Part shown: positions 1 to 64,000 of the stretch, piece after piece
How the letters are laid out: each line of letters begins with the position of its first letter
Position numbering within the stretch: the first letter of the stretch is position 1
Assembly (NCBI GenBank): GCA_016214695.1
Contig: JACRNY010000001.1
Coordinates: 558,001 to 622,000, forward strand
DNA length: 64,000 nt
Reading direction: 5' to 3'
From: Nitrosomonadales bacterium
GTDB lineage: Bacteria; Pseudomonadota; Gammaproteobacteria; Burkholderiales; Gallionellaceae
Notes under the pieces: model-generated
Database searches by the model: none
Told to the model about the DNA's origin: nothing
What the model saw: only the letters and a program-made list of their open reading frames with translations
Program-made: the position numbers and the translations under genes

Positions 1-333
1 ATACAACACGCCGTATTTCTTGCAGACACGCCCTTCGGTATCGGATAGCAGCTGCACCGAAAGTCCATATTTGTCGCGGAAAGTGGCATGACTGATGCAG
101 TCGTCACGACTGATTCCGACCACGATGGTGTCGTATTTGGCGAATTCCGCCTCATGGTCGCTGAATTCGTTCGCCTCCATCGTGCAGCCCGGCGTGTCGT
201 CCTTGGGGTAGAAATACAGCACCATCTGCTTGCCGAGTTGCGCACTCAAGCTGAACATATGCATGTCCGCGTCCGCCAGCTCGAATTGCGGCGCATCCGT
301 TCCGACCTGCAACTGCACAACTTGTAATGGCAT
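1..333 (-). CDS. bcp: Thioredoxin-dependent peroxiredoxin Bcp/PrxQ, 3' end cut by window edge
   Basis: Only the first 111 residues lie in the window. Bcp/PrxQ enzymes reduce H2O2 and organic hydroperoxides in the cytoplasm with thioredoxin as reductant. The peroxidatic motif YFYPKDDTPGC is visible with the catalytic cysteine at residue 50, followed by the family-typical EFSDH stretch. The cysteine five residues further on that serves as resolving residue in E. coli Bcp is absent here (asparagine at 55); other cysteines lie later in the protein. The ATG at 331-333 is chosen because AGGAGGG lies just upstream of it. The gene is divergent from roxA across about 75 bases, which must hold both promoters. 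The family call is secure; the C-terminus is unseen. Confidence 0.92.
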   Translation of the reverse strand, partial: MPLQVVQLQVGTDAPQFELADADMHMFSLSAQLGKQMVLYFYPKDDTPGCTMEANEFSDHEAEFAKYDTIVVGISRDDCISHATFRDKYGLSVQLLSDTEGRVCKKYGVLY

Positions 334-408
334 AGCGCCCTCCTGCCGGACCATTCTAACCGAGTTTCATTTTGCACCAAATGATTTTGCGGAGATTATA
401 ATCATCCA

Positions 409-1557
409 ATGAAAACCAAATCGACCCTGCTTGGCGGCCTGTCTGTCAACGAATTTCTGCGCGATTACTGGCAGAAGAAACCGCTGCTGATCCGCCAGGC
501 CATCCCCGGCTTCAAAGGGCTGCTCGATCCGCAGCAATTGATCGAACTGGCCTGTCGCGACGATGTGCAAGCGCGTCTGGTAACGAACCAGCGCAGCCGC
601 TGGGCATTGCGCAACGAACCGTTCGAACCCGCAGATTTCCGGGGGCTCTCGAAGAAGGGAAAATGGTCGGTGCTGGTGCAGGGCGTCAACCATTTCCTGC
701 CCGCGGCAGCGGAGCTGGTCAAGCAGTTCAACTTCATCCCGCACACGCGGCTGGATGACCTGATGGTGAGCTACGCCCCCAAAGGCGGCGGTGTGGGGCC
801 GCACTTCGATGCCTATGACGTTTTCCTGGTGCAAGGGCTCGGTCACCGGCGCTGGCAGATCTCTACCCAGAAGGACCAGACCCTGATCGAAGGCGCCCCT
901 CTGCGCCTGCTCAAGGATTTTCGCGTCGAACAGGAGTGGGTGCTGGAAGCTGGCGACATGCTCTACCTGCCGCCGCATTGTGCCCACAACGGTATCGCCG
1001 AAGACGACTGCATGACCTACTCCATCGGCTTCCGCACGCCGTGGTATCAGGAGCTGGCGGAACAGTTCCTCGTCTACCTGCAGGACCGCATCGAGATCGA
1101 CGGCACCTATGCCGATCCCGACCTGAAGACCCAGAAGCATCCCTCCGAGATCAGCACTGACATGCTGCATCAGGTGGCGCATGCGATCAGCAAGGTGCGC
1201 TGGGACGACGAGGATATCGCCAACTTCCTCGGCTGCTACCTTTCCGAACCGAAGCCCCATATCTACTTCGATGCACCAGCCAGAGCGCTATCCGAGACGC
1301 GTTTCGCGCAAGCGCTGCAGGCGCGCGGCGTGACGCTAGACCTCAAGACGCAGATGCTATGCAAGGACAGCACGATATTCATCAACGGCGATGCATACCC
1401 GGTCAGCAAGTCCGCTTTCCGCGTGCTGCGCGAACTGGCCGATGCACGCAAGATCGCCGGGGCGGACAAGCTGCCGCGCGAAGCCGCCGAACTGCTATAC
1501 CAATGGTATCGGGATGGTTATCTGAGTCCGACGACAAATATCGGGAGACGCACATGA
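409..1557 (+). CDS. roxA: Ribosomal protein L16 arginine 3-hydroxylase (JmjC/cupin oxygenase)
   Basis: A 382-aa Fe(II)/2-oxoglutarate oxygenase of the YcfD/RoxA family, which hydroxylates an arginine of ribosomal protein L16. The iron ligands are visible as HFD (H132, D134) in GPHFDAYDVFLVQ and a distal histidine in PPHCAHNG (H193). The N-terminal part (residues 10-120) matches the family pattern that starts with a WQKKPLLIRQA segment, and a winged-helix-like C-terminal region follows the cupin. Length is normal for the family. The stop overlaps the start of the next gene (ATGA), so the two are probably cotranscribed. The family assignment is firm; the substrate comes from family knowledge, not from this sequence. 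Confidence 0.93.
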   Translation: MKTKSTLLGGLSVNEFLRDYWQKKPLLIRQAIPGFKGLLDPQQLIELACRDDVQARLVTNQRSRWALRNEPFEPADFRGLSKKGKWSVLVQGVNHFLPAAAELVKQFNFIPHTRLDDLMVSYAPKGGGVGPHFDAYDVFLVQGLGHRRWQISTQKDQTLIEGAPLRLLKDFRVEQEWVLEAGDMLYLPPHCAHNGIAEDDCMTYSIGFRTPWYQELAEQFLVYLQDRIEIDGTYADPDLKTQKHPSEISTDMLHQVAHAISKVRWDDEDIANFLGCYLSEPKPHIYFDAPARALSETRFAQALQARGVTLDLKTQMLCKDSTIFINGDAYPVSKSAFRVLRELADARKIAGADKLPREAAELLYQWYRDGYLSPTTNIGRRT

Positions 1558-2045
1558 ATGACGACACCCTGCAACATACGCAGTTCGACGGTGTGGCGGA
1601 TTACATCACCGCACTGGATACAGTCTGTTCCGCAGCCCGGCACACCCTCAATATCTTCGAGAAGAATTTCGAGGACATCGGCTTCAACTCGGAAGCGCGG
1701 TTCGATAGCCTGCGTCACTTCCTGCTTGCCAACAGCGCCAACCGGTTGAATCTATTGGTACATGACCCGCAATACCTGACCCGCCGTTGCCCGCGCATGA
1801 TGGAATTGTTACGCCAGTTCGGACACAGCATGGCGATACATCAGACGCCGCAGAGTCTGCAGCACATCTCCGATCCCTTTGCTGTCGCCGATCACGATCA
1901 TTATGTCCGCCGCTACCACTTCGACGACACCCGTGGCCTGCTGGGCAAGAACGATCCCGAGGAGGCTCGCCGGCTAAATTCACGTTTTCTGGAAATGTGG
2001 GCTTCCTCGCATCCCTGCGCCTCAGGCACGACGCTCGGCCTGTAA
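1554..2045 (+). CDS. Uncharacterised 163-aa protein (DUF7931/PLD-like fold)
   Basis: Starts inside the stop of roxA (ATGA overlap), so translation is coupled. The 163-aa product has no signal peptide or membrane segment. It contains a histidine- and arginine-rich stretch around residues 115-135 (DPFAVADHDHYVRRYHF) and resembles small betaproteobacterial proteins with a phospholipase-D-like fold, often placed behind RoxA homologues. I see no HKD catalytic motif, so an enzymatic role is not supported. Function unknown; the family name is tentative. Confidence 0.75.
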   Translation: MNDDTLQHTQFDGVADYITALDTVCSAARHTLNIFEKNFEDIGFNSEARFDSLRHFLLANSANRLNLLVHDPQYLTRRCPRMMELLRQFGHSMAIHQTPQSLQHISDPFAVADHDHYVRRYHFDDTRGLLGKNDPEEARRLNSRFLEMWASSHPCASGTTLGL

Positions 2046-2180
2046 CCCAGAAGAGGGGTATGGTATTTTTCGAAGGACTTGCTAGAATGCCGCGTCTTTC
2101 GCAACGGGGGAGGCTGTGGCGAATGGATATGGATTAACTCAAACGCTCCCGTAACTTCACTAAACACTTAAGGAAATAAA

Positions 2181-2342
2181 ATGAAAAGCTCTGCTCTGAT
2201 CGCTGCCCTGTTGGCCCTGTCCCTGTCTGCTTGTGGTGAAAAGGCTGCCGCTCCTGCTGCTCCTGCCGCTGACGCTGCTGCTTCCGCACCGGCTGCTGCT
2301 GCCGCTTCCGCTCCTGCTGCTACCGAGCCGGCAACCAAGTAA
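2181..2342 (+). CDS. Small Ala/Pro-rich lipoprotein (53 aa)
   Basis: A 53-codon gene preceded by AGGAAATAAA seven bases before the ATG and followed by a strong rho-independent terminator, so it is a self-contained unit. Residues 1-15 are a lipoprotein signal (MKSSALIAALLALSLSAC) with a lipobox ending in Cys18. The rest is a low-complexity run of Ala and Pro (APAAPAADAAASAPAAAA) ending in EPATK. Such tiny alanine/proline-rich lipoproteins are common in betaproteobacteria and have no assigned biochemical role. The entire mature protein is flexible and probably tethered to the envelope. Confidence 0.8.
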   Translation: MKSSALIAALLALSLSACGEKAAAPAAPAADAAASAPAAAAASAPAATEPATK

Positions 2343-2361
2343 GCCAACCGGCTTGCAATTG

Positions 2362-2389
2362 AAAAAGCCGACGCAAGTCGGCTTTTTTA
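2362..2389 (+). terminator. Rho-independent terminator of the small lipoprotein gene
   Basis: A perfect 7-bp stem AGCCGAC/GTCGGCT with loop GCAA is followed by six T and preceded by five A. It lies 20 bases behind the lipoprotein stop and could also work for the convergent MBL gene on the other strand. Confidence 0.85.
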
Positions 2390-2408
2390 TTGCCCAACAA
2401 TTTTCTCA

Positions 2409-3173
2409 TCAGCCGATCTCGCGCCAGTCCAGCCCTTCAGCCTGAGTGGCCACCGCGACCCAACTCTCTTCACAACCCAGCGCCACGCTCAACGCACGCA
2501 CAGCCAGCTCGGGCAGATTGTTCCTGCTACTCAAGTGTGCCGCGACGATGTGTTGCAAACGCGAGCTATCCAGACGTCCAAGCAAGCCCGCCGCATCCTC
2601 ATTGTTCAAGTGCCCGAAGCGCCCGCCGACCCTTTGCTTCAAACGCCACGGGTAATCACCATCCGCCAGCATGCCGGCATCATGGTTGCATTCCAGCACC
2701 AGAGCATCGCAGCCGCTCAGGGTCGTTTCGATATGCGGCGTGACATGCCCGGCATCGGTCAGCACACCCAGGCGTTTCGCGCCGTCTGTAAATACGAACT
2801 GCACAGGCTCGGCCGCATCATGCGGAACCGGGTACGGTTGCAACTGCACATCACCGATAGCGAAGACATCGTGGATGTCGATCTCGGTGACAGACAGTTC
2901 GGCGAACGCGGCACTTTGCGCCCGCAGGGTTCCGTGCGAAAGCCAGACAGGGATGGAGAATCTGCGTGCCAGTTTCGCGACACCGGAGATATGGTCGCCG
3001 TGCTCGTGCGTCACGACGATGCCATGCAATGATTCAGGGGGGAGACCGATGCGAGTCAGCCGTGCAAGCGTCTCGCTCAGGGAAAATCCGCAATCCAGCA
3101 AGACAGAGGTTCGGCCCGCCTGGACAACAAGGGCGTTCCCCTCGCTGCCGCTACCGAGCAGGGCAAAACGCAT
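2409..3173 (-). CDS. MBL-fold metallo-hydrolase (YycJ/WalJ-like)
   Basis: A 254-aa single-domain metallo-beta-lactamase-fold hydrolase. The signature THEHGDH is at residues 55-61, the N-terminus MRFALLGSGSEGNA is typical of the YycJ/WalJ group, and further metal ligands are visible in LTDAGHVT and LECNHD. Proteins of this group act as 5'-3' exonucleases or phosphodiesterases in some bacteria; the substrate here is unknown. It lies 8 bases downstream of bamC and forms the end of a dapA-bamC-MBL operon, an arrangement common in betaproteobacteria. Family firm, function inferred. Confidence 0.88.
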   Translation of the reverse strand: MRFALLGSGSEGNALVVQAGRTSVLLDCGFSLSETLARLTRIGLPPESLHGIVVTHEHGDHISGVAKLARRFSIPVWLSHGTLRAQSAAFAELSVTEIDIHDVFAIGDVQLQPYPVPHDAAEPVQFVFTDGAKRLGVLTDAGHVTPHIETTLSGCDALVLECNHDAGMLADGDYPWRLKQRVGGRFGHLNNEDAAGLLGRLDSSRLQHIVAAHLSSRNNLPELAVRALSVALGCEESWVAVATQAEGLDWREIG

Positions 3174-3181
3174 CGCCGCGA

Positions 3182-3787
3182 TTATTTATCCAGATTCTGA
3201 TAGATGGTTTCGACCAGGCGCGCGGTCTCGGCGCTGCTCTTGCCGTCCGCATCCACGACAGAGACCTCACTGCCTTCGGAGCTCTCGCGGATCACGACCT
3301 GCAGATCCGGCTGTTTTTTCTTGTCCTTGTCCGGTGCTGCAGCGATGAAGTAGATGCCTTTGCTTCTGTCCTTGTCTGTCGCCGCGATGCGCGCGTTCTC
3401 CAGTGCAAGGCCGATCTTGCGCCAGCTGCGGTCGAACGGCTCCCCCAGCAGAATGATCTTGACGCCATTGCGGTCCTGCAGCCTGGCAGCAGACGCCGGC
3501 ACGGGATTGGTCGCCGCGGGAGCGCTCGCCGGCGCCACGCACGGTTGCTCAGGAGCCTTCCTCGCATAATCCGAATAGTTTGCGACCTTCTCGCCGTCAG
3601 TGCCGGGGATGGTGTAGCGTTGCTCGGTCTCGGGCACCGTCAGGTCGGGAGGGACCTCCAATGCAGGAGCCTGTATCGCACCGGCCTTGTAATCCACCTG
3701 CTTGCGCTCGAAGATGCTGCACCCGGCCAACAGCGAAACGGCAACCAATCCCACTGCGATGTTCCTGACTTGCATGACTGCTCCCAT
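3182..3787 (-). CDS. bamC: Outer membrane protein assembly lipoprotein BamC (NlpB/DapX), short form
   Basis: A 201-aa lipoprotein of the BamABCDE outer-membrane protein insertion machine. The signal [19 protein letters not shown] ends in the lipobox LLAGC. The mature part begins with a Lys/Pro-rich unstructured segment containing the family-typical PPDLTVPE motif. It then has one helix-grip domain (about residues 90-200) with GEPFDRSWRKIGLAL. The E. coli protein is about 344 aa with two helix-grip domains; the betaproteobacterial form is shorter. The start ATG overlaps the dapA stop (TGATG); a second in-frame ATG at 3775 with GGGAG in front is an alternative start. It is the middle gene of dapA-bamC-MBL. 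Confidence 0.88.
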   Translation of the reverse strand: MGAVMQVRNIAVGLVAVSLLAGCSIFERKQVDYKAGAIQAPALEVPPDLTVPETEQRYTIPGTDGEKVANYSDYARKAPEQPCVAPASAPAATNPVPASAARLQDRNGVKIILLGEPFDRSWRKIGLALENARIAATDKDRSKGIYFIAAAPDKDKKKQPDLQVVIRESSEGSEVSVVDADGKSSAETARLVETIYQNLDK

Positions 3788-4674
3788 CAAATGACTCCTG
3801 CCTGACGCATTGCTGCTTCCACCACCGGCTGCGCACCTGGCGTAAGCGGCGTCAGCGGCAGACGTATGTTGTTCTTGATCTTGCCCATGCGCGCCACCGC
3901 CCATTTCACCGGGATAGGATTGGCTTCGACGAACAGATTGCGATGCAGCCCGAGCAGACGGTAGTTGATCTCGCGCGCTTTGGCCACTTCGCCGTTCAGG
4001 GCTGCCGCGCACATCTCGTGCATCAGCTTCGGCGCGACGTTGGCCGTCACCGAGATCGTACCCACCGCGCCGAGCAACATCAACGCCAGCGTGCTGGCAT
4101 CGTCGCCGCTGTACACGGCGAAATCCTTGGGCGCGCGCTGCAACAGGTCACTGCCGCGGTCGATACCGCCGGTCGCATCCTTGATGCCGACGATGTTCCT
4201 GATCTGCGCCAGTCGCAGCACGGTATCGTTGCTCATGTCGGTACCGGTACGACCCGGTACGTTGTACAGGATGTGCGGCATGTCCACCGCCTCGGCGATC
4301 GCCTTGAAGTGCAGGTACAGGCCTTCCTGCGTGGGCTTGTTGTAATAAGGCACCACCGTCAGCGAGGCGTCAGCACCGGCCTTCTTCGAGAACGAAGCCA
4401 GCTCGATGGCTTCCCGGGTCGAATTCGCGCCCGTGCCGGCGATGATGGGAATACGCCTGGCCGCATGCTTCACCGCCTCGGCGATAAGCAACTCATGCTC
4501 TTCCACGTTCACAGTAGGGGATTCGCCGGTCGTGCCGACCACCACGATGGCATCGGTGCCTTCGGCAATATGGAAATCGATCAGCGCGCGGAAGGCCGCC
4601 AGGTCCAAGCTGCCATCCTCATGCATCGGCGTGACGATCGCTACGATACTTCCCTTGATCATGTTCGCTGCCAC
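3787..4674 (-). CDS. dapA: 4-hydroxy-tetrahydrodipicolinate synthase
   Basis: A 295-aa (beta/alpha)8 aldolase that condenses pyruvate with aspartate semialdehyde, the first committed step of lysine and meso-diaminopimelate synthesis. The Schiff-base lysine is K165 in [10 protein letters not shown], the proton-relay tyrosine is Y137 in YNVPGRTG, and GTTGESPT binds pyruvate. Length is normal. A second start at the methionine in MIKGS, four codons in, is possible. It heads the dapA-bamC-MBL operon and is divergent from feoA. The lysine biosynthetic role is established for this family. Confidence 0.95.
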
Positions 4675-4770
4675 AAAAATAAAGGCCGCATTCTACCCCA
4701 TTCGCATGCGGTTACGCGACAAGAGCGCCGGCGCTGTGAAATAATGCCGGCAACTGGAATCTTCGCGAAC

Positions 4771-5004
4771 ATGCCCTCAATCACCCTGGCCCAACTGCAT
4801 CCCGGCGACACCGCCACCATCGTCGCCATCCACGCCGAAGAAGCGTTGCATCAGCGACTGCTGGCGCTCGGGTTCCGCAGCGGCAAACAGATCGAGCTGA
4901 TCCGCAAGGCCAGTTTCTCCGGCCCGCTACAGGTCCGCATCGGAACCACTGACATCCTGCTGCGGCGCAACGAAGCCGCAAAGATCACGGTGTGCAAAGC
5001 ATGA
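4771..5004 (+). CDS. feoA: Ferrous iron transport protein FeoA
   Basis: A 77-aa SH3-like cytoplasmic protein with the FeoA core pattern LHPGDTATIV, a mid-protein LLALGFRSGKQIELI and C-terminal LRRNEAAKITV. FeoA works with FeoB in Fe(II) uptake. No strong ribosome binding site precedes the ATG at 4771; an in-frame ATG at 4744 would add nine residues. The stop overlaps the start of feoB. The roughly 95 bases between dapA and feoA must hold both divergent promoters; I could not recognise a convincing Fur box there. For an iron-oxidising or iron-rich lifestyle the system would be expected, but that is inference. Confidence 0.9.
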   Translation: MPSITLAQLHPGDTATIVAIHAEEALHQRLLALGFRSGKQIELIRKASFSGPLQVRIGTTDILLRRNEAAKITVCKA

Positions 5005-6788
5005 AACGAATCGCCTTATTGGGCATGCCCAACACCGGCAAGTCCACCCTGTTCAACCGCATGACCGGGGGCGCCGCACGCGTGGGCAACTGGCCGGGCA
5101 TCACCGTCGAACTGCTCAGTGGCAGGATCCTGCTCGGCTCCGACATGGTGGAAATCATCGACCTGCCCGGCATCTACGACCTGCACGGCTTCTCCGACGA
5201 CGAACAGGTGGTGCGCCACTTCCTGCACGACAACGTGCCCGATCTGGCATTGGTCATCCTCAACGCCACCCAGATCGAACGCCAGATGAGCCTGCTGCTG
5301 CAACTCAAGCGGCTCAACATGAACGTCGTGGTACTGCTCAACATGGCCGACGAAGCGAAGAAGTACGGCATCACCATCGACAGCAGGAAGATGACGGAAC
5401 TGCTGGACATGCCGATCTTCCTGCTCAGCGGCAAATACGGCACCGGCTATCAGGAAGCGCTGCAGGCCATCACCAAGGCCCTGCGCTATCCCACCCCCGG
5501 CATGGCGGAACAGTTGCGCAGTCAGCTGGAAGAGGACGAACATATCGAATCCGAGATGGCGCGCGTGCTGAAACATGCCGTACAGGTGCCCGCGCAATTG
5601 CCGGAGAACCTCACCGACAAACTGGACCGGGTGATGCTGCACCCGTGGCTGGGACTGCCCCTGTTCTTCGGCATCATGTATCTGCTGTTCCAGGCCATCT
5701 TCCTGCTCGGACAACCGCTGCAAGGCTGGGTGGGCGACTCTCTGGGCTGGCTGCGCGAAACAGCGCTCGATCCGGCGTTTGCCGGGGCTCCTGCCTGGCT
5801 TTCCGGACTGCTGCTGGATGGCGCATACAACGGCGTGGCGACCGTCGCCGCTTTCGTACCCATCATCATCCTGTTCTTCCTGTTCATGGCCATGGTGGAG
5901 GACAGCGGCTATCTCTCGCGCGCCGCATTCCTGATGGATGCGCTGATGGCAAAGATGGGACTGGACGGCCGCGGTTTCGTGATGCTGCTGATGGGCTTCG
6001 GCTGCAACGTGCCGGCGCTGATGGGCACGCGGGTGATGCGTTCGCGTTCCTTGCGCCTGCTCACCATGCTGGTGATCCCGTTCTCGCTGTGCTCGGCACG
6101 CCTGCAGGTGTTCGTATTCATCACTGCCGCACTGTTCTCGCCAAAAGCTGCCCCGCTGGTACTGTTCAGCCTGTATCTGTTCAGCTTCGCTGCCGCCATC
6201 GTCACCGCCCTGCTGTTCAGGAAGAGCTTCCAGAACAACGAACCCTTCGTGCTGGAACTGCCGCCGTATCGCTTCCCCACCGTCCGCCAGATGCTGCTGC
6301 GCGGCTGGCTCGAAGTGAAGCATTTCCTGCGTCGCGCGACCCAGTTCATCGTCGCCGGCGTCATCCTAGTATGGCTACTGACACACCTGCCCGCATCCGC
6401 GATTCCGGCCAGCGCCGATACCCTTGCGGGGATGATCGGCAGCGCATTGCATCCGGTCTTCGCCCCGATCGGCATCAACGAACAGCTCACCATCGCGCTG
6501 ATCTTCGGCTTCGTCGCCAAGGAGATCGTCATCGGCTCGCTCGCCGTCATCTACGGGCTGAGCGGGGATGCGCTGGGAACTGCGCTGGGACAACAGCTGG
6601 ATTGGGTGCAGGCTTACAGCTTCATGCTGTTCACCCTGATCTACACCCCCTGCCTCTCCGCCATCGCCACCTTGCGCAGTGAAGCAAAGAACCTGCGCTA
6701 CACGCTGTTCGCTCTCTCGTGGTCGCTGGTGTTGGCCTGGGGGGTCAGTTTCGTGTTCTATCAGGGGGCACGGGCTTTGGGGTATTGA
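5001..6788 (+). CDS. feoB: Ferrous iron transporter FeoB (GTPase-permease)
   Basis: A 595-aa inner-membrane Fe(II) permease. The N-terminal G domain shows G1 GMPNTGKS (residues 8-15), the switch region NWPGITVE, G3 DLPG and G4 NMADE (in place of NxxD variants), followed by a helical spacer. The C-terminal half carries the Gate and core helices, with LMGFGCNVPAL and the cysteine-containing SLCSARL. The ATG at 5001 overlaps the feoA stop; a GTG three codons upstream is less likely. The protein is shorter than E. coli FeoB (773 aa), as in many betaproteobacteria, and no feoC follows. Confidence 0.95.
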   Translation: MKRIALLGMPNTGKSTLFNRMTGGAARVGNWPGITVELLSGRILLGSDMVEIIDLPGIYDLHGFSDDEQVVRHFLHDNVPDLALVILNATQIERQMSLLLQLKRLNMNVVVLLNMADEAKKYGITIDSRKMTELLDMPIFLLSGKYGTGYQEALQAITKALRYPTPGMAEQLRSQLEEDEHIESEMARVLKHAVQVPAQLPENLTDKLDRVMLHPWLGLPLFFGIMYLLFQAIFLLGQPLQGWVGDSLGWLRETALDPAFAGAPAWLSGLLLDGAYNGVATVAAFVPIIILFFLFMAMVEDSGYLSRAAFLMDALMAKMGLDGRGFVMLLMGFGCNVPALMGTRVMRSRSLRLLTMLVIPFSLCSARLQVFVFITAALFSPKAAPLVLFSLYLFSFAAAIVTALLFRKSFQNNEPFVLELPPYRFPTVRQMLLRGWLEVKHFLRRATQFIVAGVILVWLLTHLPASAIPASADTLAGMIGSALHPVFAPIGINEQLTIALIFGFVAKEIVIGSLAVIYGLSGDALGTALGQQLDWVQAYSFMLFTLIYTPCLSAIATLRSEAKNLRYTLFALSWSLVLAWGVSFVFYQGARALGY

Positions 6789-6823
6789 GGATCGGCCCCT
6801 CGGGCGAGGGGCCGGCAAACAGA

Positions 6824-7123
6824 TTATTCTTTCCAGGCCTTGTCGAGCAGTTCCTGAGCCCTGAGGAGTTTTGCGTTGGCCTCGTCCAGCTTCTTCTTTG
6901 AGGCTTCCGTCTTCTGCCGGTCTTCACTCAGGCGCTTCTGTGCATCTGCCAGGCGCTTCTCGGAATCGGCCACCTGCTCCAGGTTGGCTTTGTGTTCCTT
7001 GTCGGCTTTCTCCTGATTCTCACGCGCATATTCCACGCCGACCTGCTGCGCCGAGACGTCTTTGGCCTGCGCCAGGGACGTCAGCGAAGCGAACAGCACG
7101 AGAATCAACCCTGTCTTCAGCAT
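6824..7123 (-). CDS. Periplasmic coiled-coil protein, uncharacterised
   Basis: A 99-aa secreted protein: a signal peptide (MLKTGLILVLFASLTSLAQA) followed by an almost continuous charged helix (residues 30-99) rich in Glu, Lys and Ala, with heptad-like leucines. I do not recognise a named family. It starts 16 bases after the stop of the YfaZ-like gene on the same strand, so the two probably form one transcript and may both act in the outer envelope. The ATG at 7121-7123 is preferred over an upstream in-frame start because it places the signal peptide at the N-terminus. Confidence 0.7.
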   Translation of the reverse strand: MLKTGLILVLFASLTSLAQAKDVSAQQVGVEYARENQEKADKEHKANLEQVADSEKRLADAQKRLSEDRQKTEASKKKLDEANAKLLRAQELLDKAWKE

Positions 7124-7139
7124 GGCGTTGTTCCGCGCT

Positions 7140-7706
7140 TCAGAAGGAGAGCTGCACACCGATATGCGGACCATTGATCAGCACCGCATCGGCGCCGGTG
7201 CTCTTCATGTTGAACAGGGTCTTGCGATATCCGGCATAGACCTGCACTTGCGGGGAAACCGAGAATTCCGCGCGTGCGCCGTACTGCTGGTAACGGTTGG
7301 CATCGCCAAAAGTGATGATCTTGGGAGCCAGATAGACCTCGCCGGCGAAGGCCACGCGGCGCTCTGCCGGCAACTCATAACGAACCTGGACGCCAAGCGC
7401 GACTGCGGAGGCATTCTGCCGGGCCGGCGTCTCCTTGATGGTCGCTGCAACCACTTTGCCGCCGACGCCGATGGTCAGTCCGGGAACGTTCATCTCGTCG
7501 TTCGCCACCAGCAGTCCGACACCGCCAACGATGCTGTTCACATCGTTGTACATCAATTCGGCATAGACCTCCGACTTTCCGGCGAGGCCGCTGGCCACAC
7601 CGTACTTGAACTGGGCGGTCGTGTCGCTCAAACCCACATCCAGCGTATCCGCCGCAGCAACTGTAGTCACAGACATCAAAGAGATTGCAAGGATTTTACG
7701 CAACAT
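7140..7706 (-). CDS. YfaZ-like outer-membrane beta-barrel protein
   Basis: A 188-aa protein with a signal peptide (MLRKILAISLMSVTTVAAA). The mature part is made of alternating-residue beta strands (YGVASGLAGKSEVYAEL, YQQYGARAEFSV) and ends in phenylalanine (GVQLSF), as expected for a BamA-inserted outer-membrane barrel. The overall pattern fits the YfaZ family of small barrels, whose function is unknown. First gene of a two-gene unit with the coiled-coil protein downstream; tRNA-Ser lies just upstream on the same strand. Confidence 0.78.
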   Translation of the reverse strand: MLRKILAISLMSVTTVAAADTLDVGLSDTTAQFKYGVASGLAGKSEVYAELMYNDVNSIVGGVGLLVANDEMNVPGLTIGVGGKVVAATIKETPARQNASAVALGVQVRYELPAERRVAFAGEVYLAPKIITFGDANRYQQYGARAEFSVSPQVQVYAGYRKTLFNMKSTGADAVLINGPHIGVQLSF

Positions 7707-7742
7707 TATTCACTCCTGAACGATTGCAAATTGATTCGATCT

Positions 7743-7832
7743 TGGCGGAGGCGGTGAGATTCGAACTCACGAAGGACTCTCATCCTCGCTAGTTTTCAAG
7801 ACTAGTGCCTTCAACCACTCGGCCACACCTCC
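7743..7832 (-). tRNA. tRNA-Ser (anticodon UGA)
   Basis: On the minus strand the acceptor stem GGAGGTG pairs with CGCCTCC, followed by a G discriminator and an encoded CCA. The anticodon loop CTTGAAA gives UGA, reading UCA serine codons. The long variable arm of about 20 bases and the T loop GTTCGAATC are both visible. Length is 90 nt with CCA. No sign of an integrated element using this gene as attachment site. Confidence 0.96.
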
Positions 7833-8017
7833 CAACAGGCCATGAGGCGCGAACATATGGCGCTGATACCGCCGAATAGTTCCCCCAGGCACTTCCCAAC
7901 GCCGCGCATGATACCTGAAATACCCCATGCCCCCAACGGGCAAGGTTGCAACTTTTACACTGCTTCTGTAGTCTCACGCCCGTCACTTGAAAAGACCCGT
8001 TTTCTCCGGAGGAAACC

Positions 8018-8707
8018 ATGCAATACCAGACCCAAACTGCAACACAGACCCCGGCACTGGCCGCCGAACAGAACAAAGTCCTGCGCAACACCTACATGAT
8101 GCTGGCACTGACCATGATCCCGACCGTCATCGGCGCGCTCATCGGTACATCGCTGAACCTTTCATTCATGGCTGAACATCCGATCATGTCGTCGCTGCTG
8201 ATGTTCGGCGTGATGATGGGCATGCTGTTCGCCGTCGCCGCCCTGCGCAACAGCGTGTGGGGCATCGTCGCCCTGCTCGGTTTCACTTTCGTCGCCGGCG
8301 TGTTTCTCGGCCCCATCCTGCAAGTCGCCCTGCACCTGAAGAACGGCGCCGAACTGATCGGCCTGGCCGCAGGCGGCACCGGCGTCATCTTCTTCACGCT
8401 GGCCACTATTGCCACTGTGACCAAGAAGGATTTCAGCTTCATGGGCAAGTTCCTGTTCATCGGCCTGGTCCTGCTGATCGTCGCCTCTCTGGCCAATATC
8501 TTCTTCCAGATCCCCGCGCTGTCGCTGACCATCTCCGCGATCGCCGTGATGATCTTCTCCGCCTACATCCTCTACGACGTCAGCCAGATCGTGCATGGCG
8601 GCGAGACCAACTATGTGATGGCGACGCTGGGCCTGTATCTGGACATCTACAACCTGTTCATCCACCTGTTGAACCTGTTGATGGCATTCAGCGGCGAACG
8701 CGAATAG
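8018..8707 (+). CDS. Bax inhibitor-1/YccA family membrane protein
   Basis: A 229-aa protein with a short soluble N-terminus and seven hydrophobic segments. It has the family-typical NTYMMLALTMIPTVIGA start of TM1 and the conserved C-terminal ASAYILYDVSQIVHGG-like segment (about residues 184-200), whose aspartate is part of the proposed di-aspartate pH sensor of BI-1 proteins. Members act as pH-sensitive calcium leak channels or modulate FtsH-type proteases. GGAGGAAACC precedes the ATG and a terminator follows the stop. Family firm, cellular role inferred. Confidence 0.9.
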   Translation: MQYQTQTATQTPALAAEQNKVLRNTYMMLALTMIPTVIGALIGTSLNLSFMAEHPIMSSLLMFGVMMGMLFAVAALRNSVWGIVALLGFTFVAGVFLGPILQVALHLKNGAELIGLAAGGTGVIFFTLATIATVTKKDFSFMGKFLFIGLVLLIVASLANIFFQIPALSLTISAIAVMIFSAYILYDVSQIVHGGETNYVMATLGLYLDIYNLFIHLLNLLMAFSGERE

Positions 8708-8726
8708 TCGCCTCGCATGACAACAA

Positions 8727-8752
8727 AAAAAGGCGGCCACGGCCGCCTTTTT
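8727..8752 (+). terminator. Rho-independent terminator after the BI-1 gene
   Basis: Stem AGGCGGC/GCCGCCT with loop CACG, preceded by seven A and followed by five T; works in both directions. It separates the BI-1 gene from the HopJ-type gene. Confidence 0.85.
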
Positions 8753-8775
8753 ACATCCCCACCGGAAATACACCC

Positions 8776-9123
8776 ATGGAACTGGATAACTTTCTGCACT
8801 TGTTGCACGACTCTCCCGAGAGCGTGAGCTTCGACGACACGATGGCCGTGATCGAATCGCTATACGAGTTCACCCCGACCTCGTTCAGGAACGGCGACCT
8901 GCATAACGAAGCCGGCAAGAACAACGGCTCATGCAAACTGTTCTCGTTCGCCCGCCTGCATGGGCTGTCGCAACAGGAGACCCTGAATTGCTTCGGCGCC
9001 TATTACCGCAACGACGTGCTCAAACACCCGCAGGGGACAGATCACCAGAACATCCGCAATTTCATGCGGAGCGGCTGGGAAGGAATCGTGTTCGAAGGCG
9101 AAGCGATCAAGGCAAAAGCCTGA
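8776..9123 (+). CDS. HopJ type III effector family protein
   Basis: A 115-aa cytoplasmic protein with the complete HopJ pattern: FDDTMAVIESLYEFTPT near residues 20-36, FRNGDLHNEAGKNNGSCK, and a C-terminal HPQGTDHQNIRNFM. Despite its name, the family is widespread in free-living proteobacteria that lack type III secretion, and its function is unknown. It directly follows the BI-1 terminator and converges on the rhodanese gene with no spacer. Confidence 0.85.
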   Translation: MELDNFLHLLHDSPESVSFDDTMAVIESLYEFTPTSFRNGDLHNEAGKNNGSCKLFSFARLHGLSQQETLNCFGAYYRNDVLKHPQGTDHQNIRNFMRSGWEGIVFEGEAIKAKA

Positions 9124-9588
9124 TCACTTCGGTTTTCGCTGATGCGGACGGAGGCGCGGCGCCAGCAGCACATCGCCGTCGTCCGCATCCAGATGCTCCC
9201 CGGACGCGTTAGTCATCGGCTGTTCGTAATCACTCCAGCCGCGCACGCCGGTCTTGAGCGAGACCACGTTGGCGAAACCCATCTTCAACAGCATGTCCGC
9301 CGCCAGTACCGATCGCTTGCCTGAGCGGCAAATGACCACGATCTCCTGATCGCGCCCGCCTGCCAGCTCCGGCACCGTCTCGTCGTAGTCCCACTCGCAG
9401 GATTGTTCCAGCACACCGCGCGGCACATTGATCGAGCCGGGGATGTGCAGCAGCTCGAACTCCGCCGGCTCGCGCACATCCAGCAGCAGCGGCTTACCCC
9501 CCGCCGCCAGAGCCCGGCTCAAGTCCCAGGGCATGATCTCCCTCACGCGGGTGAGTGCCTCATCGATCAGATCATCGAAACGTGCCAT
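9124..9588 (-). CDS. Rhodanese-domain protein
   Basis: A 154-aa single rhodanese domain protein. The active loop VICRSGKRS (cysteine near residue 91) is intact, and DVREPAEFELLHIPGSINVP forms the N-terminal substrate-side motif. Sulfurtransferase activity is expected from the active-site cysteine, but the acceptor is unknown. The ATG at 9586-9588 is chosen because the domain begins just behind it; longer in-frame extensions run into rlmD. It lies 14 bases after rlmD and is the last gene of the exonuclease-rlmD-rhodanese transcript. Confidence 0.85.
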   Translation of the reverse strand: MARFDDLIDEALTRVREIMPWDLSRALAAGGKPLLLDVREPAEFELLHIPGSINVPRGVLEQSCEWDYDETVPELAGGRDQEIVVICRSGKRSVLAADMLLKMGFANVVSLKTGVRGWSDYEQPMTNASGEHLDADDGDVLLAPRLRPHQRKPK

Positions 9589-9602
9589 ACGTATCCTCTT
9601 CC

Positions 9603-10907
9603 TTAATTCTCTCGTTCGAACAACGCGATCGACTCGACATGCGAGGTCTGCGGGAACATGTTCATCACTCCGGCCGCCTTGAGCGTGTAGCCCTTCACAT
9701 GCACCAGCACCTCGGCATCGCGCGCCAGCGTGGAAGGACTGCACGAGACATAGACGATGCGGCGCGGCGCGGTTGCATCGCCGATGGACTTCATCAGCTC
9801 GATCGCACCGTCGCGCGGCGGGTCGACCAGCCATTTGTCGAAACGGCCCGACTTGGCCAGGGCGGCCTCATCCATCTCGAACAGATTCATCATCTGGAAT
9901 GTCGTGTTGGCGGAGAGGCCGTTGTATTCGGCATTCTGCCTGGCGCGTCGCACCAGCGCCTCGCTGCCCTCCACTCCCAGCACCTGCGCACCGCTGCGCG
10001 CGATCGGCAGGGTGAAATTGCCCAGCCCGCAGAAGAAATCGGCGATGCGCTCGTGCGGCTGCGGATCCAGCAGGCGCATGGCGCGGCTCACCATCAGACG
10101 GTTCATGTCGCTGTTCACCTGGGTGAATTCGGTCGGCGCGAACGGCATGGTGATGCCGAATTCCGGCAGGCTGTAGCTCAGTGGCGGTGCATCCAGCGGA
10201 TAGAACGGCTTGACGGTCTCCGGCCCCTTGGTCTGCGTCCAGAACTGCACCTGATGCTCGTCGGCGAATGCCCTGATCAACGCCTCGTCCGAGGGCGTCA
10301 GAGCGGCGAGGATGCGCAGCACCAGCACGTCCACATGCTCGCCGACCGCCACTTCGATCTGCGGGATGATGTCGCGCACGGTGAATTTTTCATTCAGCTC
10401 GCCCAGCAGCGGCAGCAGCGCGGCGATCTTGGGCGTGAGTATCTCGCAGTGCTGCATGTCGGCCACATACTTGCCGTTCTGCTCGCGGAAACCGACCAGC
10501 GTCTTTTCCTTCTTCAGCACATGGCGTACCGAAAGGCGCGCACGCTGGCGATACGCCCATGGCATACCGTAGATCGGCGGCAACACGACTTCGGGCTTTA
10601 CTTTGCCGATGCGCTGCAGATTGTCTTCCAGCACGCGCTGCTTGACCGCGACCTGCGCGCGCGAATCGAGGTGCTGCATGGAACAGCCGCCGCATACGCC
10701 GAAGACCGGGCATTTCGGCTGCACGCGCATGAACGACTGCTGCAGTATCTGCTCGACCTTGGCCTGCTCGTAATTGTTCTTCTTGCGGTAGGAGGAATAC
10801 GTCACGAGTTCGCCGGTGAGCGCGCCCTCGATGAAGATGACCTTGCCGTCGGCATGCGCGATGCCGCGACCTTCGTGGTCGAGTGATTCGATGAGGACTG
10901 GGTTCAT
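9603..10907 (-). CDS. rlmD: 23S rRNA (uracil-1939-C5)-methyltransferase RlmD
   Basis: A 434-aa SAM-dependent RNA m5U methyltransferase. The N-terminal TRAM domain (residues 1-58) is followed by the 4Fe-4S ligands C66, C72, C75 and C154. The C-terminal Rossmann domain carries [12 protein letters not shown] and the catalytic cysteine in [13 protein letters not shown]. Presence of the iron-sulfur cysteines separates RlmD from TrmA. The ATG overlaps the stop of the exonuclease gene (ATGA), which fixes the start and implies coupling. Confidence 0.94.
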
Positions 10908-11692
10908 GCGGATTTCGTCTCGGGCCACTGGGCAAGGAATTCCTGCCAGTGTTTCTCGTCGGATTTTTTCAAAGTGCTGCGGACCAATTCAAGCTCCTGC
11001 TCGTAGCGCGCCTTGCTGAACTGCCCGCGCATCAGCTGGAAGCGCGCAAACACCAGATACGTGTTCACCACATCGGTCTCGCAGTAGTTGCGGATCTCGG
11101 CCAACTGGCCCTGCTGCCAGGCGTCCCACACCTTGCTGCCGTCCATGCCCAGCTTGCCGGGGAAACCGATCAGCTTGGCCAGTTCATCCAGCGGCGCATT
11201 GGCGCGGCCGGTGTACATCGCCAGCAGGTCCATCAGATCGAGATGGCGCGAGTGGTAACGGCTGATGTAGTTGTTCCACTTGAAGTCCTTGTCGTCCTCG
11301 CCCTGGTCCCAGTAACGCGGGCACTGGATGCCGTGGATGAGGCCGCGGTAATGCAGCACCGGCAGATCGAAACCTCCGCCGTTCCAGGAAATGATCTGCG
11401 GTGTGTATTTCTCGATGCCGTCGAAGAAGCGCTTGATGATGCTGCCTTCATCTTCATCGATCTCACCCAGCGTCCATACCTTGAAGTTGTCGCCCTCGCG
11501 CAGCACGCAGGAGATGGCGGCGACACGTTGCAGATGATGCGGCAGGAAATCGCTGCCGGTCTTCTGGCGGCGCATCTGGAAAGCCATCTCCGCCACGTCG
11601 CGGTCGCTCACCGCGCTGTCGAGCTCATGCAGCGCGCGCAGCCCGGCGATGTCGGGGATGGTTTCGATGTCGAATACGAGGGTCGGGTTCAT
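10904..11692 (-). CDS. PolB-related 3'-5' exonuclease
   Basis: A 262-aa protein with the DEDD exonuclease motifs: ExoI FDIETIP (D8, E10), Exo[15 protein letters not shown] and Exo[16 protein letters not shown]. This is a stand-alone proofreading-type nuclease domain related to family B DNA polymerases, with no polymerase domain attached. It probably degrades single-stranded DNA in repair. The start at the ATG in 11690-11692 places the ExoI motif at residue 7. First gene of the exonuclease-rlmD-rhodanese unit, downstream of lexA but separated by a repeat. Confidence 0.85.
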
Positions 11693-11782
11693 AGTGGTTG
11701 GTCGATTGCGTTCAAGGCGCGATTTTAGCAACCCTTGCCGCTATCCGCCCATGAATTACCCGAAAACAGAAATACGTTTATT

Positions 11783-11876
11783 CCGTTCGTGGTGAGCTTG
11801 TCGAACCATGATCGGAATAAACACCCTTCGACAAAGCCTTTAGTCCTGAGCAAAGTCGAAGGGTCAGGGCGAACGG
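11783..11876. repeat. Extragenic palindromic repeat, same family as the insertion in cusA
   Basis: Begins CCGTTCG and ends CGAACGG, with inner arms GAGCTTGTCGAAC and GTCGAAGGGTCAGGGCG that can fold back. The same core words (CCTTCGACA, CTGAGC, CGAACGG) form the 115-bp inverted-repeat block inside cusA at 44362-44476. It fills the space between lexA and the exonuclease gene. Confidence 0.7.
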
Positions 11877-11896
11877 CCTGTTGGTTCCGGATTTCT

Positions 11897-12493
11897 TTAG
11901 CGGTATTTGCGGATCAACCCCACCAGCACGCCGAATATCTCCAGCGTGCCCTGCGGCCGTATCACCGGATAGGCCTGATTGGCCGGACGCAGGATGTACT
12001 GGCCGCGCTCCTTGTCCAGCGTCTTTAGCGTGAACTCGTTGTCCACGATGGCCACCACGATGTCGCCGATATTGGCGATGTTGCGCTTCTCCACCACAGC
12101 GACATCGCCGTCGTGGATGCCCGCATCGATCATGGAATCGCCCTTCACCGGGATCAGCGTGGTGGTGGAAGGCTTGTCGATCAGCATCTCGTCGATGACG
12201 TAGTAATCGCCCTGCGTGGCCGTCACCGCGACCGGCATGCCGGCCTGCACCGAAGACTCGGCCAGCGGCCGCGCAAAGAAATCGCGCGTGGGGATCAGCA
12301 TCCCGTCCGGCGTTTTCTCGATGAAACCCGCTTTCACCAGGCGGTCCAGGATCGCCTTGACCCAGGACTTGGAGGCGATGCCGAACACATCGCACAAGGC
12401 GGCATAGGAAGGGATGCTCTTCCAGTCGGCGTAGTAGTCCTGCAGCTTGGCCAGATACTCGGCATCTCTGGCGCTTGGATCGGAATCAGTCAT
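11897..12493 (-). CDS. lexA: LexA-type SOS repressor (S24 protease)
   Basis: A 198-aa LexA homologue: N-terminal winged helix (residues 1-70), Ala84-Gly85 cleavage site in SSVQAGMPV, catalytic Ser120 in GDSM and Lys157 in FTLKTL. LexA represses DNA-repair genes and self-cleaves with RecA on damage. The DNA-binding half does not look like E. coli LexA and fits the two AGAAC-N4-GTTCT operators directly upstream. It is a divergent betaproteobacterial type rather than the canonical CTG-N10-CAG binder; this is inferred from the operator sequence. Alternatively it could be a second, accessory LexA. Confidence 0.85.
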   Translation of the reverse strand: MTDSDPSARDAEYLAKLQDYYADWKSIPSYAALCDVFGIASKSWVKAILDRLVKAGFIEKTPDGMLIPTRDFFARPLAESSVQAGMPVAVTATQGDYYVIDEMLIDKPSTTTLIPVKGDSMIDAGIHDGDVAVVEKRNIANIGDIVVAIVDNEFTLKTLDKERGQYILRPANQAYPVIRPQGTLEIFGVLVGLIRKYR

Positions 12494-12508
12494 GGTGTCA
12501 CCTCGAAC

Positions 12509-12546
12509 AGAACGAACGTTCTTGCATCCTAAAGAACGGGCGTTCT
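12509..12546. promoter_or_regulatory. Two tandem LexA operators upstream of lexA
   Basis: AGAACGAACGTTCT at 12509-12522 and AGAACGGGCGTTCT at 12533-12546, spaced 24 bases start to start. Both fit AGAAC-N4-GTTCT. They lie 16 to 53 bases before the lexA start, as expected for autoregulation. Confidence 0.8.
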
Positions 12547-12657
12547 GCTGTCAACCATTATTCCCCCGCGGAACCTTAGCTTGACGCGCCGACACGGAAA
12601 GCAAAGAATCCCGCGCAGCAGAAACATGTCGATGTCGATCAACTACAGGGAGCGACC

Positions 12658-13629
12658 ATGAACACACGTCTCGCAGCCATTCTGGCTATGCTGGCCGGCC
12701 TAGCAAGTGCAGCAGCCATCGCCGCACCCGGCGAATACTGGGAAGTGACCACCAGGATGGAGATGCCCGGCATGCCCTTCGCGATGCCGCCCACCACGCA
12801 AAAGGTGTGCATCCCCAAAGGCGGCGAAAACGATCCCGAAAAGACCTCCGGCGACAAGAGCTGCAAGATGAGCGACGTCAAGACGGTGGGCAACAAGACC
12901 ACCTGGAAGATGCGTTGCGACCGCGACGGCGAGGTGATGACCGGCAGCGGCGAACAGACCACCAGTGCCGGCGGCTACAAAGGCAAGATGAAATTCTCCG
13001 GCAAATCGGACGGCCGGGACATGAACATGAGCTCCGAATTCAGCGGCAAGCGCCTCGGCGGCAGCTGCGATTCGGAAGAGCAGGTCAAAAAGATCAAATC
13101 TCAGGTGTGCGATACCTCCGCTTACAAGAACACCGCCGAATGGATAAGTGCATCCAGTCTCATCCTGCAGCCGGGCGCCGCCTGTGCCGAACAGCGCAAG
13201 CAGTTCTGCGATGCGGTAAAGAAGGACGCCCCCAGGGACGCGCAGACCTACAGTTCGCTGAACCAGCATGAGCAACACATGCTCGGCGGCGTCTCCATCG
13301 TCAGGGAGTGCAAACTGGACATGGCTGCCACCACCCGCTCCATCTGCAAGACGCTCGATGAAAAGAACTACCGCCAGCTCTCCGCACATTGCCCGGCCGA
13401 AGCCAAGACCTTCCGCGAGAATCAGCGCCGCCGCGATTGCGAAGGACGCAGCTACACCGCCGAGACGCGCGCTGCCGATTTCAAGAAGTGCATGAGCGGG
13501 CGCGACGATGACAGCTCCGATGACAACGACGAGCCGGATGAGATGCCCGCACCGCGCAAACCCGGCAAGTCCCCTTCCTCCGAAGCACTGGAAGGGGCCA
13601 AGAAACTGAAGGGCATGTTCGGTCTTTAA
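12658..13629 (+). CDS. Secreted DUF3617-type protein
   Basis: A 323-aa protein with a signal peptide (MNTRLAAILAMLAGLASAAA) followed by the DUF3617 start pattern PGEYWEVTTRMEMPGMP and its cysteine-containing KVCIPKGG. The middle holds several more cysteine pairs, suggesting a disulfide-rich periplasmic fold. The C-terminus is acidic and low complexity (DDDSSDDNDEPDEMPAP). GGGAGCGACC precedes the ATG. Function unknown. The next gene starts directly after its stop. Confidence 0.75.
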   Translation: MNTRLAAILAMLAGLASAAAIAAPGEYWEVTTRMEMPGMPFAMPPTTQKVCIPKGGENDPEKTSGDKSCKMSDVKTVGNKTTWKMRCDRDGEVMTGSGEQTTSAGGYKGKMKFSGKSDGRDMNMSSEFSGKRLGGSCDSEEQVKKIKSQVCDTSAYKNTAEWISASSLILQPGAACAEQRKQFCDAVKKDAPRDAQTYSSLNQHEQHMLGGVSIVRECKLDMAATTRSICKTLDEKNYRQLSAHCPAEAKTFRENQRRRDCEGRSYTAETRAADFKKCMSGRDDDSSDDNDEPDEMPAPRKPGKSPSSEALEGAKKLKGMFGL

Positions 13630-14430
13630 GTGCGCAAGCTCTTCTTCATCGGGCTGTGGCTGCTGGCGCCTTCCGCGCTGGCGGCATCACAGCCCGATCC
13701 CTTTCCGCAGGTCGCGGCCGCCTATCTGGTCGAGATCGACGGTGCCGTTGTCTGGTCGAAACAGGCCGACAGGCCTTTGCCTCCCGCCAGTCTTACCAAG
13801 TTGATGACAACGCTGCTCGTGCTGGAACAGGACAAACTGCAGGAGACCGTCGCGGTAAGCCGGGCCGCGACCCGCGAGACCGGCTCGCGCCTCGGACTCA
13901 AGCCGGGTGAACGACTGCGTGTCGGAGACCTGCTGAGCGCCACCCTGCTGCAATCGGCGAACGATGCCTGCCATGCGCTGGCCGCGCATCTGGCCGGCAA
14001 CGAAGCGGCTTTCGTGGCGCTGATGAACCGGCGTGCGCAGGAACTCGGCCTGCACGACACGCAGTTCCGCAACGCTTGCGGTCACGATGCGGCGGCACAC
14101 CTTTCCAGCGCACGCGACCTCGCCATTCTGGCGCACGAACTGCTCAAGCATGTGCCGATCCTTGCGCTCACTTCACAGCAAAACGCCGTCATCACCACCC
14201 TGGCAGGCAAGCCATACAACCTCACCAACAAGAACGCGCTGGTCGGCCGTTACAGCGGCGCGCTCGGCCTCAAGACCGGCTATACCGCCAAGGCGGGCAA
14301 ATGTCTGGTGGCGTATGCCAGACGCGACGGCCACGAAGTGCTGCTGGTGATGCTGCACGGGCAGGACCGCTGGTGGGATGCGGTGGACATACTCGACCTG
14401 GCTTTCGATCATGCGCGCCTTGCACACTGA
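13630..14430 (+). CDS. D-alanyl-D-alanine carboxypeptidase (PBP5-like, short)
   Basis: A 266-aa secreted penicillin-binding protein that trims the terminal D-Ala of peptidoglycan pentapeptides. The signal peptide ends near ALAAS. The three active-site motifs are intact: S54-L-T-K57, S109-A-N111 and K215-T-G217. The C-terminal beta domain and amphipathic anchor of classical PBP5 are missing, so it is a short soluble form. A GTG start immediately after the DUF3617 stop is used, because the signal peptide begins there. Its end overlaps the next gene by 20 bases. Confidence 0.88.
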   Translation: MRKLFFIGLWLLAPSALAASQPDPFPQVAAAYLVEIDGAVVWSKQADRPLPPASLTKLMTTLLVLEQDKLQETVAVSRAATRETGSRLGLKPGERLRVGDLLSATLLQSANDACHALAAHLAGNEAAFVALMNRRAQELGLHDTQFRNACGHDAAAHLSSARDLAILAHELLKHVPILALTSQQNAVITTLAGKPYNLTNKNALVGRYSGALGLKTGYTAKAGKCLVAYARRDGHEVLLVMLHGQDRWWDAVDILDLAFDHARLAH

Positions 14431-15781
14431 GACACCGGCAACAGCACTGCTGTGGCTGACGCTGGCCGTGTTTATCGGCTATGCGAACGCGCTGGGCGGC
14501 GCGTTCCAGTTCGACGACTACAACGTGATCGTGAACGAAGCGCAGGTGCATTCCTGGGGGAACTGGCTGGCCGGTCTGGACAACGGCATCCGCCCCCTGC
14601 TCAAGCTCAGCTATACCCTGAACTGGACGCTGGGCGCCGGCGTGACTGGCTTCCACCTCACCAATCTGCTCATCCATCTGGCGAATGCCTGGCTGATCTA
14701 CCGGCTGGCGCAGATATTCACCCGCCAGCAGTGGCAACAATCCAAGCTGCAGCATGTGCCGCTGATCGTCGCCCTGCTCTTCGCACTGCATCCCATCCAC
14801 ACCGAGGCCGTGAGCTACATCAGCGGCCGCTCCGCCTCATTGATGGCGCTGTTCTATCTGGCCGGCCTGCTCAGCTACATCACCGGGCGCCTGCAAGGCG
14901 ACTGGCGGCTCATCTATCTCTTCACTCCATTGCTGTTCATGCTGGCGCTGGCCACCAAGGAAACCGCAGTGACCTTCCCGCTGGCGCTGCTGGCGTGGGA
15001 GCTTTGCTGCGGCGGGCGCTGGAGAACCTGGCTCAGCCAGATGTGGCCGAGCTGGGCTATGCTGGGCATCGCCGTGCTGTTCTTCCTGCTCAACGACAAC
15101 TACGCCGCACAGATGCAGCGCAGCGCCGAGTTCAACGACCTGCAGGGCAACCTCGCCACCCAGCTCGCCGGTTTCGCCTGGCTGATGCAACAGTGGCTGT
15201 TGCCGCTGTGGCTCAACATCGATCCCGACCTGCCGCTGCTGACGGATATCACGGCTGCCCTGCTGCCGCTGTGCCTCTTCATCGCCGCAACGGCGACGAT
15301 GTTGCTGTGCTGGCGCAGGCGCCCGTGGATCAGCTTCGCCCTGTTCTGGGCGATGCTGCAACTCATCCCGCTCTACCTGTTCCTGCCGCGCCTCGACATC
15401 GCCAATGAGCGCCAGATGTACCTGGCCGGCTGGCCGCTGTTCCTCGCACTCGTCATCGAACTGTCGTTACGAACGGCCCCCCGCGCATTCCGCATTACCG
15501 TCGCAGCCCTGCTGCTGATATTTGCCAGCCTCACCTTCCTGCGCAATCAGGTCTATGCCGACGAGATCCGGCTGTGGCAGGACACGGCGGCGAAATCGCC
15601 GCACAAGGCGCGCGTGCACAACAACCTAGGCCATGCCTATCTGCTGGCACAACGCCATGAGGAAGCGCGGAATGAATTCATCACGGCACTGCAGCTCGAT
15701 CCGGGACTCTTGCGGGCGCGCCACAATCTGTACCGTACGGACGACGAAATGGAAAAGGCCGGAGGGACGCTCCGGCCTTGA
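14411..15781 (+). CDS. Polytopic membrane protein with C-terminal TPR (TMTC-like)
   Basis: A 456-aa protein with about ten hydrophobic segments in residues 10-390. It has the periplasmic-loop signature FQFDDYNVIVNE, then LHPIHTEAVSYISGRS, which is typical of the DUF1736/TMTC group related to GT-C glycosyltransferases. A single TPR-like repeat follows at the end (NLGHAYLLAQRHEEARNEF). The acidic DD in the first loop is the usual GT-C catalytic site, so transfer of a lipid-linked sugar is plausible but unproven. The ATG lies inside the 3' end of the carboxypeptidase gene; a longer in-frame start at 14378 is possible. Confidence 0.78.
   Translation: MRALHTETPATALLWLTLAVFIGYANALGGAFQFDDYNVIVNEAQVHSWGNWLAGLDNGIRPLLKLSYTLNWTLGAGVTGFHLTNLLIHLANAWLIYRLAQIFTRQQWQQSKLQHVPLIVALLFALHPIHTEAVSYISGRSASLMALFYLAGLLSYITGRLQGDWRLIYLFTPLLFMLALATKETAVTFPLALLAWELCCGGRWRTWLSQMWPSWAMLGIAVLFFLLNDNYAAQMQRSAEFNDLQGNLATQLAGFAWLMQQWLLPLWLNIDPDLPLLTDITAALLPLCLFIAATATMLLCWRRRPWISFALFWAMLQLIPLYLFLPRLDIANERQMYLAGWPLFLALVIELSLRTAPRAFRITVAALLLIFASLTFLRNQVYADEIRLWQDTAAKSPHKARVHNNLGHAYLLAQRHEEARNEFITALQLDPGLLRARHNLYRTDDEMEKAGGTLRP
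15754..15779 (+). terminator. Stem-loop overlapping the end of the TPR gene
   Basis: AAGGCCGGAG pairs with CTCCGGCCTT around loop GGACG. The hairpin includes the last codons of the gene. No T run follows, so it may stabilise the mRNA end or terminate only weakly. Confidence 0.5.
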
Positions 15782-15840
15782 ATCTTGCAGTTGCTTGGTG
15801 AGAACCGTGGGTGTTGAAGTGCATGTAAATCTAACCCATG

Positions 15841-15990
15841 TTGTTCATCCAATTTTGCCCCCTTGAATCATGTCTAGCGGTGTTATTGCGCAGTTGCCAG
15901 CACCTGATGTACTCAACGTGGGTCAAATCTGGATGCGCATTACCGCCCCAAGTGGGTCAGTTTTGGGTGCGCTGCAACGCCCTATTATTC
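15841..15990. mobile_element. Possible remnant of an IS21-family terminus
   Basis: Two imperfect 21-bp direct repeats starting GTGGGTCA and ending TGCGC lie at 15918-15938 and 15952-15972, a 34-bp period. Iterated repeats of this kind are typical of IS21-family ends. No transposase reading frame is left. Apart from this I see nothing between the TPR gene and the small gene at 16004. Confidence 0.35.
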
Positions 15991-16003
15991 CCCAGTAAAT
16001 CAG

Positions 16004-16216
16004 CTAGTAGCTTTCATTCTTTTCAGAATTCAAATAAGCCACTAACTCATCCTCATTCGCAACAGCGACTGTATCCTCGATGAATTCCAGTGCCATAAAA
16101 CCACCCCTCAAACGAATAAATCGCTCTTCTCCTTTAGTTAATTTTCGGTGCAAGCGTCTTTCGCATTCAAAAATTATTCTCTCTTGCCACTTAGCTACAA
16201 GTCCTTCATTGTCCAT
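16004..16216 (-). CDS. Hypothetical 70-aa protein
   Basis: A short acidic/basic cytoplasmic protein with a central KLTKGEERFIRLRGG segment and no membrane helix. AGGACT lies before the ATG. I do not recognise the family. It sits downstream of a HigBA-type pair on the same strand and may be a passenger of that accessory strip. The call as a gene rests on start context and regular amino-acid composition. Confidence 0.5.
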   Translation of the reverse strand: MDNEGLVAKWQERIIFECERRLHRKLTKGEERFIRLRGGFMALEFIEDTVAVANEDELVAYLNSEKNESY

Positions 16217-16351
16217 ACTGAGTCCTATAACATGTGGAATATTTCAATCAGTGACATTGGAACCCCATTCTTCTCGCCACAGTTGATTCTATTTGGACTC
16301 CGTTCCAGTAGTTGTTGTTTGATAAACAGAACAAGCTGTCCCGCCGCCCCA

Positions 16352-16666
16352 CTAGTTTGTCGTAAACGCCACTTGAATATCGCGCGTTGTTGCGCCAGTG
16401 GCGATGAGGGCACGCACAATCAGATCCAGCGAAACCGAAGGGTCGCCGGCTTCAATTTTGGCAATGCGCGACTGGCTCGACTTCATGCGTTGCGCAAGGT
16501 CCATTTGCGAAAGCTTATGTTTGCTACGCGATTTTTTTACCGCACTGCTCAGTGAGAGCTTGAGTGCAACGAGCCGCGCTTCCTCTTCGCTTAATTGCAG
16601 AAAATCCTCTGTATTGGCCACTTTCCAACCGGCCGCTTGAAGACGCTCCAATTTATTTATTTTCAT
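16352..16666 (-). CDS. XRE-family antitoxin (HigA-type)
   Basis: A 104-aa antitoxin. The C-terminal half is a helix-turn-helix (KLSQMDLAQRMKSSQSRIAK, about residues 52-71) ahead of a VSLDLIVRALIATG helix. The N-terminal half would wrap the toxin. The ATG at 16664-16666 is chosen because AGGAGG lies 9 bases upstream; an ATG three codons earlier directly abuts that site. It lies 16 bases behind the toxin gene, so the order is toxin first, as in higBA systems. It should repress its own operon. Confidence 0.8.
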   Translation of the reverse strand: MKINKLERLQAAGWKVANTEDFLQLSEEEARLVALKLSLSSAVKKSRSKHKLSQMDLAQRMKSSQSRIAKIEAGDPSVSLDLIVRALIATGATTRDIQVAFTTN

Positions 16667-16682
16667 GATAATCATCCTCCTG

Positions 16683-17015
16683 CTAAATGGACTTGTAGTA
16701 CTTCAGCCTCGCCTTGCAAACGTCAATGACAGCTTGGGGTGTTTGGCTGGTGGTCTTGGCAAATACTTCCAGAATCACGATGGCTACCGTATCGACGTAG
16801 TACACAATGCGCCAAGTGCGATTCTGGTCTGGAATTCTTAATTCATGACAACCGCGAGCGATACTCGGCATAGGTCTTGAGTGAGGCAGCGATATTTTGA
16901 TGCCCTCTTGCAGTTGCCCCAATAACACCCCCGCCTCGATTCTTGCCGCAGCAGAAAATGGCGGAGTTTTGACTTCGCCATGTAGCCACGCCAAGGGTTT
17001 GCGCTGACTGCTCAT
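16683..17015 (-). CDS. RelE/HigB-type toxin (phage Gp49-like)
   Basis: A 110-aa toxin of the RelE/ParE superfamily, Gp49-like branch. Pattern: PLAWLHGEVKTPPFS, then a core HELRIPDQNRTWRIVYYVD, which matches the beta-sheet region carrying the basic and aromatic residues used for mRNA cleavage, then VFAKTTSQTP with the conserved lysine. Such toxins cut mRNA on the ribosome. The ATG at 17013-17015 is used; upstream in-frame extension is not supported by the family. First gene of the toxin-antitoxin operon, pointing away from the transposon end. Confidence 0.8.
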   Translation of the reverse strand: MSSQRKPLAWLHGEVKTPPFSAAARIEAGVLLGQLQEGIKISLPHSRPMPSIARGCHELRIPDQNRTWRIVYYVDTVAIVILEVFAKTTSQTPQAVIDVCKARLKYYKSI

Positions 17016-17087
17016 GGGATTGAGTATATGCCCAAACTGACATACTGACAAGCCTGTGCCCGGTTATGGTTTATCTCCAAGGAAATA

Positions 17088-17113
17088 AAAAGCCCGGCAC
17101 AGGGCCGGGCTTC
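17088..17113. terminator. GC-rich stem-loop next to the transposon left end
   Basis: AGCCCGGC and GCCGGGCT form a perfect 8-bp stem around loop ACAGG, preceded by AAAA. It ends 14 bases before the putative transposon tip TGTTTGGCG. It may be the terminator of a gene whose 3' side was separated by the insertion. Confidence 0.6.
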
Positions 17114-17127
17114 TGAACCACATCTGC

Positions 17128-17276
17128 TGTTTGGCGAGAATATATCCGTAACCGGCGACCTCAGTAATTTGCGCCTTTCAAGGCTGCAAAAATCCCTTTT
17201 TGGTGCCGAATATCCGTAACAGCGCCCCACAATCTACCTCTATTTGCATAGGAAACTGCAATATAAGCGTAACCGC
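17128..17276. repeat. Transposon left end with three putative TnsB-binding repeats
   Basis: Site 1 at 17131-17155 and site 2 at 17199-17224 share TTGG-G---GAATAT-CCGTAAC. Site 3 at 17258-17276 has the degenerate core AATATAAGCGTAACCGC. All three point the same way; GTAAC occurs at 17148, 17216 and 17269, so spacing is 68 and 53 bases. Tn7-family ends carry several directly repeated 20-odd-bp TnsB sites, the first a few bases from a TGT tip, which is what is seen. Confidence 0.6.
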
Positions 17277-17327
17277 CATTCCAAATAGCTCTGCCAAGTT
17301 TTTTTATTTAGTTCGTCCCTTGCATTA

Positions 17328-17361
17328 TTGCATATTTGCAATTATATTTGCAAATATGCAA
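17328..17361. promoter_or_regulatory. 14-bp inverted repeat, putative operator of xre-tniQ
   Basis: Perfect arms TTGCATATTTGCAA and TTGCAAATATGCAA separated by TTATAT, ending 10 bases before the xre start. A compact symmetrical AT-rich site directly in front of a helix-turn-helix gene is the usual sign of autorepression. Confidence 0.7.
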
Positions 17362-17371
17362 ATCCCAATTT

Positions 17372-17734
17372 ATGCCAATCGTGCCGCTTGATACCGCCAG
17401 CCAACGTCATCTTGAAGCCTTAAAAGCCTCCGTAAAGTCTAAGCAGTTAGGCCTGAAGCACATCAGTGACGCTACGGGCGTTCATATTTCCCAAGTCAGC
17501 CGGATACTCTCTGGCAAGGTCAAACGCGCATCCCCGAACGTCGAGAAGATTTGCAAATTTGCAGAACTGGCAGATTTGCCGCAGGGCACCATCGGGAGCG
17601 AAGAACTTCTTTGGAAAGCCGTTAAAGAAGTTTGGGATGGAACTGACAAACATGCTGTAGCGCTTACGAATTTCCTGGCTGCAATTGGACGCTACCAAGT
17701 AGCTATTCAAGAATCCGTAAACAAAACCTCTTAA
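17372..17734 (+). CDS. XRE-family regulator paired with tniQ
   Basis: A 120-aa protein with an N-terminal helix-turn-helix (about residues 20-55; LGLKHISDATGVHISQVSRI) and a C-terminal helical part of unknown role. It follows a 14-bp inverted repeat that is the likely operator and lies 11 bases before tniQ on the same strand, so the two form an operon at the transposon left end. The likely job is to hold tniQ, and thus one targeting route, in check. The ATG at 17372 lacks a clear ribosome binding site; an upstream TTG at 17336 is a weaker alternative. Confidence 0.75.
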   Translation: MPIVPLDTASQRHLEALKASVKSKQLGLKHISDATGVHISQVSRILSGKVKRASPNVEKICKFAELADLPQGTIGSEELLWKAVKEVWDGTDKHAVALTNFLAAIGRYQVAIQESVNKTS

Positions 17735-17745
17735 GGAGTCAGATC

Positions 17746-19131
17746 ATGCTCAATATCCCCACCGTCTTGCCAAATGAAATTGATCGAAGCTATCTAGGAG
17801 CGGTGATGCGGCAAAATGGCGACAACAAAGAATCAGCAATTATTGCCAAAATTGCCCTGCATGTTGGGTTGGGTGACAAAACAAGGCGACAATTACCCGC
17901 AATTGAACTGCTTGGCAAAATTGCTCAAACCGATACTCAAACTTTTGTCAGGCAACATTCAACCTTACCCTATCGTCGAGGGATTACTTCTTACTTTGCA
18001 GACCTTAGGCATGGTAGCGAAGATAACCGGAATATTCTACGTGACTCAGGAATGCGCGTTGCTCGGCCCGGAGCCTATTGTTGTCACGCATGCATTGAGC
18101 ATGACTTAGCAACACATGGCAGAAGCTACTGGCACCGAGAACATCAGATACCTGGCCTGTTGTGGTGCCCCACGCACGGGACACCCCTTCACTACATGGA
18201 ACATGAGCGTAGTTTTCTGAGAGCACCTGATCAACTTCTTGACGAGTGTCGCTTGGTGACAGAACCATGGCTGAAAAATACAATCGACAATCAATTTATC
18301 AAGAATTTCTTGGCCATTTCGTTCGAGCTATTGAATCGCGAAAGGCCTTTCGATGTTAAACATATCTCCGGGATATTGAAGAAAGAAGCCCTTCTTCGAG
18401 GACTCCACTCACACTGTGGGAAGGTAAAGGCCCCCTTGTTGAGTGACGCCATCATCGAGAATTTTGGCAGGGAGTGGCTCGCCACGGTTATGCCTACCCT
18501 GGCATATAAACAGCAAGGAAAGCTGCTTAGCCAAATGGATGGCGTTCTGTATCTGACCACCTCCGCATCTTCCTCCACGGCATACATATTGGCGCTATCG
18601 TATCTCTTCGAAACTCCAGAAGTAGCATTGATCGCGCTAACGCGCTCTGATGAGTCATCATTCAAGGCGAGCCGTGCAAGGTCGACACACAAAATTGACC
18701 AGCATGACCTTAAGTCAGCCTACCTCAAGGCACACGGCAGTTACGCAAAGACCGCCAATTTGCTGAAGACAACCTATTCAGCTATATGCGGTCGTTTGAG
18801 TAGCATGAAATTACCCAATCTTGACGACGATAGCTGGCAATCGATGCAAAGATTTGCCGCTGCATATTTCGTTGAAGGTAAGTCACTGAGTGACAGTGTT
18901 TCTACAGGAGGCTTCGCGATAGATGTGCTGGATATTTTTGTACGTGTTGCAGGCACCCTAATAACCGATGATTTACTAGAAATGAAGAAGCCAAAATCAG
19001 GTCGTGGTAGCGGGATTCGTCGCCCCCTAAAGCTGGCGCCAAATGAGGTAGCTTTAGCTAAAGGTCCAATGGCAACGAAATTTAGCCCAAATCTGAGACG
19101 AGAGCAGCGACTCAGTCTTCTGGCTGTATGA
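17746..19131 (+). CDS. tniQ: TniQ/TnsD-family target selector, left-end copy
   Basis: A 461-aa TniQ-domain protein. The N-terminal zinc-binding module is visible as C113-x2-C116, H130, C141-x2-H144 (CHAC ... YWHREHQIPGLLWCPTHG), which is diagnostic of TniQ/TnsD. The C-terminal half is a long helical region with a helix-turn-helix-like segment near residues 330-350 (LKAHGSYAKTANLLKTTYSA), expected to bind a DNA target. AAGGAG precedes the ATG by eight bases. This copy is separated from tnsABC by about 33 kb and differs from the tnsD-like gene at 50877 in length and sequence. TniQ proteins recruit TnsC to chosen DNA sites; which site is unknown here. Confidence 0.88.
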   Translation: MLNIPTVLPNEIDRSYLGAVMRQNGDNKESAIIAKIALHVGLGDKTRRQLPAIELLGKIAQTDTQTFVRQHSTLPYRRGITSYFADLRHGSEDNRNILRDSGMRVARPGAYCCHACIEHDLATHGRSYWHREHQIPGLLWCPTHGTPLHYMEHERSFLRAPDQLLDECRLVTEPWLKNTIDNQFIKNFLAISFELLNRERPFDVKHISGILKKEALLRGLHSHCGKVKAPLLSDAIIENFGREWLATVMPTLAYKQQGKLLSQMDGVLYLTTSASSSTAYILALSYLFETPEVALIALTRSDESSFKASRARSTHKIDQHDLKSAYLKAHGSYAKTANLLKTTYSAICGRLSSMKLPNLDDDSWQSMQRFAAAYFVEGKSLSDSVSTGGFAIDVLDIFVRVAGTLITDDLLEMKKPKSGRGSGIRRPLKLAPNEVALAKGPMATKFSPNLRREQRLSLLAV

Positions 19132-19238
19132 CGTTTGGTCGCATCATTCTCTGGAAATATCTTCCGTTGTTCGGCCACTCCGGTCATAGCTCTTAACGAA
19201 TTCGTTGCCACAAAGCGGACTTCCGCCAACCGTCACTA

Positions 19239-19749
19239 TCGACCCCTATGCATAGATATCAACTAGGTATAGTTGTGTCGGGAAGAACGAGCCTGACCTG
19301 CGGCACCACTCATCAGATGCCGGCGCATTCTTTACATAGTTACAGCGTCTGGAGAAACTTCATGAGTGAGTCTGGTGCTTGGTATGGTCGCAACTTGGTG
19401 TCGGGTGCTTCCAGTCTGGCGAGCGCCTTTCCCTTCATCACCAGGTCGACTTCGACGTATCGATGAGTGGTGTTCGTGCTCTCGTGTCCGAGCTACAGCG
19501 CGATGACGTTGAATGGCACGCCCAACTGTAACAAGTGCATCCTAGTCCAGCCAGTCGATGCGGGTGAATCGAGATGATTGTGTGCTTCCCATGATGATCT
19601 CCTTGAAGTGGAACCATCACTGCACTCTACTGTGGAAACTATGTCTAGATGTACGCAGAACGATCTCGCCAAAGACCATGCTGGGCCTGCGTCAAACTAC
19701 TCTGGAAAGTACGATCTACGCCTAGTTGATATCTATGCATAGGGGTCGC
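19239..19749. mobile_element. 511-bp element bounded by 28-bp perfect inverted repeats
   Basis: The 28 bases at 19239-19266 (starting CGACCCCTATGCATAG) recur exactly inverted at 19722-19749. Identity stops sharply at both sides. Inside lies the 3' remnant of a tyrosine recombinase. It looks like a miniature or decayed mobile element; I do not know the family. Apart from it, 19132-19992 holds no gene I can support. Confidence 0.6.
19340..19545 (-). pseudogene. C-terminal remnant of a tyrosine recombinase/integrase
   Basis: On the minus strand the frame reads MHLLQLGVPFNVIAL, then an amber stop, then LGHESTNTTHRYVEVDL and a tail ending KFLQTL. This is the end of an XerD-like integrase: the LGHES box and the tyrosine nucleophile in THRY. 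The stop replaces what is a tryptophan codon in relatives (TGG to TAG). Nothing of the N-terminal and core-binding domains, nor of the catalytic Arg-Lys-His-Arg, is present upstream, where a different short frame begins. It is a dead fragment inside the inverted-repeat element. Confidence 0.75.
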
Positions 19750-19777
19750 TATGTATAGCTATACATAGCGACCCGAA
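19746..19777. repeat. 32-bp perfect palindrome at the right edge of the inverted-repeat element
   Basis: Begins GGGTCGCTATGTATA and ends with its exact reverse complement TATACATAGCGACCC around GC. It overlaps the last bases of the 28-bp inverted repeat. It may be a recombination site or a regulator site; no gene follows closely. Confidence 0.6.
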
Positions 19778-19992
19778 GCAGCCCCCCAAGAGAATTTCAA
19801 TGAAGGCAAACTTCTCGGCCAAAGCGGACCGAGTGATCGGTAGAAAGAGAGTCCGTTTTGTATGCTTGATCGGACGTAGAGAAGACTTGCGTTGGTTCTG
19901 CTGCGTGATGAATTCAACCGTTCTCTCGATTGGCACTGATTTCGGGGGCATTGCTCTGGAGCGATGGAGTATTTATCGCGGCCCGCCAAGAA

Positions 19993-22152
19993 TCATCTGT
20001 CAATCGAGGTTGGAGGAGTAGCTTTCAATTTCAGCAGCCGCATTCCATTAAATACCACGATCAGGCTGGCTCCCATATCGGCGAACACCGCCATCCAGAG
20101 CGTGGCTTGCCCGGCAAGAGCCAAGATGAAAAACACCGCCTTGATGCCGATGGCCAGCGCGATGTTCTGCCGCAGCACGCGGGACGTATCACGGCTTAGC
20201 CGGATGAAGTGAGGCACTTTGCGCAAATCATCATCCATCAGTGCGACATCGGCAGTCTCGATAGCCGTATCGGTTCCTGCGCTGCCCATCGCAAAGCCGA
20301 TTGATGCCTTGGCCAGCGCCGGTGCGTCGTTGATGCCGTCGCCCACCATGCCGACTTTGCCGTAACGGCTGATCAGCTCATCGATCACCGCCAGCTTTTC
20401 TTCCGGCAGCAGATTGCCGCGCGCATCATCTATACCTACCTGGATGGCGATGGCACCAGCCGTGATCTGGTTGTCGCCGGTCAGCATCACCGATGCCACG
20501 CCGAGAGCGTGAAGCTGGGAGATGGCCTCGGCACTGTGCCCGCGCAGCGTGTCGGCCACGCCGATGATGCACAGCGGCTCGGATGCCGTGGCGAGTATCA
20601 CCGCTGTCTTGCCTTCTTTCTCCAGGCGGCCAAGCACTTCCTCGACATGCAGCCCGCAAACACCCAGCTCTTCACACTGCCGATGGTTGCCCACATAGTA
20701 AAGTTGTCCGTCAACCACCGCTTTGGCACCGCGCCCGGTGATGGATTCGAATGAGGCGACCGGCAACAGCGCCCGTTCAGTCTTCCCGCCATCCTGCCAG
20801 GCCGATACGATGGCTGCTGCAATGGGGTGCTCGGAATGCGCATCCACACTTGCGGCAAGTTGCAGCAATTTGTCCTTCGGCCATTCGACCAGCGGGACGA
20901 CGTCGGTCACGACAGGCCTGCCGTGCGTGAGCGTGCCGGTCTTGTCCAGCGCCACCGCCTTGATCAAACGGCCATTCTCCAGATGCACGCCGCCCTTGAC
21001 CAGAATGCCCTGCCTTGCCGCAGCGGCAAGACCGCTCACCACCGTAACGGGAGTGGAGATCACCAGCGCACAGGGGCAGGCGATCACCAGCATGACCAGC
21101 GCCTTGTAGAACCATGGCTCGAACTCTGCGCCGAACAGCAGCGGCGGCAAGGCTGCCACCAGTACCGCGAAGACCACTACCGCTGGGGTGTAGTAACGCG
21201 CAAACTGGTCAACGAAGCGTTGCGTCGGCGCGCGCTGGCCTTGCGCCTCCTGCACCGTATGGATGATGCGATCCAACGTGGTGTTTCCTTTGTTTGCAGT
21301 GACGCGAAATTCCAGCATGCCGCGTTCGTTCAGGGTTCCCGCGAACACCGGGTCGCCCGCAGCCTTCACCACGGGGATGCTTTCTCCGGTGATCGGTGCC
21401 TGATTCACCGAACTACCACCCGCCGTGACCACGCCGTCCAGCGGGATGCGTTCGCCCGGTTTGACGCGCACGGTATGTCCGATCCGCACATCGGCAGCCG
21501 CCATGTCTTGCCACTCGCCGTTGTCGAGTTGCACGGTGGCGATTTCCGGAGTCATGGCCATCAGCCCCTTGATCGCGTTCTTGGCACGTTCCAGCGAAAG
21601 CGTTTCGATCAATTCAGCCAGCGCGAACAGGAAGATCACCACCGCAGCCTCCGGCCATTCGCCGATGGCAATCGCGCCGATCACGGCGACGCTCATCAGG
21701 AAATTCATGTTCATGGTGAAGTTTTTGAGCGCGATCCATCCCTTTTTCAGGGTGCCGAGACCGCCGGTAGCGATGGATAGCAAAGCCAGCGAGATCACCG
21801 CAACCGATTGCTCGCTTGCCCCGCTCCATGCAACGATTTCCGCAGCGATGGCCGCAGCGCCGGACACCGCCATCAGCATCCAGGTCCGGCGCGACACCAC
21901 AGGAGATTCCACCTTGCAAGTGGAGCAGGAACCAGGCTGGCATTGCGGCCCGGTGTCTGTCTTCATGCCTATCTCGCGCAAGGCATCGCGAATGGCTTGA
22001 TCGTCGTCCAGCGTATGCATCACCGTAAGACGGCGAGCCATCAGGTTGAATGACAGCTCACCGATGCCGGGCACTGATCCGAGACGTTTGCGAATCAGTG
22101 CCTCCTCGGTCGGGCAGTCCATGTTGCTGATGACATATACCGATTGTTTCAT
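19993..22152 (-). CDS. cadA: Cd/Zn/Pb-translocating P1B-type ATPase (CadA/ZntA-like)
   Basis: A 719-aa inner-membrane pump exporting Zn(II), Cd(II) or Pb(II). The N-terminal HMA-like domain keeps only one metal cysteine pattern (NMDCPTEE, C13) followed by a cysteine cluster CQPGSCSTC (residues 71-79). The membrane CPC motif is C359-P-C361, the phosphorylated aspartate is D403 in DKTGT, and TGES and the GDGINDAP hinge are intact. The CPC with HMA style marks the P1B-2 group. It is the last gene of the minus-strand cargo and is separated from the Met-rich protein gene by about 40 bases. No zntR/cadC-like regulator is next to it. Confidence 0.92.
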   Translation of the reverse strand: MKQSVYVISNMDCPTEEALIRKRLGSVPGIGELSFNLMARRLTVMHTLDDDQAIRDALREIGMKTDTGPQCQPGSCSTCKVESPVVSRRTWMLMAVSGAAAIAAEIVAWSGASEQSVAVISLALLSIATGGLGTLKKGWIALKNFTMNMNFLMSVAVIGAIAIGEWPEAAVVIFLFALAELIETLSLERAKNAIKGLMAMTPEIATVQLDNGEWQDMAAADVRIGHTVRVKPGERIPLDGVVTAGGSSVNQAPITGESIPVVKAAGDPVFAGTLNERGMLEFRVTANKGNTTLDRIIHTVQEAQGQRAPTQRFVDQFARYYTPAVVVFAVLVAALPPLLFGAEFEPWFYKALVMLVIACPCALVISTPVTVVSGLAAAARQGILVKGGVHLENGRLIKAVALDKTGTLTHGRPVVTDVVPLVEWPKDKLLQLAASVDAHSEHPIAAAIVSAWQDGGKTERALLPVASFESITGRGAKAVVDGQLYYVGNHRQCEELGVCGLHVEEVLGRLEKEGKTAVILATASEPLCIIGVADTLRGHSAEAISQLHALGVASVMLTGDNQITAGAIAIQVGIDDARGNLLPEEKLAVIDELISRYGKVGMVGDGINDAPALAKASIGFAMGSAGTDTAIETADVALMDDDLRKVPHFIRLSRDTSRVLRQNIALAIGIKAVFFILALAGQATLWMAVFADMGASLIVVFNGMRLLKLKATPPTSIDR

Positions 22153-22189
22153 TTCATTCCTTCCATAACTCCAAAGATTTTCCGATCCT

Positions 22190-22726
22190 TTACCTTGGCT
22201 GCCACATCCATTGCTGGCGCTGCATCATCTGGTCCATCATCATCTGCTGTGTGCCCATGTATTGATCCATCATGTACTGGCGCTGCTTCATCTGTTCTGG
22301 GGTGAGATTGGAGTAGTAGCCACCCATGCCACGCCAGCCCATCATGTGATCGCCCATCATATGGCCTCCCATCATGTGACCGCCCATCATGTGACCGCCC
22401 ATCATCCCTCCGCCGCAACATCCCATCATGCCCGGCCCCCACATACCGCCCATCATTCCGCTCGTGCTTTGCATGGTCGTCCAGTGTTCCTGCAGCAAAC
22501 GCTGCCGTTCCTGCGGGTCTTGTGTCTGGCGAATCTTGTCCATCTGCTCCTGCATGGTCTTCAGGTTTTCCTGAATCTGCGACATCTGCTTGTCAAATTT
22601 CGCAACATCGGGTGCCTGCTGCGCCGACTGGCTTTCCTTTCCGGCAGGGGGAGTCTTCTCGGCCAGTGCCGGTACAGCAGAAAACAAGACAACGGACATT
22701 GCAGCTATAAAAATCGTCTTTTTCAT
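22190..22726 (-). CDS. Secreted Met/His-rich protein with MMGGH repeats
   Basis: A 178-aa periplasmic protein: signal peptide to about residue 23, a helical stretch (residues 40-90; QIQENLKTMQEQMDKIRQTQ), then a metal-binding-looking segment with four to five tandem repeats of HMMGG/D near residues 105-130 and a Met-rich tail. Repeats of Met, His and Cys (GMMGCCGGGMM) suggest binding of Cu or another soft metal in the periplasm. GGAGAAG precedes the ATG at 22726. Not a family I can name; role in metal buffering is inferred from composition and place between two metal efflux systems. Confidence 0.75.
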   Translation of the reverse strand: MKKTIFIAAMSVVLFSAVPALAEKTPPAGKESQSAQQAPDVAKFDKQMSQIQENLKTMQEQMDKIRQTQDPQERQRLLQEHWTTMQSTSGMMGGMWGPGMMGCCGGGMMGGHMMGGHMMGGHMMGDHMMGWRGMGGYYSNLTPEQMKQRQYMMDQYMGTQQMMMDQMMQRQQWMWQPR

Positions 22727-22864
22727 GATCACTTCTCCTTTATGGTTGAAAACACACTACATGAGCCGAAACGGCCCGGTTCAAACCAGGTTGTGATACC
22801 AAATACGATAACTTAAATACCATACTACTCCGCTTGGTTATGCTTATGAAATCCTATACTTCAC

Positions 22865-23260
22865 CTACGAGACTGCCTGCAACACCCGTTCGAGCTTCTG
22901 CCGTACCTCGCGCGCCAAGTCGGTGATGGCAGGCTTGTCGACGAGATCGAGCACAGCGTTTGGATCCATGATCTCGACGTAAACAGCACCCGATTCGTCC
23001 TGGCGCACCACCACGTTACATGGCAGCAGCAGGCCGATGGAAGGCTCGGCCACAAGAGCTCGATGCGCCAGCGGCGGGTTGCAAGCACCGAGAATGCGAT
23101 AGGGCGGTATGTCCTGGTTAAGCTTCTTCTTGAGCGTTGCCGCCACGTCGATGTCGGTCAGCACGCCAAACCCCTCGGCTTGCAAGGCACGGATCACTTG
23201 CTCCAACGCACTTTCAAAATCCAGTGCAACCTGCTTGCCAAAGCCATAACGAATACCCAT
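22865..23260 (-). CDS. DUF302-family protein
   Basis: A 131-aa cytoplasmic protein with the DUF302 pattern: a YGFGKQVALDFESALEQV start, GFGVLTDIDV, the central YRILGACNPPLAHRAL and LPCNVVVR with conserved cysteines. DUF302 proteins often accompany metal and sulfur redox genes; their activity is unknown. The ATG at 23258-23260 is preceded by GGAGAA. It follows czcA and the DUF3240 gene on the same strand. Confidence 0.8.
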   Translation of the reverse strand: MGIRYGFGKQVALDFESALEQVIRALQAEGFGVLTDIDVAATLKKKLNQDIPPYRILGACNPPLAHRALVAEPSIGLLLPCNVVVRQDESGAVYVEIMDPNAVLDLVDKPAITDLAREVRQKLERVLQAVS

Positions 23261-23389
23261 GATCTTCTCCTTATCAAGTATTGAACTCATAACCAACTTC
23301 AGTACGCCAGAAATTCCGGCCACTGGCAGCAAGTGGCCGCATCCCCAATCCCGTTCACGTACCGCTTCACTTTCCTAGTGCCGTTAATG

Positions 23390-23698
23390 TCATAACGCCC
23401 CCTTTCTTTCAATCGCAGTCACCTGGTAGGTGCAGCGCCCCGCCAGACCGCAGTTGGCAGCACGCAAAGCCTGCAAGACATTCTCCACATCCTCGTCCTT
23501 GAGCAGAATGTCCACCCGCACGTGCGGCGTGTAGCCGATTACGCGGTCGCGCGCGGAAAGCACAGGATCAGATTCGTCCTGGGGACTGTGGCCCTCGACC
23601 TGGATGAAGGTAAACCAGGTTACCTGCTCAAGGCTGTGCAGCGTATCCGCCAGCGTCTGTTGAATATCGGCATGCACGATCAACATGAGGTTCTTCAT
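23390..23698 (-). CDS. DUF3240/PII-like small protein downstream of czcA
   Basis: A 102-aa protein with a ferredoxin-like, PII-type pattern (MKNLMLIVHADIQQTLADTL, and a C-terminal CGLAGRCTYQVTAIERKG). Such DUF3240 proteins are often encoded directly behind heavy-metal RND pumps. The ATG overlaps the czcA stop (ATGA), so it is translationally coupled to the pump. A regulatory or metal-sensing role at the pump is plausible by analogy to PII-like proteins, but is unproven. Confidence 0.78.
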   Translation of the reverse strand: MKNLMLIVHADIQQTLADTLHSLEQVTWFTFIQVEGHSPQDESDPVLSARDRVIGYTPHVRVDILLKDEDVENVLQALRAANCGLAGRCTYQVTAIERKGAL

Positions 23699-26600
23699 TT
23701 CATTTTCCTTTGGTTATTCTGGATGCTCGACTCAAAACGAGTCTCGATCCAGGCATAGAGTGTGGGCAATAGCACCAGCGTAAGCAGTGTCGAGGTGATT
23801 AGTCCGCCGATCACCACCACGGCCAGTGGTCGCTGCAATTCGGAGCCGGGGCCGGTGGCCAACAGCATCGGCATGAGGCCGAGGCTGGCGATGAGCGCCG
23901 TCATCAGCACCGGCCGCAAGCGGCGCTCCGCGCCTTCCTGCACTGCTTGCAGTACCGAGCGTCCCGTCTCGCGCAGCTGATTGATATAGGCCACCATCAC
24001 CACACCGTTCAGTACAGCCACGCCGAACAGCGTGATGAAGCCCACCGATGCGGGTACCGACAGATAAAGCCCGGAGAGATAAAGACTCACCACCCCGCCG
24101 ATCAGGGCGAACGGGATATTCAGGATGATCAGTCCGGCCTGGCGCACCGAGCGGAAGGTCGAAAACAACATGAAGAAGATTAGCGCGATGGATACAGGCA
24201 CGACTACGCCCAGACGTTGCGCCGCCCGTTGCTGGTTCTCGAACTGTCCGCCGTAGCTGATGTGGTAGCCCTCGGGCAGTTTCACTTCGCGCTCGATGGC
24301 AGCCCGCAATTCTTCGACGAAACCCACCACATCGCGCCCCTCGACGTTGGTGCGCACGGCGACTAGTCGACGTGCCGATTCGCGCTGGATCAGTACCGGC
24401 CCGTCCGCTTCCCTGACATCGGCAACCTCACCGAGGGGAACCAGCGCACCGCCTGCAGTTCGGATCAGCAGCGCCTTGATCGCCCGAGGCGAGGCACGCG
24501 CGGCTTCCGGATAACGCACCAACACACCGAAGCGTCGGCTACCTTCGATGACATCGGTCACCACCTTGCCACCGACTGCGGATTCCACCACGGCATTCAC
24601 ATCCTCGTTGTTGAGGCCGTAACGCGCTAGCTTTTCCGAATTGATAGCGACGGTGAGGTAGCCTTGCCCGGAAAGGCGCGCCCTGAACACGTCGCTTGCG
24701 CCTTGGGTGCGCTTGACGATTTCCTCGATTTTGCCGGACAGCGCTTCCAGTGTGGCGAAGTCGTCGCCGAAGAGCTTGATGGCAACAGCGGCGCGCACCC
24801 CGGACAGCATCTCCGAGACGCGCATGTCAATCGGCTGGCTAAAACCTGCTTCGACACCCAGCTCTTCAAACGGCTCCAGTTTTTCGCGCAACTTTTCCTG
24901 AAAGGCTTCAAGCCCGTAGCCCCAATCCTTGCGCGGCTTGGTCTGTAGGAAGCAGTCGGTCTGGTAAAAGCCCATCGGATCGAGCCTCAGCTCGTCGGCA
25001 CCGCTGCGGCAGATCATGCCGGTGACCTCGGGGATTTCCAAGATCGCTTTCTGGATCGGCTTGTCCAGCGCCAGCGATGCTTCAAGTGAGATGTCGGAAG
25101 CTTTCTCCAAGCTCACCACCGTTTGCCCCTCGTCCATCGTCGGCATGAACTCCTTGCCGATCAACGGAAACAACGCTGCGGCAGCTAAAAGAAGCACAAT
25201 CGCCCCGAACACGGCGGACTTGCGATACTCAATAGCCCAGCGCATCGTCGGCAGATACACGCGCTTGATCGCCGTCAGCAGGCGGTCTTCGCCGTGCGCG
25301 CCCGAGCGCATGAGGAAGCTCGCCAGCACCGGAATCACGCTGAGCGACAGCAGCAGTGAGCCCAGCAGCGCAAACACGATGGTCAGTGCGAGCGGCCCGA
25401 ACATGCGACCTTCGAGCCCGGTGAGCGAGAACAGCGGCAGGAACACGATGACGATGATGAGGATGCCGGACAGTACCGGAGCGGACACCTCGGCCACGGC
25501 GCGATAGACCAGATGCAAGCGGCTCACCCCCTTGGGCGCATGCGCGAGCTGGGTATGCACGTTCTCCACCACTACCACGGCTGCATCCACCAGGATGCCG
25601 ATGGCGATGGCAAGCCCTCCGAGCGACATCAGGTTGGCGCTGACGCCAAACAGCTTCATCAGGATGAAGGTGGACAGCACCGTCAGCGGCAGGATCAGCG
25701 CCACGGTGAGCGCTGCACGCAAATTGCCGAGCAGCACGATCAGCACCAGAATCACCAGCACCACCGCCTCGCCGAGGGCCTTCTCCACCGTGAGCACCGC
25801 CGCGTTGATAAGATCGGTGCGGTCATAGTAGGGCTCGATGGTGACGCCCTTGGGGAGCGAGGGGGCAAGGCGCGCGAGTTCTTGCTTGACGGATTCGACC
25901 ACCGTGCGGCTGTTGGCACCGACACGTAGCAAAACCAAGCCGGTCACAATCTCACCTTCGCCGTTCGCTGTCACACCACCGAAACGCACCAGCGACCCTT
26001 CGGCGACTTGCGCGACATCGCCGATGCGCACGGGCAAACCGCTTCGGGTCACAACGCTGATACTCTTGATGTCGTCGGCATTCTTGAGTTGTCCGACCGT
26101 GCGCACCAGCAGCATCTTGTCGCCCCGGTTGACGCGGTCGCCGCCTGCGTTGCGGTTATTGCGCGCAATGGCGCGCTCCAGATCTTCAATCGTCAAACCT
26201 TGTGCGGCAAGCTTGTGCGGATCGGGGCGAACCTCGAAGGCGCGCACGAAGCCGCCCATCGCATTGACATCCGCCACGCCATCGACAGCCCGCAGTTGCG
26301 GCCGGATCACCCAGTCCTGAAGGGTGCGCAGTTCGCTGTTCGAATAGCCATCGCCCTTGACCCGGTACATGTAGATGTCGCTCAAGGGCGTGGCTATCGG
26401 TGCCAGCACGACTTCCGCATCCATAGGAAGCGCCCCGCGTACCTGATTGAGCCGCTCAGAAACCTGCTGGCGCGCCCAATAGATGTCGGTGCCGTCCTCA
26501 AAGTCGATGACTATGTTGGATATGGCGTACTTGGTGGTCGAACGCAGGAGCTTCAGGCGCGGAATGCCCTGCATCTCCATCTCGATGGGGAAGGCAATGC

Positions 26601-26790
26601 GCGACTCGACCTCGGTCGGTGCAAGCCCCGGCGCCTTGACGAGTACCTGTACTTGCGGTGGCGAAATGTCCGGGAAGGCATCGATGGGTAACGTGCGAAA
26701 TGCCCACAGCCCGCCGATGACTACGGCAACGGCGACGATCAACATCATCAGACGCTGGATCAGCGCAAAACGGATAAGTGCGGCGATCAT
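23695..26790 (-). CDS. czcA: Heavy-metal RND efflux permease (CzcA-like)
   Basis: A 1031-aa inner-membrane proton-driven exporter of the HME-RND family. TM1 begins RFALIQRLMMLIVAVAVVIGG, the porter signature DAFPDISPPQVQV follows, and the TM4 relay sequence is AIGILVDAAVVVVEN, where the Asp and Glu carry protons. The TM4 pattern separates it from the Cu/Ag type CusA in this window and fits a Zn/Cd/Co/Ni-type pump. Its ATG overlaps the upstream TolC-like gene. No adaptor gene (czcB) lies in the operon, which is unusual. Confidence 0.9.
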   Translation of the reverse strand: MIAALIRFALIQRLMMLIVAVAVVIGGLWAFRTLPIDAFPDISPPQVQVLVKAPGLAPTEVESRIAFPIEMEMQGIPRLKLLRSTTKYAISNIVIDFEDGTDIYWARQQVSERLNQVRGALPMDAEVVLAPIATPLSDIYMYRVKGDGYSNSELRTLQDWVIRPQLRAVDGVADVNAMGGFVRAFEVRPDPHKLAAQGLTIEDLERAIARNNRNAGGDRVNRGDKMLLVRTVGQLKNADDIKSISVVTRSGLPVRIGDVAQVAEGSLVRFGGVTANGEGEIVTGLVLLRVGANSRTVVESVKQELARLAPSLPKGVTIEPYYDRTDLINAAVLTVEKALGEAVVLVILVLIVLLGNLRAALTVALILPLTVLSTFILMKLFGVSANLMSLGGLAIAIGILVDAAVVVVENVHTQLAHAPKGVSRLHLVYRAVAEVSAPVLSGILIIVIVFLPLFSLTGLEGRMFGPLALTIVFALLGSLLLSLSVIPVLASFLMRSGAHGEDRLLTAIKRVYLPTMRWAIEYRKSAVFGAIVLLLAAAALFPLIGKEFMPTMDEGQTVVSLEKASDISLEASLALDKPIQKAILEIPEVTGMICRSGADELRLDPMGFYQTDCFLQTKPRKDWGYGLEAFQEKLREKLEPFEELGVEAGFSQPIDMRVSEMLSGVRAAVAIKLFGDDFATLEALSGKIEEIVKRTQGASDVFRARLSGQGYLTVAINSEKLARYGLNNEDVNAVVESAVGGKVVTDVIEGSRRFGVLVRYPEAARASPRAIKALLIRTAGGALVPLGEVADVREADGPVLIQRESARRLVAVRTNVEGRDVVGFVEELRAAIEREVKLPEGYHISYGGQFENQQRAAQRLGVVVPVSIALIFFMLFSTFRSVRQAGLIILNIPFALIGGVVSLYLSGLYLSVPASVGFITLFGVAVLNGVVMVAYINQLRETGRSVLQAVQEGAERRLRPVLMTALIASLGLMPMLLATGPGSELQRPLAVVVIGGLITSTLLTLVLLPTLYAWIETRFESSIQNNQRKMK

Positions 26791-28103
26791 GGCTGGTACT
26801 CCTTCAGGTCAACAACGGATAATCCGGCGGCAAATCTCACTTCCGCCGAGGCCAGCGCGCATTCGTGCAGCAGTTCCAGATAACGTGTACGGGCATCGAA
26901 GTAGGCATGGCTGGCATCGACCAGGGCCAGCACGTTGGATTCGCCAGCGGCGAAACTGCGGCGGGTCAGCTCGAACATTTTTCGCGCCGGTTCGATGAGA
27001 TATTCTTCCATCAACCGGGTTTGATCTTGCAGGCGAACCAGTTGGGCGTATGCCTGTTCCAGTCGCGTCTTGGCATCCCGACGCAACACTTCGTAGTGCG
27101 CCCGGCTCGCATTGGCATCGGCCCTGGCTTTGCCTTCCATGGCGCGATTCCGGCTCCAAACAGGAATCTCTATCCCTACGCCAATCCCCGTGATGTTCAT
27201 GGTGGCGCCATTGTTGTAATCGCGGTCATGAAACAATTTCAAAACAGGGTCGGCATAGCGTCTTGATTCAGCCACCTTGATACCCATTTCCGCAGACTCT
27301 GTTTCACGGCGGGCCGCCTCTACGGCGGGATGCAGATCAAGTTTGTCGGCCAACACGGCAAATGCTGCCGGATATTCGGGAAGTATCAGCGGCATCGTCT
27401 CCGGGGAGTCCTTGCCATTGAGGACGAGCAGACTCTTGAACCCGATTTGTGCATTTTCAAGATCACGCTCGGCGAGGATATCTGCCTGATGTGCTTCTTC
27501 CTGCAAAAGAGCGAGTCGCCCCGTTTCAAGCGGCGTCAAATATCGCTTTATCCGATCTCCTTTCGTCGCTATTTTTCCCGCAGCGAAACTGTTGGTGAGT
27601 TGCAGCCGTTCGTGAGCCAATTGATGCTTCGCGGTCGCAAACTGCGACGCATGGAAGACACGGGCCGTCTCGCGCTCCAGCAGCAGGAACTGTTCGCGGC
27701 CGCCGGCCTGCGCAGCCGCCAGTCCGGATTCGGCAGCGGCACGCTGATATCCAAGACGGCGTATCGGGAGCGGCTGGGCGAGGGATAACTGCGCGAGCTT
27801 GTTGCCGCCCTGGCCGCTTAACTGGCCGATCTTGTTGTCGGCGCGCAGATCGACACTCGGATTGGGCCAGCGTCCCGCCTGATCCAATTCCATACGGCGC
27901 GCTTCGATGGCCGCTTCCGACTGGCGGCGTTCCGGCGCGATCTCCAGCACCCGCCGGATCGAGGATTCAAGGGCCCAGGCCTTGCCATTCGCGGGGGGGG
28001 GCGTTGCCGCAGACACCGCAGGCATCGCGGCAGGGGCGGTTTCTGCAAAAACAGGGATGGAATACAACACCGCCATCACCAGCGGCAATAAAAATCTAAG
28101 CAT
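26787..28103 (-). CDS. TolC-family outer-membrane channel (CzcC-like)
   Basis: A 438-aa outer-membrane factor: signal peptide to about residue 20, an Ala/Pro-rich linker, then two OEP repeats of long helices (AAIEARRMELDQAGRWPNPS; LLHECALASAEVRFAAGL). OEP proteins form the trimeric exit duct of RND pumps. The stop overlaps the czcA start, so pump and duct are coupled and likely work together, but the usual czcB gene between them is missing. A CzcI-like gene lies upstream. Confidence 0.88.
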   Translation of the reverse strand: MLRFLLPLVMAVLYSIPVFAETAPAAMPAVSAATPPPANGKAWALESSIRRVLEIAPERRQSEAAIEARRMELDQAGRWPNPSVDLRADNKIGQLSGQGGNKLAQLSLAQPLPIRRLGYQRAAAESGLAAAQAGGREQFLLLERETARVFHASQFATAKHQLAHERLQLTNSFAAGKIATKGDRIKRYLTPLETGRLALLQEEAHQADILAERDLENAQIGFKSLLVLNGKDSPETMPLILPEYPAAFAVLADKLDLHPAVEAARRETESAEMGIKVAESRRYADPVLKLFHDRDYNNGATMNITGIGVGIEIPVWSRNRAMEGKARADANASRAHYEVLRRDAKTRLEQAYAQLVRLQDQTRLMEEYLIEPARKMFELTRRSFAAGESNVLALVDASHAYFDARTRYLELLHECALASAEVRFAAGLSVVDLKEYQP

Positions 28104-28192
28104 CGAATTCTCCAGACAAGACTACGTTGGAATTCGGCGAGGCTTAGTGTCGCTGATTGCGAAAAAAACGAAACTGAAGGAACCCCGCCGGA

Positions 28193-28543
28193 TCAGGCGA
28201 GCGTTGCCCTGGGCGGACGGAAAAGTTCGTCGGGGGAGTGAGACTGAAGAGCGACTTGCGGCAGGGCAAATTTCTCGCCCAGATTCACAGGAATAACGAA
28301 GGTCATCTGGCTTGGCAATCCCATGAAATGCGCGACTGCATGACACCAGTGGTTGCATGGATGAGGCGTGAATGCTTTGGCTTCCTCATGTGCTACCGAA
28401 ACGCATCCGTCATCCATAGTAACGGCACGCTGATCTTCGAACCATACATCGGTAACCGCTTCTTTGTTAAACGTCCATCCCCCTGCGTTGCTCGCGAGCG
28501 TGAGCATCAGGAAGTAGACAATCTGGCGAAGAAACTTTTTCAT
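28193..28543 (-). CDS. CzcI-like small secreted protein
   Basis: A 116-aa protein with a hydrophobic N-terminus (MKKFLRQIVYFLMLTLASN) and a Cys/His-containing middle (DDGCVSVAHEE, HPCNHWCHAVAHFMG). It precedes the czcC-czcA pair on the same strand at 90 bases, the place of czcI in czc operons. CzcI proteins modulate czc expression or bind metal in the periplasm. The weak similarity is by pattern and position only. Confidence 0.6.
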   Translation of the reverse strand: MKKFLRQIVYFLMLTLASNAGGWTFNKEAVTDVWFEDQRAVTMDDGCVSVAHEEAKAFTPHPCNHWCHAVAHFMGLPSQMTFVIPVNLGEKFALPQVALQSHSPDELFRPPRATLA

Positions 28544-28841
28544 GGCTGCATGTTAATTGGTTTTCTGTTCCATATGCAATGTGGATCACCGAAAGTGCAT
28601 CTAAGGAGGCATTCCCCAGGTTCAGCTTACCTGGAAATACCGGTGGAGCGAAAATGGTTGTGTCTTCTATTCCTTGGTTTGAGCACCCTCCCAAATATTC
28701 ACCACATTTACTCTGCGGCTATTCGCGTATCTTCGTGTGGCCGCTTTTCAGGCCATAGCGGACTATGGAAATCTACTGAAATAGATGTTGGTTCTGGCAA
28801 CATGGATGTCCGCTCCCAGCGAAACGGAAAAGCTGAAGTCT

Positions 28842-29483
28842 TCAAACAGAACGAGGTCGTTGTGGAATAAATCTCGGCGTGTGAGCTGCATACTCACTCC
28901 ACTGTTCGCCAAAACTAGCCTCCGAATCACGCTCCTCAGAGCGGGCAAGGCGCACATACATCCACACTAGCATCGGGAACATCAACAGCGTCAACAAAGT
29001 CGGCCATTGCAGCAAGAAACCGAACAGGATGAATACGAAAGCCACGTATTGCGGATGGCGGATTCTGGCGTAAGGGCCGGTGCTGGCCAGTTCATGCTTT
29101 CTTTGTGCTTGATACAGTACCTTCCATGCTGAGGACAAAATTGCGAAGCCGAGACCTATGAACACGAAACTTAAGATGTGCAACGGATCGGTATGCGGGT
29201 CGCCCTTCCATCCGAGCAGGGTATGCCAAAGATGGCCTGAATCATGGGAAAGGAGATCAACCCCCGGATAACGGGTCTGCAGCCAGCCTGACATCAGGTA
29301 AATCGTCAACGGAAAGCCATACATCTCGGCGAACAACGCCACGATAAAACCCGAAAATGCACTGAATGATCTCCAGTCACGCGGGGTCTTCGGTTTGGTG
29401 AAGCTGAATGCAAAAATGATGAATACCAGCGAATTGATGATAACCAACGACCACAAGCCATACGAAGAAGTATCGGTATTCAT
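28842..29483 (-). CDS. Isoprenylcysteine carboxyl methyltransferase-like membrane protein, copy 1
   Basis: A 213-aa protein with about five membrane helices and the ICMT/PEMT-like SAM-binding tail: TGPYARIRHPQYVAFV (near residue 140) and a C-terminal EERDSEASFGEQWSEYAAHTPRF. Bacterial members near copper genes have no proven substrate. The start overlaps the DUF2933 stop upstream. A second, diverged copy of the same gene pair lies at 38831-39735. The 298 bases between this gene and the CzcI-like gene hold no gene I can support. Confidence 0.82.
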   Translation of the reverse strand: MNTDTSSYGLWSLVIINSLVFIIFAFSFTKPKTPRDWRSFSAFSGFIVALFAEMYGFPLTIYLMSGWLQTRYPGVDLLSHDSGHLWHTLLGWKGDPHTDPLHILSFVFIGLGFAILSSAWKVLYQAQRKHELASTGPYARIRHPQYVAFVFILFGFLLQWPTLLTLLMFPMLVWMYVRLARSEERDSEASFGEQWSEYAAHTPRFIPQRPRSV

Positions 29484-29731
29484 TTGGGTTCTCCCTCGGA
29501 GGATTCGTGGTGGTGGGTATGCTGTCCCTGCTCGCTGTGGCTGCCGTGCGCGCCGTGTCCATGGTGCATAAACATATGCATCAGCGGGCAAGCGAGTAAA
29601 AATAGATAAGGCAATATTCCCAGCACGTGCGCACGATGTTCGGTAAACAGCAGAAATCCACCTATTGCGAGAAATCCATAGAACACCCAACGTGCTCTGG
29701 AAGGATGCGGATCATCGTTTTGCTCAGACAT
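29480..29731 (-). CDS. DUF2933 small membrane protein, copy 1
   Basis: An 83-aa protein with two helices (VFYGFLAIGGFLLFTEHRAH and ILPYLFLLACPLMHMFMH) and a His/Gly-rich cytoplasmic or periplasmic tail (HHGHGAHGSHSEQGQHTHHH) that should bind metal ions. This TEHRAH and LLACPLMH pattern defines DUF2933. It is translationally coupled to the ICMT-like gene by ATGA overlap, and lies 10 bases behind the Cu-ATPase. Confidence 0.85.
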   Translation of the reverse strand: MSEQNDDPHPSRARWVFYGFLAIGGFLLFTEHRAHVLGILPYLFLLACPLMHMFMHHGHGAHGSHSEQGQHTHHHESSEGEPK

Positions 29732-29741
29732 GGCAATCTCC

Positions 29742-32144
29742 TTATAGTGAAATGCGGCGCAGCCGCAATGCGTTGGTAATGACAGACACTGAACTGAAAC
29801 TCATTGCCGCCGCCGCAATAATGGGAGAGAGCAGCAGACCGAAAAACGGATACAGCACCCCGGCAGCAACAGGAACCCCGAGTACATTGTAGATGAAGGC
29901 AAAAAACAGGTTCTGGCGGATGTTGCGCATGGTGGCACGGGAAAGCCGGACAGCGCGCACGATGCCGCGCAGATCGCCCTTGATCAAGGTAACCCCCGCG
30001 CTTTCCATCGCCACATCAGTGCCGGTGCCCATCGCGATGCCCACCTGTGCCTGCGCCAAGGCTGGCGCGTCATTGATGCCGTCGCCTGCCATCGCCACGA
30101 TGCGGCCCTGAGCCTGCAATTGTTTGACAATGGCGGATTTCTGTTCAGGCAGCACTTCGGCTTCGATGCGGTCTATTCCCAACTTTTTCGCCACCGCCTC
30201 TGCCGTGATGCGGTTGTCGCCGGTAAGCATGATGACTTGCACGCCTTCGGCATGCAGAGCGCGGATGGCTTCCGCTGAGGACTCCTTGACCGGATCGGCC
30301 ACGCCGATCAAACCGGCTGGCTTGCCATCGATTGCCAGCAGCATCACGGTTTGGCCATCGCTGCGTAATGTTTCTGCGCGTGCGGGCAAATCGCCTGCAT
30401 CGATGTGTAATTCCTCAAACAGTTTGAGATTGCCAAGAGCCACGGTGCGGCCCTCCACATTGCCAGTGACTCCTTTGCCGGTAATGGACCGAAAATCGCT
30501 GACGGTTGCAAGAGGTACTCCCTTGTCCTGTGCCCCCTTTACAATGGCTGCGGCCAATGGATGTTCGCTGGCGCGCTCCAGGCTGGCACCCAGCCGCAAC
30601 ACTTCGCTTTCGTCGAAACCATTGAGAGGAATAACCGAGGTCAGTTTCGGTTTACCCTCGGTCAAGGTACCGGTCTTGTCCACCACCAGCGTGTTTACCT
30701 TCTCCATGGTTTCCAGCGCTTCGGCATTCTTGATCAACACTCCCGCTTGCGCCCCGCGTCCGGTGCCGACCATGATGGACATCGGCGTAGCCAGCCCCAG
30801 TGCGCAGGGACAGGCGATGATGAGCACCGCGACTGCGTTGACGATAGCGTACGCCAGGCGCGGCTCCGGCCCCCAGATGCCCCATACCGCCAATGTGGCG
30901 AGCGCAATTCCTATCACTGCCGGAACAAAATAGCCCGCTGTGACATCGGCGAGGCGCTGGATCGGCGCGCGCGAACGCTGCGCCTCGCTTACCATGTGCA
31001 CGATCTGCGCCAACAGGGTATCGGCGCCGACGCGCTCGGCGCGCATCAGCAAACTCCCGGTGCCGTTCACCGTGGCACCGATCAGTCGTGCGCCTGCTGT
31101 CTTTTCCACAGGAATGGATTCGCCGGTCACCATGGACTCATCCAGCGCGCTTGCGCCTTGCAGCACCACGCCGTCCACCGGCACTTTCTCGCCGGGACGC
31201 ACGCGCAGCACGTCATTCGGCTGCACCTGTTCCAGTGGAATATCTTCTTCGTTTCCGTTGGCGCGCACGATGCGCGCTGTCTTGGGGGCGAGTCCCAACA
31301 GCAATTTGATCGCCGCGCTGGTCTGGCTGCGCGCGCGCAATTCCATCACCTGCCCCAGCAGCACCAAGGCCATGATCACTGCGGCGGCCTCGAAATACAC
31401 CGGCACCGTTTCACCCATGCTGCGCATCGCGGGCGGGAAGATGCCCGGAAACAGCATCGCGACCACGCTATATATCCACGCCACGCCGACACCCAGCGCG
31501 ATTAGGGTGAACATGTTGAGGCTGCGGTTGACCACGGATTCATAACCGCGCCGAAAAATAGGCCAGCCGGCCCACAGTACAACAGGGGTAGCCAGCGTAA
31601 ATTCTATCCATTGCAATACCAGCATCGAAATGGACTCCGGCATGAGCCGAGGCAAAAGATCGGCCACCGTTGCCATCAGGAAAACCGGCAGCGCCAAAGC
31701 CGCGCTTACCCAGAAGCGCCGCGTCATATCGTTCAATTCAGCATTGTCTTCCGCCACCGCATTGCGCGGCTCCAGCGCCATGCCGCAGATCGGGCAACTG
31801 CCGGGTTTGTCTCGCACGATCTCCGGATGCATGGGGCAGGTGTACTCGGCGGCGCTTGCGGGTATTGCGACCGGCGTTACGGGTTCCAGCGTCATGCCGC
31901 ATTTCGGGCAATTGCCCGGCCCGGGCTGGCGTACTTCCGGGTGCATGGGACAGGTGTATATCACATCCGGTTTGGCAACCTGCGGCTCTACCGGGTGCGG
32001 CCCAATATAGGTCTCGGGCGACGCCTGGAATTTGTCCGCGCACTTTGCGCTGCAGAAGTGGTATTCAATGCCGCCATATTCGGAATGGTGCGGCGAATCC
32101 GCCTTCACCATCATGCCGCATACTGGATCGATAATTGTGCTCAC
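29742..32144 (-). CDS. copA: Cu(I)/Ag(I) P1B-type ATPase with YHS and two HMBD domains
   Basis: An 800-aa copper exporter. N-terminus: a YHS domain (residues 1-48; DPVCGM and [10 protein letters not shown]) and two zinc-ribbon-like heavy-metal binding domains at 63-87 and 101-125 (each YTCPMHPE ... CPKCGM or CPICGM). Then eight membrane helices with [25 protein letters not shown] and [11 protein letters not shown]. The CPC in this context and the C-terminal [10 protein letters not shown] with MSFSSVSVI mark the P1B-1 Cu/Ag class. This domain order (YHS-HMBD-HMBD-ATPase) replaces the classical HMA. The last 4 bases of the HD-GYP gene overlap its start. Confidence 0.93.
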
Positions 32145-32824
32145 AAGCTGCTCCTTTCATATGAAGAAACCGGGTACGGGGGTATTGCAAGAGATGTATC
32201 TGAACTATAAGGGTGCATACATTTCGATGCGACCATCTCGCGCAGCACACGCTCTTCTGCCAGGAATGCCCGGACTGCAACAGGATCAAATTGTGTGCCA
32301 CTCATGTTGACGATTTCCGCGAGCGCCTGATCGAACGACAGCGCCTTGCGATAAGGGCGATCAGAAGTCATTGCGTCCAGAGTATCGATTACGGCAAACA
32401 ATCTCGCGCCCAAACAGATTTGCTCGCCATGCAGCCCGCGCGGATAACCGCTTCCATCGAAGCGCTCCTCATGGCTGAGCACGATTTCGGCGGCTTCTTC
32501 CATGCCGGGTATTTTCGAGACAATTCGGTATCCCTTTTCCGGATGGGTCCGCATTTCCCGCCATTCATCTTCGTCGAGCGGCCCCTGTTTCAACAGGATG
32601 GAATCGGACACGCCGATCTTCCCGGCATCATGCAGCAGGGAACCCCAGTAAATCTGGCGCAGTTGATCAGGGTCGGCGATGAAACGGCGCGCCAGTATCA
32701 AGGTATGACAGGCAACCCGGTAAGAGTGTAAGCCGGTTTCGTGCTCGCGAACGTCCAAGGCTTCAGCCAATGCCTCGGCGAAGGCCGCATCCGCCCGTTC
32801 CAAAATGTCCGCTTCTTCACTCAT
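32141..32824 (-). CDS. HD-GYP domain phosphodiesterase-like protein
   Basis: A 227-aa single-domain HD-GYP protein. HD motif H65-D66 in LLHDAGKIG and GYP motif 126-128 in FDGSGYPRG are both intact, so cyclic-di-GMP hydrolysis is plausible. No sensory domain is attached. Coupled by 4-base overlaps to the MFS gene upstream and the Cu-ATPase downstream, so it is part of the metal operon, which is uncommon for this family. Confidence 0.85.
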
Positions 32825-34056
32825 TCCATCTTCTCCGATTTCAATCCTAATCCGTTAATGCCCATACGTTTCAGGGTGTTCGAAACATGAAGCGCGGCAA
32901 CTGCGCCAAGCCCGAGCAGACCGGCAATCACCCAGAATGGCATTTCGATATGCACGGCGAACAGCCAGCCGGCGGCGGCTGACCCCACGGCCTGGCCGAG
33001 ATTCGCGGCGGCAGTCTGCTTGCCGATGGCCGCGCCCGGCGCGGAGCCTGCGGCCAGCGATACCAGATAGACGAGTGTCGGGATCAGCATACCGGCGGCT
33101 GCGGCGACTAGTCCCACGCCGATCATCATGGCCGGATAATTCGCGGCGTATGGCAATAGCGCAACACCAATTGCCATTGCAAGGAAGCCCGGCGCAAGCA
33201 GGCCGCTGCCGATACGCTGGAGCAGCGGTGCGAGCACGAATACCTGCACCAAAATCATGACCAGGCTGCACTCGGCAAACATCCAGCCAATTTCGCGCGG
33301 CTGCAAATTAAGCACCTGTTGGCCCTGCAACGCCAGGCTCACCTCGTAGCCTCCCAGGCCAAGCATCGCCAGCAGCGACAATACCAGCAGCCATATCAGG
33401 GACGGTGTCCTGGATTCAAATTCACTTCCAGCATGCCGCGAAACGTTCTCCGGAAAGAACCGGTACGCCGCAAGCCACACCGCGCCACTCAGCAATGCAG
33501 CTGCATAGAACGGCAACTCCGGGGCGGCATCCTGACCGGCAACTCCGGCAGAGGCAAGCCAGCCGCCCAGCGCCGGGCCGAACAGGAAACCGAACGCGCT
33601 CGCAGCACTCAGCCACGCGAACGCCTGCGCGCGCGTGCGCGGCGTTTCCATGTCACTTACCCAGGCGAACACCACCGGCACCACCGCCGCCGCGAATACG
33701 CCGGCGAGCACGCGGGAGCCATAGACGAACAGCAGATCGCTCACCATTGCGAACCACAACATTGCGCCGCTGAAACCGGCGAGCCCGAGCAGAATTACCT
33801 TGCGGCGGCCGACGCGGTCCGAGATATATCCCCACAGCGGCGAGAACAGGAACAGCGCCAGCATGTACACGCCTGTCAGCAGGCCAGTATGCCAGGCGAT
33901 CGTGACGCGCTCTGCCTCGCCGAGCGCGTGTGCCAGCATGAACGGCAATATCGGCAGTACCACACCGTAGCCCAACGAAACCACGAACACCACCGCAAGC
34001 GGCAGTGCCCTACTCGTGATGGATTCATAACGGGTGATCACCATGGGGGCATTCAT
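32821..34056 (-). CDS. MFS transporter
   Basis: A 411-aa, 12-helix major facilitator. The loop 2-3 motif is GYISDRVGRRKVILLG and TM1 begins LAVVFVVSLGYGVVLPILPFML. The family branch looks like multidrug/metabolite exporters (DHA1 type); no substrate can be read. It starts within the stop of a tiny YHS-like frame (ATGA) and is coupled to HD-GYP and the Cu-ATPase, so its substrate may be metal-related. Inference only. Confidence 0.85.
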   Translation of the reverse strand: MNAPMVITRYESITSRALPLAVVFVVSLGYGVVLPILPFMLAHALGEAERVTIAWHTGLLTGVYMLALFLFSPLWGYISDRVGRRKVILLGLAGFSGAMLWFAMVSDLLFVYGSRVLAGVFAAAVVPVVFAWVSDMETPRTRAQAFAWLSAASAFGFLFGPALGGWLASAGVAGQDAAPELPFYAAALLSGAVWLAAYRFFPENVSRHAGSEFESRTPSLIWLLVLSLLAMLGLGGYEVSLALQGQQVLNLQPREIGWMFAECSLVMILVQVFVLAPLLQRIGSGLLAPGFLAMAIGVALLPYAANYPAMMIGVGLVAAAAGMLIPTLVYLVSLAAGSAPGAAIGKQTAAANLGQAVGSAAAGWLFAVHIEMPFWVIAGLLGLGAVAALHVSNTLKRMGINGLGLKSEKME

Positions 34057-34136
34057 GGGCTGACGACCTTACCCACAAAGGCACACGCTGCCGCGCGTTC
34101 ATCCCCCGTCATTCCGCATACTGGATCGGTTGCCAT
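34053..34136 (-). CDS. 27-aa YHS-like mini-frame ahead of the MFS gene
   Basis: A frame beginning MATDPVCGMTGDERAAAC with GGAGAT just before the ATG. DPVCGM is the metal-binding start of YHS domains as in the Cu-ATPase of this window. The stop overlaps the MFS start by ATGA. It is either a leader peptide or a truncated YHS gene whose rest was lost. Confidence 0.4.
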   Translation of the reverse strand: MATDPVCGMTGDERAAACAFVGKVVSP

Positions 34137-34228
34137 TTTTATCTCCTTATCACGATGGTGTGGTTGCCACGCTCCTTTGCTACTGCCGACTCCGGGGTCA
34201 ACCGATCCGGAACCGGGTCTCTATGCGA

Positions 34229-34495
34229 TTACGACCGGACGTCACACCAGCGCCGCTGGAGAAAGTTGTAAATTGGCACGTACACCAGCCCGGCATACAC
34301 GCCATATAGAAAACTCTCGACCAGCCCCAGCAGAAAACCCCACCAGGTAAGCCACTTGAATGCCGGCAGCACCTGTTCGAGCAGCGCATGCATGTGCAGC
34401 GTCTGCGGCGTGACCAGACCGTAGATCACGCATACGACAAACGTGATCGCGCACCACGACCCTAGTGCCCAGGAAACGAGTTTGATGTTCAACAT
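34229..34495 (-). CDS. DUF5676-type two-helix membrane protein, copy 1
   Basis: An 88-aa membrane protein with two hydrophobic helices and the pattern LGSWCAITFVVCVIYGL ... GLVYVPIYNFLQRRW. Proteins of this group are frequent in copper islands; function unknown. A second family member lies at 40161-40457. GGAGGAAAAAC precedes the ATG. Confidence 0.75.
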   Translation of the reverse strand: MLNIKLVSWALGSWCAITFVVCVIYGLVTPQTLHMHALLEQVLPAFKWLTWWGFLLGLVESFLYGVYAGLVYVPIYNFLQRRWCDVRS

Positions 34496-34510
34496 GATTG
34501 TTTTTCCTCC

Positions 34511-34696
34511 TCAGTGATGATGGCCTTGCGGCCGGTCTTTGCCCGGCTGTTCTCCGCCCGCGTTCCGTTGATCTTCCTCGCCACGGCGATCGCCGTGACT
34601 GCCATGGCCGCCATGACCTCCGTGTCCGAACAGATGCATCCCGATGAACGCCGCGAACACCAGCACCCACACCCAGTTTTGCGCTAACCAGTCCAT
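34511..34696 (-). CDS. Short membrane protein with His/Gly-rich tail
   Basis: A 61-aa protein with one helix (MDWLAQNWVWVLVFAAFIG) and a tail rich in His and Gly (HGGHGGHGSHGD). It resembles the first half of DUF2933 proteins. Upstream of the DUF5676-type gene at 15 bases on the same strand, so cotranscribed. Probably a metal-binding membrane accessory. AAGGAG lies before the ATG at 34694-34696. Confidence 0.7.
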   Translation of the reverse strand: MDWLAQNWVWVLVFAAFIGMHLFGHGGHGGHGSHGDRRGEEDQRNAGGEQPGKDRPQGHHH

Positions 34697-34785
34697 GTCC
34701 GTCTCCTTATTCACGTTTACTTCGATGCCTACGCACGCTGCCCGATCAGCCAAGCCTTGCACTCTTCATGCACTATACGCTGCCG

Positions 34786-35739
34786 TCAGAACCAGAAGCG
34801 CACACCGGCGACCCGGCGCATCTCGCGGGTATGTTCTCCTGCCGCACGGGCCAGGTCGGCGGTCTCGCCGAATTTGCCGGCCCATTCGATACCCGCATAG
34901 GGTGCAAACTGGCGGGTGAATTCGTACCTGAAGCGCAAACCGGCCGTGCCGTCGGACAACCCGCTGCCGATACTCCGCGCGGGGTCGCGTTTTCCATACA
35001 GATTGAATTCGACGCTCGGTTGCAGAACGAATTTCTGCGTGATCAGCAACTCGTATTCCGCGCCCAGGCGCAGCGCGGTACTCCCGCCTTCTCCCACATA
35101 GGCAGCCGCATCGATTTCGAACCAGTAGGGCGCGAGGCCCTGCACACCCAAGGCCAGCCAGTTGCGGCTGTCGTCTACGCCGCCATCATGGCGCATGCCC
35201 AGTTGCGCATCCCAGTAAGTGGCGACGGCATGGCCCCACAGCAGTTCAGTGCGGGATTCCTGCAGCTTGCCCCCGGCGATTTCGCCCTCTGCCTTGAGCA
35301 CCGCGCGGTCGTAATCGCGCCCGGACCAGGCCTGGGCGTCGTAGGCCGTGCCATTGCCGTCGCTGGTGTAGCTTCGCTCCAGTTGGTTGACGAGCAGCGC
35401 ACTGAAATTGTGTTCGTCCGACAGGCGCAGGGTGCGCGGCCCGGGTAGCACGTACGGTCCCGTGTCGAGCGTGTAGCCGCCCGACCATGCATGCGGATCG
35501 CGCGCATCGGGCGGGGCGGCGCCGCCCTGCATATTCATGTCGCCGTGGTCCATGCCGCCCATCTCCTGCTGCGGCACAGGCGGACTGCCGTGATCCATCT
35601 CGCCATGGTCCATCGTGCCATGGTCCATCGTGCCGTGGTCCATCATCGTGGCGGGATCGGTTTGCGCCCAGACGGGCATCGCGCACAGTCCGACGATGGC
35701 CATCGCAAGTACATTCACACGCGTGTCGTTCGTCATCAT
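34786..35739 (-). CDS. copB: Copper resistance outer-membrane protein CopB/PcoB
   Basis: A 317-aa secreted protein: signal peptide to about residue 25, a Met/His/Asp-rich repeat region (about 30-75; MDHGTMDHGTMDHGEMDHG) that should bind Cu, then a beta-barrel ending in phenylalanine (VRFWF), as in CopB of Pseudomonas. CopB is the outer-membrane partner of CopA in periplasmic copper handling. It lies 11 bases behind the multicopper oxidase gene. Confidence 0.92.
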   Translation of the reverse strand: MMTNDTRVNVLAMAIVGLCAMPVWAQTDPATMMDHGTMDHGTMDHGEMDHGSPPVPQQEMGGMDHGDMNMQGGAAPPDARDPHAWSGGYTLDTGPYVLPGPRTLRLSDEHNFSALLVNQLERSYTSDGNGTAYDAQAWSGRDYDRAVLKAEGEIAGGKLQESRTELLWGHAVATYWDAQLGMRHDGGVDDSRNWLALGVQGLAPYWFEIDAAAYVGEGGSTALRLGAEYELLITQKFVLQPSVEFNLYGKRDPARSIGSGLSDGTAGLRFRYEFTRQFAPYAGIEWAGKFGETADLARAAGEHTREMRRVAGVRFWF

Positions 35740-35750
35740 TCACCTCCCGT

Positions 35751-37559
35751 TCATGTCACAACCACTTCGCGGAACATGCCCGCATCCATGTGGAGCAGCA
35801 GGTGGCAATGCCAGGCCCAGCGTCCCAATGCATCGGCGCTGGCGAGGAAGCTGATGCGTTGCGCCGGTTGCACTGGAATGGTGTGGCGGCGTGCCTGGAA
35901 ACCGCCGCCGTCCTGCTCCAGTTCGCTCCACATGCCGTGCAGGTGCATGGGGTGGGTCATCATGGTGTCGTTGTGGAGGATGACGCGCAGCCGCTCGCCA
36001 TGGCGGAAATGAACCGGCGTGGACTTGCCGAATTCGAGTCCGTCTAGAGACCACGCGTAACGCTCCATGTTGCCGGTCAGGTGCAATTCGATCTCGCGCT
36101 CGGCGCCGCGCGGGTCGAGCGGGCCGCCGATGGTATGCAGGTCTGCCAGTGTCAGCACACGGCGCCCGTTGCCGCGCAGGCCGATGCCGGGGTCGTCCAG
36201 GTTGGTGCGCGCCATGTCCACCCGCATGTCGGTGCTGGGGCCGTATTCGGTTCTCGCGTGGCGAACCTGCGTGCCCGGCGCGGACAGTCCGCCGCCCATG
36301 TCCATTCCGTCCGGCATGGCGTGCATGCTGTGGTCCATGCCGCCATGATCCATGCCTTCCATCCCGGCCATGCCGCTGTGATCCATCCCGGCCATGCCGC
36401 CCGCCATTGCGCCCATCATGTCGGTCATGCTCAGCCACTCGGCGGGGTCGGTTTGCGGCACGGGGGCCGTCAACCCTTCGCGCACGGCCAGGGTGCCGCG
36501 CGCATAGCCGGTGCGATCCATCGTCTGGGCAAACACGGTATAGGCATCGTCCTGTGGCTTCACCATCACGTCATAGGTCTCGCCCGGCCCGAACCTGAAT
36601 TCGTCCACCGTCACCGGCTCGACGTTCTGTCCGTCCGCCTGCACCACGGTGAGTTTGAGCCCCGGGATACGCACGTCGTAAAAAGTGTTGGCCGCGCTGT
36701 TGATGAAGCGCAGCCGCACCTGTTCGCCCTGACGGAACAGGCCGGTCCAGTTGCCCGCGGGTGTGGTGCCGTTCATCAGGTAGGTGAGCGTCGCAGCCGA
36801 GAGATCGGCCAGGTCGGTCGGGCTCATGCGCATCTGGTTCCACATCTCGCGCCGGTCGAGGGCGGACGCAAGGCCGTTGCGAGACGCGTCGCGCAGGAAG
36901 CCCGCGGCCGTCGGCTGGTTGTAGTTGTAGTAGTCACCCTGCAACTTGAGCTTGGCGAAGACGCGCATCGGGTCTTCGTCGGTCCAGTCCGACAGCACGA
37001 TCACATGCTCGCGGATGGGCATGTGCATTTCCCTGGTGGCCGGCTCGATCACGATGGCGCCGTACATGCCGGTCTGTTCCTGCATGCCGGAGTGCGAGTG
37101 ATACCAGTAAGTGCCGCTTTGCCGGACCTTGAAGCGGTAGGCGAAGGTTTCTCCCGGCGCGATGCCCTTGAAGCTGATGCCCGGCACGCCGTCCATCTGG
37201 TACGGCAGGATGATGCCGTGCCAGTGGATGGACGTTGCTTCGCGCAGCTTGTTGGTCACGCGCAGCGTGATCGTGTCGCCTTCGCGCCAGCGCAGCGTGG
37301 GCGCCGGGATCGAGCCGTTGATGGTGGTGGCCATTCGCGGTCGGCCGGTGAAATCGACCGGCGATTCGGCGATGACCAAATCGAACTCGGTGCCTCCGAG
37401 CACCGGCGTGCCGCGGTTGAGCGCATCGGCGCCGATTGCCCGGGACGGCATGATGAACGGAGACAGGCCCAGCAGCACACCGCCCGCCGCAAGTCCCTGC
37501 ACGAAGCGCCGTCGCGGCAGATCCGGAATGGCTGATGAAATTGAAGAATGGCTTTTCAT
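35751..37559 (-). CDS. pcoA: CopA-type multicopper oxidase
   Basis: A 602-aa periplasmic Cu(I) oxidase. A Tat signal (PRRRFVQGLAAGGVLLGL) is at residues 15-33. Copper sites: HWHG, WYHSHS, HPMHLHG and the type-1/3 motif HCHLLLHMDAGM, all intact. A Met/His-rich insert (MDHSGMAGMEGMDHGGMDHS) sits before the last cupredoxin domain, as in Pseudomonas CopA. The start is the ATG at 37557-37559. Together with CopB it would oxidise and sequester Cu(I) in the periplasm. No copCD is present in the window. Confidence 0.94.
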   Translation of the reverse strand: MKSHSSISSAIPDLPRRRFVQGLAAGGVLLGLSPFIMPSRAIGADALNRGTPVLGGTEFDLVIAESPVDFTGRPRMATTINGSIPAPTLRWREGDTITLRVTNKLREATSIHWHGIILPYQMDGVPGISFKGIAPGETFAYRFKVRQSGTYWYHSHSGMQEQTGMYGAIVIEPATREMHMPIREHVIVLSDWTDEDPMRVFAKLKLQGDYYNYNQPTAAGFLRDASRNGLASALDRREMWNQMRMSPTDLADLSAATLTYLMNGTTPAGNWTGLFRQGEQVRLRFINSAANTFYDVRIPGLKLTVVQADGQNVEPVTVDEFRFGPGETYDVMVKPQDDAYTVFAQTMDRTGYARGTLAVREGLTAPVPQTDPAEWLSMTDMMGAMAGGMAGMDHSGMAGMEGMDHGGMDHSMHAMPDGMDMGGGLSAPGTQVRHARTEYGPSTDMRVDMARTNLDDPGIGLRGNGRRVLTLADLHTIGGPLDPRGAEREIELHLTGNMERYAWSLDGLEFGKSTPVHFRHGERLRVILHNDTMMTHPMHLHGMWSELEQDGGGFQARRHTIPVQPAQRISFLASADALGRWAWHCHLLLHMDAGMFREVVVT

Positions 37560-37599
37560 GATGCAGGCCCTCCAATGACTGTTAATGATGCGGGGCGGA

Positions 37600-38082
37600 C
37601 TAGTGACAGCGTTTACCGCTGTCCACTTCAAGGTTGCCGATCTCGCATTCTTCCTGATAATTGATGAATGCCAGCTTGAGCCGTTCCATCCAGCCGCTGC
37701 CGAGTTCGCTCCCGACCGAGGCTAGTCTGTCGGCGATCTGCCCGACCGTGACTTGAATCAAGTCATAGCGGATATCTATTTCCTTGTCCTCGATGCAGAT
37801 ATCGATTATTCCCATCATTTCACGCAATGCGCGTTTAACGACATCCGCCTGCCCACTATCCAGCGGTGCCGACAGTACCATGCGGCGTTGCTTGATGATT
37901 TGCTTGCCCTGCTGAGCTGCCGCCTTGCGGCCCGGCGATCCAATATACAAATGCGGATTTGCCTGAAAACGCTCCTTGCATTGAGCCGAACAGAACGCAA
38001 AATGGATGCCTTCATACTCGACAGGGAATGATGTGGCCGGGACATCCATGTGACAAACCGGGTCTTTGACTGTCTCGTTCAT
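37600..38082 (-). CDS. YHS-domain protein
   Basis: A 160-aa cytoplasmic protein. N-terminal YHS domain (residues 6-48; DPVCHMDVP and FCSAQCKERF), then an alpha/beta tail (about 60-160) with GQIADRLASVGSELGSGW of unknown fold. YHS domains bind metals. It lies 40 bases before the multicopper oxidase gene on the same strand. A role as a copper-binding accessory is inferred from domain and neighbourhood. Confidence 0.75.
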   Translation of the reverse strand: MNETVKDPVCHMDVPATSFPVEYEGIHFAFCSAQCKERFQANPHLYIGSPGRKAAAQQGKQIIKQRRMVLSAPLDSGQADVVKRALREMMGIIDICIEDKEIDIRYDLIQVTVGQIADRLASVGSELGSGWMERLKLAFINYQEECEIGNLEVDSGKRCH

Positions 38083-38136
38083 GATGAGTCTCCTATGTCT
38101 TGATTCAACATGCCGTATCGTCCGCCAACCCGCCCA

Positions 38137-38834
38137 TCACGAACTGCGATGCCAGGCGAGATGCTCATACACCCCCGACCAATACGCCCCAACGCCAAAA
38201 CCGAACATCAGTTCTTCGATTGGGATAGCGCCTAACATTACGCCGCTGAGCGCTGGCAGGTTCCACACTCGCCCGATATAACCGGGGGCCATCATTTCCA
38301 GCACAATCAATAAGACCAGATAAATAACGGCGAACAACGCACCACCGATCAAAGTCTTGCCGGCCAGATCGGGGCGGCACAACACGCCGGCCACGCCGCC
38401 GGCCAGCAATGCGGCTATCCCCGGATAGATCGGATTCCAGGGGAAAAATACAGTGCGACGAACACTACCATCGGCGTTCCCAGGGCCACGCAGTGGAAAC
38501 GGTGACGCCGGCTGCTGCGCTCGAGATGAACCATCGGCACCAGTTGTTTTCCGGTCAGACCGTTGTAAAGCACCGCCCCCACGCCGCCGATGCCGAAACA
38601 GAAGATCAGGCTTTCGATGTCGAAACCGGTGCGCTGCGCCAGATCGAACAGGCTGGGCGGATTCCAGTACTCGGGAACGAAGATGGGTTCGGTCAAACCG
38701 AACAGCGACGTCGCTAGACTGCTCAGCAGCATGATGCGCCGCTGTCCTGGAAAGGCCGCATACAAGGCCATCCATGGAATCAGGAAGGCGAGCGCCCAGA
38801 CCAGCCAGACATATTTGTCGCCGCTAGGAATCAT
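38137..38834 (-). pseudogene. Lycopene-cyclase-domain membrane protein, frameshifted
   Basis: Two overlapping minus-strand frames together make one protein of about 231 aa. Frame 1 from the ATG at 38832-38834 (MIPSGDKYVWLVWAL) runs to VVFVALYF; frame 2 continues FFPWNPIYPGIAALL to the stop at 38137. The break is at a run of five T near 38446-38450; six would restore the frame. The parts read as helices of the lycopene-cyclase-domain family (IFVPEYWNPPSLFDL; IPIEELMFGFGVGAYW), often found near copper genes. Either a real indel or a sequencing error in a homopolymer. Confidence 0.7.
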
Positions 38835-39493
38835 CGGTGGCCTCCTGCTTGAATATCTGAACTGGGCCAATGCGGAATGAATCTGGGGGTGCGAGCTGCA
38901 TACTCCCGCCATTGCTCGCCAAATCGCGCTTCGGCATCGTACTCTTCTGCATGCGACAGGCGCACATAGACCCAGACCAGGATCGGGAACATCAGCAGCG
39001 TGATGATCGTCGGCCATTGCAGCAGGAAACCGAACATCACCAACACGAAAGCAGCATATTGCGGATGGCGGATGCGCGCGTAAGGACCGGCGGTTGCCAG
39101 TTCGTTGCGCTGCACTGCCTGGTACAGCACGGGCCAGGCGGAGGCCAGCAGCCAAAATCCCCCGACGATGAAGATCATGCTGAACATGTGAAACGGACCG
39201 AAATGAGGGTTGGCTCGCCAGCCGAACATCATTTCCAGCAGATGTCCCGCGTCATGCGTGAGCCAGTTCACACCGGGGAACTTTTCCGTCAACCATCCGG
39301 AAAGAAAGTAGATCGTCAGCGGGAAACCGTACATTTCGGTGAACAGCGCCACGATGAAAGCCGAGTACATGCCGAATGTGCGCCAGTCGCGCTTGCTTTG
39401 TGGCTTGGCAAAACTGAATGCGAAAATGATAAACACCAGCGAGTTGATGATGACCAGTGACCATAAGCCGTAAGCGTTTTCCGTGGAGTTCAT
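38831..39493 (-). CDS. Isoprenylcysteine carboxyl methyltransferase-like membrane protein, copy 2
   Basis: A 220-aa paralogue of the gene at 28842-29483, with the same NSLVFIIFAFSF start, TAGPYARIRHPQYAAFV core and RFGEQWREYAARTPRFIP tail. Start overlaps the DUF2933 stop (ATGA). The two copies share most motifs but have diverged along their whole length, so this is an old duplication rather than a recent one. Substrate unknown. Confidence 0.82.
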   Translation of the reverse strand: MNSTENAYGLWSLVIINSLVFIIFAFSFAKPQSKRDWRTFGMYSAFIVALFTEMYGFPLTIYFLSGWLTEKFPGVNWLTHDAGHLLEMMFGWRANPHFGPFHMFSMIFIVGGFWLLASAWPVLYQAVQRNELATAGPYARIRHPQYAAFVLVMFGFLLQWPTIITLLMFPILVWVYVRLSHAEEYDAEARFGEQWREYAARTPRFIPHWPSSDIQAGGHR

Positions 39494-39735
39494 TTTTCGC
39501 TCCTTTCGCTATTTTTATCTTGACTGACGCGTGCACCATGCTCTCCATGGTGCATGAACAGATGCATCAAAGGGCAGGCGAGCAGCAGCAGGAACGGCAA
39601 GGCACCCAGCAGGTGGGCGCGATGTTCGGTGAGCAGAAAAAATGAAGCAATTGCCAGAAATGCAATAAGTACCCAGTTGTACCCGCGCGGGGCGGCATGT
39701 CGGTAGTATTCGGTATGCTCGTCGTGTTCCATCAT
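39490..39735 (-). CDS. DUF2933 small membrane protein, copy 2
   Basis: An 81-aa paralogue of the gene at 29480-29731: LLTEHRAHLLGALPFLLLLACPLMHLFMHHGE is the same core. The N-terminus is His-rich (EHDEHTEYYRH) instead of the C-terminus. Coupled to the downstream ICMT-like gene exactly as in copy 1. Confidence 0.82.
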   Translation of the reverse strand: MMEHDEHTEYYRHAAPRGYNWVLIAFLAIASFFLLTEHRAHLLGALPFLLLLACPLMHLFMHHGEHGARVSQDKNSERSEK

Positions 39736-39779
39736 GCTCTCCTTTCAGGTGGTAAAAACTGATGTTTCACCGTCTTACT

Positions 39780-40127
39780 TCAATAACCATTTGAAACTTC
39801 TTGGCGAGGAGTCCCCTGCCAAACGTATTTGCAGCTCCACCGAACGTGGCTGTGGGATGATCGCCTTGAAACGCAATAAGCCCTTGCGGTGATGCTCTCC
39901 CGGCGGTGCGCCTTCCCAGTATTATAAAGACCGTCCTGGCTGAAACCGATCACAAGTGGCACGAGGCAATACCAGAATTTTGCGAATTTATCGAATGCGA
40001 AATTCCACCCCGAGATCAGGCTGACCACACCAAAATTGACGGCGTTCAGCAACACCAGTGCGCCCGCGCCAGATTCGATGGGTCTGATGATCGCTGGCTG
40101 TGCCGCCCCTGATTGTTCGTGTGTCAT
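39780..40127 (-). pseudogene. Uncharacterised two-helix protein, 3' part probably out of frame
   Basis: The frame from 40127 begins MTHEQSGAAQPAI, has two hydrophobic segments and ends in an unnatural-looking tail. In the -1 frame of the last 140 bases a far more protein-like sequence is seen, EGAPPGEHHRKGLLRF and VELQIRLAGDSS, ending at a stop near 39778. Either the gene is frameshifted, or two pieces were joined. I do not recognise the family. Confidence 0.5.
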
Positions 40128-40160
40128 GCTGTCCCCAGTCCGGTTGCAAAGATTTTGCGA

Positions 40161-40457
40161 CTAAGGTGTTCGTTGGCAAGCCAGATAACAAGAACCCACC
40201 AAGTTGAAACTAATAGCGAATATCACACCGCTCAAGAATCCAGTTATGGTTGCACCGAAAAGCCCATAGGTGAATTCACCCAGTGTCCAGGGTTTATTGC
40301 TCCTGATCAGGTTCAGATCCAGTCCGTGGAACCATGCATTCACAAAATTGATCATTCCATCGGGGAACAGGAAAACGGCCAGTGCGCAAATCAGGCTAAT
40401 AGTGCCTGCGGCCAGGGCCAGCGCACTACCGGTGCGCAAGGGATTCAGTTTGTCCAT
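40161..40457 (-). CDS. DUF5676-type membrane protein, copy 2
   Basis: A 98-aa protein with helices TGSALALAAGTISLICALAV and GLFGATITGFLSGVIFAISF. Same type as the gene at 34229-34495 but longer. Function unknown; frequent in copper islands. ACTCAGTC-AAGGAGAC is seen before the ATG. Confidence 0.75.
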   Translation of the reverse strand: MDKLNPLRTGSALALAAGTISLICALAVFLFPDGMINFVNAWFHGLDLNLIRSNKPWTLGEFTYGLFGATITGFLSGVIFAISFNLVGSCYLACQRTP

Positions 40458-40536
40458 GACTCAGTCTCCTTATTCAGATGAACGAGAGACTCGGTGCGCG
40501 GCAACTGCCACTTGCCGCGCCGCCGAGCCGGGTAAC

Positions 40537-40797
40537 TTAGTGCCTGTCTTTGGTGTGGTCATGCTTGTCCGTCTTCATCATGGTGTCTTGTTCGCCTACA
40601 CCGGACGCAGGCTCCGGCATCGGCATATTGCTCTTTTCTTCGGCATGGCTGTGCTTCTTGACCGGTTTCTTCGCTTCGGCCTTCTTTTCCTTCACGGCTT
40701 CCGCTTTCCCATCGGGATGGTGTTCTTCATTGGCATAAGCGGTCGAGGCGGCGAATGCGGCCAGTGTGGCGGCGAGTAAAGTAGTTTTCAGGTTCAT
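40537..40797 (-). CDS. Small secreted His/Lys-rich protein
   Basis: An 86-aa protein with a signal peptide (MNLKTTLLAATLAAFAASTAYA) and a highly charged mature part with His, Lys and Met residues (KKHSHAEEKSNMPMPEP). Such a composition suggests periplasmic metal binding. Not a family I recognise. GGAGAAC lies before the ATG at 40795-40797. Confidence 0.68.
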   Translation of the reverse strand: MNLKTTLLAATLAAFAASTAYANEEHHPDGKAEAVKEKKAEAKKPVKKHSHAEEKSNMPMPEPASGVGEQDTMMKTDKHDHTKDRH

Positions 40798-40889
40798 TTT
40801 GTTCTCCAATTGGTTGGTTAAGTGGTTAAACGTATTGCAGGCAAAGTTGTATGTGGTCGACTGCCTCCTTTCAAAAAATTGGTACGCAT

Positions 40890-41399
40890 TCAATGCAAGT
40901 GCTGTGCCTCATCGTGCCGTTGGCCGTGCTCGTCGCTTTCGACGTTCGCCGAAATGGGAATTACCCCCAACCCGTGCCGGTAAACCAGTTCAGCGCCGTG
41001 CCACGCAGTGCTGGCAACCAGCGCCCATGCCAGTATCACCGCACCTGCAAATGGCCATGTCGGCAAGGCATCCACTTTGTGCCGCCAGGCATCCAGACCG
41101 GCCAAGACGGTCAATGTCAGCAAGGTTGCCAGCGCCCAAGTGCGGTGCAGCAGCATCGCGGCATGTCCCGCCTCGTCATGGTTGACCGCATTGGAAGCCA
41201 GCCAGCCGAACAGCACGGTAGGGAATGCCGCCAGCGCGCCCAGCCACAAGGTGGAATGGGCGAGCACTGCGCAGTGGCTGGAACAGCGCGGCTGCTTGCG
41301 TAGCAGAATCGCCGCCAGGTGAAAGAATGCCGACAAGGAAATCAGCGCAATCGGGAAATGTACGAACAACGGGTGCCAGTTCGGAATCACTTCGATCAT
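40890..41399 (-). CDS. DUF2231-type membrane protein
   Basis: A 169-aa protein with four helices and the family start NWHPLFVHFPIALI. A His-rich C-terminus (HGQRHDEAQHLH) hints at metal binding. DUF2231 proteins are found next to metal and haem genes; role unknown. AAGGAGGC precedes the ATG. Confidence 0.8.
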   Translation of the reverse strand: MIEVIPNWHPLFVHFPIALISLSAFFHLAAILLRKQPRCSSHCAVLAHSTLWLGALAAFPTVLFGWLASNAVNHDEAGHAAMLLHRTWALATLLTLTVLAGLDAWRHKVDALPTWPFAGAVILAWALVASTAWHGAELVYRHGLGVIPISANVESDEHGQRHDEAQHLH

Positions 41400-41417
41400 G
41401 ATTGCCTCCTTTTTTGT

Positions 41418-41618
41418 TCAGCGTTGAGGTTCGGTTGGCTCGCCGGGCGCGGGTTTAGGCGCTGGAGCGGTTGGGCTCTGCGGCGCAGTTTCCGCCGCAT
41501 GTGCCGTATGACCGCCGCCATGTCCCATCATTCCCATGTGCCCGCGAGAAAATAATGCGATGGACAACATCACGACCATCACTGCCAGCATGACTTCCCC
41601 GGTTTGGTGTCGTTTCAT
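41418..41618 (-). CDS. Small Met/His/Pro-rich single-pass protein
   Basis: A 66-aa protein: one helix (EVMLAVMVVMLSIALF) with MGMMGHGGGHTAHAAE after it and a proline-rich end. Probably membrane-anchored and periplasmic, with a metal-binding Met/His cluster. AAGGGAAA precedes the ATG at 41616-41618. Unknown family. Confidence 0.62.
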   Translation of the reverse strand: MKRHQTGEVMLAVMVVMLSIALFSRGHMGMMGHGGGHTAHAAETAPQSPTAPAPKPAPGEPTEPQR

Positions 41619-41671
41619 TTGATTTCCCTTTCTAACAGAGTTATTAAAATTCAGAATGCTCATCCGGTTTT

Positions 41672-42109
41672 CTACTCGACTGAGAACACATACGGCTCCT
41701 GTTTACCTTTAGGCACAGCATAGATCGTCAGTGTGCCTTTCTTCATCTCGCCCATGCCCGGCGAATTCAGCGGCATGCCGGGTGCGCTGATGCCGATGAT
41801 GGCGGGTTTCTCCTTCAGCATTTTGCGGATGGCAGCGACCGGTACATGACCTTCGACCACATAACCGCCGACCAGTGCCGTGTGGCAACTGGCGACATGG
41901 GATACGCCGTGGCGATCCTTGATGGCATCCATGTCGGATTCGTTCACGGCCTTTACCGCAAAGCCGTTCTCGCGCAGGTAGTCCACATATTTTTCGCAGC
42001 AGCCGCAGGCCGGGCTCTTGTGCAGCGTGATGGACGTGGCGGCGTGCGCGGTGCCCCCAGCGGCGAGGCTGAATGCCAATACAACCATGAGTCGATTGAA
42101 TATGTTCAT
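41672..42109 (-). CDS. DUF411 (CopG-like) copper-binding protein
   Basis: A 145-aa secreted protein: signal peptide MNIFNRLMVVLAFSLAAG, then the DUF411 signature SPACGCCEKYVDYLRENGF with C35, C37 and C38, and ASCHTALVGGYVVEGHVP with a further cysteine. DUF411 proteins bind copper in the periplasm and are often encoded near cus/cop genes. GGAGAT precedes the ATG at 42107-42109. Gap of 11 bases to cusF. Confidence 0.88.
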   Translation of the reverse strand: MNIFNRLMVVLAFSLAAGGTAHAATSITLHKSPACGCCEKYVDYLRENGFAVKAVNESDMDAIKDRHGVSHVASCHTALVGGYVVEGHVPVAAIRKMLKEKPAIIGISAPGMPLNSPGMGEMKKGTLTIYAVPKGKQEPYVFSVE

Positions 42110-42120
42110 TTCATCTCCTT

Positions 42121-42459
42121 TTATTTGCGGCCGATCTTGACGATCATCCACTGCTTCTTTTCGTCTTGCATCAGTTCGAAACGTACGGCATCACCGGCCT
42201 TGAGGTCGTAAGGCAAAGGATCGCGCAACGCGAACCACATGGTCATCGGCGGCCAATTCAGCTCGGCAATGGGTTCGTGCGCGATCTGCACTTTGCCATC
42301 CTTGGCGTTCACCGCTTTCAGCACGCCAGTGCCTGCGTGCGTGGCTACAGCCTGTTGCGCAGCCATGTCGTGATGATTCTCATGTTCGTGCGATGCTGCT
42401 TGGACAGGGGTGCCGGTTGCCGGTAGGGCGAATAGGAATGCGAGTGTCAGAGTTTTCAT
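42121..42459 (-). CDS. cusF: CusF-like periplasmic copper metallochaperone
   Basis: A 112-aa secreted protein. The Cu(I)/Ag(I) site of CusF is complete: H61, W69, M72 and M74 in AHEPIAELNWPPMTMWF, the tryptophan giving the cation-pi contact. It would deliver Cu(I) to the CusCBA pump. The start overlaps the cusA stop (ATGA). A second, fused CusF-like domain is present at the end of CusB. Confidence 0.92.
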   Translation of the reverse strand: MKTLTLAFLFALPATGTPVQAASHEHENHHDMAAQQAVATHAGTGVLKAVNAKDGKVQIAHEPIAELNWPPMTMWFALRDPLPYDLKAGDAVRFELMQDEKKQWMIVKIGRK

Positions 42460-45400
42460 GGTATTTCCTTTCGGGCTTGGTTAATGGTTGAGGAGGATTC
42501 GTTTCGTTTGACCAGCGCATAGATCACCGGGATCACCAGCAGCGTCAGTACCGCCGAAGAAACCATGCCGCCGACCATGGGTGCGGCGATGCGGCGCATC
42601 ACTTCCGAGCCGGTGCCGCTGCTCCACAGGATGGGCAGCAGGCCGGCCATGATTGCGACCACAGTCATCATCTTGGGACGCACGCGTTCCACTGCGCCTT
42701 CCATGATGGCTGCGTACAAGTCCTGGGCTGAGGGGGCGCGGCCTGCCGCGGTGCACTTTGCCTGCACTTCCTGCCAGGCCTTCTCCAGGTAGATCAGCAT
42801 CACCACACCCGTCTCCGCCGCTACACCCGCCAACGCAATGAATCCCACGGCCACTGCCACGCTCAGGTTGTAATCGAGCAGCCACAGCAGCCACACGCCG
42901 CCGACCAGCGCGAACGGTACCGACAGCATCACCACCAGCGATTCGGTGACGCGCTTGAAGTTGAGGTAGAGCAGCAGGAAGATCAGCAGCAGCGTGATGG
43001 GGATGACGATCTTCATCTTGGCGATGGCGCGTTCCATGTATTCGAACTGTCCGCTCCAGGTGGCGTAATAGCCGGGCGGGAACTTCACCTCCGCTGCCAC
43101 CGCCTTGCGCGCCTCGTCCACATACGAGCCGATGTCGCGCTCGCGGATGTCCACGTAGATGTAGGCGGAGAGCAGGGCGTTCTCGGTGCGGATGCTCGGC
43201 GCGCCCTTGCTGAGGCTCACTCTGGCGACCTGGCCCAACGGGATCATCGCGCCTTGATTGTTATCTGACATTGGGGTGGCCACCAGCACCTCGCGTGCGA
43301 TCCGCTCCGGCGTGTCACGCAATTCGCGCGGATAACGCACGCTCACGCCGAAGCGTTCCAGACCTTCCACCGTGGTGGTGACCATCTCGCCGCCCAGCGC
43401 AGTGGCGATGACATCCTGCAACTCGCCGACAGTCAATCCGTAGCGCGCCAGCGCCAGCCGGTCCGGTTCGATGTCGAGATAGAAGCCGCCGGTGATGCGC
43501 TCGGCGTAGGCGCTGGTCGTGCCCGGAATCTTTTTGACCACGGCCTCGATCTGCTTGGCGAGGCGTTCCATCTCGTCCAGGTTCTTGCCGTACACCTTGA
43601 TGCCGATGGGCGTGCGGATGCCGGTGGAGAGCATGTCGATGCGCGCCTTGATCGGCATGGTCCACGAGTTGGCCACGCCGGGGAATTGCAATGCCTTGTC
43701 CATCTCGGCGATCAGCTTGTCGGTGTCCATGCCGTCGCGCCATTCCTCCTGCGGCTTGAGGTTGATCACCGTCTCGAACATCTCCAGCGGCGCCGGGTCG
43801 GTCGCAGTCTGCGCGCGTCCCGCCTTGCCATACACCGAGGCGACCTCGGGAAAGCTCTTGATGATCTTGTTCTGCGTTTGCAGCAACTCGGCCGCCTTGG
43901 TCACCGACATGCCGGGTAGCGAAGCGGGCATGTAGAACAACGTGCCTTCGTTGAGCGTCGGCATGAATTCGCTGCCCAGCTTCATGGCGGGATACACGCT
44001 CAACAGCATCGCCAATGCGGCGATGGCGAGCGTGGTTTTCTTGCGCTGAAGCACGGCGGCGATGAGCGGGCGGTAGCCTGCAATCATCCAGCGGTTCAGC
44101 GGGTTCTCCGCTTCCGGTTTGATCTTGCCTTTGATGAACAGCAGCATCAGCACCGGAACCAGCGTAACCGAGAGCAGGGCCGCGCCGGCCATGGCGAAGG
44201 TCTTGGTGAACGCGAGCGGCGCGAACAAACGGCCTTCCTGCGCCTCCAGCGTGAACACCGGCAGGAAGGAGACGGTGATGATGAGCAGGGAGAAGAAGAG
44301 GGAGGGGCCGACTTCTTTGCAGGCGGCGAGGATGGCTTGGGAGCGGGTGTCAAAATTATCACCGTTCGCCCTGAGCCTGTCGAAGGGTGGACGGTCCACT
44401 GCTCCAAGGCCAACACCGGTTTTGACAATTTCGTTCGGCACGCCGCTCGTTCCTTCGACAGGCTCAGGACGAACGGGGTTTAAGAGTTCAGGACGATCCG
44501 GGGAGTTGGTACCCAATCTTTCCAAATGCTTATGCGCATTCTCAATCATCACAATCGCCGCATCCACCATCGCCCCGATGGCGATCGCAATCCCGCCCAG
44601 ACTCATGATGTTGGAATTCAGATTCAAAAAGCGCATGGCGATGAACGCGATCAGGACGCCAATGGGCAGCATCACGATGGCGACCAGCGCACTGCGCGCA
44701 TGCATCAGGAACACCATGCACACCAGCGCCACGATCAATCCTTCTTCCAGCAGCGTCTTCTTCAATGTGGCAATGGCGCGCTCGATCAGTTCGGAGCGGT
44801 CGTACACGGTCTGAATAGTCACTCCTTCGGGCAGGCCGGGTGCGATCTCGGCGATTTTGTCCTTGATGTTCTGGATCACTTCCAGCGCGTTCTGCCCGTA
44901 GCGCGCCATGGCGATGCCGGACACCACTTCGCCTTCGCCGTTGAGTTCGGTCAGGCCGCGCCGCTCGTCCGGCCCCAGTTCGACGCGCGCGATGTCGCGC
45001 AGCAGCACCGGCGTGCCGCGCTCGGCTTTCACGACCAGATTCTCGATATCCGCTTTGCCGCGCAGGTAGCCGTGGCCGCGCACCATGTATTCGGTCTCGG
45101 CCATCTCCACCACGCGCCCGCCGACGTCGCGGTTCGATTCGCGGATGACCTGCGATACCTTGTTCAGGGGGATGCCATAGGAACGCAGCTTCAGCGGATC
45201 GACCGTCACCTGGTACTGCTGCACGAAACCGCCGATGGAGGCGACCTCGGCCACGCCGTGCGCCTTGGTGAGTTGATAGCGCACATACCAGTCCTGCATG
45301 GTGCGCAGTTCGGCGAGGTTGTGCTTGTCGCTGAGTACCGCATATTGATACACCCAGCCCACGCCGCTGGCGTCCGGCCCCAGTTGCGGCGATACGCCTT

Positions 45401-45767
45401 TCGGCATGCGTCCGGCAATACTGTTGAGATATTCCAGTACGCGTGAACGTGCCCAGTAGATGTCGGTGCCATCCTCGAAGATCACATACACGAACGATGC
45501 GCCGAAGAACGAGAAGCCGCGCACCACCTTGGATTTTGGCACGGACAGCATGGCCGTGGTGAGCGGGTAAGTCACCTGGTCCTCCACCACCTGCGGCGCC
45601 TGCCCCGGATATTCGGTATAGACGATCACCTGCACGTCGGACAGGTCGGGCAACGCATCCAGCGGCGTCTTGACCAGCGTGTAGATGCCGGCCAGCGTGA
45701 TGAACAGGGTGGCGAGCAATACCAGGAAACGGTTGCGCGCCGACCATTCAATGATTTTGGCGAGCAT
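42456..45767 (-). CDS. cusA: Cu(I)/Ag(I) RND efflux permease CusA with repeat-derived insertion
   Basis: An 1103-aa HME4-type pump. TM4 reads AIGAMVDAAIVMIENAHKHLE, the Cu/Ag signature; the Met-based export path motifs are in the porter region. Start ATG at 45765-45767, two bases after the cusB stop. A 115-bp inverted-repeat block (44362-44476) is inserted in frame in the cytoplasmic loop between TM4 and TM5, adding a stretch that reads PVRPEPVEG and later FDRLRANG. Both peptides are known as products of a genomic repeat, not of pump evolution. The remainder is of normal length and intact, so function may be kept. Confidence 0.93.
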   Translation of the reverse strand: MLAKIIEWSARNRFLVLLATLFITLAGIYTLVKTPLDALPDLSDVQVIVYTEYPGQAPQVVEDQVTYPLTTAMLSVPKSKVVRGFSFFGASFVYVIFEDGTDIYWARSRVLEYLNSIAGRMPKGVSPQLGPDASGVGWVYQYAVLSDKHNLAELRTMQDWYVRYQLTKAHGVAEVASIGGFVQQYQVTVDPLKLRSYGIPLNKVSQVIRESNRDVGGRVVEMAETEYMVRGHGYLRGKADIENLVVKAERGTPVLLRDIARVELGPDERRGLTELNGEGEVVSGIAMARYGQNALEVIQNIKDKIAEIAPGLPEGVTIQTVYDRSELIERAIATLKKTLLEEGLIVALVCMVFLMHARSALVAIVMLPIGVLIAFIAMRFLNLNSNIMSLGGIAIAIGAMVDAAIVMIENAHKHLERLGTNSPDRPELLNPVRPEPVEGTSGVPNEIVKTGVGLGAVDRPPFDRLRANGDNFDTRSQAILAACKEVGPSLFFSLLIITVSFLPVFTLEAQEGRLFAPLAFTKTFAMAGAALLSVTLVPVLMLLFIKGKIKPEAENPLNRWMIAGYRPLIAAVLQRKKTTLAIAALAMLLSVYPAMKLGSEFMPTLNEGTLFYMPASLPGMSVTKAAELLQTQNKIIKSFPEVASVYGKAGRAQTATDPAPLEMFETVINLKPQEEWRDGMDTDKLIAEMDKALQFPGVANSWTMPIKARIDMLSTGIRTPIGIKVYGKNLDEMERLAKQIEAVVKKIPGTTSAYAERITGGFYLDIEPDRLALARYGLTVGELQDVIATALGGEMVTTTVEGLERFGVSVRYPRELRDTPERIAREVLVATPMSDNNQGAMIPLGQVARVSLSKGAPSIRTENALLSAYIYVDIRERDIGSYVDEARKAVAAEVKFPPGYYATWSGQFEYMERAIAKMKIVIPITLLLIFLLLYLNFKRVTESLVVMLSVPFALVGGVWLLWLLDYNLSVAVAVGFIALAGVAAETGVVMLIYLEKAWQEVQAKCTAAGRAPSAQDLYAAIMEGAVERVRPKMMTVVAIMAGLLPILWSSGTGSEVMRRIAAPMVGGMVSSAVLTLLVIPVIYALVKRNESSSTINQARKEIP
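44362..44476. repeat. Inverted-repeat block inserted inside cusA
   Basis: The first 25 bases (44362-44386, starting CCGTTCGCCCTGAGCC) recur inverted at 44452-44476 with 24 of 25 identical. The element adds about 38 codons without breaking the frame. A diverged relative is at 11783-11876 in the backbone, so the family was active on both sides of the transposon boundary. Confidence 0.85.
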
Positions 45768-45768
45768 G

Positions 45769-47352
45769 TCAGTGCTCCCCATGCTGCGCTTGCAGCTTGG
45801 TAATCACGAATTCACCCGGTGCGCGTTCGACCAGCTCGAAGCTGATTGCGCTGCCCGGCTTGATGCCTGCGGCCAGCGAGGAATTGGCCAGCGTGAAGTC
45901 CATGGTCATGCCCGGCCACTTCAGCGACGGGATCGGTTCGTGCGTGATGCTGACAGTGCCATCGGTGTTGATACTGTTCAACGTGCCCTGCGCCTGGTGA
46001 CTGACCGTTGCAGTCTTATTGTCAGGTTCTGCCGCGACGGCATGGGCAGAGTGATTTTCTGCCGCCTTCTGTTCTGCCACTGGTTTCGCACCGCCGTGTG
46101 CATGGCCGCCTAAACCGCCCAGTGACGCTTTGAGGTTGCTTTCCGCATCGATCAGGAAATTGGCGGAGGTAACCACCTGTTCGCCTTCCGTGACACCAGT
46201 GAGGACTTCGGCGTAATTGTCGCTGCGGCCACCCAGCGTGACTTCGCGCGGCTCGAAGCGACCTTCTGCCAGGCGCACCAGCACGACTTGCCGTGTTCCG
46301 CTGTCGATCACTGCGGAGGATGGCAAGGTCAGCACCTTGTTGGCTTTGCCTACGCTGATCTGCGCATTGGCGAACATGGCGGGCTTGAGCATCCCTTTCG
46401 GGTTGGCAATCTCCATGCGTACCTGCACTGTGCGCGTTGCGCTGTCCAAGGTGGGATAGATGAAGTCCACTTTACCGTCGAAGGCTCGATCCGGATAAGA
46501 GCCGACTGCAACCTGCACATGGTCACCGAGACGGACTTGCCCGATGTCCTGCTCAGGCACTTCGGCGATGACCCACACTGAAGACAGGTCGGCGATCTGG
46601 TACAGCATTTCGCCGGGCATGAAACGCATGCCTTGCACGGCCTTTTTCTCCAACACGATGCCGGAGACAGGTGCGTAGAAAGTCACGCGTGGCCGTGCCT
46701 CGCCGCTGGCAGCTGCATCGGATTGTGCGCCCGCAATATCCCAGTTCTTCAGACGTGCTGCGCTGGCAGTGGCGAGCTGCTGCATACTTTGTTTCGCGTC
46801 GGCATCCGCGTCTTTCAGCGAGGCCAATCCTTGTATGGCCAGCGAATGTTCGCGCTGTGCCGAGACCAATTCCGGGCTGTACACATCGAACAACGGCTGG
46901 CCTTTGGTGACCGCCTGCCCTGTGGTGTTCACATAGAGACGTTCGACCCAGCCTTCGAACTTCGGCGCAATGGTGTAGGTATGCCGCTCGTCGATCTCGA
47001 TGCGCCCGGTGACGCGCAGGGCTTTATTCAATTCGCGCAGGGCGGCGGCTTCACTCTTTACGCCCAGCTTCTGCACTTTATCTGGGGTGATGTAGATCAC
47101 GTGATTGCCGCCGGTTGCGGCATCACCTTCATACACCGGCACATAGTCCATGCCCATTGCGTCTTTCTTTGGGGTGGGTGAAGTATCCGGCAGACCCATC
47201 GGGTTGCGGTAGTACAGGACTTTGCGTTCGGCTTTGACTGTGCCAGTCGCCGGTTTCGCACTCGATGCTTCGTGAATGCCCAGCCGGTATCCGGCGGCGG
47301 CTACAGCCGATAGCAGCAATATCCCCAGAATCAATTTGACGACGTTGTTCAT
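45769..47352 (-). CDS. cusB: RND adaptor CusB with C-terminal CusF-like domain
   Basis: A 527-aa periplasmic adaptor. An N-terminal membrane anchor is followed by a heavy-metal-binding motif (YYRNPMGLPDTSPTPKKDAMGMDYVPVYEG) typical of CusB, then barrel-sandwich, hairpin and beta-barrel domains (residues 110-390). The last ~90 residues form a CusF-like domain (HEPIPSLKWPGMTMDF) after a His/Ala-rich linker, so the chaperone is fused to the adaptor. Couples CusA to the CusC-like channel. Ends two bases before cusA. Confidence 0.93.
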   Translation of the reverse strand: MNNVVKLILGILLLSAVAAAGYRLGIHEASSAKPATGTVKAERKVLYYRNPMGLPDTSPTPKKDAMGMDYVPVYEGDAATGGNHVIYITPDKVQKLGVKSEAAALRELNKALRVTGRIEIDERHTYTIAPKFEGWVERLYVNTTGQAVTKGQPLFDVYSPELVSAQREHSLAIQGLASLKDADADAKQSMQQLATASAARLKNWDIAGAQSDAAASGEARPRVTFYAPVSGIVLEKKAVQGMRFMPGEMLYQIADLSSVWVIAEVPEQDIGQVRLGDHVQVAVGSYPDRAFDGKVDFIYPTLDSATRTVQVRMEIANPKGMLKPAMFANAQISVGKANKVLTLPSSAVIDSGTRQVVLVRLAEGRFEPREVTLGGRSDNYAEVLTGVTEGEQVVTSANFLIDAESNLKASLGGLGGHAHGGAKPVAEQKAAENHSAHAVAAEPDNKTATVSHQAQGTLNSINTDGTVSITHEPIPSLKWPGMTMDFTLANSSLAAGIKPGSAISFELVERAPGEFVITKLQAQHGEH

Positions 47353-48608
47353 AGTTCTTCTCCCAACAATTTTTCGATGTCGGCCAGGCGCAATTGCATG
47401 TCCGTTTGTATCTGCAGCTGTTGCTGTCTGGCTTTCAGGATCTGTTTCTGCGCTTCGATTAGCATGGCGAAATCCACCTTGCCGTTCTCATAGCCGACCT
47501 GCGCGGACTGATAGGTAAGCTCAGCCTGCGGCAGCAGGCGTGTGGCGATGAGCGCTTCGGTACGGCGTGCCGATTCCAGCGCCGAGAGGTTTTCCGATAA
47601 TTCCGACTGCATCTGGTTGAGCACCGCCTGTTTACGTGCGCTCGAAGCGGATAGCATTGCTTCGGCTTCACGTTCCTGCGAGCGCCTCGAAGATTGCTGC
47701 AATGGGATATTGAGTTCTACCATCAGATCCCAGCTTTTTATCGAGTTGCCGAATTGATTTGGTGCAACGCCCAGAGTGACGCCGGGATAGCGGTTGTTGT
47801 AAGCCAGATCGCGGCTTTTCTCCGCAGACAGGACGCTCGCCTCGGCGATCTGCAGCTGCGGGTTGCGTGCACGCAAGCGCTCCAGCAATGCCTGCTCATC
47901 CAGTTTCACGGCAGGCGGTATGGTGCGCGGCTGAGCCGGCTCCACAAGTTGGGCGTTCACCGGCCGCGACAGCAGCGAGTTGAGCCGTGCATGGGAATGG
48001 TGGGCTTCGTTCTGCAGGGAGATGAGTTCGCTACGCAACATGGTTTTTTCCACTTGAACCTGGATTACATCCTGCTGTTGGCCCAGTCCGTTGGCGTAGC
48101 GCGTCTGGGCGATCTGTTCCAGGTTATCCAGCAAGACCAGCGTCTGTTGCGCAAGTTGCTCACTGGCGCTGACGTTGTAGTACATGGCGTAGGTCTGTTT
48201 GATGCGACTTGCCAATTCAGACCAGTTTGCCGCGACCTGACCGTTGGCTTGCGAGGCCTGCGCCTCGGCGACATCGCGTTGCAGACCGCGTTTGCCGAAC
48301 CAGGGCACGGTTTGCATCAGCAAATAACGCGTGCTGCCAGTCTGCGAGGGCAGCACGCGCGGTCCGGTCGTTCCCTGATTGGTGATGTCCATCAACTCGG
48401 TACGCAATACCGGATCGGGCAATGCGTCGGCATACTCGGTTCGTTGCTGTGCGGCCGTAGCCTCATACCGCATGGCAGCCAGTTCCGGGTTGTGCTCGCG
48501 CGCGTAGTCCAACAATCCGGTGAGGTTGCTGCCTAAAGGCTCATCGGCACCGGCCGGGGTGAGCCAGAGCGTACAAAGCACGGTGACAATTGATATTTGT
48601 AACTTCAT
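47349..48608 (-). CDS. TolC-family outer-membrane channel of the cus system (CusC-like)
   Basis: A 419-aa outer-membrane factor: signal peptide to about residue 21, then two OEP repeats (LLDYAREHNPELAAMRYEA; FAMLIEAQKQILKARQQQL). The stop overlaps the cusB start (ATGA). Together with CusA and CusB it forms the tripartite Cu(I)/Ag(I) exporter. The ATG at 48606-48608 is chosen because the signal peptide begins there. Confidence 0.9.
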   Translation of the reverse strand: MKLQISIVTVLCTLWLTPAGADEPLGSNLTGLLDYAREHNPELAAMRYEATAAQQRTEYADALPDPVLRTELMDITNQGTTGPRVLPSQTGSTRYLLMQTVPWFGKRGLQRDVAEAQASQANGQVAANWSELASRIKQTYAMYYNVSASEQLAQQTLVLLDNLEQIAQTRYANGLGQQQDVIQVQVEKTMLRSELISLQNEAHHSHARLNSLLSRPVNAQLVEPAQPRTIPPAVKLDEQALLERLRARNPQLQIAEASVLSAEKSRDLAYNNRYPGVTLGVAPNQFGNSIKSWDLMVELNIPLQQSSRRSQEREAEAMLSASSARKQAVLNQMQSELSENLSALESARRTEALIATRLLPQAELTYQSAQVGYENGKVDFAMLIEAQKQILKARQQQLQIQTDMQLRLADIEKLLGEEL

Positions 48609-48716
48609 ATTCCGTATCCTGTTGCAGTTGGAATGCAAACGGACAGCCGCATACAGCCGCCGTACGGCGCAGGACGAAGATCAGACTATGAAATCTACAG
48701 ACGGACTCGTCCTGCG

Positions 48717-49106
48717 TTAGACGCGAACGAGAGGAGGTGGCAGCAGAGGAACTGAAGTTACAGAGTTGAATACAACCAGATAAGGCGTGACTTCACCGGC
48801 GGTGCTTGGCGCAGCCCCCATGGATACGACGGGAACCGCCAAGTACGCGGTGCAGGCCAGATGACAGACGCCGCAAACGCTGTTGGACGGGCTATGCTCG
48901 TCCGCAGGAGTGGGCTTATCACCGTGATGCATATGATGTTCGCCCATGTCCATGCCCGCGTGCGACATGGATTGCGATGCCGCAGATTCATGACAGCTGC
49001 CTCGCGACAGTTGCATGGATACCGATGCCGCCAATGCGCTTCCGGTAAAAACCGGCAGCCAGAGCAGCATGATTACGGCAATGAATTTTCGGGCCGAGCG
49101 CGTCAT
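48717..49106 (-). CDS. DUF2946-like secreted Cys/His/Met-rich protein
   Basis: A 129-aa protein with a signal peptide (KFIAVIMLLWLPVFTGSALA), a Met/His middle (MSHAGMDMGEHHMHHGDKP) and a CGVCHLACTAYL segment. This pattern is seen in small proteins heading copper efflux operons. First gene of the cus operon, 108 bases before the channel gene. Possible copper-binding periplasmic protein; family assignment is by pattern. A longer N-terminal extension is open but implausible. Confidence 0.65.
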   Translation of the reverse strand: MTRSARKFIAVIMLLWLPVFTGSALAASVSMQLSRGSCHESAASQSMSHAGMDMGEHHMHHGDKPTPADEHSPSNSVCGVCHLACTAYLAVPVVSMGAAPSTAGEVTPYLVVFNSVTSVPLLPPPLVRV

Positions 49107-49260
49107 GCGGCGTAGGTTGAACTTGTTTTTCGAGAATGTCAATTTTTCGCAACTTGTGTTTAAGGGTTGTTGGAGCAAGAAAATGAAAAATCCAACCAGG
49201 CTGGTGGCGCCAAAATTGGTTGCCGCAAGTTTGTTAGTGCGTTGAATATGCATCAGAAGC

Positions 49261-49692
49261 TCATTTTTTCTTGTGGTCAACGCAAAGTCTATGGGGGATG
49301 TTCGATTTGACGATGAGATTGATATTGGCGTCAGAGCTCATCCACGGTTCACCTGTGTGGGCAGCGAAATACTCAGACACCGACAGGTAATGAACCACGT
49401 CGCACAACGTGACCGCATCCACTGCCATCAGGCAATAAGGGCCGCGGCAATAGGCCACGATAGAACGGTCTCTGGGCAATTCTGCCAACCGTTGGCGCAA
49501 CTCTTCCAGCGGGATCGAACGGGCAAACGGCAGGTGCGCATTCAGATATTCCTCCGCCGGCCTTACGTCGAGCACCACCACTTCTCCCTTGCGCGCCGCC
49601 TTCAGCAGGGTTTCGCGGTCATTGGCATCTACCGCTTCTGGCGTGATTTGGGCTATGGTGTCGGTGCGTTGGGATTGGGTATCGCCGCGCAT
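49261..49692 (-). pseudogene. Truncated rhodanese (ArsR-rhodanese remnant) joined to foreign sequence
   Basis: The frame holds a rhodanese core KGEVVVLDVRPAEEYLNAHLPFA and VAYCRGPYCLMAVDAVTL, i.e. with the active loop of the ArsR-rhodanese fusion family. The N-terminal DNA-binding domain is missing: upstream of about position 49615 the sequence is antisense to an MFS gene fragment. The C-terminal end after the cysteine loop also departs from the family. It reads as a broken gene, though a short open frame of 143 aa remains. Confidence 0.65.
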
Positions 49693-49790
49693 TTCAGCGG
49701 ATCGGTGGAAGCGGCGTTCTGGTTCGTGGCAGTCTCAATGTTCCTGTCGGGAGGCTTGCTGGCACGTAGCGGCTGTAGCGACCTGCTAAC
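49615..49790 (+). pseudogene. C-terminal fragment of an MFS transporter
   Basis: On the plus strand the frame reads IGIYRFWRDLGYGVGALG and EAAFWFVAVSMFLSGGLLA, the last two helices of an MFS permease. The upstream part is missing and replaced by antisense rhodanese sequence; downstream the frame runs into unrelated sequence. Marks a recombination junction at the inner edge of the metal cargo. Confidence 0.6.
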
Positions 49791-49872
49791 AGCATGCCAG
49801 AAAGCCGTCGCTCATAGTCAACTCAGCCCAGACTTGAGCGATGGTCCGGATACACCCCCGCCATGAGGCGGG

Positions 49873-50307
49873 TTAGACGGCACCACCATGGGCAATGCTT
49901 GTAAGCACCTTCCGGACTTCTTCAGTACCAATCCCTGTGTCCAGCATAGATAAAGGTGTATCGCCCAGCGCGATGTTCTTTTGCTTTAGCCAATCCCTGG
50001 CCTTTGTTGAATCGATAAATATTTTCTGTGCCAAGTCGTAAGCGATGGCAAGACGCTCAAGGCGTTCAGACTCACTTTGGCCAAGTGCATCACAGCTATT
50101 TATCTTGCGTTGAGCAGTTGCTGGCGATATCCCTAAGAACTTTGCGAATTCGGCCCGTGACATTTCGAAATGCTCACTTGCTATAACAAGTATGTTGGAC
50201 CGCATGCCAGCGCGAATGAGTCTGATCCTAGCCCCAGCGTTCAATTCAGCAATTGATGAGCACCAATTGTGAAACTTCATAGAATTGGTTGTTGTAACAG
50301 AAGTCAT
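49873..50307 (-). CDS. Xre/MbcA/ParS-type antitoxin without its toxin
   Basis: A 144-aa protein. Helix-turn-helix in the middle (FEMSRAEFAKFLGISPATAQ) and the C-terminal DUF2384 toxin-binding part (RDWLKQKNIALGDTPLSMLDTGIGTEEV). The ATG at 50307 has GGGGG before it; an in-frame start at 50391 would overlap the next gene. Members normally precede a RES-domain toxin gene. Here a 6-bp hairpin follows the stop and no RES frame is found, so this is an orphan antitoxin or regulator. Confidence 0.75.
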   Translation of the reverse strand: MTSVTTTNSMKFHNWCSSIAELNAGARIRLIRAGMRSNILVIASEHFEMSRAEFAKFLGISPATAQRKINSCDALGQSESERLERLAIAYDLAQKIFIDSTKARDWLKQKNIALGDTPLSMLDTGIGTEEVRKVLTSIAHGGAV

Positions 50308-50387
50308 ATTACCCCCGAGATCCCAGCAAACAAACCGTGTTGTCGACGTATACGCTTCCAAAACAATCAATATGATTCCCGCAAGGA

Positions 50388-50819
50388 TCAACTCATTCTT
50401 GAAATATTCCCCAATGAAACCTTGTATCGATGTATGAATTCTTCGGTTGCGTTCTCGACCTTAACTTGATTAAACCCACACCAATTGTCGAGCACATATT
50501 GTGCATCATCGCAAAATCCGGGCAAGCCAACTAGTTGATATACCCGCCCACTGCTAGTAACGCCACGCATAGTCACTGAATCGAAATTTTCGATTTTGCT
50601 CGAAACGGCGCCATTGAACTCTCTGCAATTTCGTCCGGAAAAATGCAATCCAAAACGATCTTCGAACCCGTTTGCTTTCACAACCTTGAAGACCTGCCAT
50701 GCTTCCAGCCATTTTTCCGGTTCAGCCTCTACCGAAGCCGAGCCCCAGATATTTGGATGCTTTTCCAAATCAGCAATGACAGCCCTCAATTGATCTTCAT
50801 GGTATTTATCTTTGCTCAT
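50388..50819 (-). CDS. Hypothetical 143-aa protein upstream of the orphan antitoxin
   Basis: A cytoplasmic protein with a charged helix first (LRAVIADLEKHPNIWGS) and an aromatic/cysteine-containing second half (GLPGFCDDAQYVLDNWCGF). AGGAGC lies before the ATG. No family recognised. It is followed by the antitoxin gene on the same strand, about 80 bases to its likely start. Whether the two form a new type of pair is open. Confidence 0.6.
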   Translation of the reverse strand: MSKDKYHEDQLRAVIADLEKHPNIWGSASVEAEPEKWLEAWQVFKVVKANGFEDRFGLHFSGRNCREFNGAVSSKIENFDSVTMRGVTSSGRVYQLVGLPGFCDDAQYVLDNWCGFNQVKVENATEEFIHRYKVSLGNISRMS

Positions 50820-50876
50820 AACTTTTGCTCCTTTCAGTTCGAATTCAACATTTCAAAGTCCAAGTTGACGTATCTA

Positions 50877-52595
50877 CTATTTGTTGCGATGAACTTTTGC
50901 TTTCTCCAGGATTTGCATTACGAGGGCGCGTGACTCAGGTAGGCGATCAAGACGCGGCGAAAATGAAAGATTTTTGGTTTTTCTCAGTACTACCATTGGC
51001 TTCAAGCGCTCCCAATCCTCAAAGCGCAAAGTTGCCTCCAGAGTTTTTAGCGCTGATAAGCACTCCTGATCACGCAACGTCCAATCGACACGTGGTCTGC
51101 GCTTCGTGACCTGCCTGCCTCGACGCGTCGTTTTTGCTGGCAACCTGCTTTTGAGCCATTCTTTGTCATGGCGCGACAGCCAGCTATATCCGGAATTCTT
51201 AGTTTTCCGAAGTTCCGCCCAAGAACACTTTGGATTGCTTTTGATTAGCAATTCGAACTTCTCGCGCTCCGTCTTTCGCGCCCGTTCATGGCTTGCTGCG
51301 CGCCACACTTCATGCAGACTGGGTTGTTCGTTGCAAATCCGGTCAATGGTTGCTCGCGAGAAGGAGAATGTCTTTGAGATTTGTCGAAAGGGCTCTCCAC
51401 GCTTGATAGACTGGATAATCTCTGACCGAATTTCGTGTGTAAGTACCTTGGGACGCCTTGATACATCCATCAAGCCCAGCTTCCCTAACCAACGAATGGC
51501 AGTACTCACATCTATTCCCAGTACTCTAGACAAAGCAGTTACAGACCCCTCCCCATTCTTGTAACGCCGCGCCAATTCGATCACAAGTGTTTCGTATTCG
51601 CATGTCGTATGCACTTCTTTTGGGTCGGTTGCTTCCTGCTGTAAAAGAGGCAACTCCATCTGATGCTCCCAAGCATAGACGGAGGTAAAGCTATCCCAAC
51701 TTCCGAATAGAGCGTCGATAAGCAATAGATGAGATACTGTATGGAAATTCCCCCGAGGTTTCCTGACAAGTCGCAGCATCCCTTCAACATGGCGTTCATC
51801 AACAATGCGATTGAATGGATCCAGGTTTGCAATCGCGTGGTATTTGTCACTCAACCACTTCACGAAATCCCTTGCTCTGACTTGACCTCCTTTTGTTAGC
51901 AAGCCATGTTGGCTGAGCCCATGCTGGTATGTTGCAAGTAGTATCTGCGGGGAATATTCACCTGAAAGAGTACTGTTTAGCGCCGCAACGGACAGATTCG
52001 ACAGTTGCCGCAACAAGGGCAGTTGCTGATCTGCAATGACTGATGTGCTGGTCGAGACTATTTCAGGATCATCCGGAAGAAACAGGGTTGAACGCCCTCG
52101 CCCGTCGATCCTGATACTTGACTTAAGTATCGGGACTCCGTGGTTCGCACATACGAAAGTCCCAGGAAGTTGAAGTTGCCGGTGCCAATATGCGAATCCA
52201 TGTACATCCTTGTCTTCGCGAATACAATCTTCACATGTGCATAATGGCATGCTCGAGCCCGATGGTCCTGCCGGCAAACCAAGAACGAATTTAAGCGGCT
52301 CGACCGTGTCTCCGCGCATCAATGCGAGTGCTTCGGCGTGGACTTCCGGCGGGCGAAATCGCAGAAAATAAGGAAGGACGGTTGCTTTCAGGGCAATCTC
52401 GTCAGGTTGGCCGTAAGCGGATTCGGTACGCCTGCTGAACTCGCCAAGGTGTGACGGGAAGTCGTGGCGGAGCCCAGCTCCGGGGCTGCCGAATAGCAAA
52501 TGACTGATTTGTTCCCCGCGACTCGATCCTCCCCAGCGGTGGGCGATTGCCACAAGGGAATATAGCGTCATGTCTTGCTGCAGAATCGGAAGCAT
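50877..52595 (-). CDS. tnsD: TnsD/TniQ-family target selector next to tnsC
   Basis: A 572-aa TniQ protein. Start at MLPIL, one base after the tnsC stop; this N-terminus (MLPILQQDMTLYSLVAIAHR) is the family pattern. The zinc site is C121-x2-C124, H138, C149-x2-H152. The C-terminal part carries helix-turn-helix-like segments (RVLGIDVSTAIRWLGKLG; FRQISKTFSFSRATIDRI), as in TnsD proteins that bind an attachment site. A short stretch of basic residues upstream of MLPIL belongs to the overlapping tnsC frame. Second target selector of the element. Confidence 0.9.
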   Translation of the reverse strand: MLPILQQDMTLYSLVAIAHRWGGSSRGEQISHLLFGSPGAGLRHDFPSHLGEFSRRTESAYGQPDEIALKATVLPYFLRFRPPEVHAEALALMRGDTVEPLKFVLGLPAGPSGSSMPLCTCEDCIREDKDVHGFAYWHRQLQLPGTFVCANHGVPILKSSIRIDGRGRSTLFLPDDPEIVSTSTSVIADQQLPLLRQLSNLSVAALNSTLSGEYSPQILLATYQHGLSQHGLLTKGGQVRARDFVKWLSDKYHAIANLDPFNRIVDERHVEGMLRLVRKPRGNFHTVSHLLLIDALFGSWDSFTSVYAWEHQMELPLLQQEATDPKEVHTTCEYETLVIELARRYKNGEGSVTALSRVLGIDVSTAIRWLGKLGLMDVSRRPKVLTHEIRSEIIQSIKRGEPFRQISKTFSFSRATIDRICNEQPSLHEVWRAASHERARKTEREKFELLIKSNPKCSWAELRKTKNSGYSWLSRHDKEWLKSRLPAKTTRRGRQVTKRRPRVDWTLRDQECLSALKTLEATLRFEDWERLKPMVVLRKTKNLSFSPRLDRLPESRALVMQILEKAKVHRNK

Positions 52596-52596
52596 T

Positions 52597-54090
52597 TCAC
52601 CCTTCTTTCTTTTTCGCTTCCGTCCGAGCTGCCTCAAGCCCAGCCAGCTGAATGTTGACTAGTCCCTGTTTGCGCAGATCATCTGGCGAAAGCGATTTGG
52701 AAAGTTCTTCCCGTTTCAACTGCTGATTCTTTTTCCTGGTTTGTTCGCTCGCGAATTTTGCTTTCTCGGTTTTATGTTTTCTGGGTACACTCTTTGATGT
52801 ATCACTAGAATCAGGTGTTTTCCCACCACCCTGTGTTGCTCCTTCAGTGGGTTTTGAATCGGTGCATTTAACTTTCCAGTGACTGGCATAAAAGTCAGCG
52901 TCGACGTCAGGATAGTTCATAAGCAGCTCCGGCTTACGGAAGTTGAAACCATCCGCCAGAGGTTTAAGTTTGGCGAAGTCCGGCGATTCATAAAGTTTCT
53001 TGATATCCTCAGGACATATTGATTCGATGCCGTTTATAAGATTGTTTCGTTGGGCAAAACACCAAAGCATCAGGGCCAACCTAGCAATTCCGCCGCTGCA
53101 ACTACGCAGCATTTTCGAGCACCCTACGGGATCAATAATTTTGCCTCGTAGCACCCAATATCCCATTACCCCCATAGAAACAGCATTCCACTCAACATCC
53201 GCATCCGGCAGATTTGTTGATCCAATTGGAGAGAAGATTTCAGGTGGAGTAAGGTGCAGTCGGCTCAGATCTTGACTGTATGTCACCCAGTCAAATGCCC
53301 TCTCATTGCCTATCATCACCAAGGGTATGCCTGAATTCATCAGTTCCATAAGGAACATCTGCATGAGTTCCGCATGCCCGGATTTAATCAAGTTCCGAAG
53401 TTGCCCCTCGTCGATAAACAAAATTCCAGTGAAGTGGGCGATTAATCTGCCAACAGTCGCCACAACAAGCTTATCAACCGTGCGGTAGCTCTTTGGCAAA
53501 TCGATGGAATAAGTCGTACCAAGCAGACTATCTATCTGAAGCAAAATGCGCGTTAAGAATCCGCTACGTGTTCCATCATGAGACATGTTCAATTCAAGAT
53601 AGACAATCTGCTGCAATTCATTCCAACCGGCAGCTTCATCCTTGTCCCGAAACAAAAATTGTGGAATTAGGGTACAAAAACGTTGGACCGTAACGCTCTT
53701 ACCAGTTCCGGTCGGTCCCTTCGTGACATGAATCGACATACCTCTTGTCGGAGCAGGAGGAAGAGGATCTGCTCTGGCTGCGGCATTGATCTGCGCCCAA
53801 TAAAGGCGTTTCGCCTCTGGGATTACCGGATTTCGGGCACGAAGCCCCATTTCCAGCATGCCCCACCATGTCATCGCTGCGCGAACGGATTGCATCGTCG
53901 GCTCCAGAGGCACTTTCTCACCTACAAGAAGGGATACTCGATCTACAACTCCCAAACTCTCAAGATCAATTCCAGCTAACGGGTCGAAGGCGAGTTTATC
54001 CAGAATGTCGGAAACCTCCGTAAAACGTGGCAAACCAACCAACAGGGGGTTGTACATTGAATACCAGTTTTGATTTTTCTTAGTGTCCAC
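52597..54090 (-). CDS. tnsC: Transposition regulator ATPase TnsC
   Basis: A 497-aa AAA+ protein. Walker A GPTGTGKS at residues 125-132, Walker B ILFIDE at 223-228, and a sensor segment IPLVMIGNERAFDW. TnsC forms ATP-dependent filaments on target DNA and bridges TniQ proteins with TnsAB. The C-terminal 120 residues are charged and low complexity. It overlaps the tnsB end by 11 bases. Longer N-terminal domain than the IS21/Mu-type relatives, as in Tn7 TnsC. Confidence 0.92.
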   Translation of the reverse strand: MDTKKNQNWYSMYNPLLVGLPRFTEVSDILDKLAFDPLAGIDLESLGVVDRVSLLVGEKVPLEPTMQSVRAAMTWWGMLEMGLRARNPVIPEAKRLYWAQINAAARADPLPPAPTRGMSIHVTKGPTGTGKSVTVQRFCTLIPQFLFRDKDEAAGWNELQQIVYLELNMSHDGTRSGFLTRILLQIDSLLGTTYSIDLPKSYRTVDKLVVATVGRLIAHFTGILFIDEGQLRNLIKSGHAELMQMFLMELMNSGIPLVMIGNERAFDWVTYSQDLSRLHLTPPEIFSPIGSTNLPDADVEWNAVSMGVMGYWVLRGKIIDPVGCSKMLRSCSGGIARLALMLWCFAQRNNLINGIESICPEDIKKLYESPDFAKLKPLADGFNFRKPELLMNYPDVDADFYASHWKVKCTDSKPTEGATQGGGKTPDSSDTSKSVPRKHKTEKAKFASEQTRKKNQQLKREELSKSLSPDDLRKQGLVNIQLAGLEAARTEAKKKEG

Positions 54091-56554
54091 GCTTGTTCCC
54101 TTCCTGGCGCCGATTTAGGATTGCTTGCTGCAAAATCGAAATTGGAACATGTGGATTATTTTCGTGAGCTGACTTGTCTTCACCATTGGGTGTTGATATT
54201 CCGTTGTCATGCGGGGAGACCTGTTTTGTCTCCATTGATGCATCGTTAGGAATTGGATGTTCATCCTGGATTTCTTCTTTCCCTCCTTCAGCATTCTGCT
54301 CTTCGAACAATGGGGGGCTCTGGATAGGCATTCCGTATTGGTAGCTAGCTTTTTCCTTTTCCCTGTTTGCCTTCTTATTACGACGAATGGCTGACTTGGA
54401 TGGGGGTTTGTCGACAGCTTCCAAAGCATCGTCATATGCATCCTTGGCTTCCTGCTTGGTCACCTCTTGTCCTGCCTCCATATCACTCAGCGCTTCTTCT
54501 TTTGCATTTCGTGCATTGAACAAGTGAATCGCATCACTTTCCATTAGATTGATAATGTCTGGAATCGAGCATTCGAAGGGCAAATCTTCGTCCTTCGTCT
54601 TCATCCACAATCGAATGAGCTCACCATCAATCGGGTTCCGATAATATAGCTCGGTAGGGTTGTAGGGATCTTGGCGGAAATCGTCGTCAAATGATTCCGC
54701 CGACACTCCAGCGCGGCCTACTTTGGCTTTCATGAACCTCTCTATCATCACTGGGTGTCTACTAATGTACTGAACTGGTTCGATGAATTCGCGCTTCTGT
54801 CCAGTATCCGGGCGAAGCAACTTGACACCATGTTGAGTAAACACACCACGCACATGCGGCATTAGCTTGATTCTCGCTTCGTCATTACTAATGAGACTCA
54901 TTGCGAGCTTGCCTTGATTGATCTTCATTCTGGTGAGATTTAGCCTATTCAAAGTCAAGCCCTTGTCGATAATCTCTCTACGCATCTCCAGCGTCGGATG
55001 AATATCAAGAGGCATGGTGTTAAATGTGTGAACTGCCCGCGCGGTTTCACGAATTGCTTCAATAATTGTCATGCGGGCGAGAATGTCGGCCCGCTCTTCG
55101 CCACGTTCATGGCGTTGCCCATGTGTTGTGCCATGGAGGTTATGGTCAACCATTCGATGCAAGGAGTGATGACTTGTTTCAGCAGGTGCATTCAAATCGG
55201 AACGAGCAACACCAACGAATTTCAAACCCGTTCCAATCTGATCGAGGGCTTCAATCACCCCTTGGCATCGCGCGTCAGTATTGTCAGCGGTGACACTTGA
55301 GAATCTGATCGATATCCAATCGGCAGGATCTATGTCCTCCAGCCCAAGCCATTTAAGCCACTCTGTCTTGTCAGTAAGCGAGTGAAGGAACGCCAGAAGT
55401 ACCGTCTCAGTGCTTGGCGCATCTAGTCCCAGATAGAAGCCTGATATATATCCATACATCCCTTCAACAACAAGAATGCGATGGGCAGGGCCAATGCGGT
55501 CGAGACGATTCTCGACTCTGACGAACTCAGTATCGGGTGACGTCGAATCCGTGTAGCCTTGCTGGCCCACCACGACAACGTTGTCGGACGAGTAACCAAG
55601 AAGTACACGATCAACGCGCCCCAAATTGAATTTAGTAAGTTGTTTCTTCCAGCTATCGTGGCCAGGTGATCTCTCTTTTCCCCATCGTTCAAATTGAGAA
55701 CGAGTTGGTCGTTGATGGTCAGGTAGTAGTTTCTTGTGAACTATTCCATTCTTATCAGTAACTGATTTTGAATAGAATTCCCGCCACATTCGACGCAAGG
55801 CTTTTGCAATAGTGGTCCCACGGACGTAATAGTTCCGCCAACCGAAACCACATATGTCTTTGTCTTCTTCCGTCATCACAAAGCCTTCCAGGCCAATATG
55901 ATGTGCCGCGGTAGGAGCGTTATATCTCCCAAGTTTCTTCTTCTGCTTTCGCGCTTTTCCTCTACCTCCTTTTGCGCCAGAGAACGGCGTAAGTGCGTCG
56001 GTAACACTACCTCCGGCCCAATATTGATTGAGCAATTCATTGAACATCTTCTTTGTTCTGGCGATGGTTCGATTTAAATTTCCCATTGCGTTTGCCAGTT
56101 TGGCAATTCGTTCCGAACGAATCTGGGGGTCGAGCAACATCTTTTTATCCTCGGAATCCAGTTCTTTGCCTGTTGAATCCTTGATAAGTAGACCTATAAG
56201 TGCGTCACGTGCCTCCCTATCTCTGCGCGGATTTGAAACTTTCTGACCTCGACGCAGATATTTTTTATCGAGATCATCTTTGGTTGCTTCAACATCGGCA
56301 CGGGGAGCGACACCCTTCACATTGATTGCAAGCCAGCGCCGATTAAGTTCATCCATTACCTTAGACAAATCCGCAATGAGGGGACCTACAAAATATATTC
56401 TCTTTTTTGATCTGCGCGGAGTGACCGGAATAATGACTATGCGGTTTAGTCCTTCATGTACATCAAGAACCCTGTATGTCTCATCTAGACACGCCGACTC
56501 GATCTTCGGCTCGATGATCTCCCCTGCAACGGGAAGCCGGCGTAGGTTTGGCAT
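54080..56554 (-). CDS. tnsB: Transposase TnsB (DDE integrase family)
   Basis: An 824-aa transposase that binds the ends and joins them to the target. The catalytic triad is D336 (TDST), D424 (TADNTD) and E459 (NAPAETSHHS), a D-88-D-35-E spacing typical of retroviral-type integrases. N-terminal ~300 residues are DNA-binding with basic stretches; the C-terminus (about 690-824) is acidic, Glu/Asn/Lys rich and likely contacts TnsC. Its ATG shares one base with the tnsA stop (TAATG). Divergent from Tn7 TnsB, but the motif spacing is clear. Confidence 0.93.
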   Translation of the reverse strand: MPNLRRLPVAGEIIEPKIESACLDETYRVLDVHEGLNRIVIIPVTPRRSKKRIYFVGPLIADLSKVMDELNRRWLAINVKGVAPRADVEATKDDLDKKYLRRGQKVSNPRRDREARDALIGLLIKDSTGKELDSEDKKMLLDPQIRSERIAKLANAMGNLNRTIARTKKMFNELLNQYWAGGSVTDALTPFSGAKGGRGKARKQKKKLGRYNAPTAAHHIGLEGFVMTEEDKDICGFGWRNYYVRGTTIAKALRRMWREFYSKSVTDKNGIVHKKLLPDHQRPTRSQFERWGKERSPGHDSWKKQLTKFNLGRVDRVLLGYSSDNVVVVGQQGYTDSTSPDTEFVRVENRLDRIGPAHRILVVEGMYGYISGFYLGLDAPSTETVLLAFLHSLTDKTEWLKWLGLEDIDPADWISIRFSSVTADNTDARCQGVIEALDQIGTGLKFVGVARSDLNAPAETSHHSLHRMVDHNLHGTTHGQRHERGEERADILARMTIIEAIRETARAVHTFNTMPLDIHPTLEMRREIIDKGLTLNRLNLTRMKINQGKLAMSLISNDEARIKLMPHVRGVFTQHGVKLLRPDTGQKREFIEPVQYISRHPVMIERFMKAKVGRAGVSAESFDDDFRQDPYNPTELYYRNPIDGELIRLWMKTKDEDLPFECSIPDIINLMESDAIHLFNARNAKEEALSDMEAGQEVTKQEAKDAYDDALEAVDKPPSKSAIRRNKKANREKEKASYQYGMPIQSPPLFEEQNAEGGKEEIQDEHPIPNDASMETKQVSPHDNGISTPNGEDKSAHENNPHVPISILQQAILNRRQEGNKRGH

Positions 56555-57477
56555 TATTGGGCGTCTCCTTGGATGCTCGATCGAATGGCTGCCTGAAGAC
56601 TTCTGCCACCCGGCCGAGGAGGCAACGAAGTCTTGATCGGCAATGACAAGTCACAGTCAATCAGTTGATTCCATATGATGTGATTCAGTAGAAATGCGGC
56701 TTGCTGATTATTCGCGGCGTAATCGGCTTTCAGCCGCTCACTCACTTCGATGAGAGGGTACTTAGCAATACTATTTCCATGTTTGCTGAGAAATCTACCC
56801 AGTACTGAAAACCACGGATGATTACGCGGCAGAACCGCTGAATCGGCAAGAGACTCAAGTTGAGCAAATAGTGGGCCTGGAAACAGCGAACGATCGCCGA
56901 CAAAATATGGAAAGTCTAAGGCCTGAGCATAACGCCGCTCAGCCTCTAGTTTTTCTGGCCCACGATCCAATGGATCAATATATAGGTATCGCTCTGATTC
57001 CAACGGCTTCACTGAAACCAAGGCGCAAGCCTTCTCGGGCGTTGGTATCCAAGGTAAATGCAAACATAAATCCATCGTCCAGACATAGGGAATGTCCGTT
57101 CCCACGAAGAAGCCATGCTTGATACCCATATCTCGGCAAATCGACTGCATGCCTTCGGACCATGGTAACGTTGCATCGACTTCAGGATTTCTGTCGTATT
57201 CTGGATGCGGGTGTTGCCATGGCCACATGGGAAATTGCTCTCGAACGTGCGCACCTATCCAGGCGAACAGCAAGCCCAGATACCACTCACTCAGCGAAAA
57301 GAAGTGGCATTTTCGTTTGAAGGGAGGAAGGGGTTTCAGCACCTGAACTGACATCGGCGAAGGGTTCCACCGTTTGATTTGCAGGGTTGACTGATAGCCT
57401 TCTCCAAAACCAACTCCCATACCTGCTTGAATCAAGTCTACGAGTCTGTTCCAAGTATCTTTCGGTGGGCGGGCCAT
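56554..57477 (-). CDS. tnsA: Transposase endonuclease subunit TnsA
   Basis: A 307-aa restriction-like endonuclease that cuts the 5' strands at the element ends, giving cut-and-paste transposition. Catalytic residues: E64 (FSLSEWY), D136 (VWTMDLCLHLP) and K157 in LVSVKPLE (S155-x-K157 where Tn7 has Q-x-K). The C-terminal helix-turn-helix region follows. First gene of tnsABCD; intact TnsA suggests conservative transposition. Start context is weak, but the position of the motifs fits. Confidence 0.9.
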   Translation of the reverse strand: MARPPKDTWNRLVDLIQAGMGVGFGEGYQSTLQIKRWNPSPMSVQVLKPLPPFKRKCHFFSLSEWYLGLLFAWIGAHVREQFPMWPWQHPHPEYDRNPEVDATLPWSEGMQSICRDMGIKHGFFVGTDIPYVWTMDLCLHLPWIPTPEKACALVSVKPLESERYLYIDPLDRGPEKLEAERRYAQALDFPYFVGDRSLFPGPLFAQLESLADSAVLPRNHPWFSVLGRFLSKHGNSIAKYPLIEVSERLKADYAANNQQAAFLLNHIIWNQLIDCDLSLPIKTSLPPRPGGRSLQAAIRSSIQGDAQ

Positions 57478-57714
57478 TTCAGAGAACCGCTATTGCCCGC
57501 GACCAACATGGACGATCAAATGAACACGGGGCTGGGCTGTATTTCAATCTCACCAAAACGATTTGGGAACCAGCAGTCCATTGGACCCGTTCCTTATGAG
57601 TTGATACTTCATCTTTTTTTGTCTTAACTTTCATCGTCTTTCCCTTTTTTCAGACCGAGCGTACCCGCCGATCGCAATGAAACGCTCGTTAAACAAAATT
57701 GAACAAAGAGGGAA

Positions 57715-57743
57715 TTGACGCGCCGGAATCAGGCTCGTAGACT
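57715..57743 (+). promoter_or_regulatory. Sigma70-like promoter outside tnsA
   Basis: TTGACG at 57715-57720 and TAGACT at 57738-57743 with exactly 17 bases between, close to TTGACA-N17-TATAAT. It reads away from tnsA towards a terminator at 57786-57821. A partial inverted repeat ACTTCG/CGAAGT overlaps the -10. Confidence 0.55.
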
Positions 57744-57749
57744 TCGTAC

Positions 57750-57821
57750 CGTGGAGTAGCGAAGTTTTGGTTCCCCCAAGTTAAGGACGCTCACGGCCTG
57801 CCAGCCGTTGTGCGTCTTTTT
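57750..57821 (+). ncRNA. Candidate small RNA of about 72 nt beside tnsA
   Basis: Begins about seven bases after the -10 element and ends in a rho-independent terminator: stem GACGC/GCGTC, an internal loop, stem ACGGC/GCCGT, loop CTGCCA, then five T. No ATG-initiated frame lies within. It matches no RNA I know. It is positioned between tnsA and the small DNA-binding gene, inside the presumed transposon right end. Confidence 0.45.
57786..57821 (+). terminator. Rho-independent terminator of the candidate small RNA
   Basis: Two 5-bp GC-rich stems separated by a TC/TGT internal loop, with loop CTGCCA and a TTTTT tail. The rest of 57478-57878 shows no gene. Confidence 0.65.
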
Positions 57822-57878
57822 GGTTTAGTAAGTCGCTTAAATACCCTCCCTGATTTTCATTTGATTACATGGGTCGCA

Positions 57879-58097
57879 TTAATTCGGTGACTTTAGGCCG
57901 AGCGCCACCGCAATTTGATGTGATTGCCCTCGCAGACATTTCCGCCGACCTTGAAGAACTGCATAGACTAGCGCCGGCGCGAATCCTTGCTCGCGCGCCC
58001 ACGAGTTAATGTTGAGTCCATTTAGGCGGAACCACTTCTGCGCTTCGTCAGCCGAAAGCGTTTTGGATCGAATTGATGGATCAAGTTTGTTTTCCAT
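57879..58097 (-). CDS. Small putative DNA-binding (HTH) protein
   Basis: A 72-aa protein: SADEAQKWFRLNGLNINSWA and REQGFAPALVYAVLQGRRKC look like a helix-turn-helix of the kind found in small phage and plasmid regulators. Start ATG at 58095-58097. An inverted repeat CATTTGTTAC/GTAACAAATG about 110 bases upstream could be its operator. Located between tnsA and the presumed right end, so perhaps a repressor of the tns operon; inference only. Confidence 0.6.
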   Translation of the reverse strand: MENKLDPSIRSKTLSADEAQKWFRLNGLNINSWAREQGFAPALVYAVLQGRRKCLRGQSHQIAVALGLKSPN

Positions 58098-58189
58098 GAA
58101 GCAAATATTTTTGAAAACCCACCTAATCATCAGATGATTTCCGAATGAATGCAAGAACTTTCTATCGCGGATTAATCAGCTATATTCAA

Positions 58190-58300
58190 TAAGTTACCAA
58201 CAGTTTCATTTGTTACTTTCAGTAACAAATGACCACCTAAATTGACACCGTTAGTAACAATTTTTGATGACTAATGGTTGTAAATTGAACTGTTGGTTTA
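58190..58300. promoter_or_regulatory. Cluster of inverted repeats upstream of the small HTH gene
   Basis: CATTTGTTAC at 58207-58216 and GTAACAAATG at 58222-58231 form a perfect 10-bp inverted repeat with 5-base spacer. ACCAACAGTT (58196-58205) is inverted at 58288-58297. GTTAC/GTAAC occurs four times in 66 bases. Operator for the HTH gene or right-end protein sites. The remaining bases up to 58640 hold no gene I can support. Confidence 0.5.
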
Positions 58301-58640
58301 ATCAGAAATGCTGTTAAATATTGATGCGGATTGGTAAATAGAACCAATCGTGCGCATTTCAAAACCCAATCGCAAAGATGTAGATTTTTCGAACTTAATA
58401 TTTTTCGATGTGCATTGAGGAGGTACTCCGGTAAGGGGCTTATTATGGAAAGAACAAATCTCTATTTCGCGACGGTGCATACCGCATTCCGCTCAAGACA
58501 TAGCGGGATAAGCTTTGTGTGCTAGCCTATAAATACCGCCAGAATCTGGCAACGCCAAACATACTGTTAATAAATTGAAAACCTCATTAGTACTGCTAAG
58601 TATTTTCTTAAATTAACCCGCTCTGCAAGGAAACCATACG

Positions 58641-59477
58641 ATGCAAATTGATGGCGCAGAAGTCGTAGGATGGGCTTCGAAGGCAACAAGCGAAGAATTG
58701 ACATTACTCGCTAACGCAGAGTATTCAGACGCAAATGATACTTGGATCATAAAAGCCTCTAATCGGTCAGGATTGTTGGTCGTCAAAGACGGGCACTCTC
58801 AACAACTACTTCGACCATATGGGTTCTTTCGTTCCGGTACATTCTTCCTAAACGATGACATTGGGACTCAGCTTAGCCAAAGGATAAGCGACTCGCGATC
58901 GCAAGGAGATAAGGACATCGCAGAAGCCAATACGTACCTCGGCACACGAGGATTCTTTGTTTCTGAGCTTGGTGGGACAAGCCAAGTACTCCTACTCGCC
59001 CATGCGATTAAGAACTTTGAAGAAAATAATGAGATTCCAGATCTTGATAACTGGGAGAGGATTCACGAACTTCTTGTAAATGGTAAGGCTTCGATCATGA
59101 GGTGCGGTGCTAAATTCGTTTTGGAATGGGTAGTTCATTCCGAGAGACAAAACGAGGGTACCTTCGATGTATATCGGCGCGTGCTTCTTGCGACTCTTTG
59201 TAGGCACACTGGTCAGTTGGATAAGGCTTTGGAAGCGAGCGCTATTGTAGATTTGCCGCGCGAGCGCCTCAATGGTGGTAGTTCAACCATATCGGTTCTT
59301 TGCACTACTCGTGCGGCTGCAATGATGGACATTGCGGAACTACAACCCAGTCGTAAAAATGAACTTCTTCTTGCCGCAAGACGCTCTTTGAATAAAGCAA
59401 ATGCCATGGCAGGCGGAGATTCTGAAGAAATCATGGTTGCCTACCGACGCTTGAAGCTGCTTGATAACAACACATAG
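58641..59477 (+). CDS. Unknown 278-aa protein, TPR-like C-terminus
   Basis: A cytoplasmic protein without membrane segment. N-terminal half (residues 1-120) mixes strands and helices with a GFFRSGTFFLNDD and GTRGFFVSELGG pattern. The C-terminal half (170-275) has helix pairs in TPR style (VYRRVLLATLCRHTGQLDKA; NELLLAARRSLNKANAMAG). CAAGGAAACC precedes the ATG. I do not recognise it. It is convergent with the CBASS effector gene and starts about 80 bases after the presumed transposon tip. Could be a defence gene or backbone. Confidence 0.6.
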   Translation: MQIDGAEVVGWASKATSEELTLLANAEYSDANDTWIIKASNRSGLLVVKDGHSQQLLRPYGFFRSGTFFLNDDIGTQLSQRISDSRSQGDKDIAEANTYLGTRGFFVSELGGTSQVLLLAHAIKNFEENNEIPDLDNWERIHELLVNGKASIMRCGAKFVLEWVVHSERQNEGTFDVYRRVLLATLCRHTGQLDKALEASAIVDLPRERLNGGSSTISVLCTTRAAAMMDIAELQPSRKNELLLAARRSLNKANAMAGGDSEEIMVAYRRLKLLDNNT

Positions 59478-59519
59478 TTAAAAGCACGTATTGAAAACCT
59501 GAAGCTATTTGAGTACCCA

Positions 59520-61034
59520 TTAGATTGGAAGCTCTAATGACTTTGTGTATGTCGATCCATTTTGTCCTTCAAAGTCGTATTCATACAGCGTCACCAATCC
59601 AAGACCTGGCTGACGTTGCCCCATGAAGAATGTAAATGCATTCGGCGCTGCTACAAAAAGGTGCAGAGGCACTTTATTTTGCACTTGCTCTTCATTAATC
59701 CGAAGCACCAGCGCTTCGGCAAGGTCGAAAGCATGTTTCCCGCTGGCAACTGAGAGTGCTCCAGGCCCACAGGATGGACGCGCGACAAGCAATTTCCCTA
59801 TCTGGGGAGCCGATTTTGTAATGTAATTTCTTACTGCGGGACCGACGTCATGCGTGAGAGATACGGCAACAGCCATATCATTACCTTTGCCATTGAGCGT
59901 TTCAATTTCATAATTCCATGAAGGCCGATTTGCGTCGCGCTCTGTATCATTAGAATTCCACACATGTCGGTGTTGCGTTCGCTGTTCCAATTCAATATTG
60001 CGACCGGATTTGATGTTCAACACTGATCCTGCCACAAAAGCTAGCGTGATGTGGGCGTCAAGAATCAGGCGGAGATATTGATTGTCTCGTGCAGCATCCT
60101 GTAAGAATTGCTTTAGCTTAGGTTGCAGAGTAGCAACCCATTCTGCTTGATCGCGTATTGCGCGTTCGTCGAAATACGGAATAAGGTCTAGGACAATCGT
60201 GCATCGATCCTCCAAACGATCAAACGCATGCTCGAAAGACTTGATGCCGAAAACGGTATGAACCTTCCCACCATCAGATAGCAGTCCTTCCCGTTTGCAG
60301 GCATCTCTGAATGATGCACGATCAAAATCTAAACGGCCCTGACCTAGCCATTGAAAAGTCAGATCGTCATAAACAAAACTGCTTTCATTGCCGGGAATTC
60401 TACGCAGACCTCTATTTTCAAAGAGCAGATCAAGATTCTCACGATGGTCATCTAGCGAGGTAGTATCAGTATCCAACGACAGGGTGCGTGCTAAGTAACG
60501 CAGTTCGCTGTCATCAATGCCCAGATGTTCCCTCCACAACTTCCTGATTCTGCCTGTAGCGCTGGCATCGGTCTTGGTTCCGAATAAATCTTCGAGTCGT
60601 AGTGTTTTTGAACGTTGGTAGATCAATGAACTAAGGGGGTCATCCTGTGCAATGCCCCAGTTGGTCAATAGCTTGAATCGTACACCGATACCATTTGGAG
60701 CGTTCGCTACCTGTGCGTTACGAGCGCGCTGAAGTAAAGAAGTTGAGGTCGCGTTGATCCAGTCAGGACTTGTTAGATCTGCATATCCATATGCGTTAAT
60801 GGACACGTGCCATTTGCATTGAATATGTTCGCGCATGATTGCCTGTCCATATTGATCACATGGAGCGCGATCGGCTGAATACTCAACCCACACGTCATCA
60901 AACCCCTTTGGCCCTGACTCAAAGCCGACGCGGACTATTGGACTTGTTGGGTCAAGTAAACATGCTGCTTTCCGCCAAAATACTCTTGCTTGAAACGCAT
61001 CGCCTTCTCTTCGCACCGCTACCGCTTTAGTCAT
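59520..61034 (-). CDS. cap4: CBASS effector Cap4: nuclease domain plus SAVED domain
   Basis: A 504-aa two-domain effector. N-terminal PD-(D/E)xK-type nuclease (residues 1-200; start GDAFQARVFWRKAACLL, acidic residues in GFDDVWVEY and Q72-x-K74 in HIQCKWHV) as in DUF4297/Cap4. C-terminal SAVED domain (about 300-500) with AVAVSLTHDV and the ligand pocket motif PLHLFVAAPNAFTFFMGQRQ. SAVED binds a cyclic oligonucleotide made by the CD-NTase and switches on DNA cleavage, killing the infected cell. Last gene of the CBASS operon. Confidence 0.88.
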   Translation of the reverse strand: MTKAVAVRREGDAFQARVFWRKAACLLDPTSPIVRVGFESGPKGFDDVWVEYSADRAPCDQYGQAIMREHIQCKWHVSINAYGYADLTSPDWINATSTSLLQRARNAQVANAPNGIGVRFKLLTNWGIAQDDPLSSLIYQRSKTLRLEDLFGTKTDASATGRIRKLWREHLGIDDSELRYLARTLSLDTDTTSLDDHRENLDLLFENRGLRRIPGNESSFVYDDLTFQWLGQGRLDFDRASFRDACKREGLLSDGGKVHTVFGIKSFEHAFDRLEDRCTIVLDLIPYFDERAIRDQAEWVATLQPKLKQFLQDAARDNQYLRLILDAHITLAFVAGSVLNIKSGRNIELEQRTQHRHVWNSNDTERDANRPSWNYEIETLNGKGNDMAVAVSLTHDVGPAVRNYITKSAPQIGKLLVARPSCGPGALSVASGKHAFDLAEALVLRINEEQVQNKVPLHLFVAAPNAFTFFMGQRQPGLGLVTLYEYDFEGQNGSTYTKSLELPI

Positions 61035-61087
61035 ATAAGCCTCTCCATTCGGAGTTTCTCAACTCAATATATTTCGATTTTTGCCAA

Positions 61088-62020
61088 CTATGCGTCCTTA
61101 AATGGTGGCGTCGGCGAAATCGAATTAGCAACCTCGATTGCGCGCGCAGGCTTGATCGGACCTGCGGGATATGCGTCGAGAACTATGGATGGCAATAGCC
61201 GTTGAATAATATCTGAGTAAGTAAAGCCATAGGGGCGCTTGCCCCCCGCACCGGTGGCTGAGACTAATGCCAGAATATCCGCCCGTCCAAAGCCAATCGG
61301 GCTTAAGCGACGGGACAGAACTTCTTCGCGCTGGATGTCATTGGGACGTTCGAAAAATAGAATGTCGGCAGCACGACGTCGCACGGCAGGATCCAGCGCC
61401 GATAGGCGATTGGTGCACATCACCACGGCCGCAGGGAGTTTTCCGCTGGCAAGCCGGTCAATACCGCGAATGAATGCATTTACGCCTGCACGATCTTCAT
61501 GGTGCATTTGATCCGACTCGCGCGACTGTGCCAGCGCATCGGCTTCATCAACTAGCAAAATTACACCGCCACGTGCTACACCATTAGATGACTTGAACTT
61601 GATAGCTTCGTTATAGGTATGTTCGAAAGCGGCCGTGACAAGTTGAGTCATTTCGCCAACCCGTCCTTGTCCTCGAGAAGACAAACTCAGCGGTAACAGA
61701 GTGATGTCAATCTTCTCCTGTCGTGCCACCTGATCTCCTATCGTCTCGGCTAGTTCGGTTTTTCCAGAACCCACGTCACCTGAGAGCACAACCAAGGGTG
61801 GGCGTCGCAATACAGCTTCTAAGAGATGACCACCATCGGCATGGTGCTGTCCCAACCACTTTTGCAAACCCGCCGGATTGATTAGCACGCTTAATACATT
61901 GGACAGTCGTTTGATCTTGTCATCCATGCCGACTAACCGGGCAAGACGATCACGTGCATCGGGATCGGGTAACGTTACTGAACGCTCAAACAGCCCTTGT
62001 GGTTTTGTCTGCTGACTCAT
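61088..62020 (-). CDS. cap6: CBASS Cap6: TRIP13/Pch2-like AAA+ ATPase
   Basis: A 310-aa AAA+ ATPase. Walker A GDVGSGKT at residues 81-88, Walker B VILLVDEA at 153-160, sensor region VMCTNRLSALDPAVRRRA. In type III CBASS this protein remodels the HORMA protein to turn the system off. The ATG overlaps the Cap7 stop (4 bases). Length normal for the family. Confidence 0.9.
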   Translation of the reverse strand: MSQQTKPQGLFERSVTLPDPDARDRLARLVGMDDKIKRLSNVLSVLINPAGLQKWLGQHHADGGHLLEAVLRRPPLVVLSGDVGSGKTELAETIGDQVARQEKIDITLLPLSLSSRGQGRVGEMTQLVTAAFEHTYNEAIKFKSSNGVARGGVILLVDEADALAQSRESDQMHHEDRAGVNAFIRGIDRLASGKLPAAVVMCTNRLSALDPAVRRRAADILFFERPNDIQREEVLSRRLSPIGFGRADILALVSATGAGGKRPYGFTYSDIIQRLLPSIVLDAYPAGPIKPARAIEVANSISPTPPFKDA

Positions 62021-62535
62021 AAAAAGCTCCTAACACTGGCGCGACCGAGCGAACGACCGCCAGATGAATAAGTTTTGTCGTCGACGAAGTATCCACCTTC
62101 GACTTGCGGCTCATCTGCACCTGTGCGCTGGATCGGCAATTGTTGTTTAATTGTTTCACGCTCTGATGCCGAGAGTTCAAGCCATGCGGTGGTATAGGTT
62201 AAGTAACTGTAGAACGAAGCCCCAGCGATGTTTGCGCCTGGTAGAACGCGTCCAGGATCGTCGTCATTTTCGCTATTAGCGAGTTCTTTGGCGGTATAAC
62301 GCAACGTCGGTACAATCCAGTTGCCATTGCGCCTAAAACCATAGGTCACGCTTTCAAGATAGCCTTGTCGTAGCAGTTCAGTAGCCTCGCCTTCGTATTG
62401 TTCGATTTGCGCATCCGACAGCGCGCCGTACAGTCTCTGTATTCGCTTTAGGTCGGTAGCGACCTTAGCTGCCAAATGCCGAGCATGGGTCAAAGTGAAG
62501 GTCTTAGTTTCAGTGGTAGTGAAGCTGTAGCTCAT
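62017..62535 (-). CDS. cap7: CBASS Cap7: bacterial HORMA-domain protein
   Basis: A 172-aa protein with the bacterial HORMA pattern (TKTFTLTHARHLAAKVATDL at residues 11-30, then RQGYLESVTYGFRRNGNWIVPTLRY). The C-terminal safety-belt part (about 120-172) includes QVEGGYFVDDKTYSSGGRSLG. HORMA proteins activate the CD-NTase after sensing a phage peptide, and are reset by Cap6. Five bases separate it from the CD-NTase stop. Confidence 0.85.
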   Translation of the reverse strand: MSYSFTTTETKTFTLTHARHLAAKVATDLKRIQRLYGALSDAQIEQYEGEATELLRQGYLESVTYGFRRNGNWIVPTLRYTAKELANSENDDDPGRVLPGANIAGASFYSYLTYTTAWLELSASERETIKQQLPIQRTGADEPQVEGGYFVDDKTYSSGGRSLGRASVRSFL

Positions 62536-62540
62536 GATCT

Positions 62541-63506
62541 TTATCCTTGAAATGCCGAACCGAATACTTTTTGCCAGTAGTACACCGTTAATTCCTTGGT
62601 TGGTGCGGCAAGTGCTGAGTCGATAGCTTCACCTGCGTCCAGCGCAGCTTCAACAATAATATCTGCGTTGTTGGCGGTATAGAGGCTGGCCACATTGTTT
62701 GTGGAATTGATTGGGTCGATGATCTGCACTGGATGGTCAAACTCATCCACTTCCGACGCTTCGTAGTGATCATCAAAAACTATGCGTTCGCGCATATTGC
62801 TCTGTGCCACATACGTGAAGAAAGCTTGTAGTGCCTCCGGATAGTCGGAGAAATTCACGCCGTTATCACATAGTTTTGCGAGAATCATTTCGATCATAAA
62901 TGATTTGAAGCGGAAGTCTTCGCGCTCCTGCTTTATGCGACGTGCCCAGAATTTCACCAGTCGCACAACTTGGGCAAAGTGTGTCTGTTGTGATTGTTTA
63001 CGCTTGCGTGCAAATTCTAAATGCAGTGGGATGCTGGTTTCCAGCAATGACCCATCGTCTTGGCTAACCAAGTTACCGCGCCAATCGGGAAGACCTGCGT
63101 ATAAAACGGGTACCACGTCCACATCTAAGCCGGAGCCACGGAATGAAACCGTGACAGAATATGTCTGCGGTTTCACTTGATCTGGAGAGAAATTTGGAAA
63201 GGCTCCGCGCAGCCGAGTTGCAATATAGTCAAGAAGCGCACGAACATCTTTAGGCGCATCGGGGCCGCTGATATAAACAGCCATGTCGATATCGTTAATT
63301 GACCGAAGGGCAGTCCCCTTGGCGAGGCTGCCCGACAACTGCATCCGCTTTAGAGAAAAGTCTGGATGATCCTCTAGATAACCTTCGAGTTTTTCTCTCA
63401 GGCGTTGAGCTTGGGCGCGATATTCATCGGCTTTGGCCTTCGGAAGATTAACCTTCTCCTCGGCAAATCGGACAAGGTCTCGATGGTCTATATGTAATCT
63501 TGACAT
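62541..63506 (-). CDS. CBASS CD-NTase (cGAS/DncV-like nucleotidyltransferase)
   Basis: A 321-aa nucleotidyltransferase. Pol-beta-like active site: GSLAKGT at residues 59-65, D72/D74 in NDIDMAVYI and third acidic residue D130 in GLDVDVVPV. These are typical of CdnC/CdnD enzymes that pair with HORMA and TRIP13 proteins and make cyclic tri- or dinucleotides. The ATG at 63504-63506 is used; a GTG directly before it is possible. First gene of the operon, divergent from the XRE gene. Confidence 0.9.
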   Translation of the reverse strand: MSRLHIDHRDLVRFAEEKVNLPKAKADEYRAQAQRLREKLEGYLEDHPDFSLKRMQLSGSLAKGTALRSINDIDMAVYISGPDAPKDVRALLDYIATRLRGAFPNFSPDQVKPQTYSVTVSFRGSGLDVDVVPVLYAGLPDWRGNLVSQDDGSLLETSIPLHLEFARKRKQSQQTHFAQVVRLVKFWARRIKQEREDFRFKSFMIEMILAKLCDNGVNFSDYPEALQAFFTYVAQSNMRERIVFDDHYEASEVDEFDHPVQIIDPINSTNNVASLYTANNADIIVEAALDAGEAIDSALAAPTKELTVYYWQKVFGSAFQG

Positions 63507-63593
63507 CACAGCTTCCTTTCTATAAGCAGTTGTTTTAGTGGGCTGAGCGATCCATGTCGAACAAGTCAGCGTATCAACAAGCCATAATTAAAA

Positions 63594-63660
63594 GTTCGGA
63601 ATAGCGAACAATGATGGATGCTACGCCTAATCTTGTGAATGTCAATTAAAAAGTTCGGTA
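63594..63660. promoter_or_regulatory. Putative operator region between CBASS and the XRE gene
   Basis: GTTCG/CGAAC (63594-63609, 6-base spacer) is an inverted repeat. The word AAAAGTTCGG recurs at 63649-63658. A symmetrical site plus a repeated half between divergent genes suggests XRE-controlled promoters for both sides. The bases from 63507 to 63593 show nothing else. Confidence 0.5.
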
Positions 63661-63706
63661 TCGTGGTACTATTCCAATATCGCATTGCTAGAAAGGAAAC
63701 ACGACA

Positions 63707-64000
63707 ATGGCGACCCGTCTTGGCGAAAAGCTACGCGAACTACGTAAGGAGCGGCAGTTGACGCTTGAAAAATTGGCTGATCTTGCTGATATGAGCAAGA
63801 GCTATTTGTGGGAACTCGAGAACCGCGAGTCTCAACGGCCATCTGCAGAAAAACTCACCGCGTTGGCTGATGTACTGGGTGTTACCACCGCCTACTTCAT
63901 CGAAGAAGATGTGCGTGCTCCAGAAGAGCGGCATTTGGATGATGCATTTTTTCGGGGCTATCAAAAGCTTGAACCAGATGCAAAAGAGCAGCTTCGAAAA
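63707..64000 (+). CDS. XRE-family regulator, 3' end outside window
   Basis: At least 98 aa. N-terminal helix-turn-helix at residues 8-60 (LRELRKERQLTLEKLADLA, then MSKSYLWELENRE), then DAFFRGYQKLEPDAKEQLRK. This C-terminal pattern is typical of XRE proteins encoded directly before an ImmA/IrrE-type metallopeptidase gene, but that gene would lie beyond the window. It is divergent from the CD-NTase; a CapH-like repressor role for the CBASS operon is plausible but unproven. GAAAGGAAAC precedes the ATG. Confidence 0.8.
   Translation, partial: MATRLGEKLRELRKERQLTLEKLADLADMSKSYLWELENRESQRPSAEKLTALADVLGVTTAYFIEEDVRAPEERHLDDAFFRGYQKLEPDAKEQLRK

Follow-up and report, generated by a model that had tools for sequence, protein, structure and literature searches.

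The window, a 64,000-nucleotide stretch of Nitrosomonadales DNA, encodes two proteins of the TniQ family, TnsD and a second TniQ (TniQ2), in genes 31.7 kb apart. This raises the question of whether both belong to one Tn7-like transposon and, if they do, what a second target selector would do there. An earlier note on this DNA had proposed a single element at 17128–58561 with two TniQ selectors, in which an xre-tniQ operon lies at the opposite end from tnsABCD, 33 kb away; the arrangement was correct.

One pair of ends encloses both tniQ genes

A genome-wide search placed the ends of the transposon at window positions 17128 and 65351 (G000:C2:575128 and 623351), giving an element of 48,224 bp whose right end lies 1.35 kb beyond the window. 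The left boundary in the note was exact, whereas its right boundary fell 6.8 kb short and missed the CBASS genes described below. The right end surfaced only in the genome-wide search: a repeat search of 57470–58660 returned no sequence resembling the left end, and when the entire window was scanned for the left repeat in inverted orientation, allowing at most one mismatch, no copy appeared. The termini are of the TGT...ACA type and each carries an array of three TnsB-type repeats, inverted at the right end (65273, 65305 and 65325, outside the window), which are putative TnsB sites. Identity at 25 of 25 inverted end bases, together with a 5-bp target-site duplication and three repeats per end, cannot reasonably be a coincidence.

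Both tniQ genes lie within these ends, so xre-tniQ2 and tnsABCD form a single transposon, which is apparently intact. The distance from tnsD, and a nearest TniQ relative that serves a different core, could suggest that xre-tniQ2 is a separate, fragmentary element lying nearby by chance. This is hardly credible: the operon sits just inside the terminal repeats that flank tnsABCD, enclosed by the identical 25-bp ends and, outside them, by the two copies of the 5-bp duplication. The GC content is 47% for xre-tniQ2, 48.8% for tnsABCD and 58.7–59.8% for the metal cargo.

Table 1. Features of the transposon in window coordinates
Feature	Position	Strand	Remarks
Target-site duplication TCTGC, 5 bp, left copy	17123..17127		Right copy L093:1352-1356
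Tn7-like transposon, in-window part	17128..64000		Reaches 65351 in window numbering (G000:C2:575128-623351)
Left terminal inverted repeat TGTTTGGCGAGAATATATCCGTAAC	17128..17152	+	Right end identical at 25/25 bases
Three TnsB-type repeats, left end	17139..17275	+	At about 17139, 17207, 17260
Palindrome TTGCATATTTGCAATTATATTTGCAAATATGCAA, 34 bp, proposed XRE operator	17328..17361		Just upstream of xre ATG
xre, small XRE-type protein, 120 aa	17372..17734 (ATG at 17372)	+	Family beside tniQ in 5 genomes
tniQ2, second TniQ, 461 aa	17746..19131	+	PF06527 at 1.2e-13; zinc motif CxxC..CxxH
Metal cargo I: HMA-type P-type ATPase, His/Met-rich protein, DUF302, PII-like, RND pump, outer-membrane protein	19993..28103	-	
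Metal cargo II, first part: ICMT-like, P-type ATPase (HMBD/YHS), HD domain, MFS	within 28842..42151	-	
Metal cargo II, remainder: CopB, multicopper oxidase, YHS, DUF2231, DUF411	within 28842..42151	-	
Metal cargo III: CusF, CusA-type RND, CusB-type adaptor (terminal CusF domain), outer-membrane protein	42121..48638	-	
DUF2946 protein and rhodanese-domain protein	48717..49692	-	
MbcA/ParS-type antitoxin, downstream of tnsD	49873..50391	-	Pfam
143-aa protein, downstream of tnsD	50388..50819	-	Without Pfam or NCBIfam match
tnsD, proposed selector of sodB site	50877..52637	-	PF15978 at 5.8e-35 (Pfam)
tnsC, AAA+ ATPase	52597..54090	-	AAA domain match 1.2e-06 (Pfam)
tnsB, DDE transposase	54080..56554	-	D336, D424, E459
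tnsA, endonuclease	56554..57477	-	E64, D136, K157
BcepMu gp16 family protein (TIGR04111), 72 aa, upstream of tnsA	57879..58097	-	NCBIfam
278-aa protein	58641..59477	+	Without match in Pfam, NCBIfam, PADLOC
CBASS: SAVED-PDDEXK effector, TRIP13, HORMA, cyclase	59520..63509	-	PADLOC
HTH-like gene in CapH position	63707..64000 (ends 64030)	+	By position and sequence look only
CapP, outside window	64030-64878		PADLOC; follows CapH-position gene

The transposition core

All four genes of the complete tnsABCD set expected from the note were found, on the minus strand at 50877–57477. TnsB matched the Tn7 TnsB structure (PDB 7pik, 1e-07), while TnsA matched Tn7 TnsA weakly (0.16) and is 30–35% identical to the TnsA proteins of genomes G028 and G390; neither TnsA nor TnsB had a Pfam match at 0.001. 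The presumed catalytic residues are intact, as had been claimed: the three TnsB residues in Table 1 are invariant in all ten aligned TnsBs and the three TnsA residues in all eight aligned sequences, positions assigned as catalytic by comparison with Tn7, and the TnsC Walker A motif reads directly as GPTGTGKS. TnsD, which comprises 586 aa from a TTG start or 572 aa from the first ATG, carries a long TnsD-type C-terminal part. Upstream of tnsA, a gene of the gp16 family is also found in G281 and G311 and, as shown by tblastn, in G353.

In line with the note, no CRISPR components were found: 17128–64000 holds no CRISPR-like array or direct repeats, and no Cas match was obtained by Pfam among the ORFs scanned, so the element does not appear to be a CRISPR-associated transposon. 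A TnsE_C search gave no match in any of 13 genomes, nor in any of 14 controls. Compared with plasmids, the tnsABCD DNA gave no match, and TnsD matched 145 records, all of them below 60% identity, with 24–26% among the matches listed.

Insertion at the 3′ end of sodB

The transposon occupies a directed insertion site whose counterparts in relatives are unoccupied. The tnsA-side end lies 13 bp past the stop codon of this Fe superoxide dismutase gene, which directly adjoins the right end and remains intact; its best NCBIfam match is NF007832 (5e-90), at 300 bits, below the 348-bit cut-off of that model. A sodB match was present in 52 of 60 genomes, from which the 30 most similar loci were taken and 29 read, the window's own being left out. 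In this empty-site comparison, which the note had proposed, 26 of the 29 loci showed by eye no end-like sequence in the 110 bp past the stop codon, and the gene to the left of the transposon (14378–15781) adjoins sodB in five. The other three (L107, L110 and L116) feature end-like remnants, also judged by eye, 10–13 bp past the stop codon, and their genomes gave no TniQ or TnsB match. In G028, sodB is followed by three end-type repeats and then by tnsABC, tnsD and xre-tniQ; the far end of this element was not found on its contig.

The protein that recognises sodB would be TnsD. The TnsD C-terminus failed when tested as a predictor of home site: these regions do not group by site, and the TnsD of G028 (sodB) is closer to that of G440 (amt) than to the window TnsD. 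The assignment of TnsD to sodB therefore rests on exclusion and on the pattern of Tn7. This lack of clustering could be invoked for TniQ2 reading sodB with TnsD as the alternative selector. So could the TniQ2-clade genes next to amt, the home gene in both G440 and G311, given which proteins of the TniQ2 type might recognise fixed sites. It is nevertheless probable that TniQ2 does not read sodB, because G281 encodes a 44% identical relative and its only sodB match (L099) is without an element. The TniQ of the sodB element in G028 also falls on the opposite side of the TniQ tree from TniQ2, and the end that abuts sodB is the one on the tnsA side rather than the one near tniQ2, just as the tnsA side of Tn7 abuts glmS. 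Overall, we consider a TniQ2 reader of sodB very unlikely.

A second TniQ behind an XRE-type gene

The two TniQs differ in length and in their C-terminal halves, as reported in the note, and a phylogeny of 26 rows separates 11 second TniQs from 15 others at 99/97, albeit with several long branches, which places TniQ2 in a clade distinct from that of TnsD. Its reading frame is intact and its zinc motif is invariant in the alignment. A structure prediction from eight sequences (mean pLDDT 37.8, pTM 0.24) was left unused. TniQ2 relatives were absent from viral contigs, and plasmids yielded no close relative, with partial matches only (about 25–36%).

The xre product matched nothing in Pfam or NCBIfam; its assignment as XRE-type comes from its own sequence and from HTH-like matches of two relatives. 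Across 399 genomes, all five strong matches to this family (E below 1e-24), three of which are rows of the search profile itself, lie directly upstream of tniQ, and three weaker matches are not beside tniQ. The palindrome at the start of xre pairs at 16 of 17 positions in the window and at 18 of 19 in G028, and no shuffle out of 500 scored as high in either case. It is weak in the other three loci, where 11 (G281), 37 (G124) and 291 (G311) of 500 shuffles scored as high, so that the palindrome is strong in two of five loci and not above chance in G311.

Core and selector have different relatives

The closest relative of TniQ2, that of G281, belongs to an element whose TnsABC core is distant: the TnsC proteins share 22% identity, and neither TnsA nor TnsB yielded a BLASTP match to its counterpart at 0.001. 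The G281 TnsB was missed by a single-protein search and recovered by a profile. The G281 gene cluster terminates next to rpoH, as judged by eye from the end repeats. The TnsB tree groups the window with G028 and G390 (98/97) and G281 with Variovorax (100/100), whereas TniQ2 trees group the window with G281 (95/88 and 95/94); forcing the G281 and Variovorax TniQ2 proteins together was only marginally rejected (p-AU 0.047). Searches found neither the ends and home site of the G390 element nor, by inverted-end search, the second ends of those in G311 and G440.

This conflict between the trees, along with the divergence of the cores, is what would be expected if TniQ2 were a passenger from a G281-like element that no longer works with this TnsC, leaving TnsD alone to direct insertion. 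TniQ2 may indeed fail to pair with this TnsC, as its nearest relative comes with such a different one. A mere passenger would nevertheless be at odds with the intact frame and invariant zinc motif, with the location of the gene directly inside the left end behind an XRE gene and palindrome, and with the regular company that such proteins keep: a TnsD-type or 389-aa TniQ partner is present at eight of nine TniQ2-clade places examined (11 were found with the profile; G326 and G111 were left out). We therefore judge the passenger explanation unlikely, although it is the strongest of the alternatives.

Another option is that TniQ2 and TnsD act jointly at sodB, with one of them serving as TnsC adaptor and the other as DNA reader, comparable to Tn6022, where TniQ and a second protein, TnsF, act at comM (PMC10293859). 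Such a division of labour is improbable here, since TnsD already has its own long C-terminal part, tniQ2 occupies a separate operon with its own regulator, and proteins of the TniQ2 clade are also encoded by elements next to amt, glmS and rpoH. The pairing with an XRE-type gene, the separate clade and the G281 relative with its distant core instead support TniQ2 as a second, repressor-controlled and exchangeable selector.

Proposed mechanism and comparison with known systems

With moderate confidence, we favour a single and seemingly intact Tn7-like transposon in which TnsD is the home selector for sodB and TniQ2 a second, XRE-repressed selector. TnsB would bind the three repeats at each end and excise the element together with TnsA, and TnsC would connect both to a target selector. 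TnsD would recognise the conserved coding sequence at the 3′ end of sodB, setting the tnsA-side end just beyond the stop codon. TniQ2, cooperating with the same TnsC, would direct this core to a different target by an alternative pathway; the neighbouring XRE-type protein would repress tniQ2 through the palindrome just upstream of xre, and the pathway would open where the repressor is missing, for example on entry into a new cell. More tentatively, it is possible that xre-tniQ2 is a self-contained targeting cassette, in which repressor, operator and selector travel together between distant cores and home sites, and that it supplies a second pathway for repressor-free cells, with sodB served by TnsD.

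Tn7 similarly encodes TnsA, TnsB, TnsC and TnsD, has TGT ends with repeated TnsB sites and a 5-bp duplication, and inserts just past a conserved gene with its tnsA side adjoining. It uses glmS rather than sodB, whereas the present element has a second TniQ behind an XRE-type gene and a gp16-family protein upstream of tnsA. The two-pathway lifestyle of Tn7 is described in a review (PMC11406308), which assigns the second pathway to TnsE or to CRISPR and mentions unstudied non-CRISPR systems. Elements with two TniQ-family proteins are already known: Faure et al. (2023) list 998 such loci, which they explain for the most part by duplication in situ, with a second protein that is in most cases much the smaller (PMC10293859). 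Here, by contrast, both proteins exceed 400 aa, belong to two clades and lie at opposite ends, and the gene for the second shares an operon with an XRE-type gene. In Type I-F3 CASTs, the XRE regulators RtaC/RtbC control transposition, with two pathways and zygotic induction (PMC11406308); the gene behind the regulator in the window instead encodes a 461-aa TniQ. TniQ-based targeting is shared with Tn6022 and with Tn5053, whose TniQ is presumed in a table of that review to target plasmid resolution sites (PMC11406308), but sodB stays intact in our element, and no TnsF match appeared in the scans run. BGImetal of Burkholderia combines a Tn7-like core with heavy-metal genes, and has tnsA, tnsB, tnsC and tniQ in a row with one TniQ (PMC10702557) as opposed to two.

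With its small and defined set of parts (a core, two selectors, an XRE-type protein and a palindrome), this element makes the choice between two pathways in CRISPR-free, dual-TniQ Tn7-like elements directly testable in E. coli. The conflict between the TniQ2 and TnsABC trees provides a case of selector exchange, a process for which Faure et al. identified only a few examples (PMC10293859). The 3′ end of sodB, which we did not find named as an insertion site in the literature searched, is a candidate safe insertion site. If the cassette proposal is true, xre-tniQ2 would give CRISPR-free elements a second pathway, and sodB would be a further fixed home site.

Metal cargo and defence genes

The transposon carries predicted copper and zinc resistance and a predicted phage-defence system. 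The metal-resistance genes span about 19993–49692, between tniQ2 and tnsD, and include two P-type ATPases, two RND pumps, CusF, a multicopper oxidase, CopB, DUF411, DUF302 and a PII-like protein. The metal-resistance cargo described in the note is thus present, but its phrase "nearly every major copper system" was loose: among the ORFs scanned, we saw no adaptor gene beside the RND pump at 23695–26790 and no dedicated copper regulator. Much of the block also occurs in G281, at 69–87% nucleotide identity per matched piece. There it adjoins TnsABC genes of another Tn7-like clade rather than standing without tns genes, an outcome that would have counted against the note. Exchange of cargo is thus a better reading than a metal island unrelated to these elements. 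The G281 contigs C18 and C8 each hold CusA pieces that jointly cover the gene, with no exact end overlap, and gene order suggests that they form one element.

The whole CBASS locus extends over 59520–64878, and PADLOC matches to its cyclase, HORMA, TRIP13, effector and CapP proteins were 1e-143, 1.4e-82, 7e-128, 1.6e-208 and 2e-81, respectively. Five components of a CBASS with CapH/CapP are therefore present by sequence match, and the HTH-like gene is the candidate CapH.

Extent of the element and its insertion beside sodB

A single Tn7-like transposon of 48,224 bp lies for most of its length inside the window and extends from 17128 to window-equivalent position 65351 (G000:C2:575128-623351 on the contig of the source genome). 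The left end had been placed exactly in the earlier note, which set the right end at 58561; this was wrong, the true end being at G000:C2:623351. Of the 21 places returned by a genome-wide search with the left-end repeat ATATCCGTAAC, three are exact copies: two belong to the left end, and the third, in inverted orientation, is at G000:C2:623327 next to two one-mismatch copies. Each element end has three repeats. The terminal bases TGTTTGGCGAGAATATATCCGTAAC are identical at 25/25 positions in an alignment of the two ends, and a 5-bp duplication, TCTGC, flanks both 25-bp ends. TnsA, TnsB, TnsC and TnsD are all complete, with catalytic-type residues invariant in the TnsA and TnsB alignments. As read from its sequence, this is a complete Tn7-like element with no visible CRISPR system and with a conserved XRE-tniQ pair as a putative second selector.

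A superoxide dismutase gene lies directly beyond the right end. Its top-scoring NCBIfam family is Fe superoxide dismutase (5e-90), at 300 bits against a curated cut-off of 348, and on this match we call the gene sodB. Its stop codon is 13 bp from the element. Inspected by eye, 26 of 29 other same-family sodB loci are free of end-like sequence for 110 bp past the stop codon, while the remaining three (L107, L110 and L116) have such a sequence 10-13 bp past it; TniQ and TnsB searches of the corresponding genomes (G409, G154 and G115) gave no match. The TPR gene to the left of the element (14378-15781) adjoins sodB in 5/29 loci (L097, L100, L102, L105 and L117), so relatives have sodB followed by the TPR gene without the element. 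The relative G028 carries another element at sodB (sodB match 2e-90), the far end of which was looked for and not found. No earlier report of sodB as an insertion or attachment site was found in the literature searched, of which coverage was partial, and none occurs in the passages available from PMC10293859, PMC8649781 and PMC11406308.

In the window, the TPR gene is separated from the element by an extra 1.3 kb (15782-17122) with a toxin-antitoxin-like pair, the antitoxin matching TIGR03070 below cut-off (8.9e-11); this pair is possibly an earlier insertion at the same site. In the same-genus genome G071, part of the sodB 3' end recurs ~4 kb from sodB (L130, G071:C3:225424-225508; about 85 bp, 78% identical), possibly as an att-like duplication derived from a different type of island.

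Features of the element and of related loci (window positions unless a locus is named)
Feature	Position	Remarks
xre	17372-17734	inward-pointing, directly inside left end
tniQ2	17746-19131	next after xre, inward-pointing
Metal resistance cargo	19993-49692	
gp16-family gene	57879-58097	
gp16-family gene	L159:8707-8958	G281
gp16-family gene	L148:11148-11396	
gp16-family gene	L153, about 12698-12868	
CBASS	59520-64878	SAVED-PDDEXK effector, TRIP13, HORMA, cyclase, CapP
amt locus	L131:12700-15289	G440
amt locus	L149:2671-5678	G311
amt locus	L152:1319-8132	G124
rpoH locus	L133:7332-9534	G281
rpoH locus	L151:3238-5498	G124
rpoH locus	L136:8279-10029	G024
Element at sodB in G028		sodB, three AATAAAGTTTTGAAC repeats, restriction-modification-like genes (labelled from a look at the sequence), tnsABC, divergent tnsD, xre-tniQ

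An xre-tniQ operon as putative second selector

At 47% GC, xre-tniQ2 resembles tnsABCD (48.8%) and CBASS (48.7%) and not the metal cargo (58.7-59.8%). In a tree of 26 TniQ cores, several with long branches, a 99/97 branch separates 11 second TniQs, including that of the window, from all 11 TnsDs, two TniQs of 389 aa and two short ones (G028 and G390). The window's TnsD and TniQ2 thus fall on opposite sides, and the pair is not a recent duplication. The two-TniQ state is itself already known from dual TniQ-TnsD elements: PMC10293859 describes 998 two-TniQ-TnsD loci, ascribed mostly to in situ duplication, and few cases of distantly related pairs.

A profile built from the XRE proteins of the window, G028 and G281, which share a C-terminal WDG motif, matched 8 of the 399 genomes searched. 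All five strong matches are directly upstream of a tniQ, three of them being the profile's own rows and two (G124 and G311) independent, and the three weaker matches have no tniQ within the supplied locus. A 34-bp near-perfect palindrome (17328-17361) directly precedes the xre ATG, and one equally strong lies over the xre start in G028. When the 69-bp regions were shuffled 500 times, the score was reached by no shuffle for the window and G028, by 11 for G281, 37 for G124 and 291 for G311; the hexamer TGCATA or TATGCA is present in all five xre-start regions. The xre-tniQ2 operon is therefore likely to be self-repressed via the palindrome, with good support in two loci and weak support in the rest. 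The region near tnsABCD in the window contains no other close match to the motif. XRE control is described for type I-F3 CASTs (RtaC and RtbC; PMC11406308), whereas the window element has no visible CRISPR system.

The only other palindrome of such quality in the window, also of 34 bp, is at 19742. It falls within 19239-19760, between tniQ2 and a P-type ATPase gene, where inverted repeats surround ~500 bp that contain LGHESTNTTHRYVEVD, which we take to be a broken tyrosine-recombinase-like end.

Sites of elements that carry TniQ2 relatives

It is unlikely that TniQ2 reads sodB. The closest relative of TniQ2 (44% identical across 455 aa) comes from G281; there, the end of the gene cluster lies next to rpoH, with repeats that look end-like by eye, and no element accompanies the single sodB match. 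Proteins of the TniQ2 clade are also found in elements next to other genes, namely glmS (G379, G151 and G401) and amt (G311 and G440). Two findings complicate this picture: similarity among TnsD C-termini does not track the home site, and in both G311 and G440 it is amt that neighbours the TniQ2-clade gene.

Tn7-like ends with AATAAAGTCTGTCGG repeats recur next to the ammonium transporter gene amt in G440 and G311, and in G124 amt adjoins a broken TniQ2-type gene. Directly upstream of rpoH are the 389-aa TniQ genes of G281 and G124 (37.5% identical) and a short TnsD-like gene in G024, which suggests that rpoH is another recurrent insertion site, in three genomes.

Apparent exchange between elements

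TnsB places the window in a group with G028 and G390 (98/97) and pairs G281 with Variovorax (100/100); of these groupings, the TnsC tree resolves only the G281-Variovorax pair. Both TniQ2 trees instead group the window with G281 (95/88 and 95/94), and constraining the G281 and Variovorax TniQ2 proteins together was marginally rejected (p-AU 0.047). Between the window and G281, TnsC identity is 22%, while the G281 and Variovorax cores share 39-47% identity. The parts of the metal block common to the window and G281 have 69-87% nucleotide identity per matched piece, and in G281 tnsABC lies inside this block, between the RND outer-membrane gene and an ICMT gene. On this conflict between trees, and with a metal block shared by elements with different cores, both cargo and selector seem to pass between Tn7-like elements. 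The same conflict and the distant TnsC of G281 are compatible with TniQ2 being a passenger in the window element, a reading that the data permit.

Neighbours of the tns core and cargo

The gene upstream of tnsA encodes a BcepMu gp16-family protein of 72 aa (TIGR04111, 7.7e-25), and the palindrome TCATTTGTTACTTTCAGTAACAAATGA lies upstream of this gene at 58206-58232. Four different Tn7-like elements have a gene of this phage-type family upstream of tnsA, the others being those in G281, G311 and G353 (the last by tblastn). The ~130-bp gap between gp16 and tnsA is 73% identical between the window (57647-57776) and G281 (L159:9038-9166), despite the lack of any BLASTP match between their TnsA and TnsB proteins, and may represent a shared leader or control region. 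A 143-aa protein without a family match (50388-50819) is encoded directly downstream of tnsD; in a same-genus genome, the tniQ of another Tn7-like element is likewise followed directly by a gene for a 63% identical protein (L135:10929-11363; G024:C18:95929-96363).

Heavy-metal genes and CBASS are already among the Tn7-like cargo described in PMC8649781. In the CBASS locus of the window, an HTH-like gene occupies the CapH position. A small Met/Gly/His-rich protein in the metal cargo (22190-22732), with repeated MMGGH units and no family match, probably binds metal. At 23695-28103, an RND pump gene and an outer-membrane gene have no periplasmic adaptor gene visible beside them, and the same pair in G281 likewise stands with no adaptor seen.
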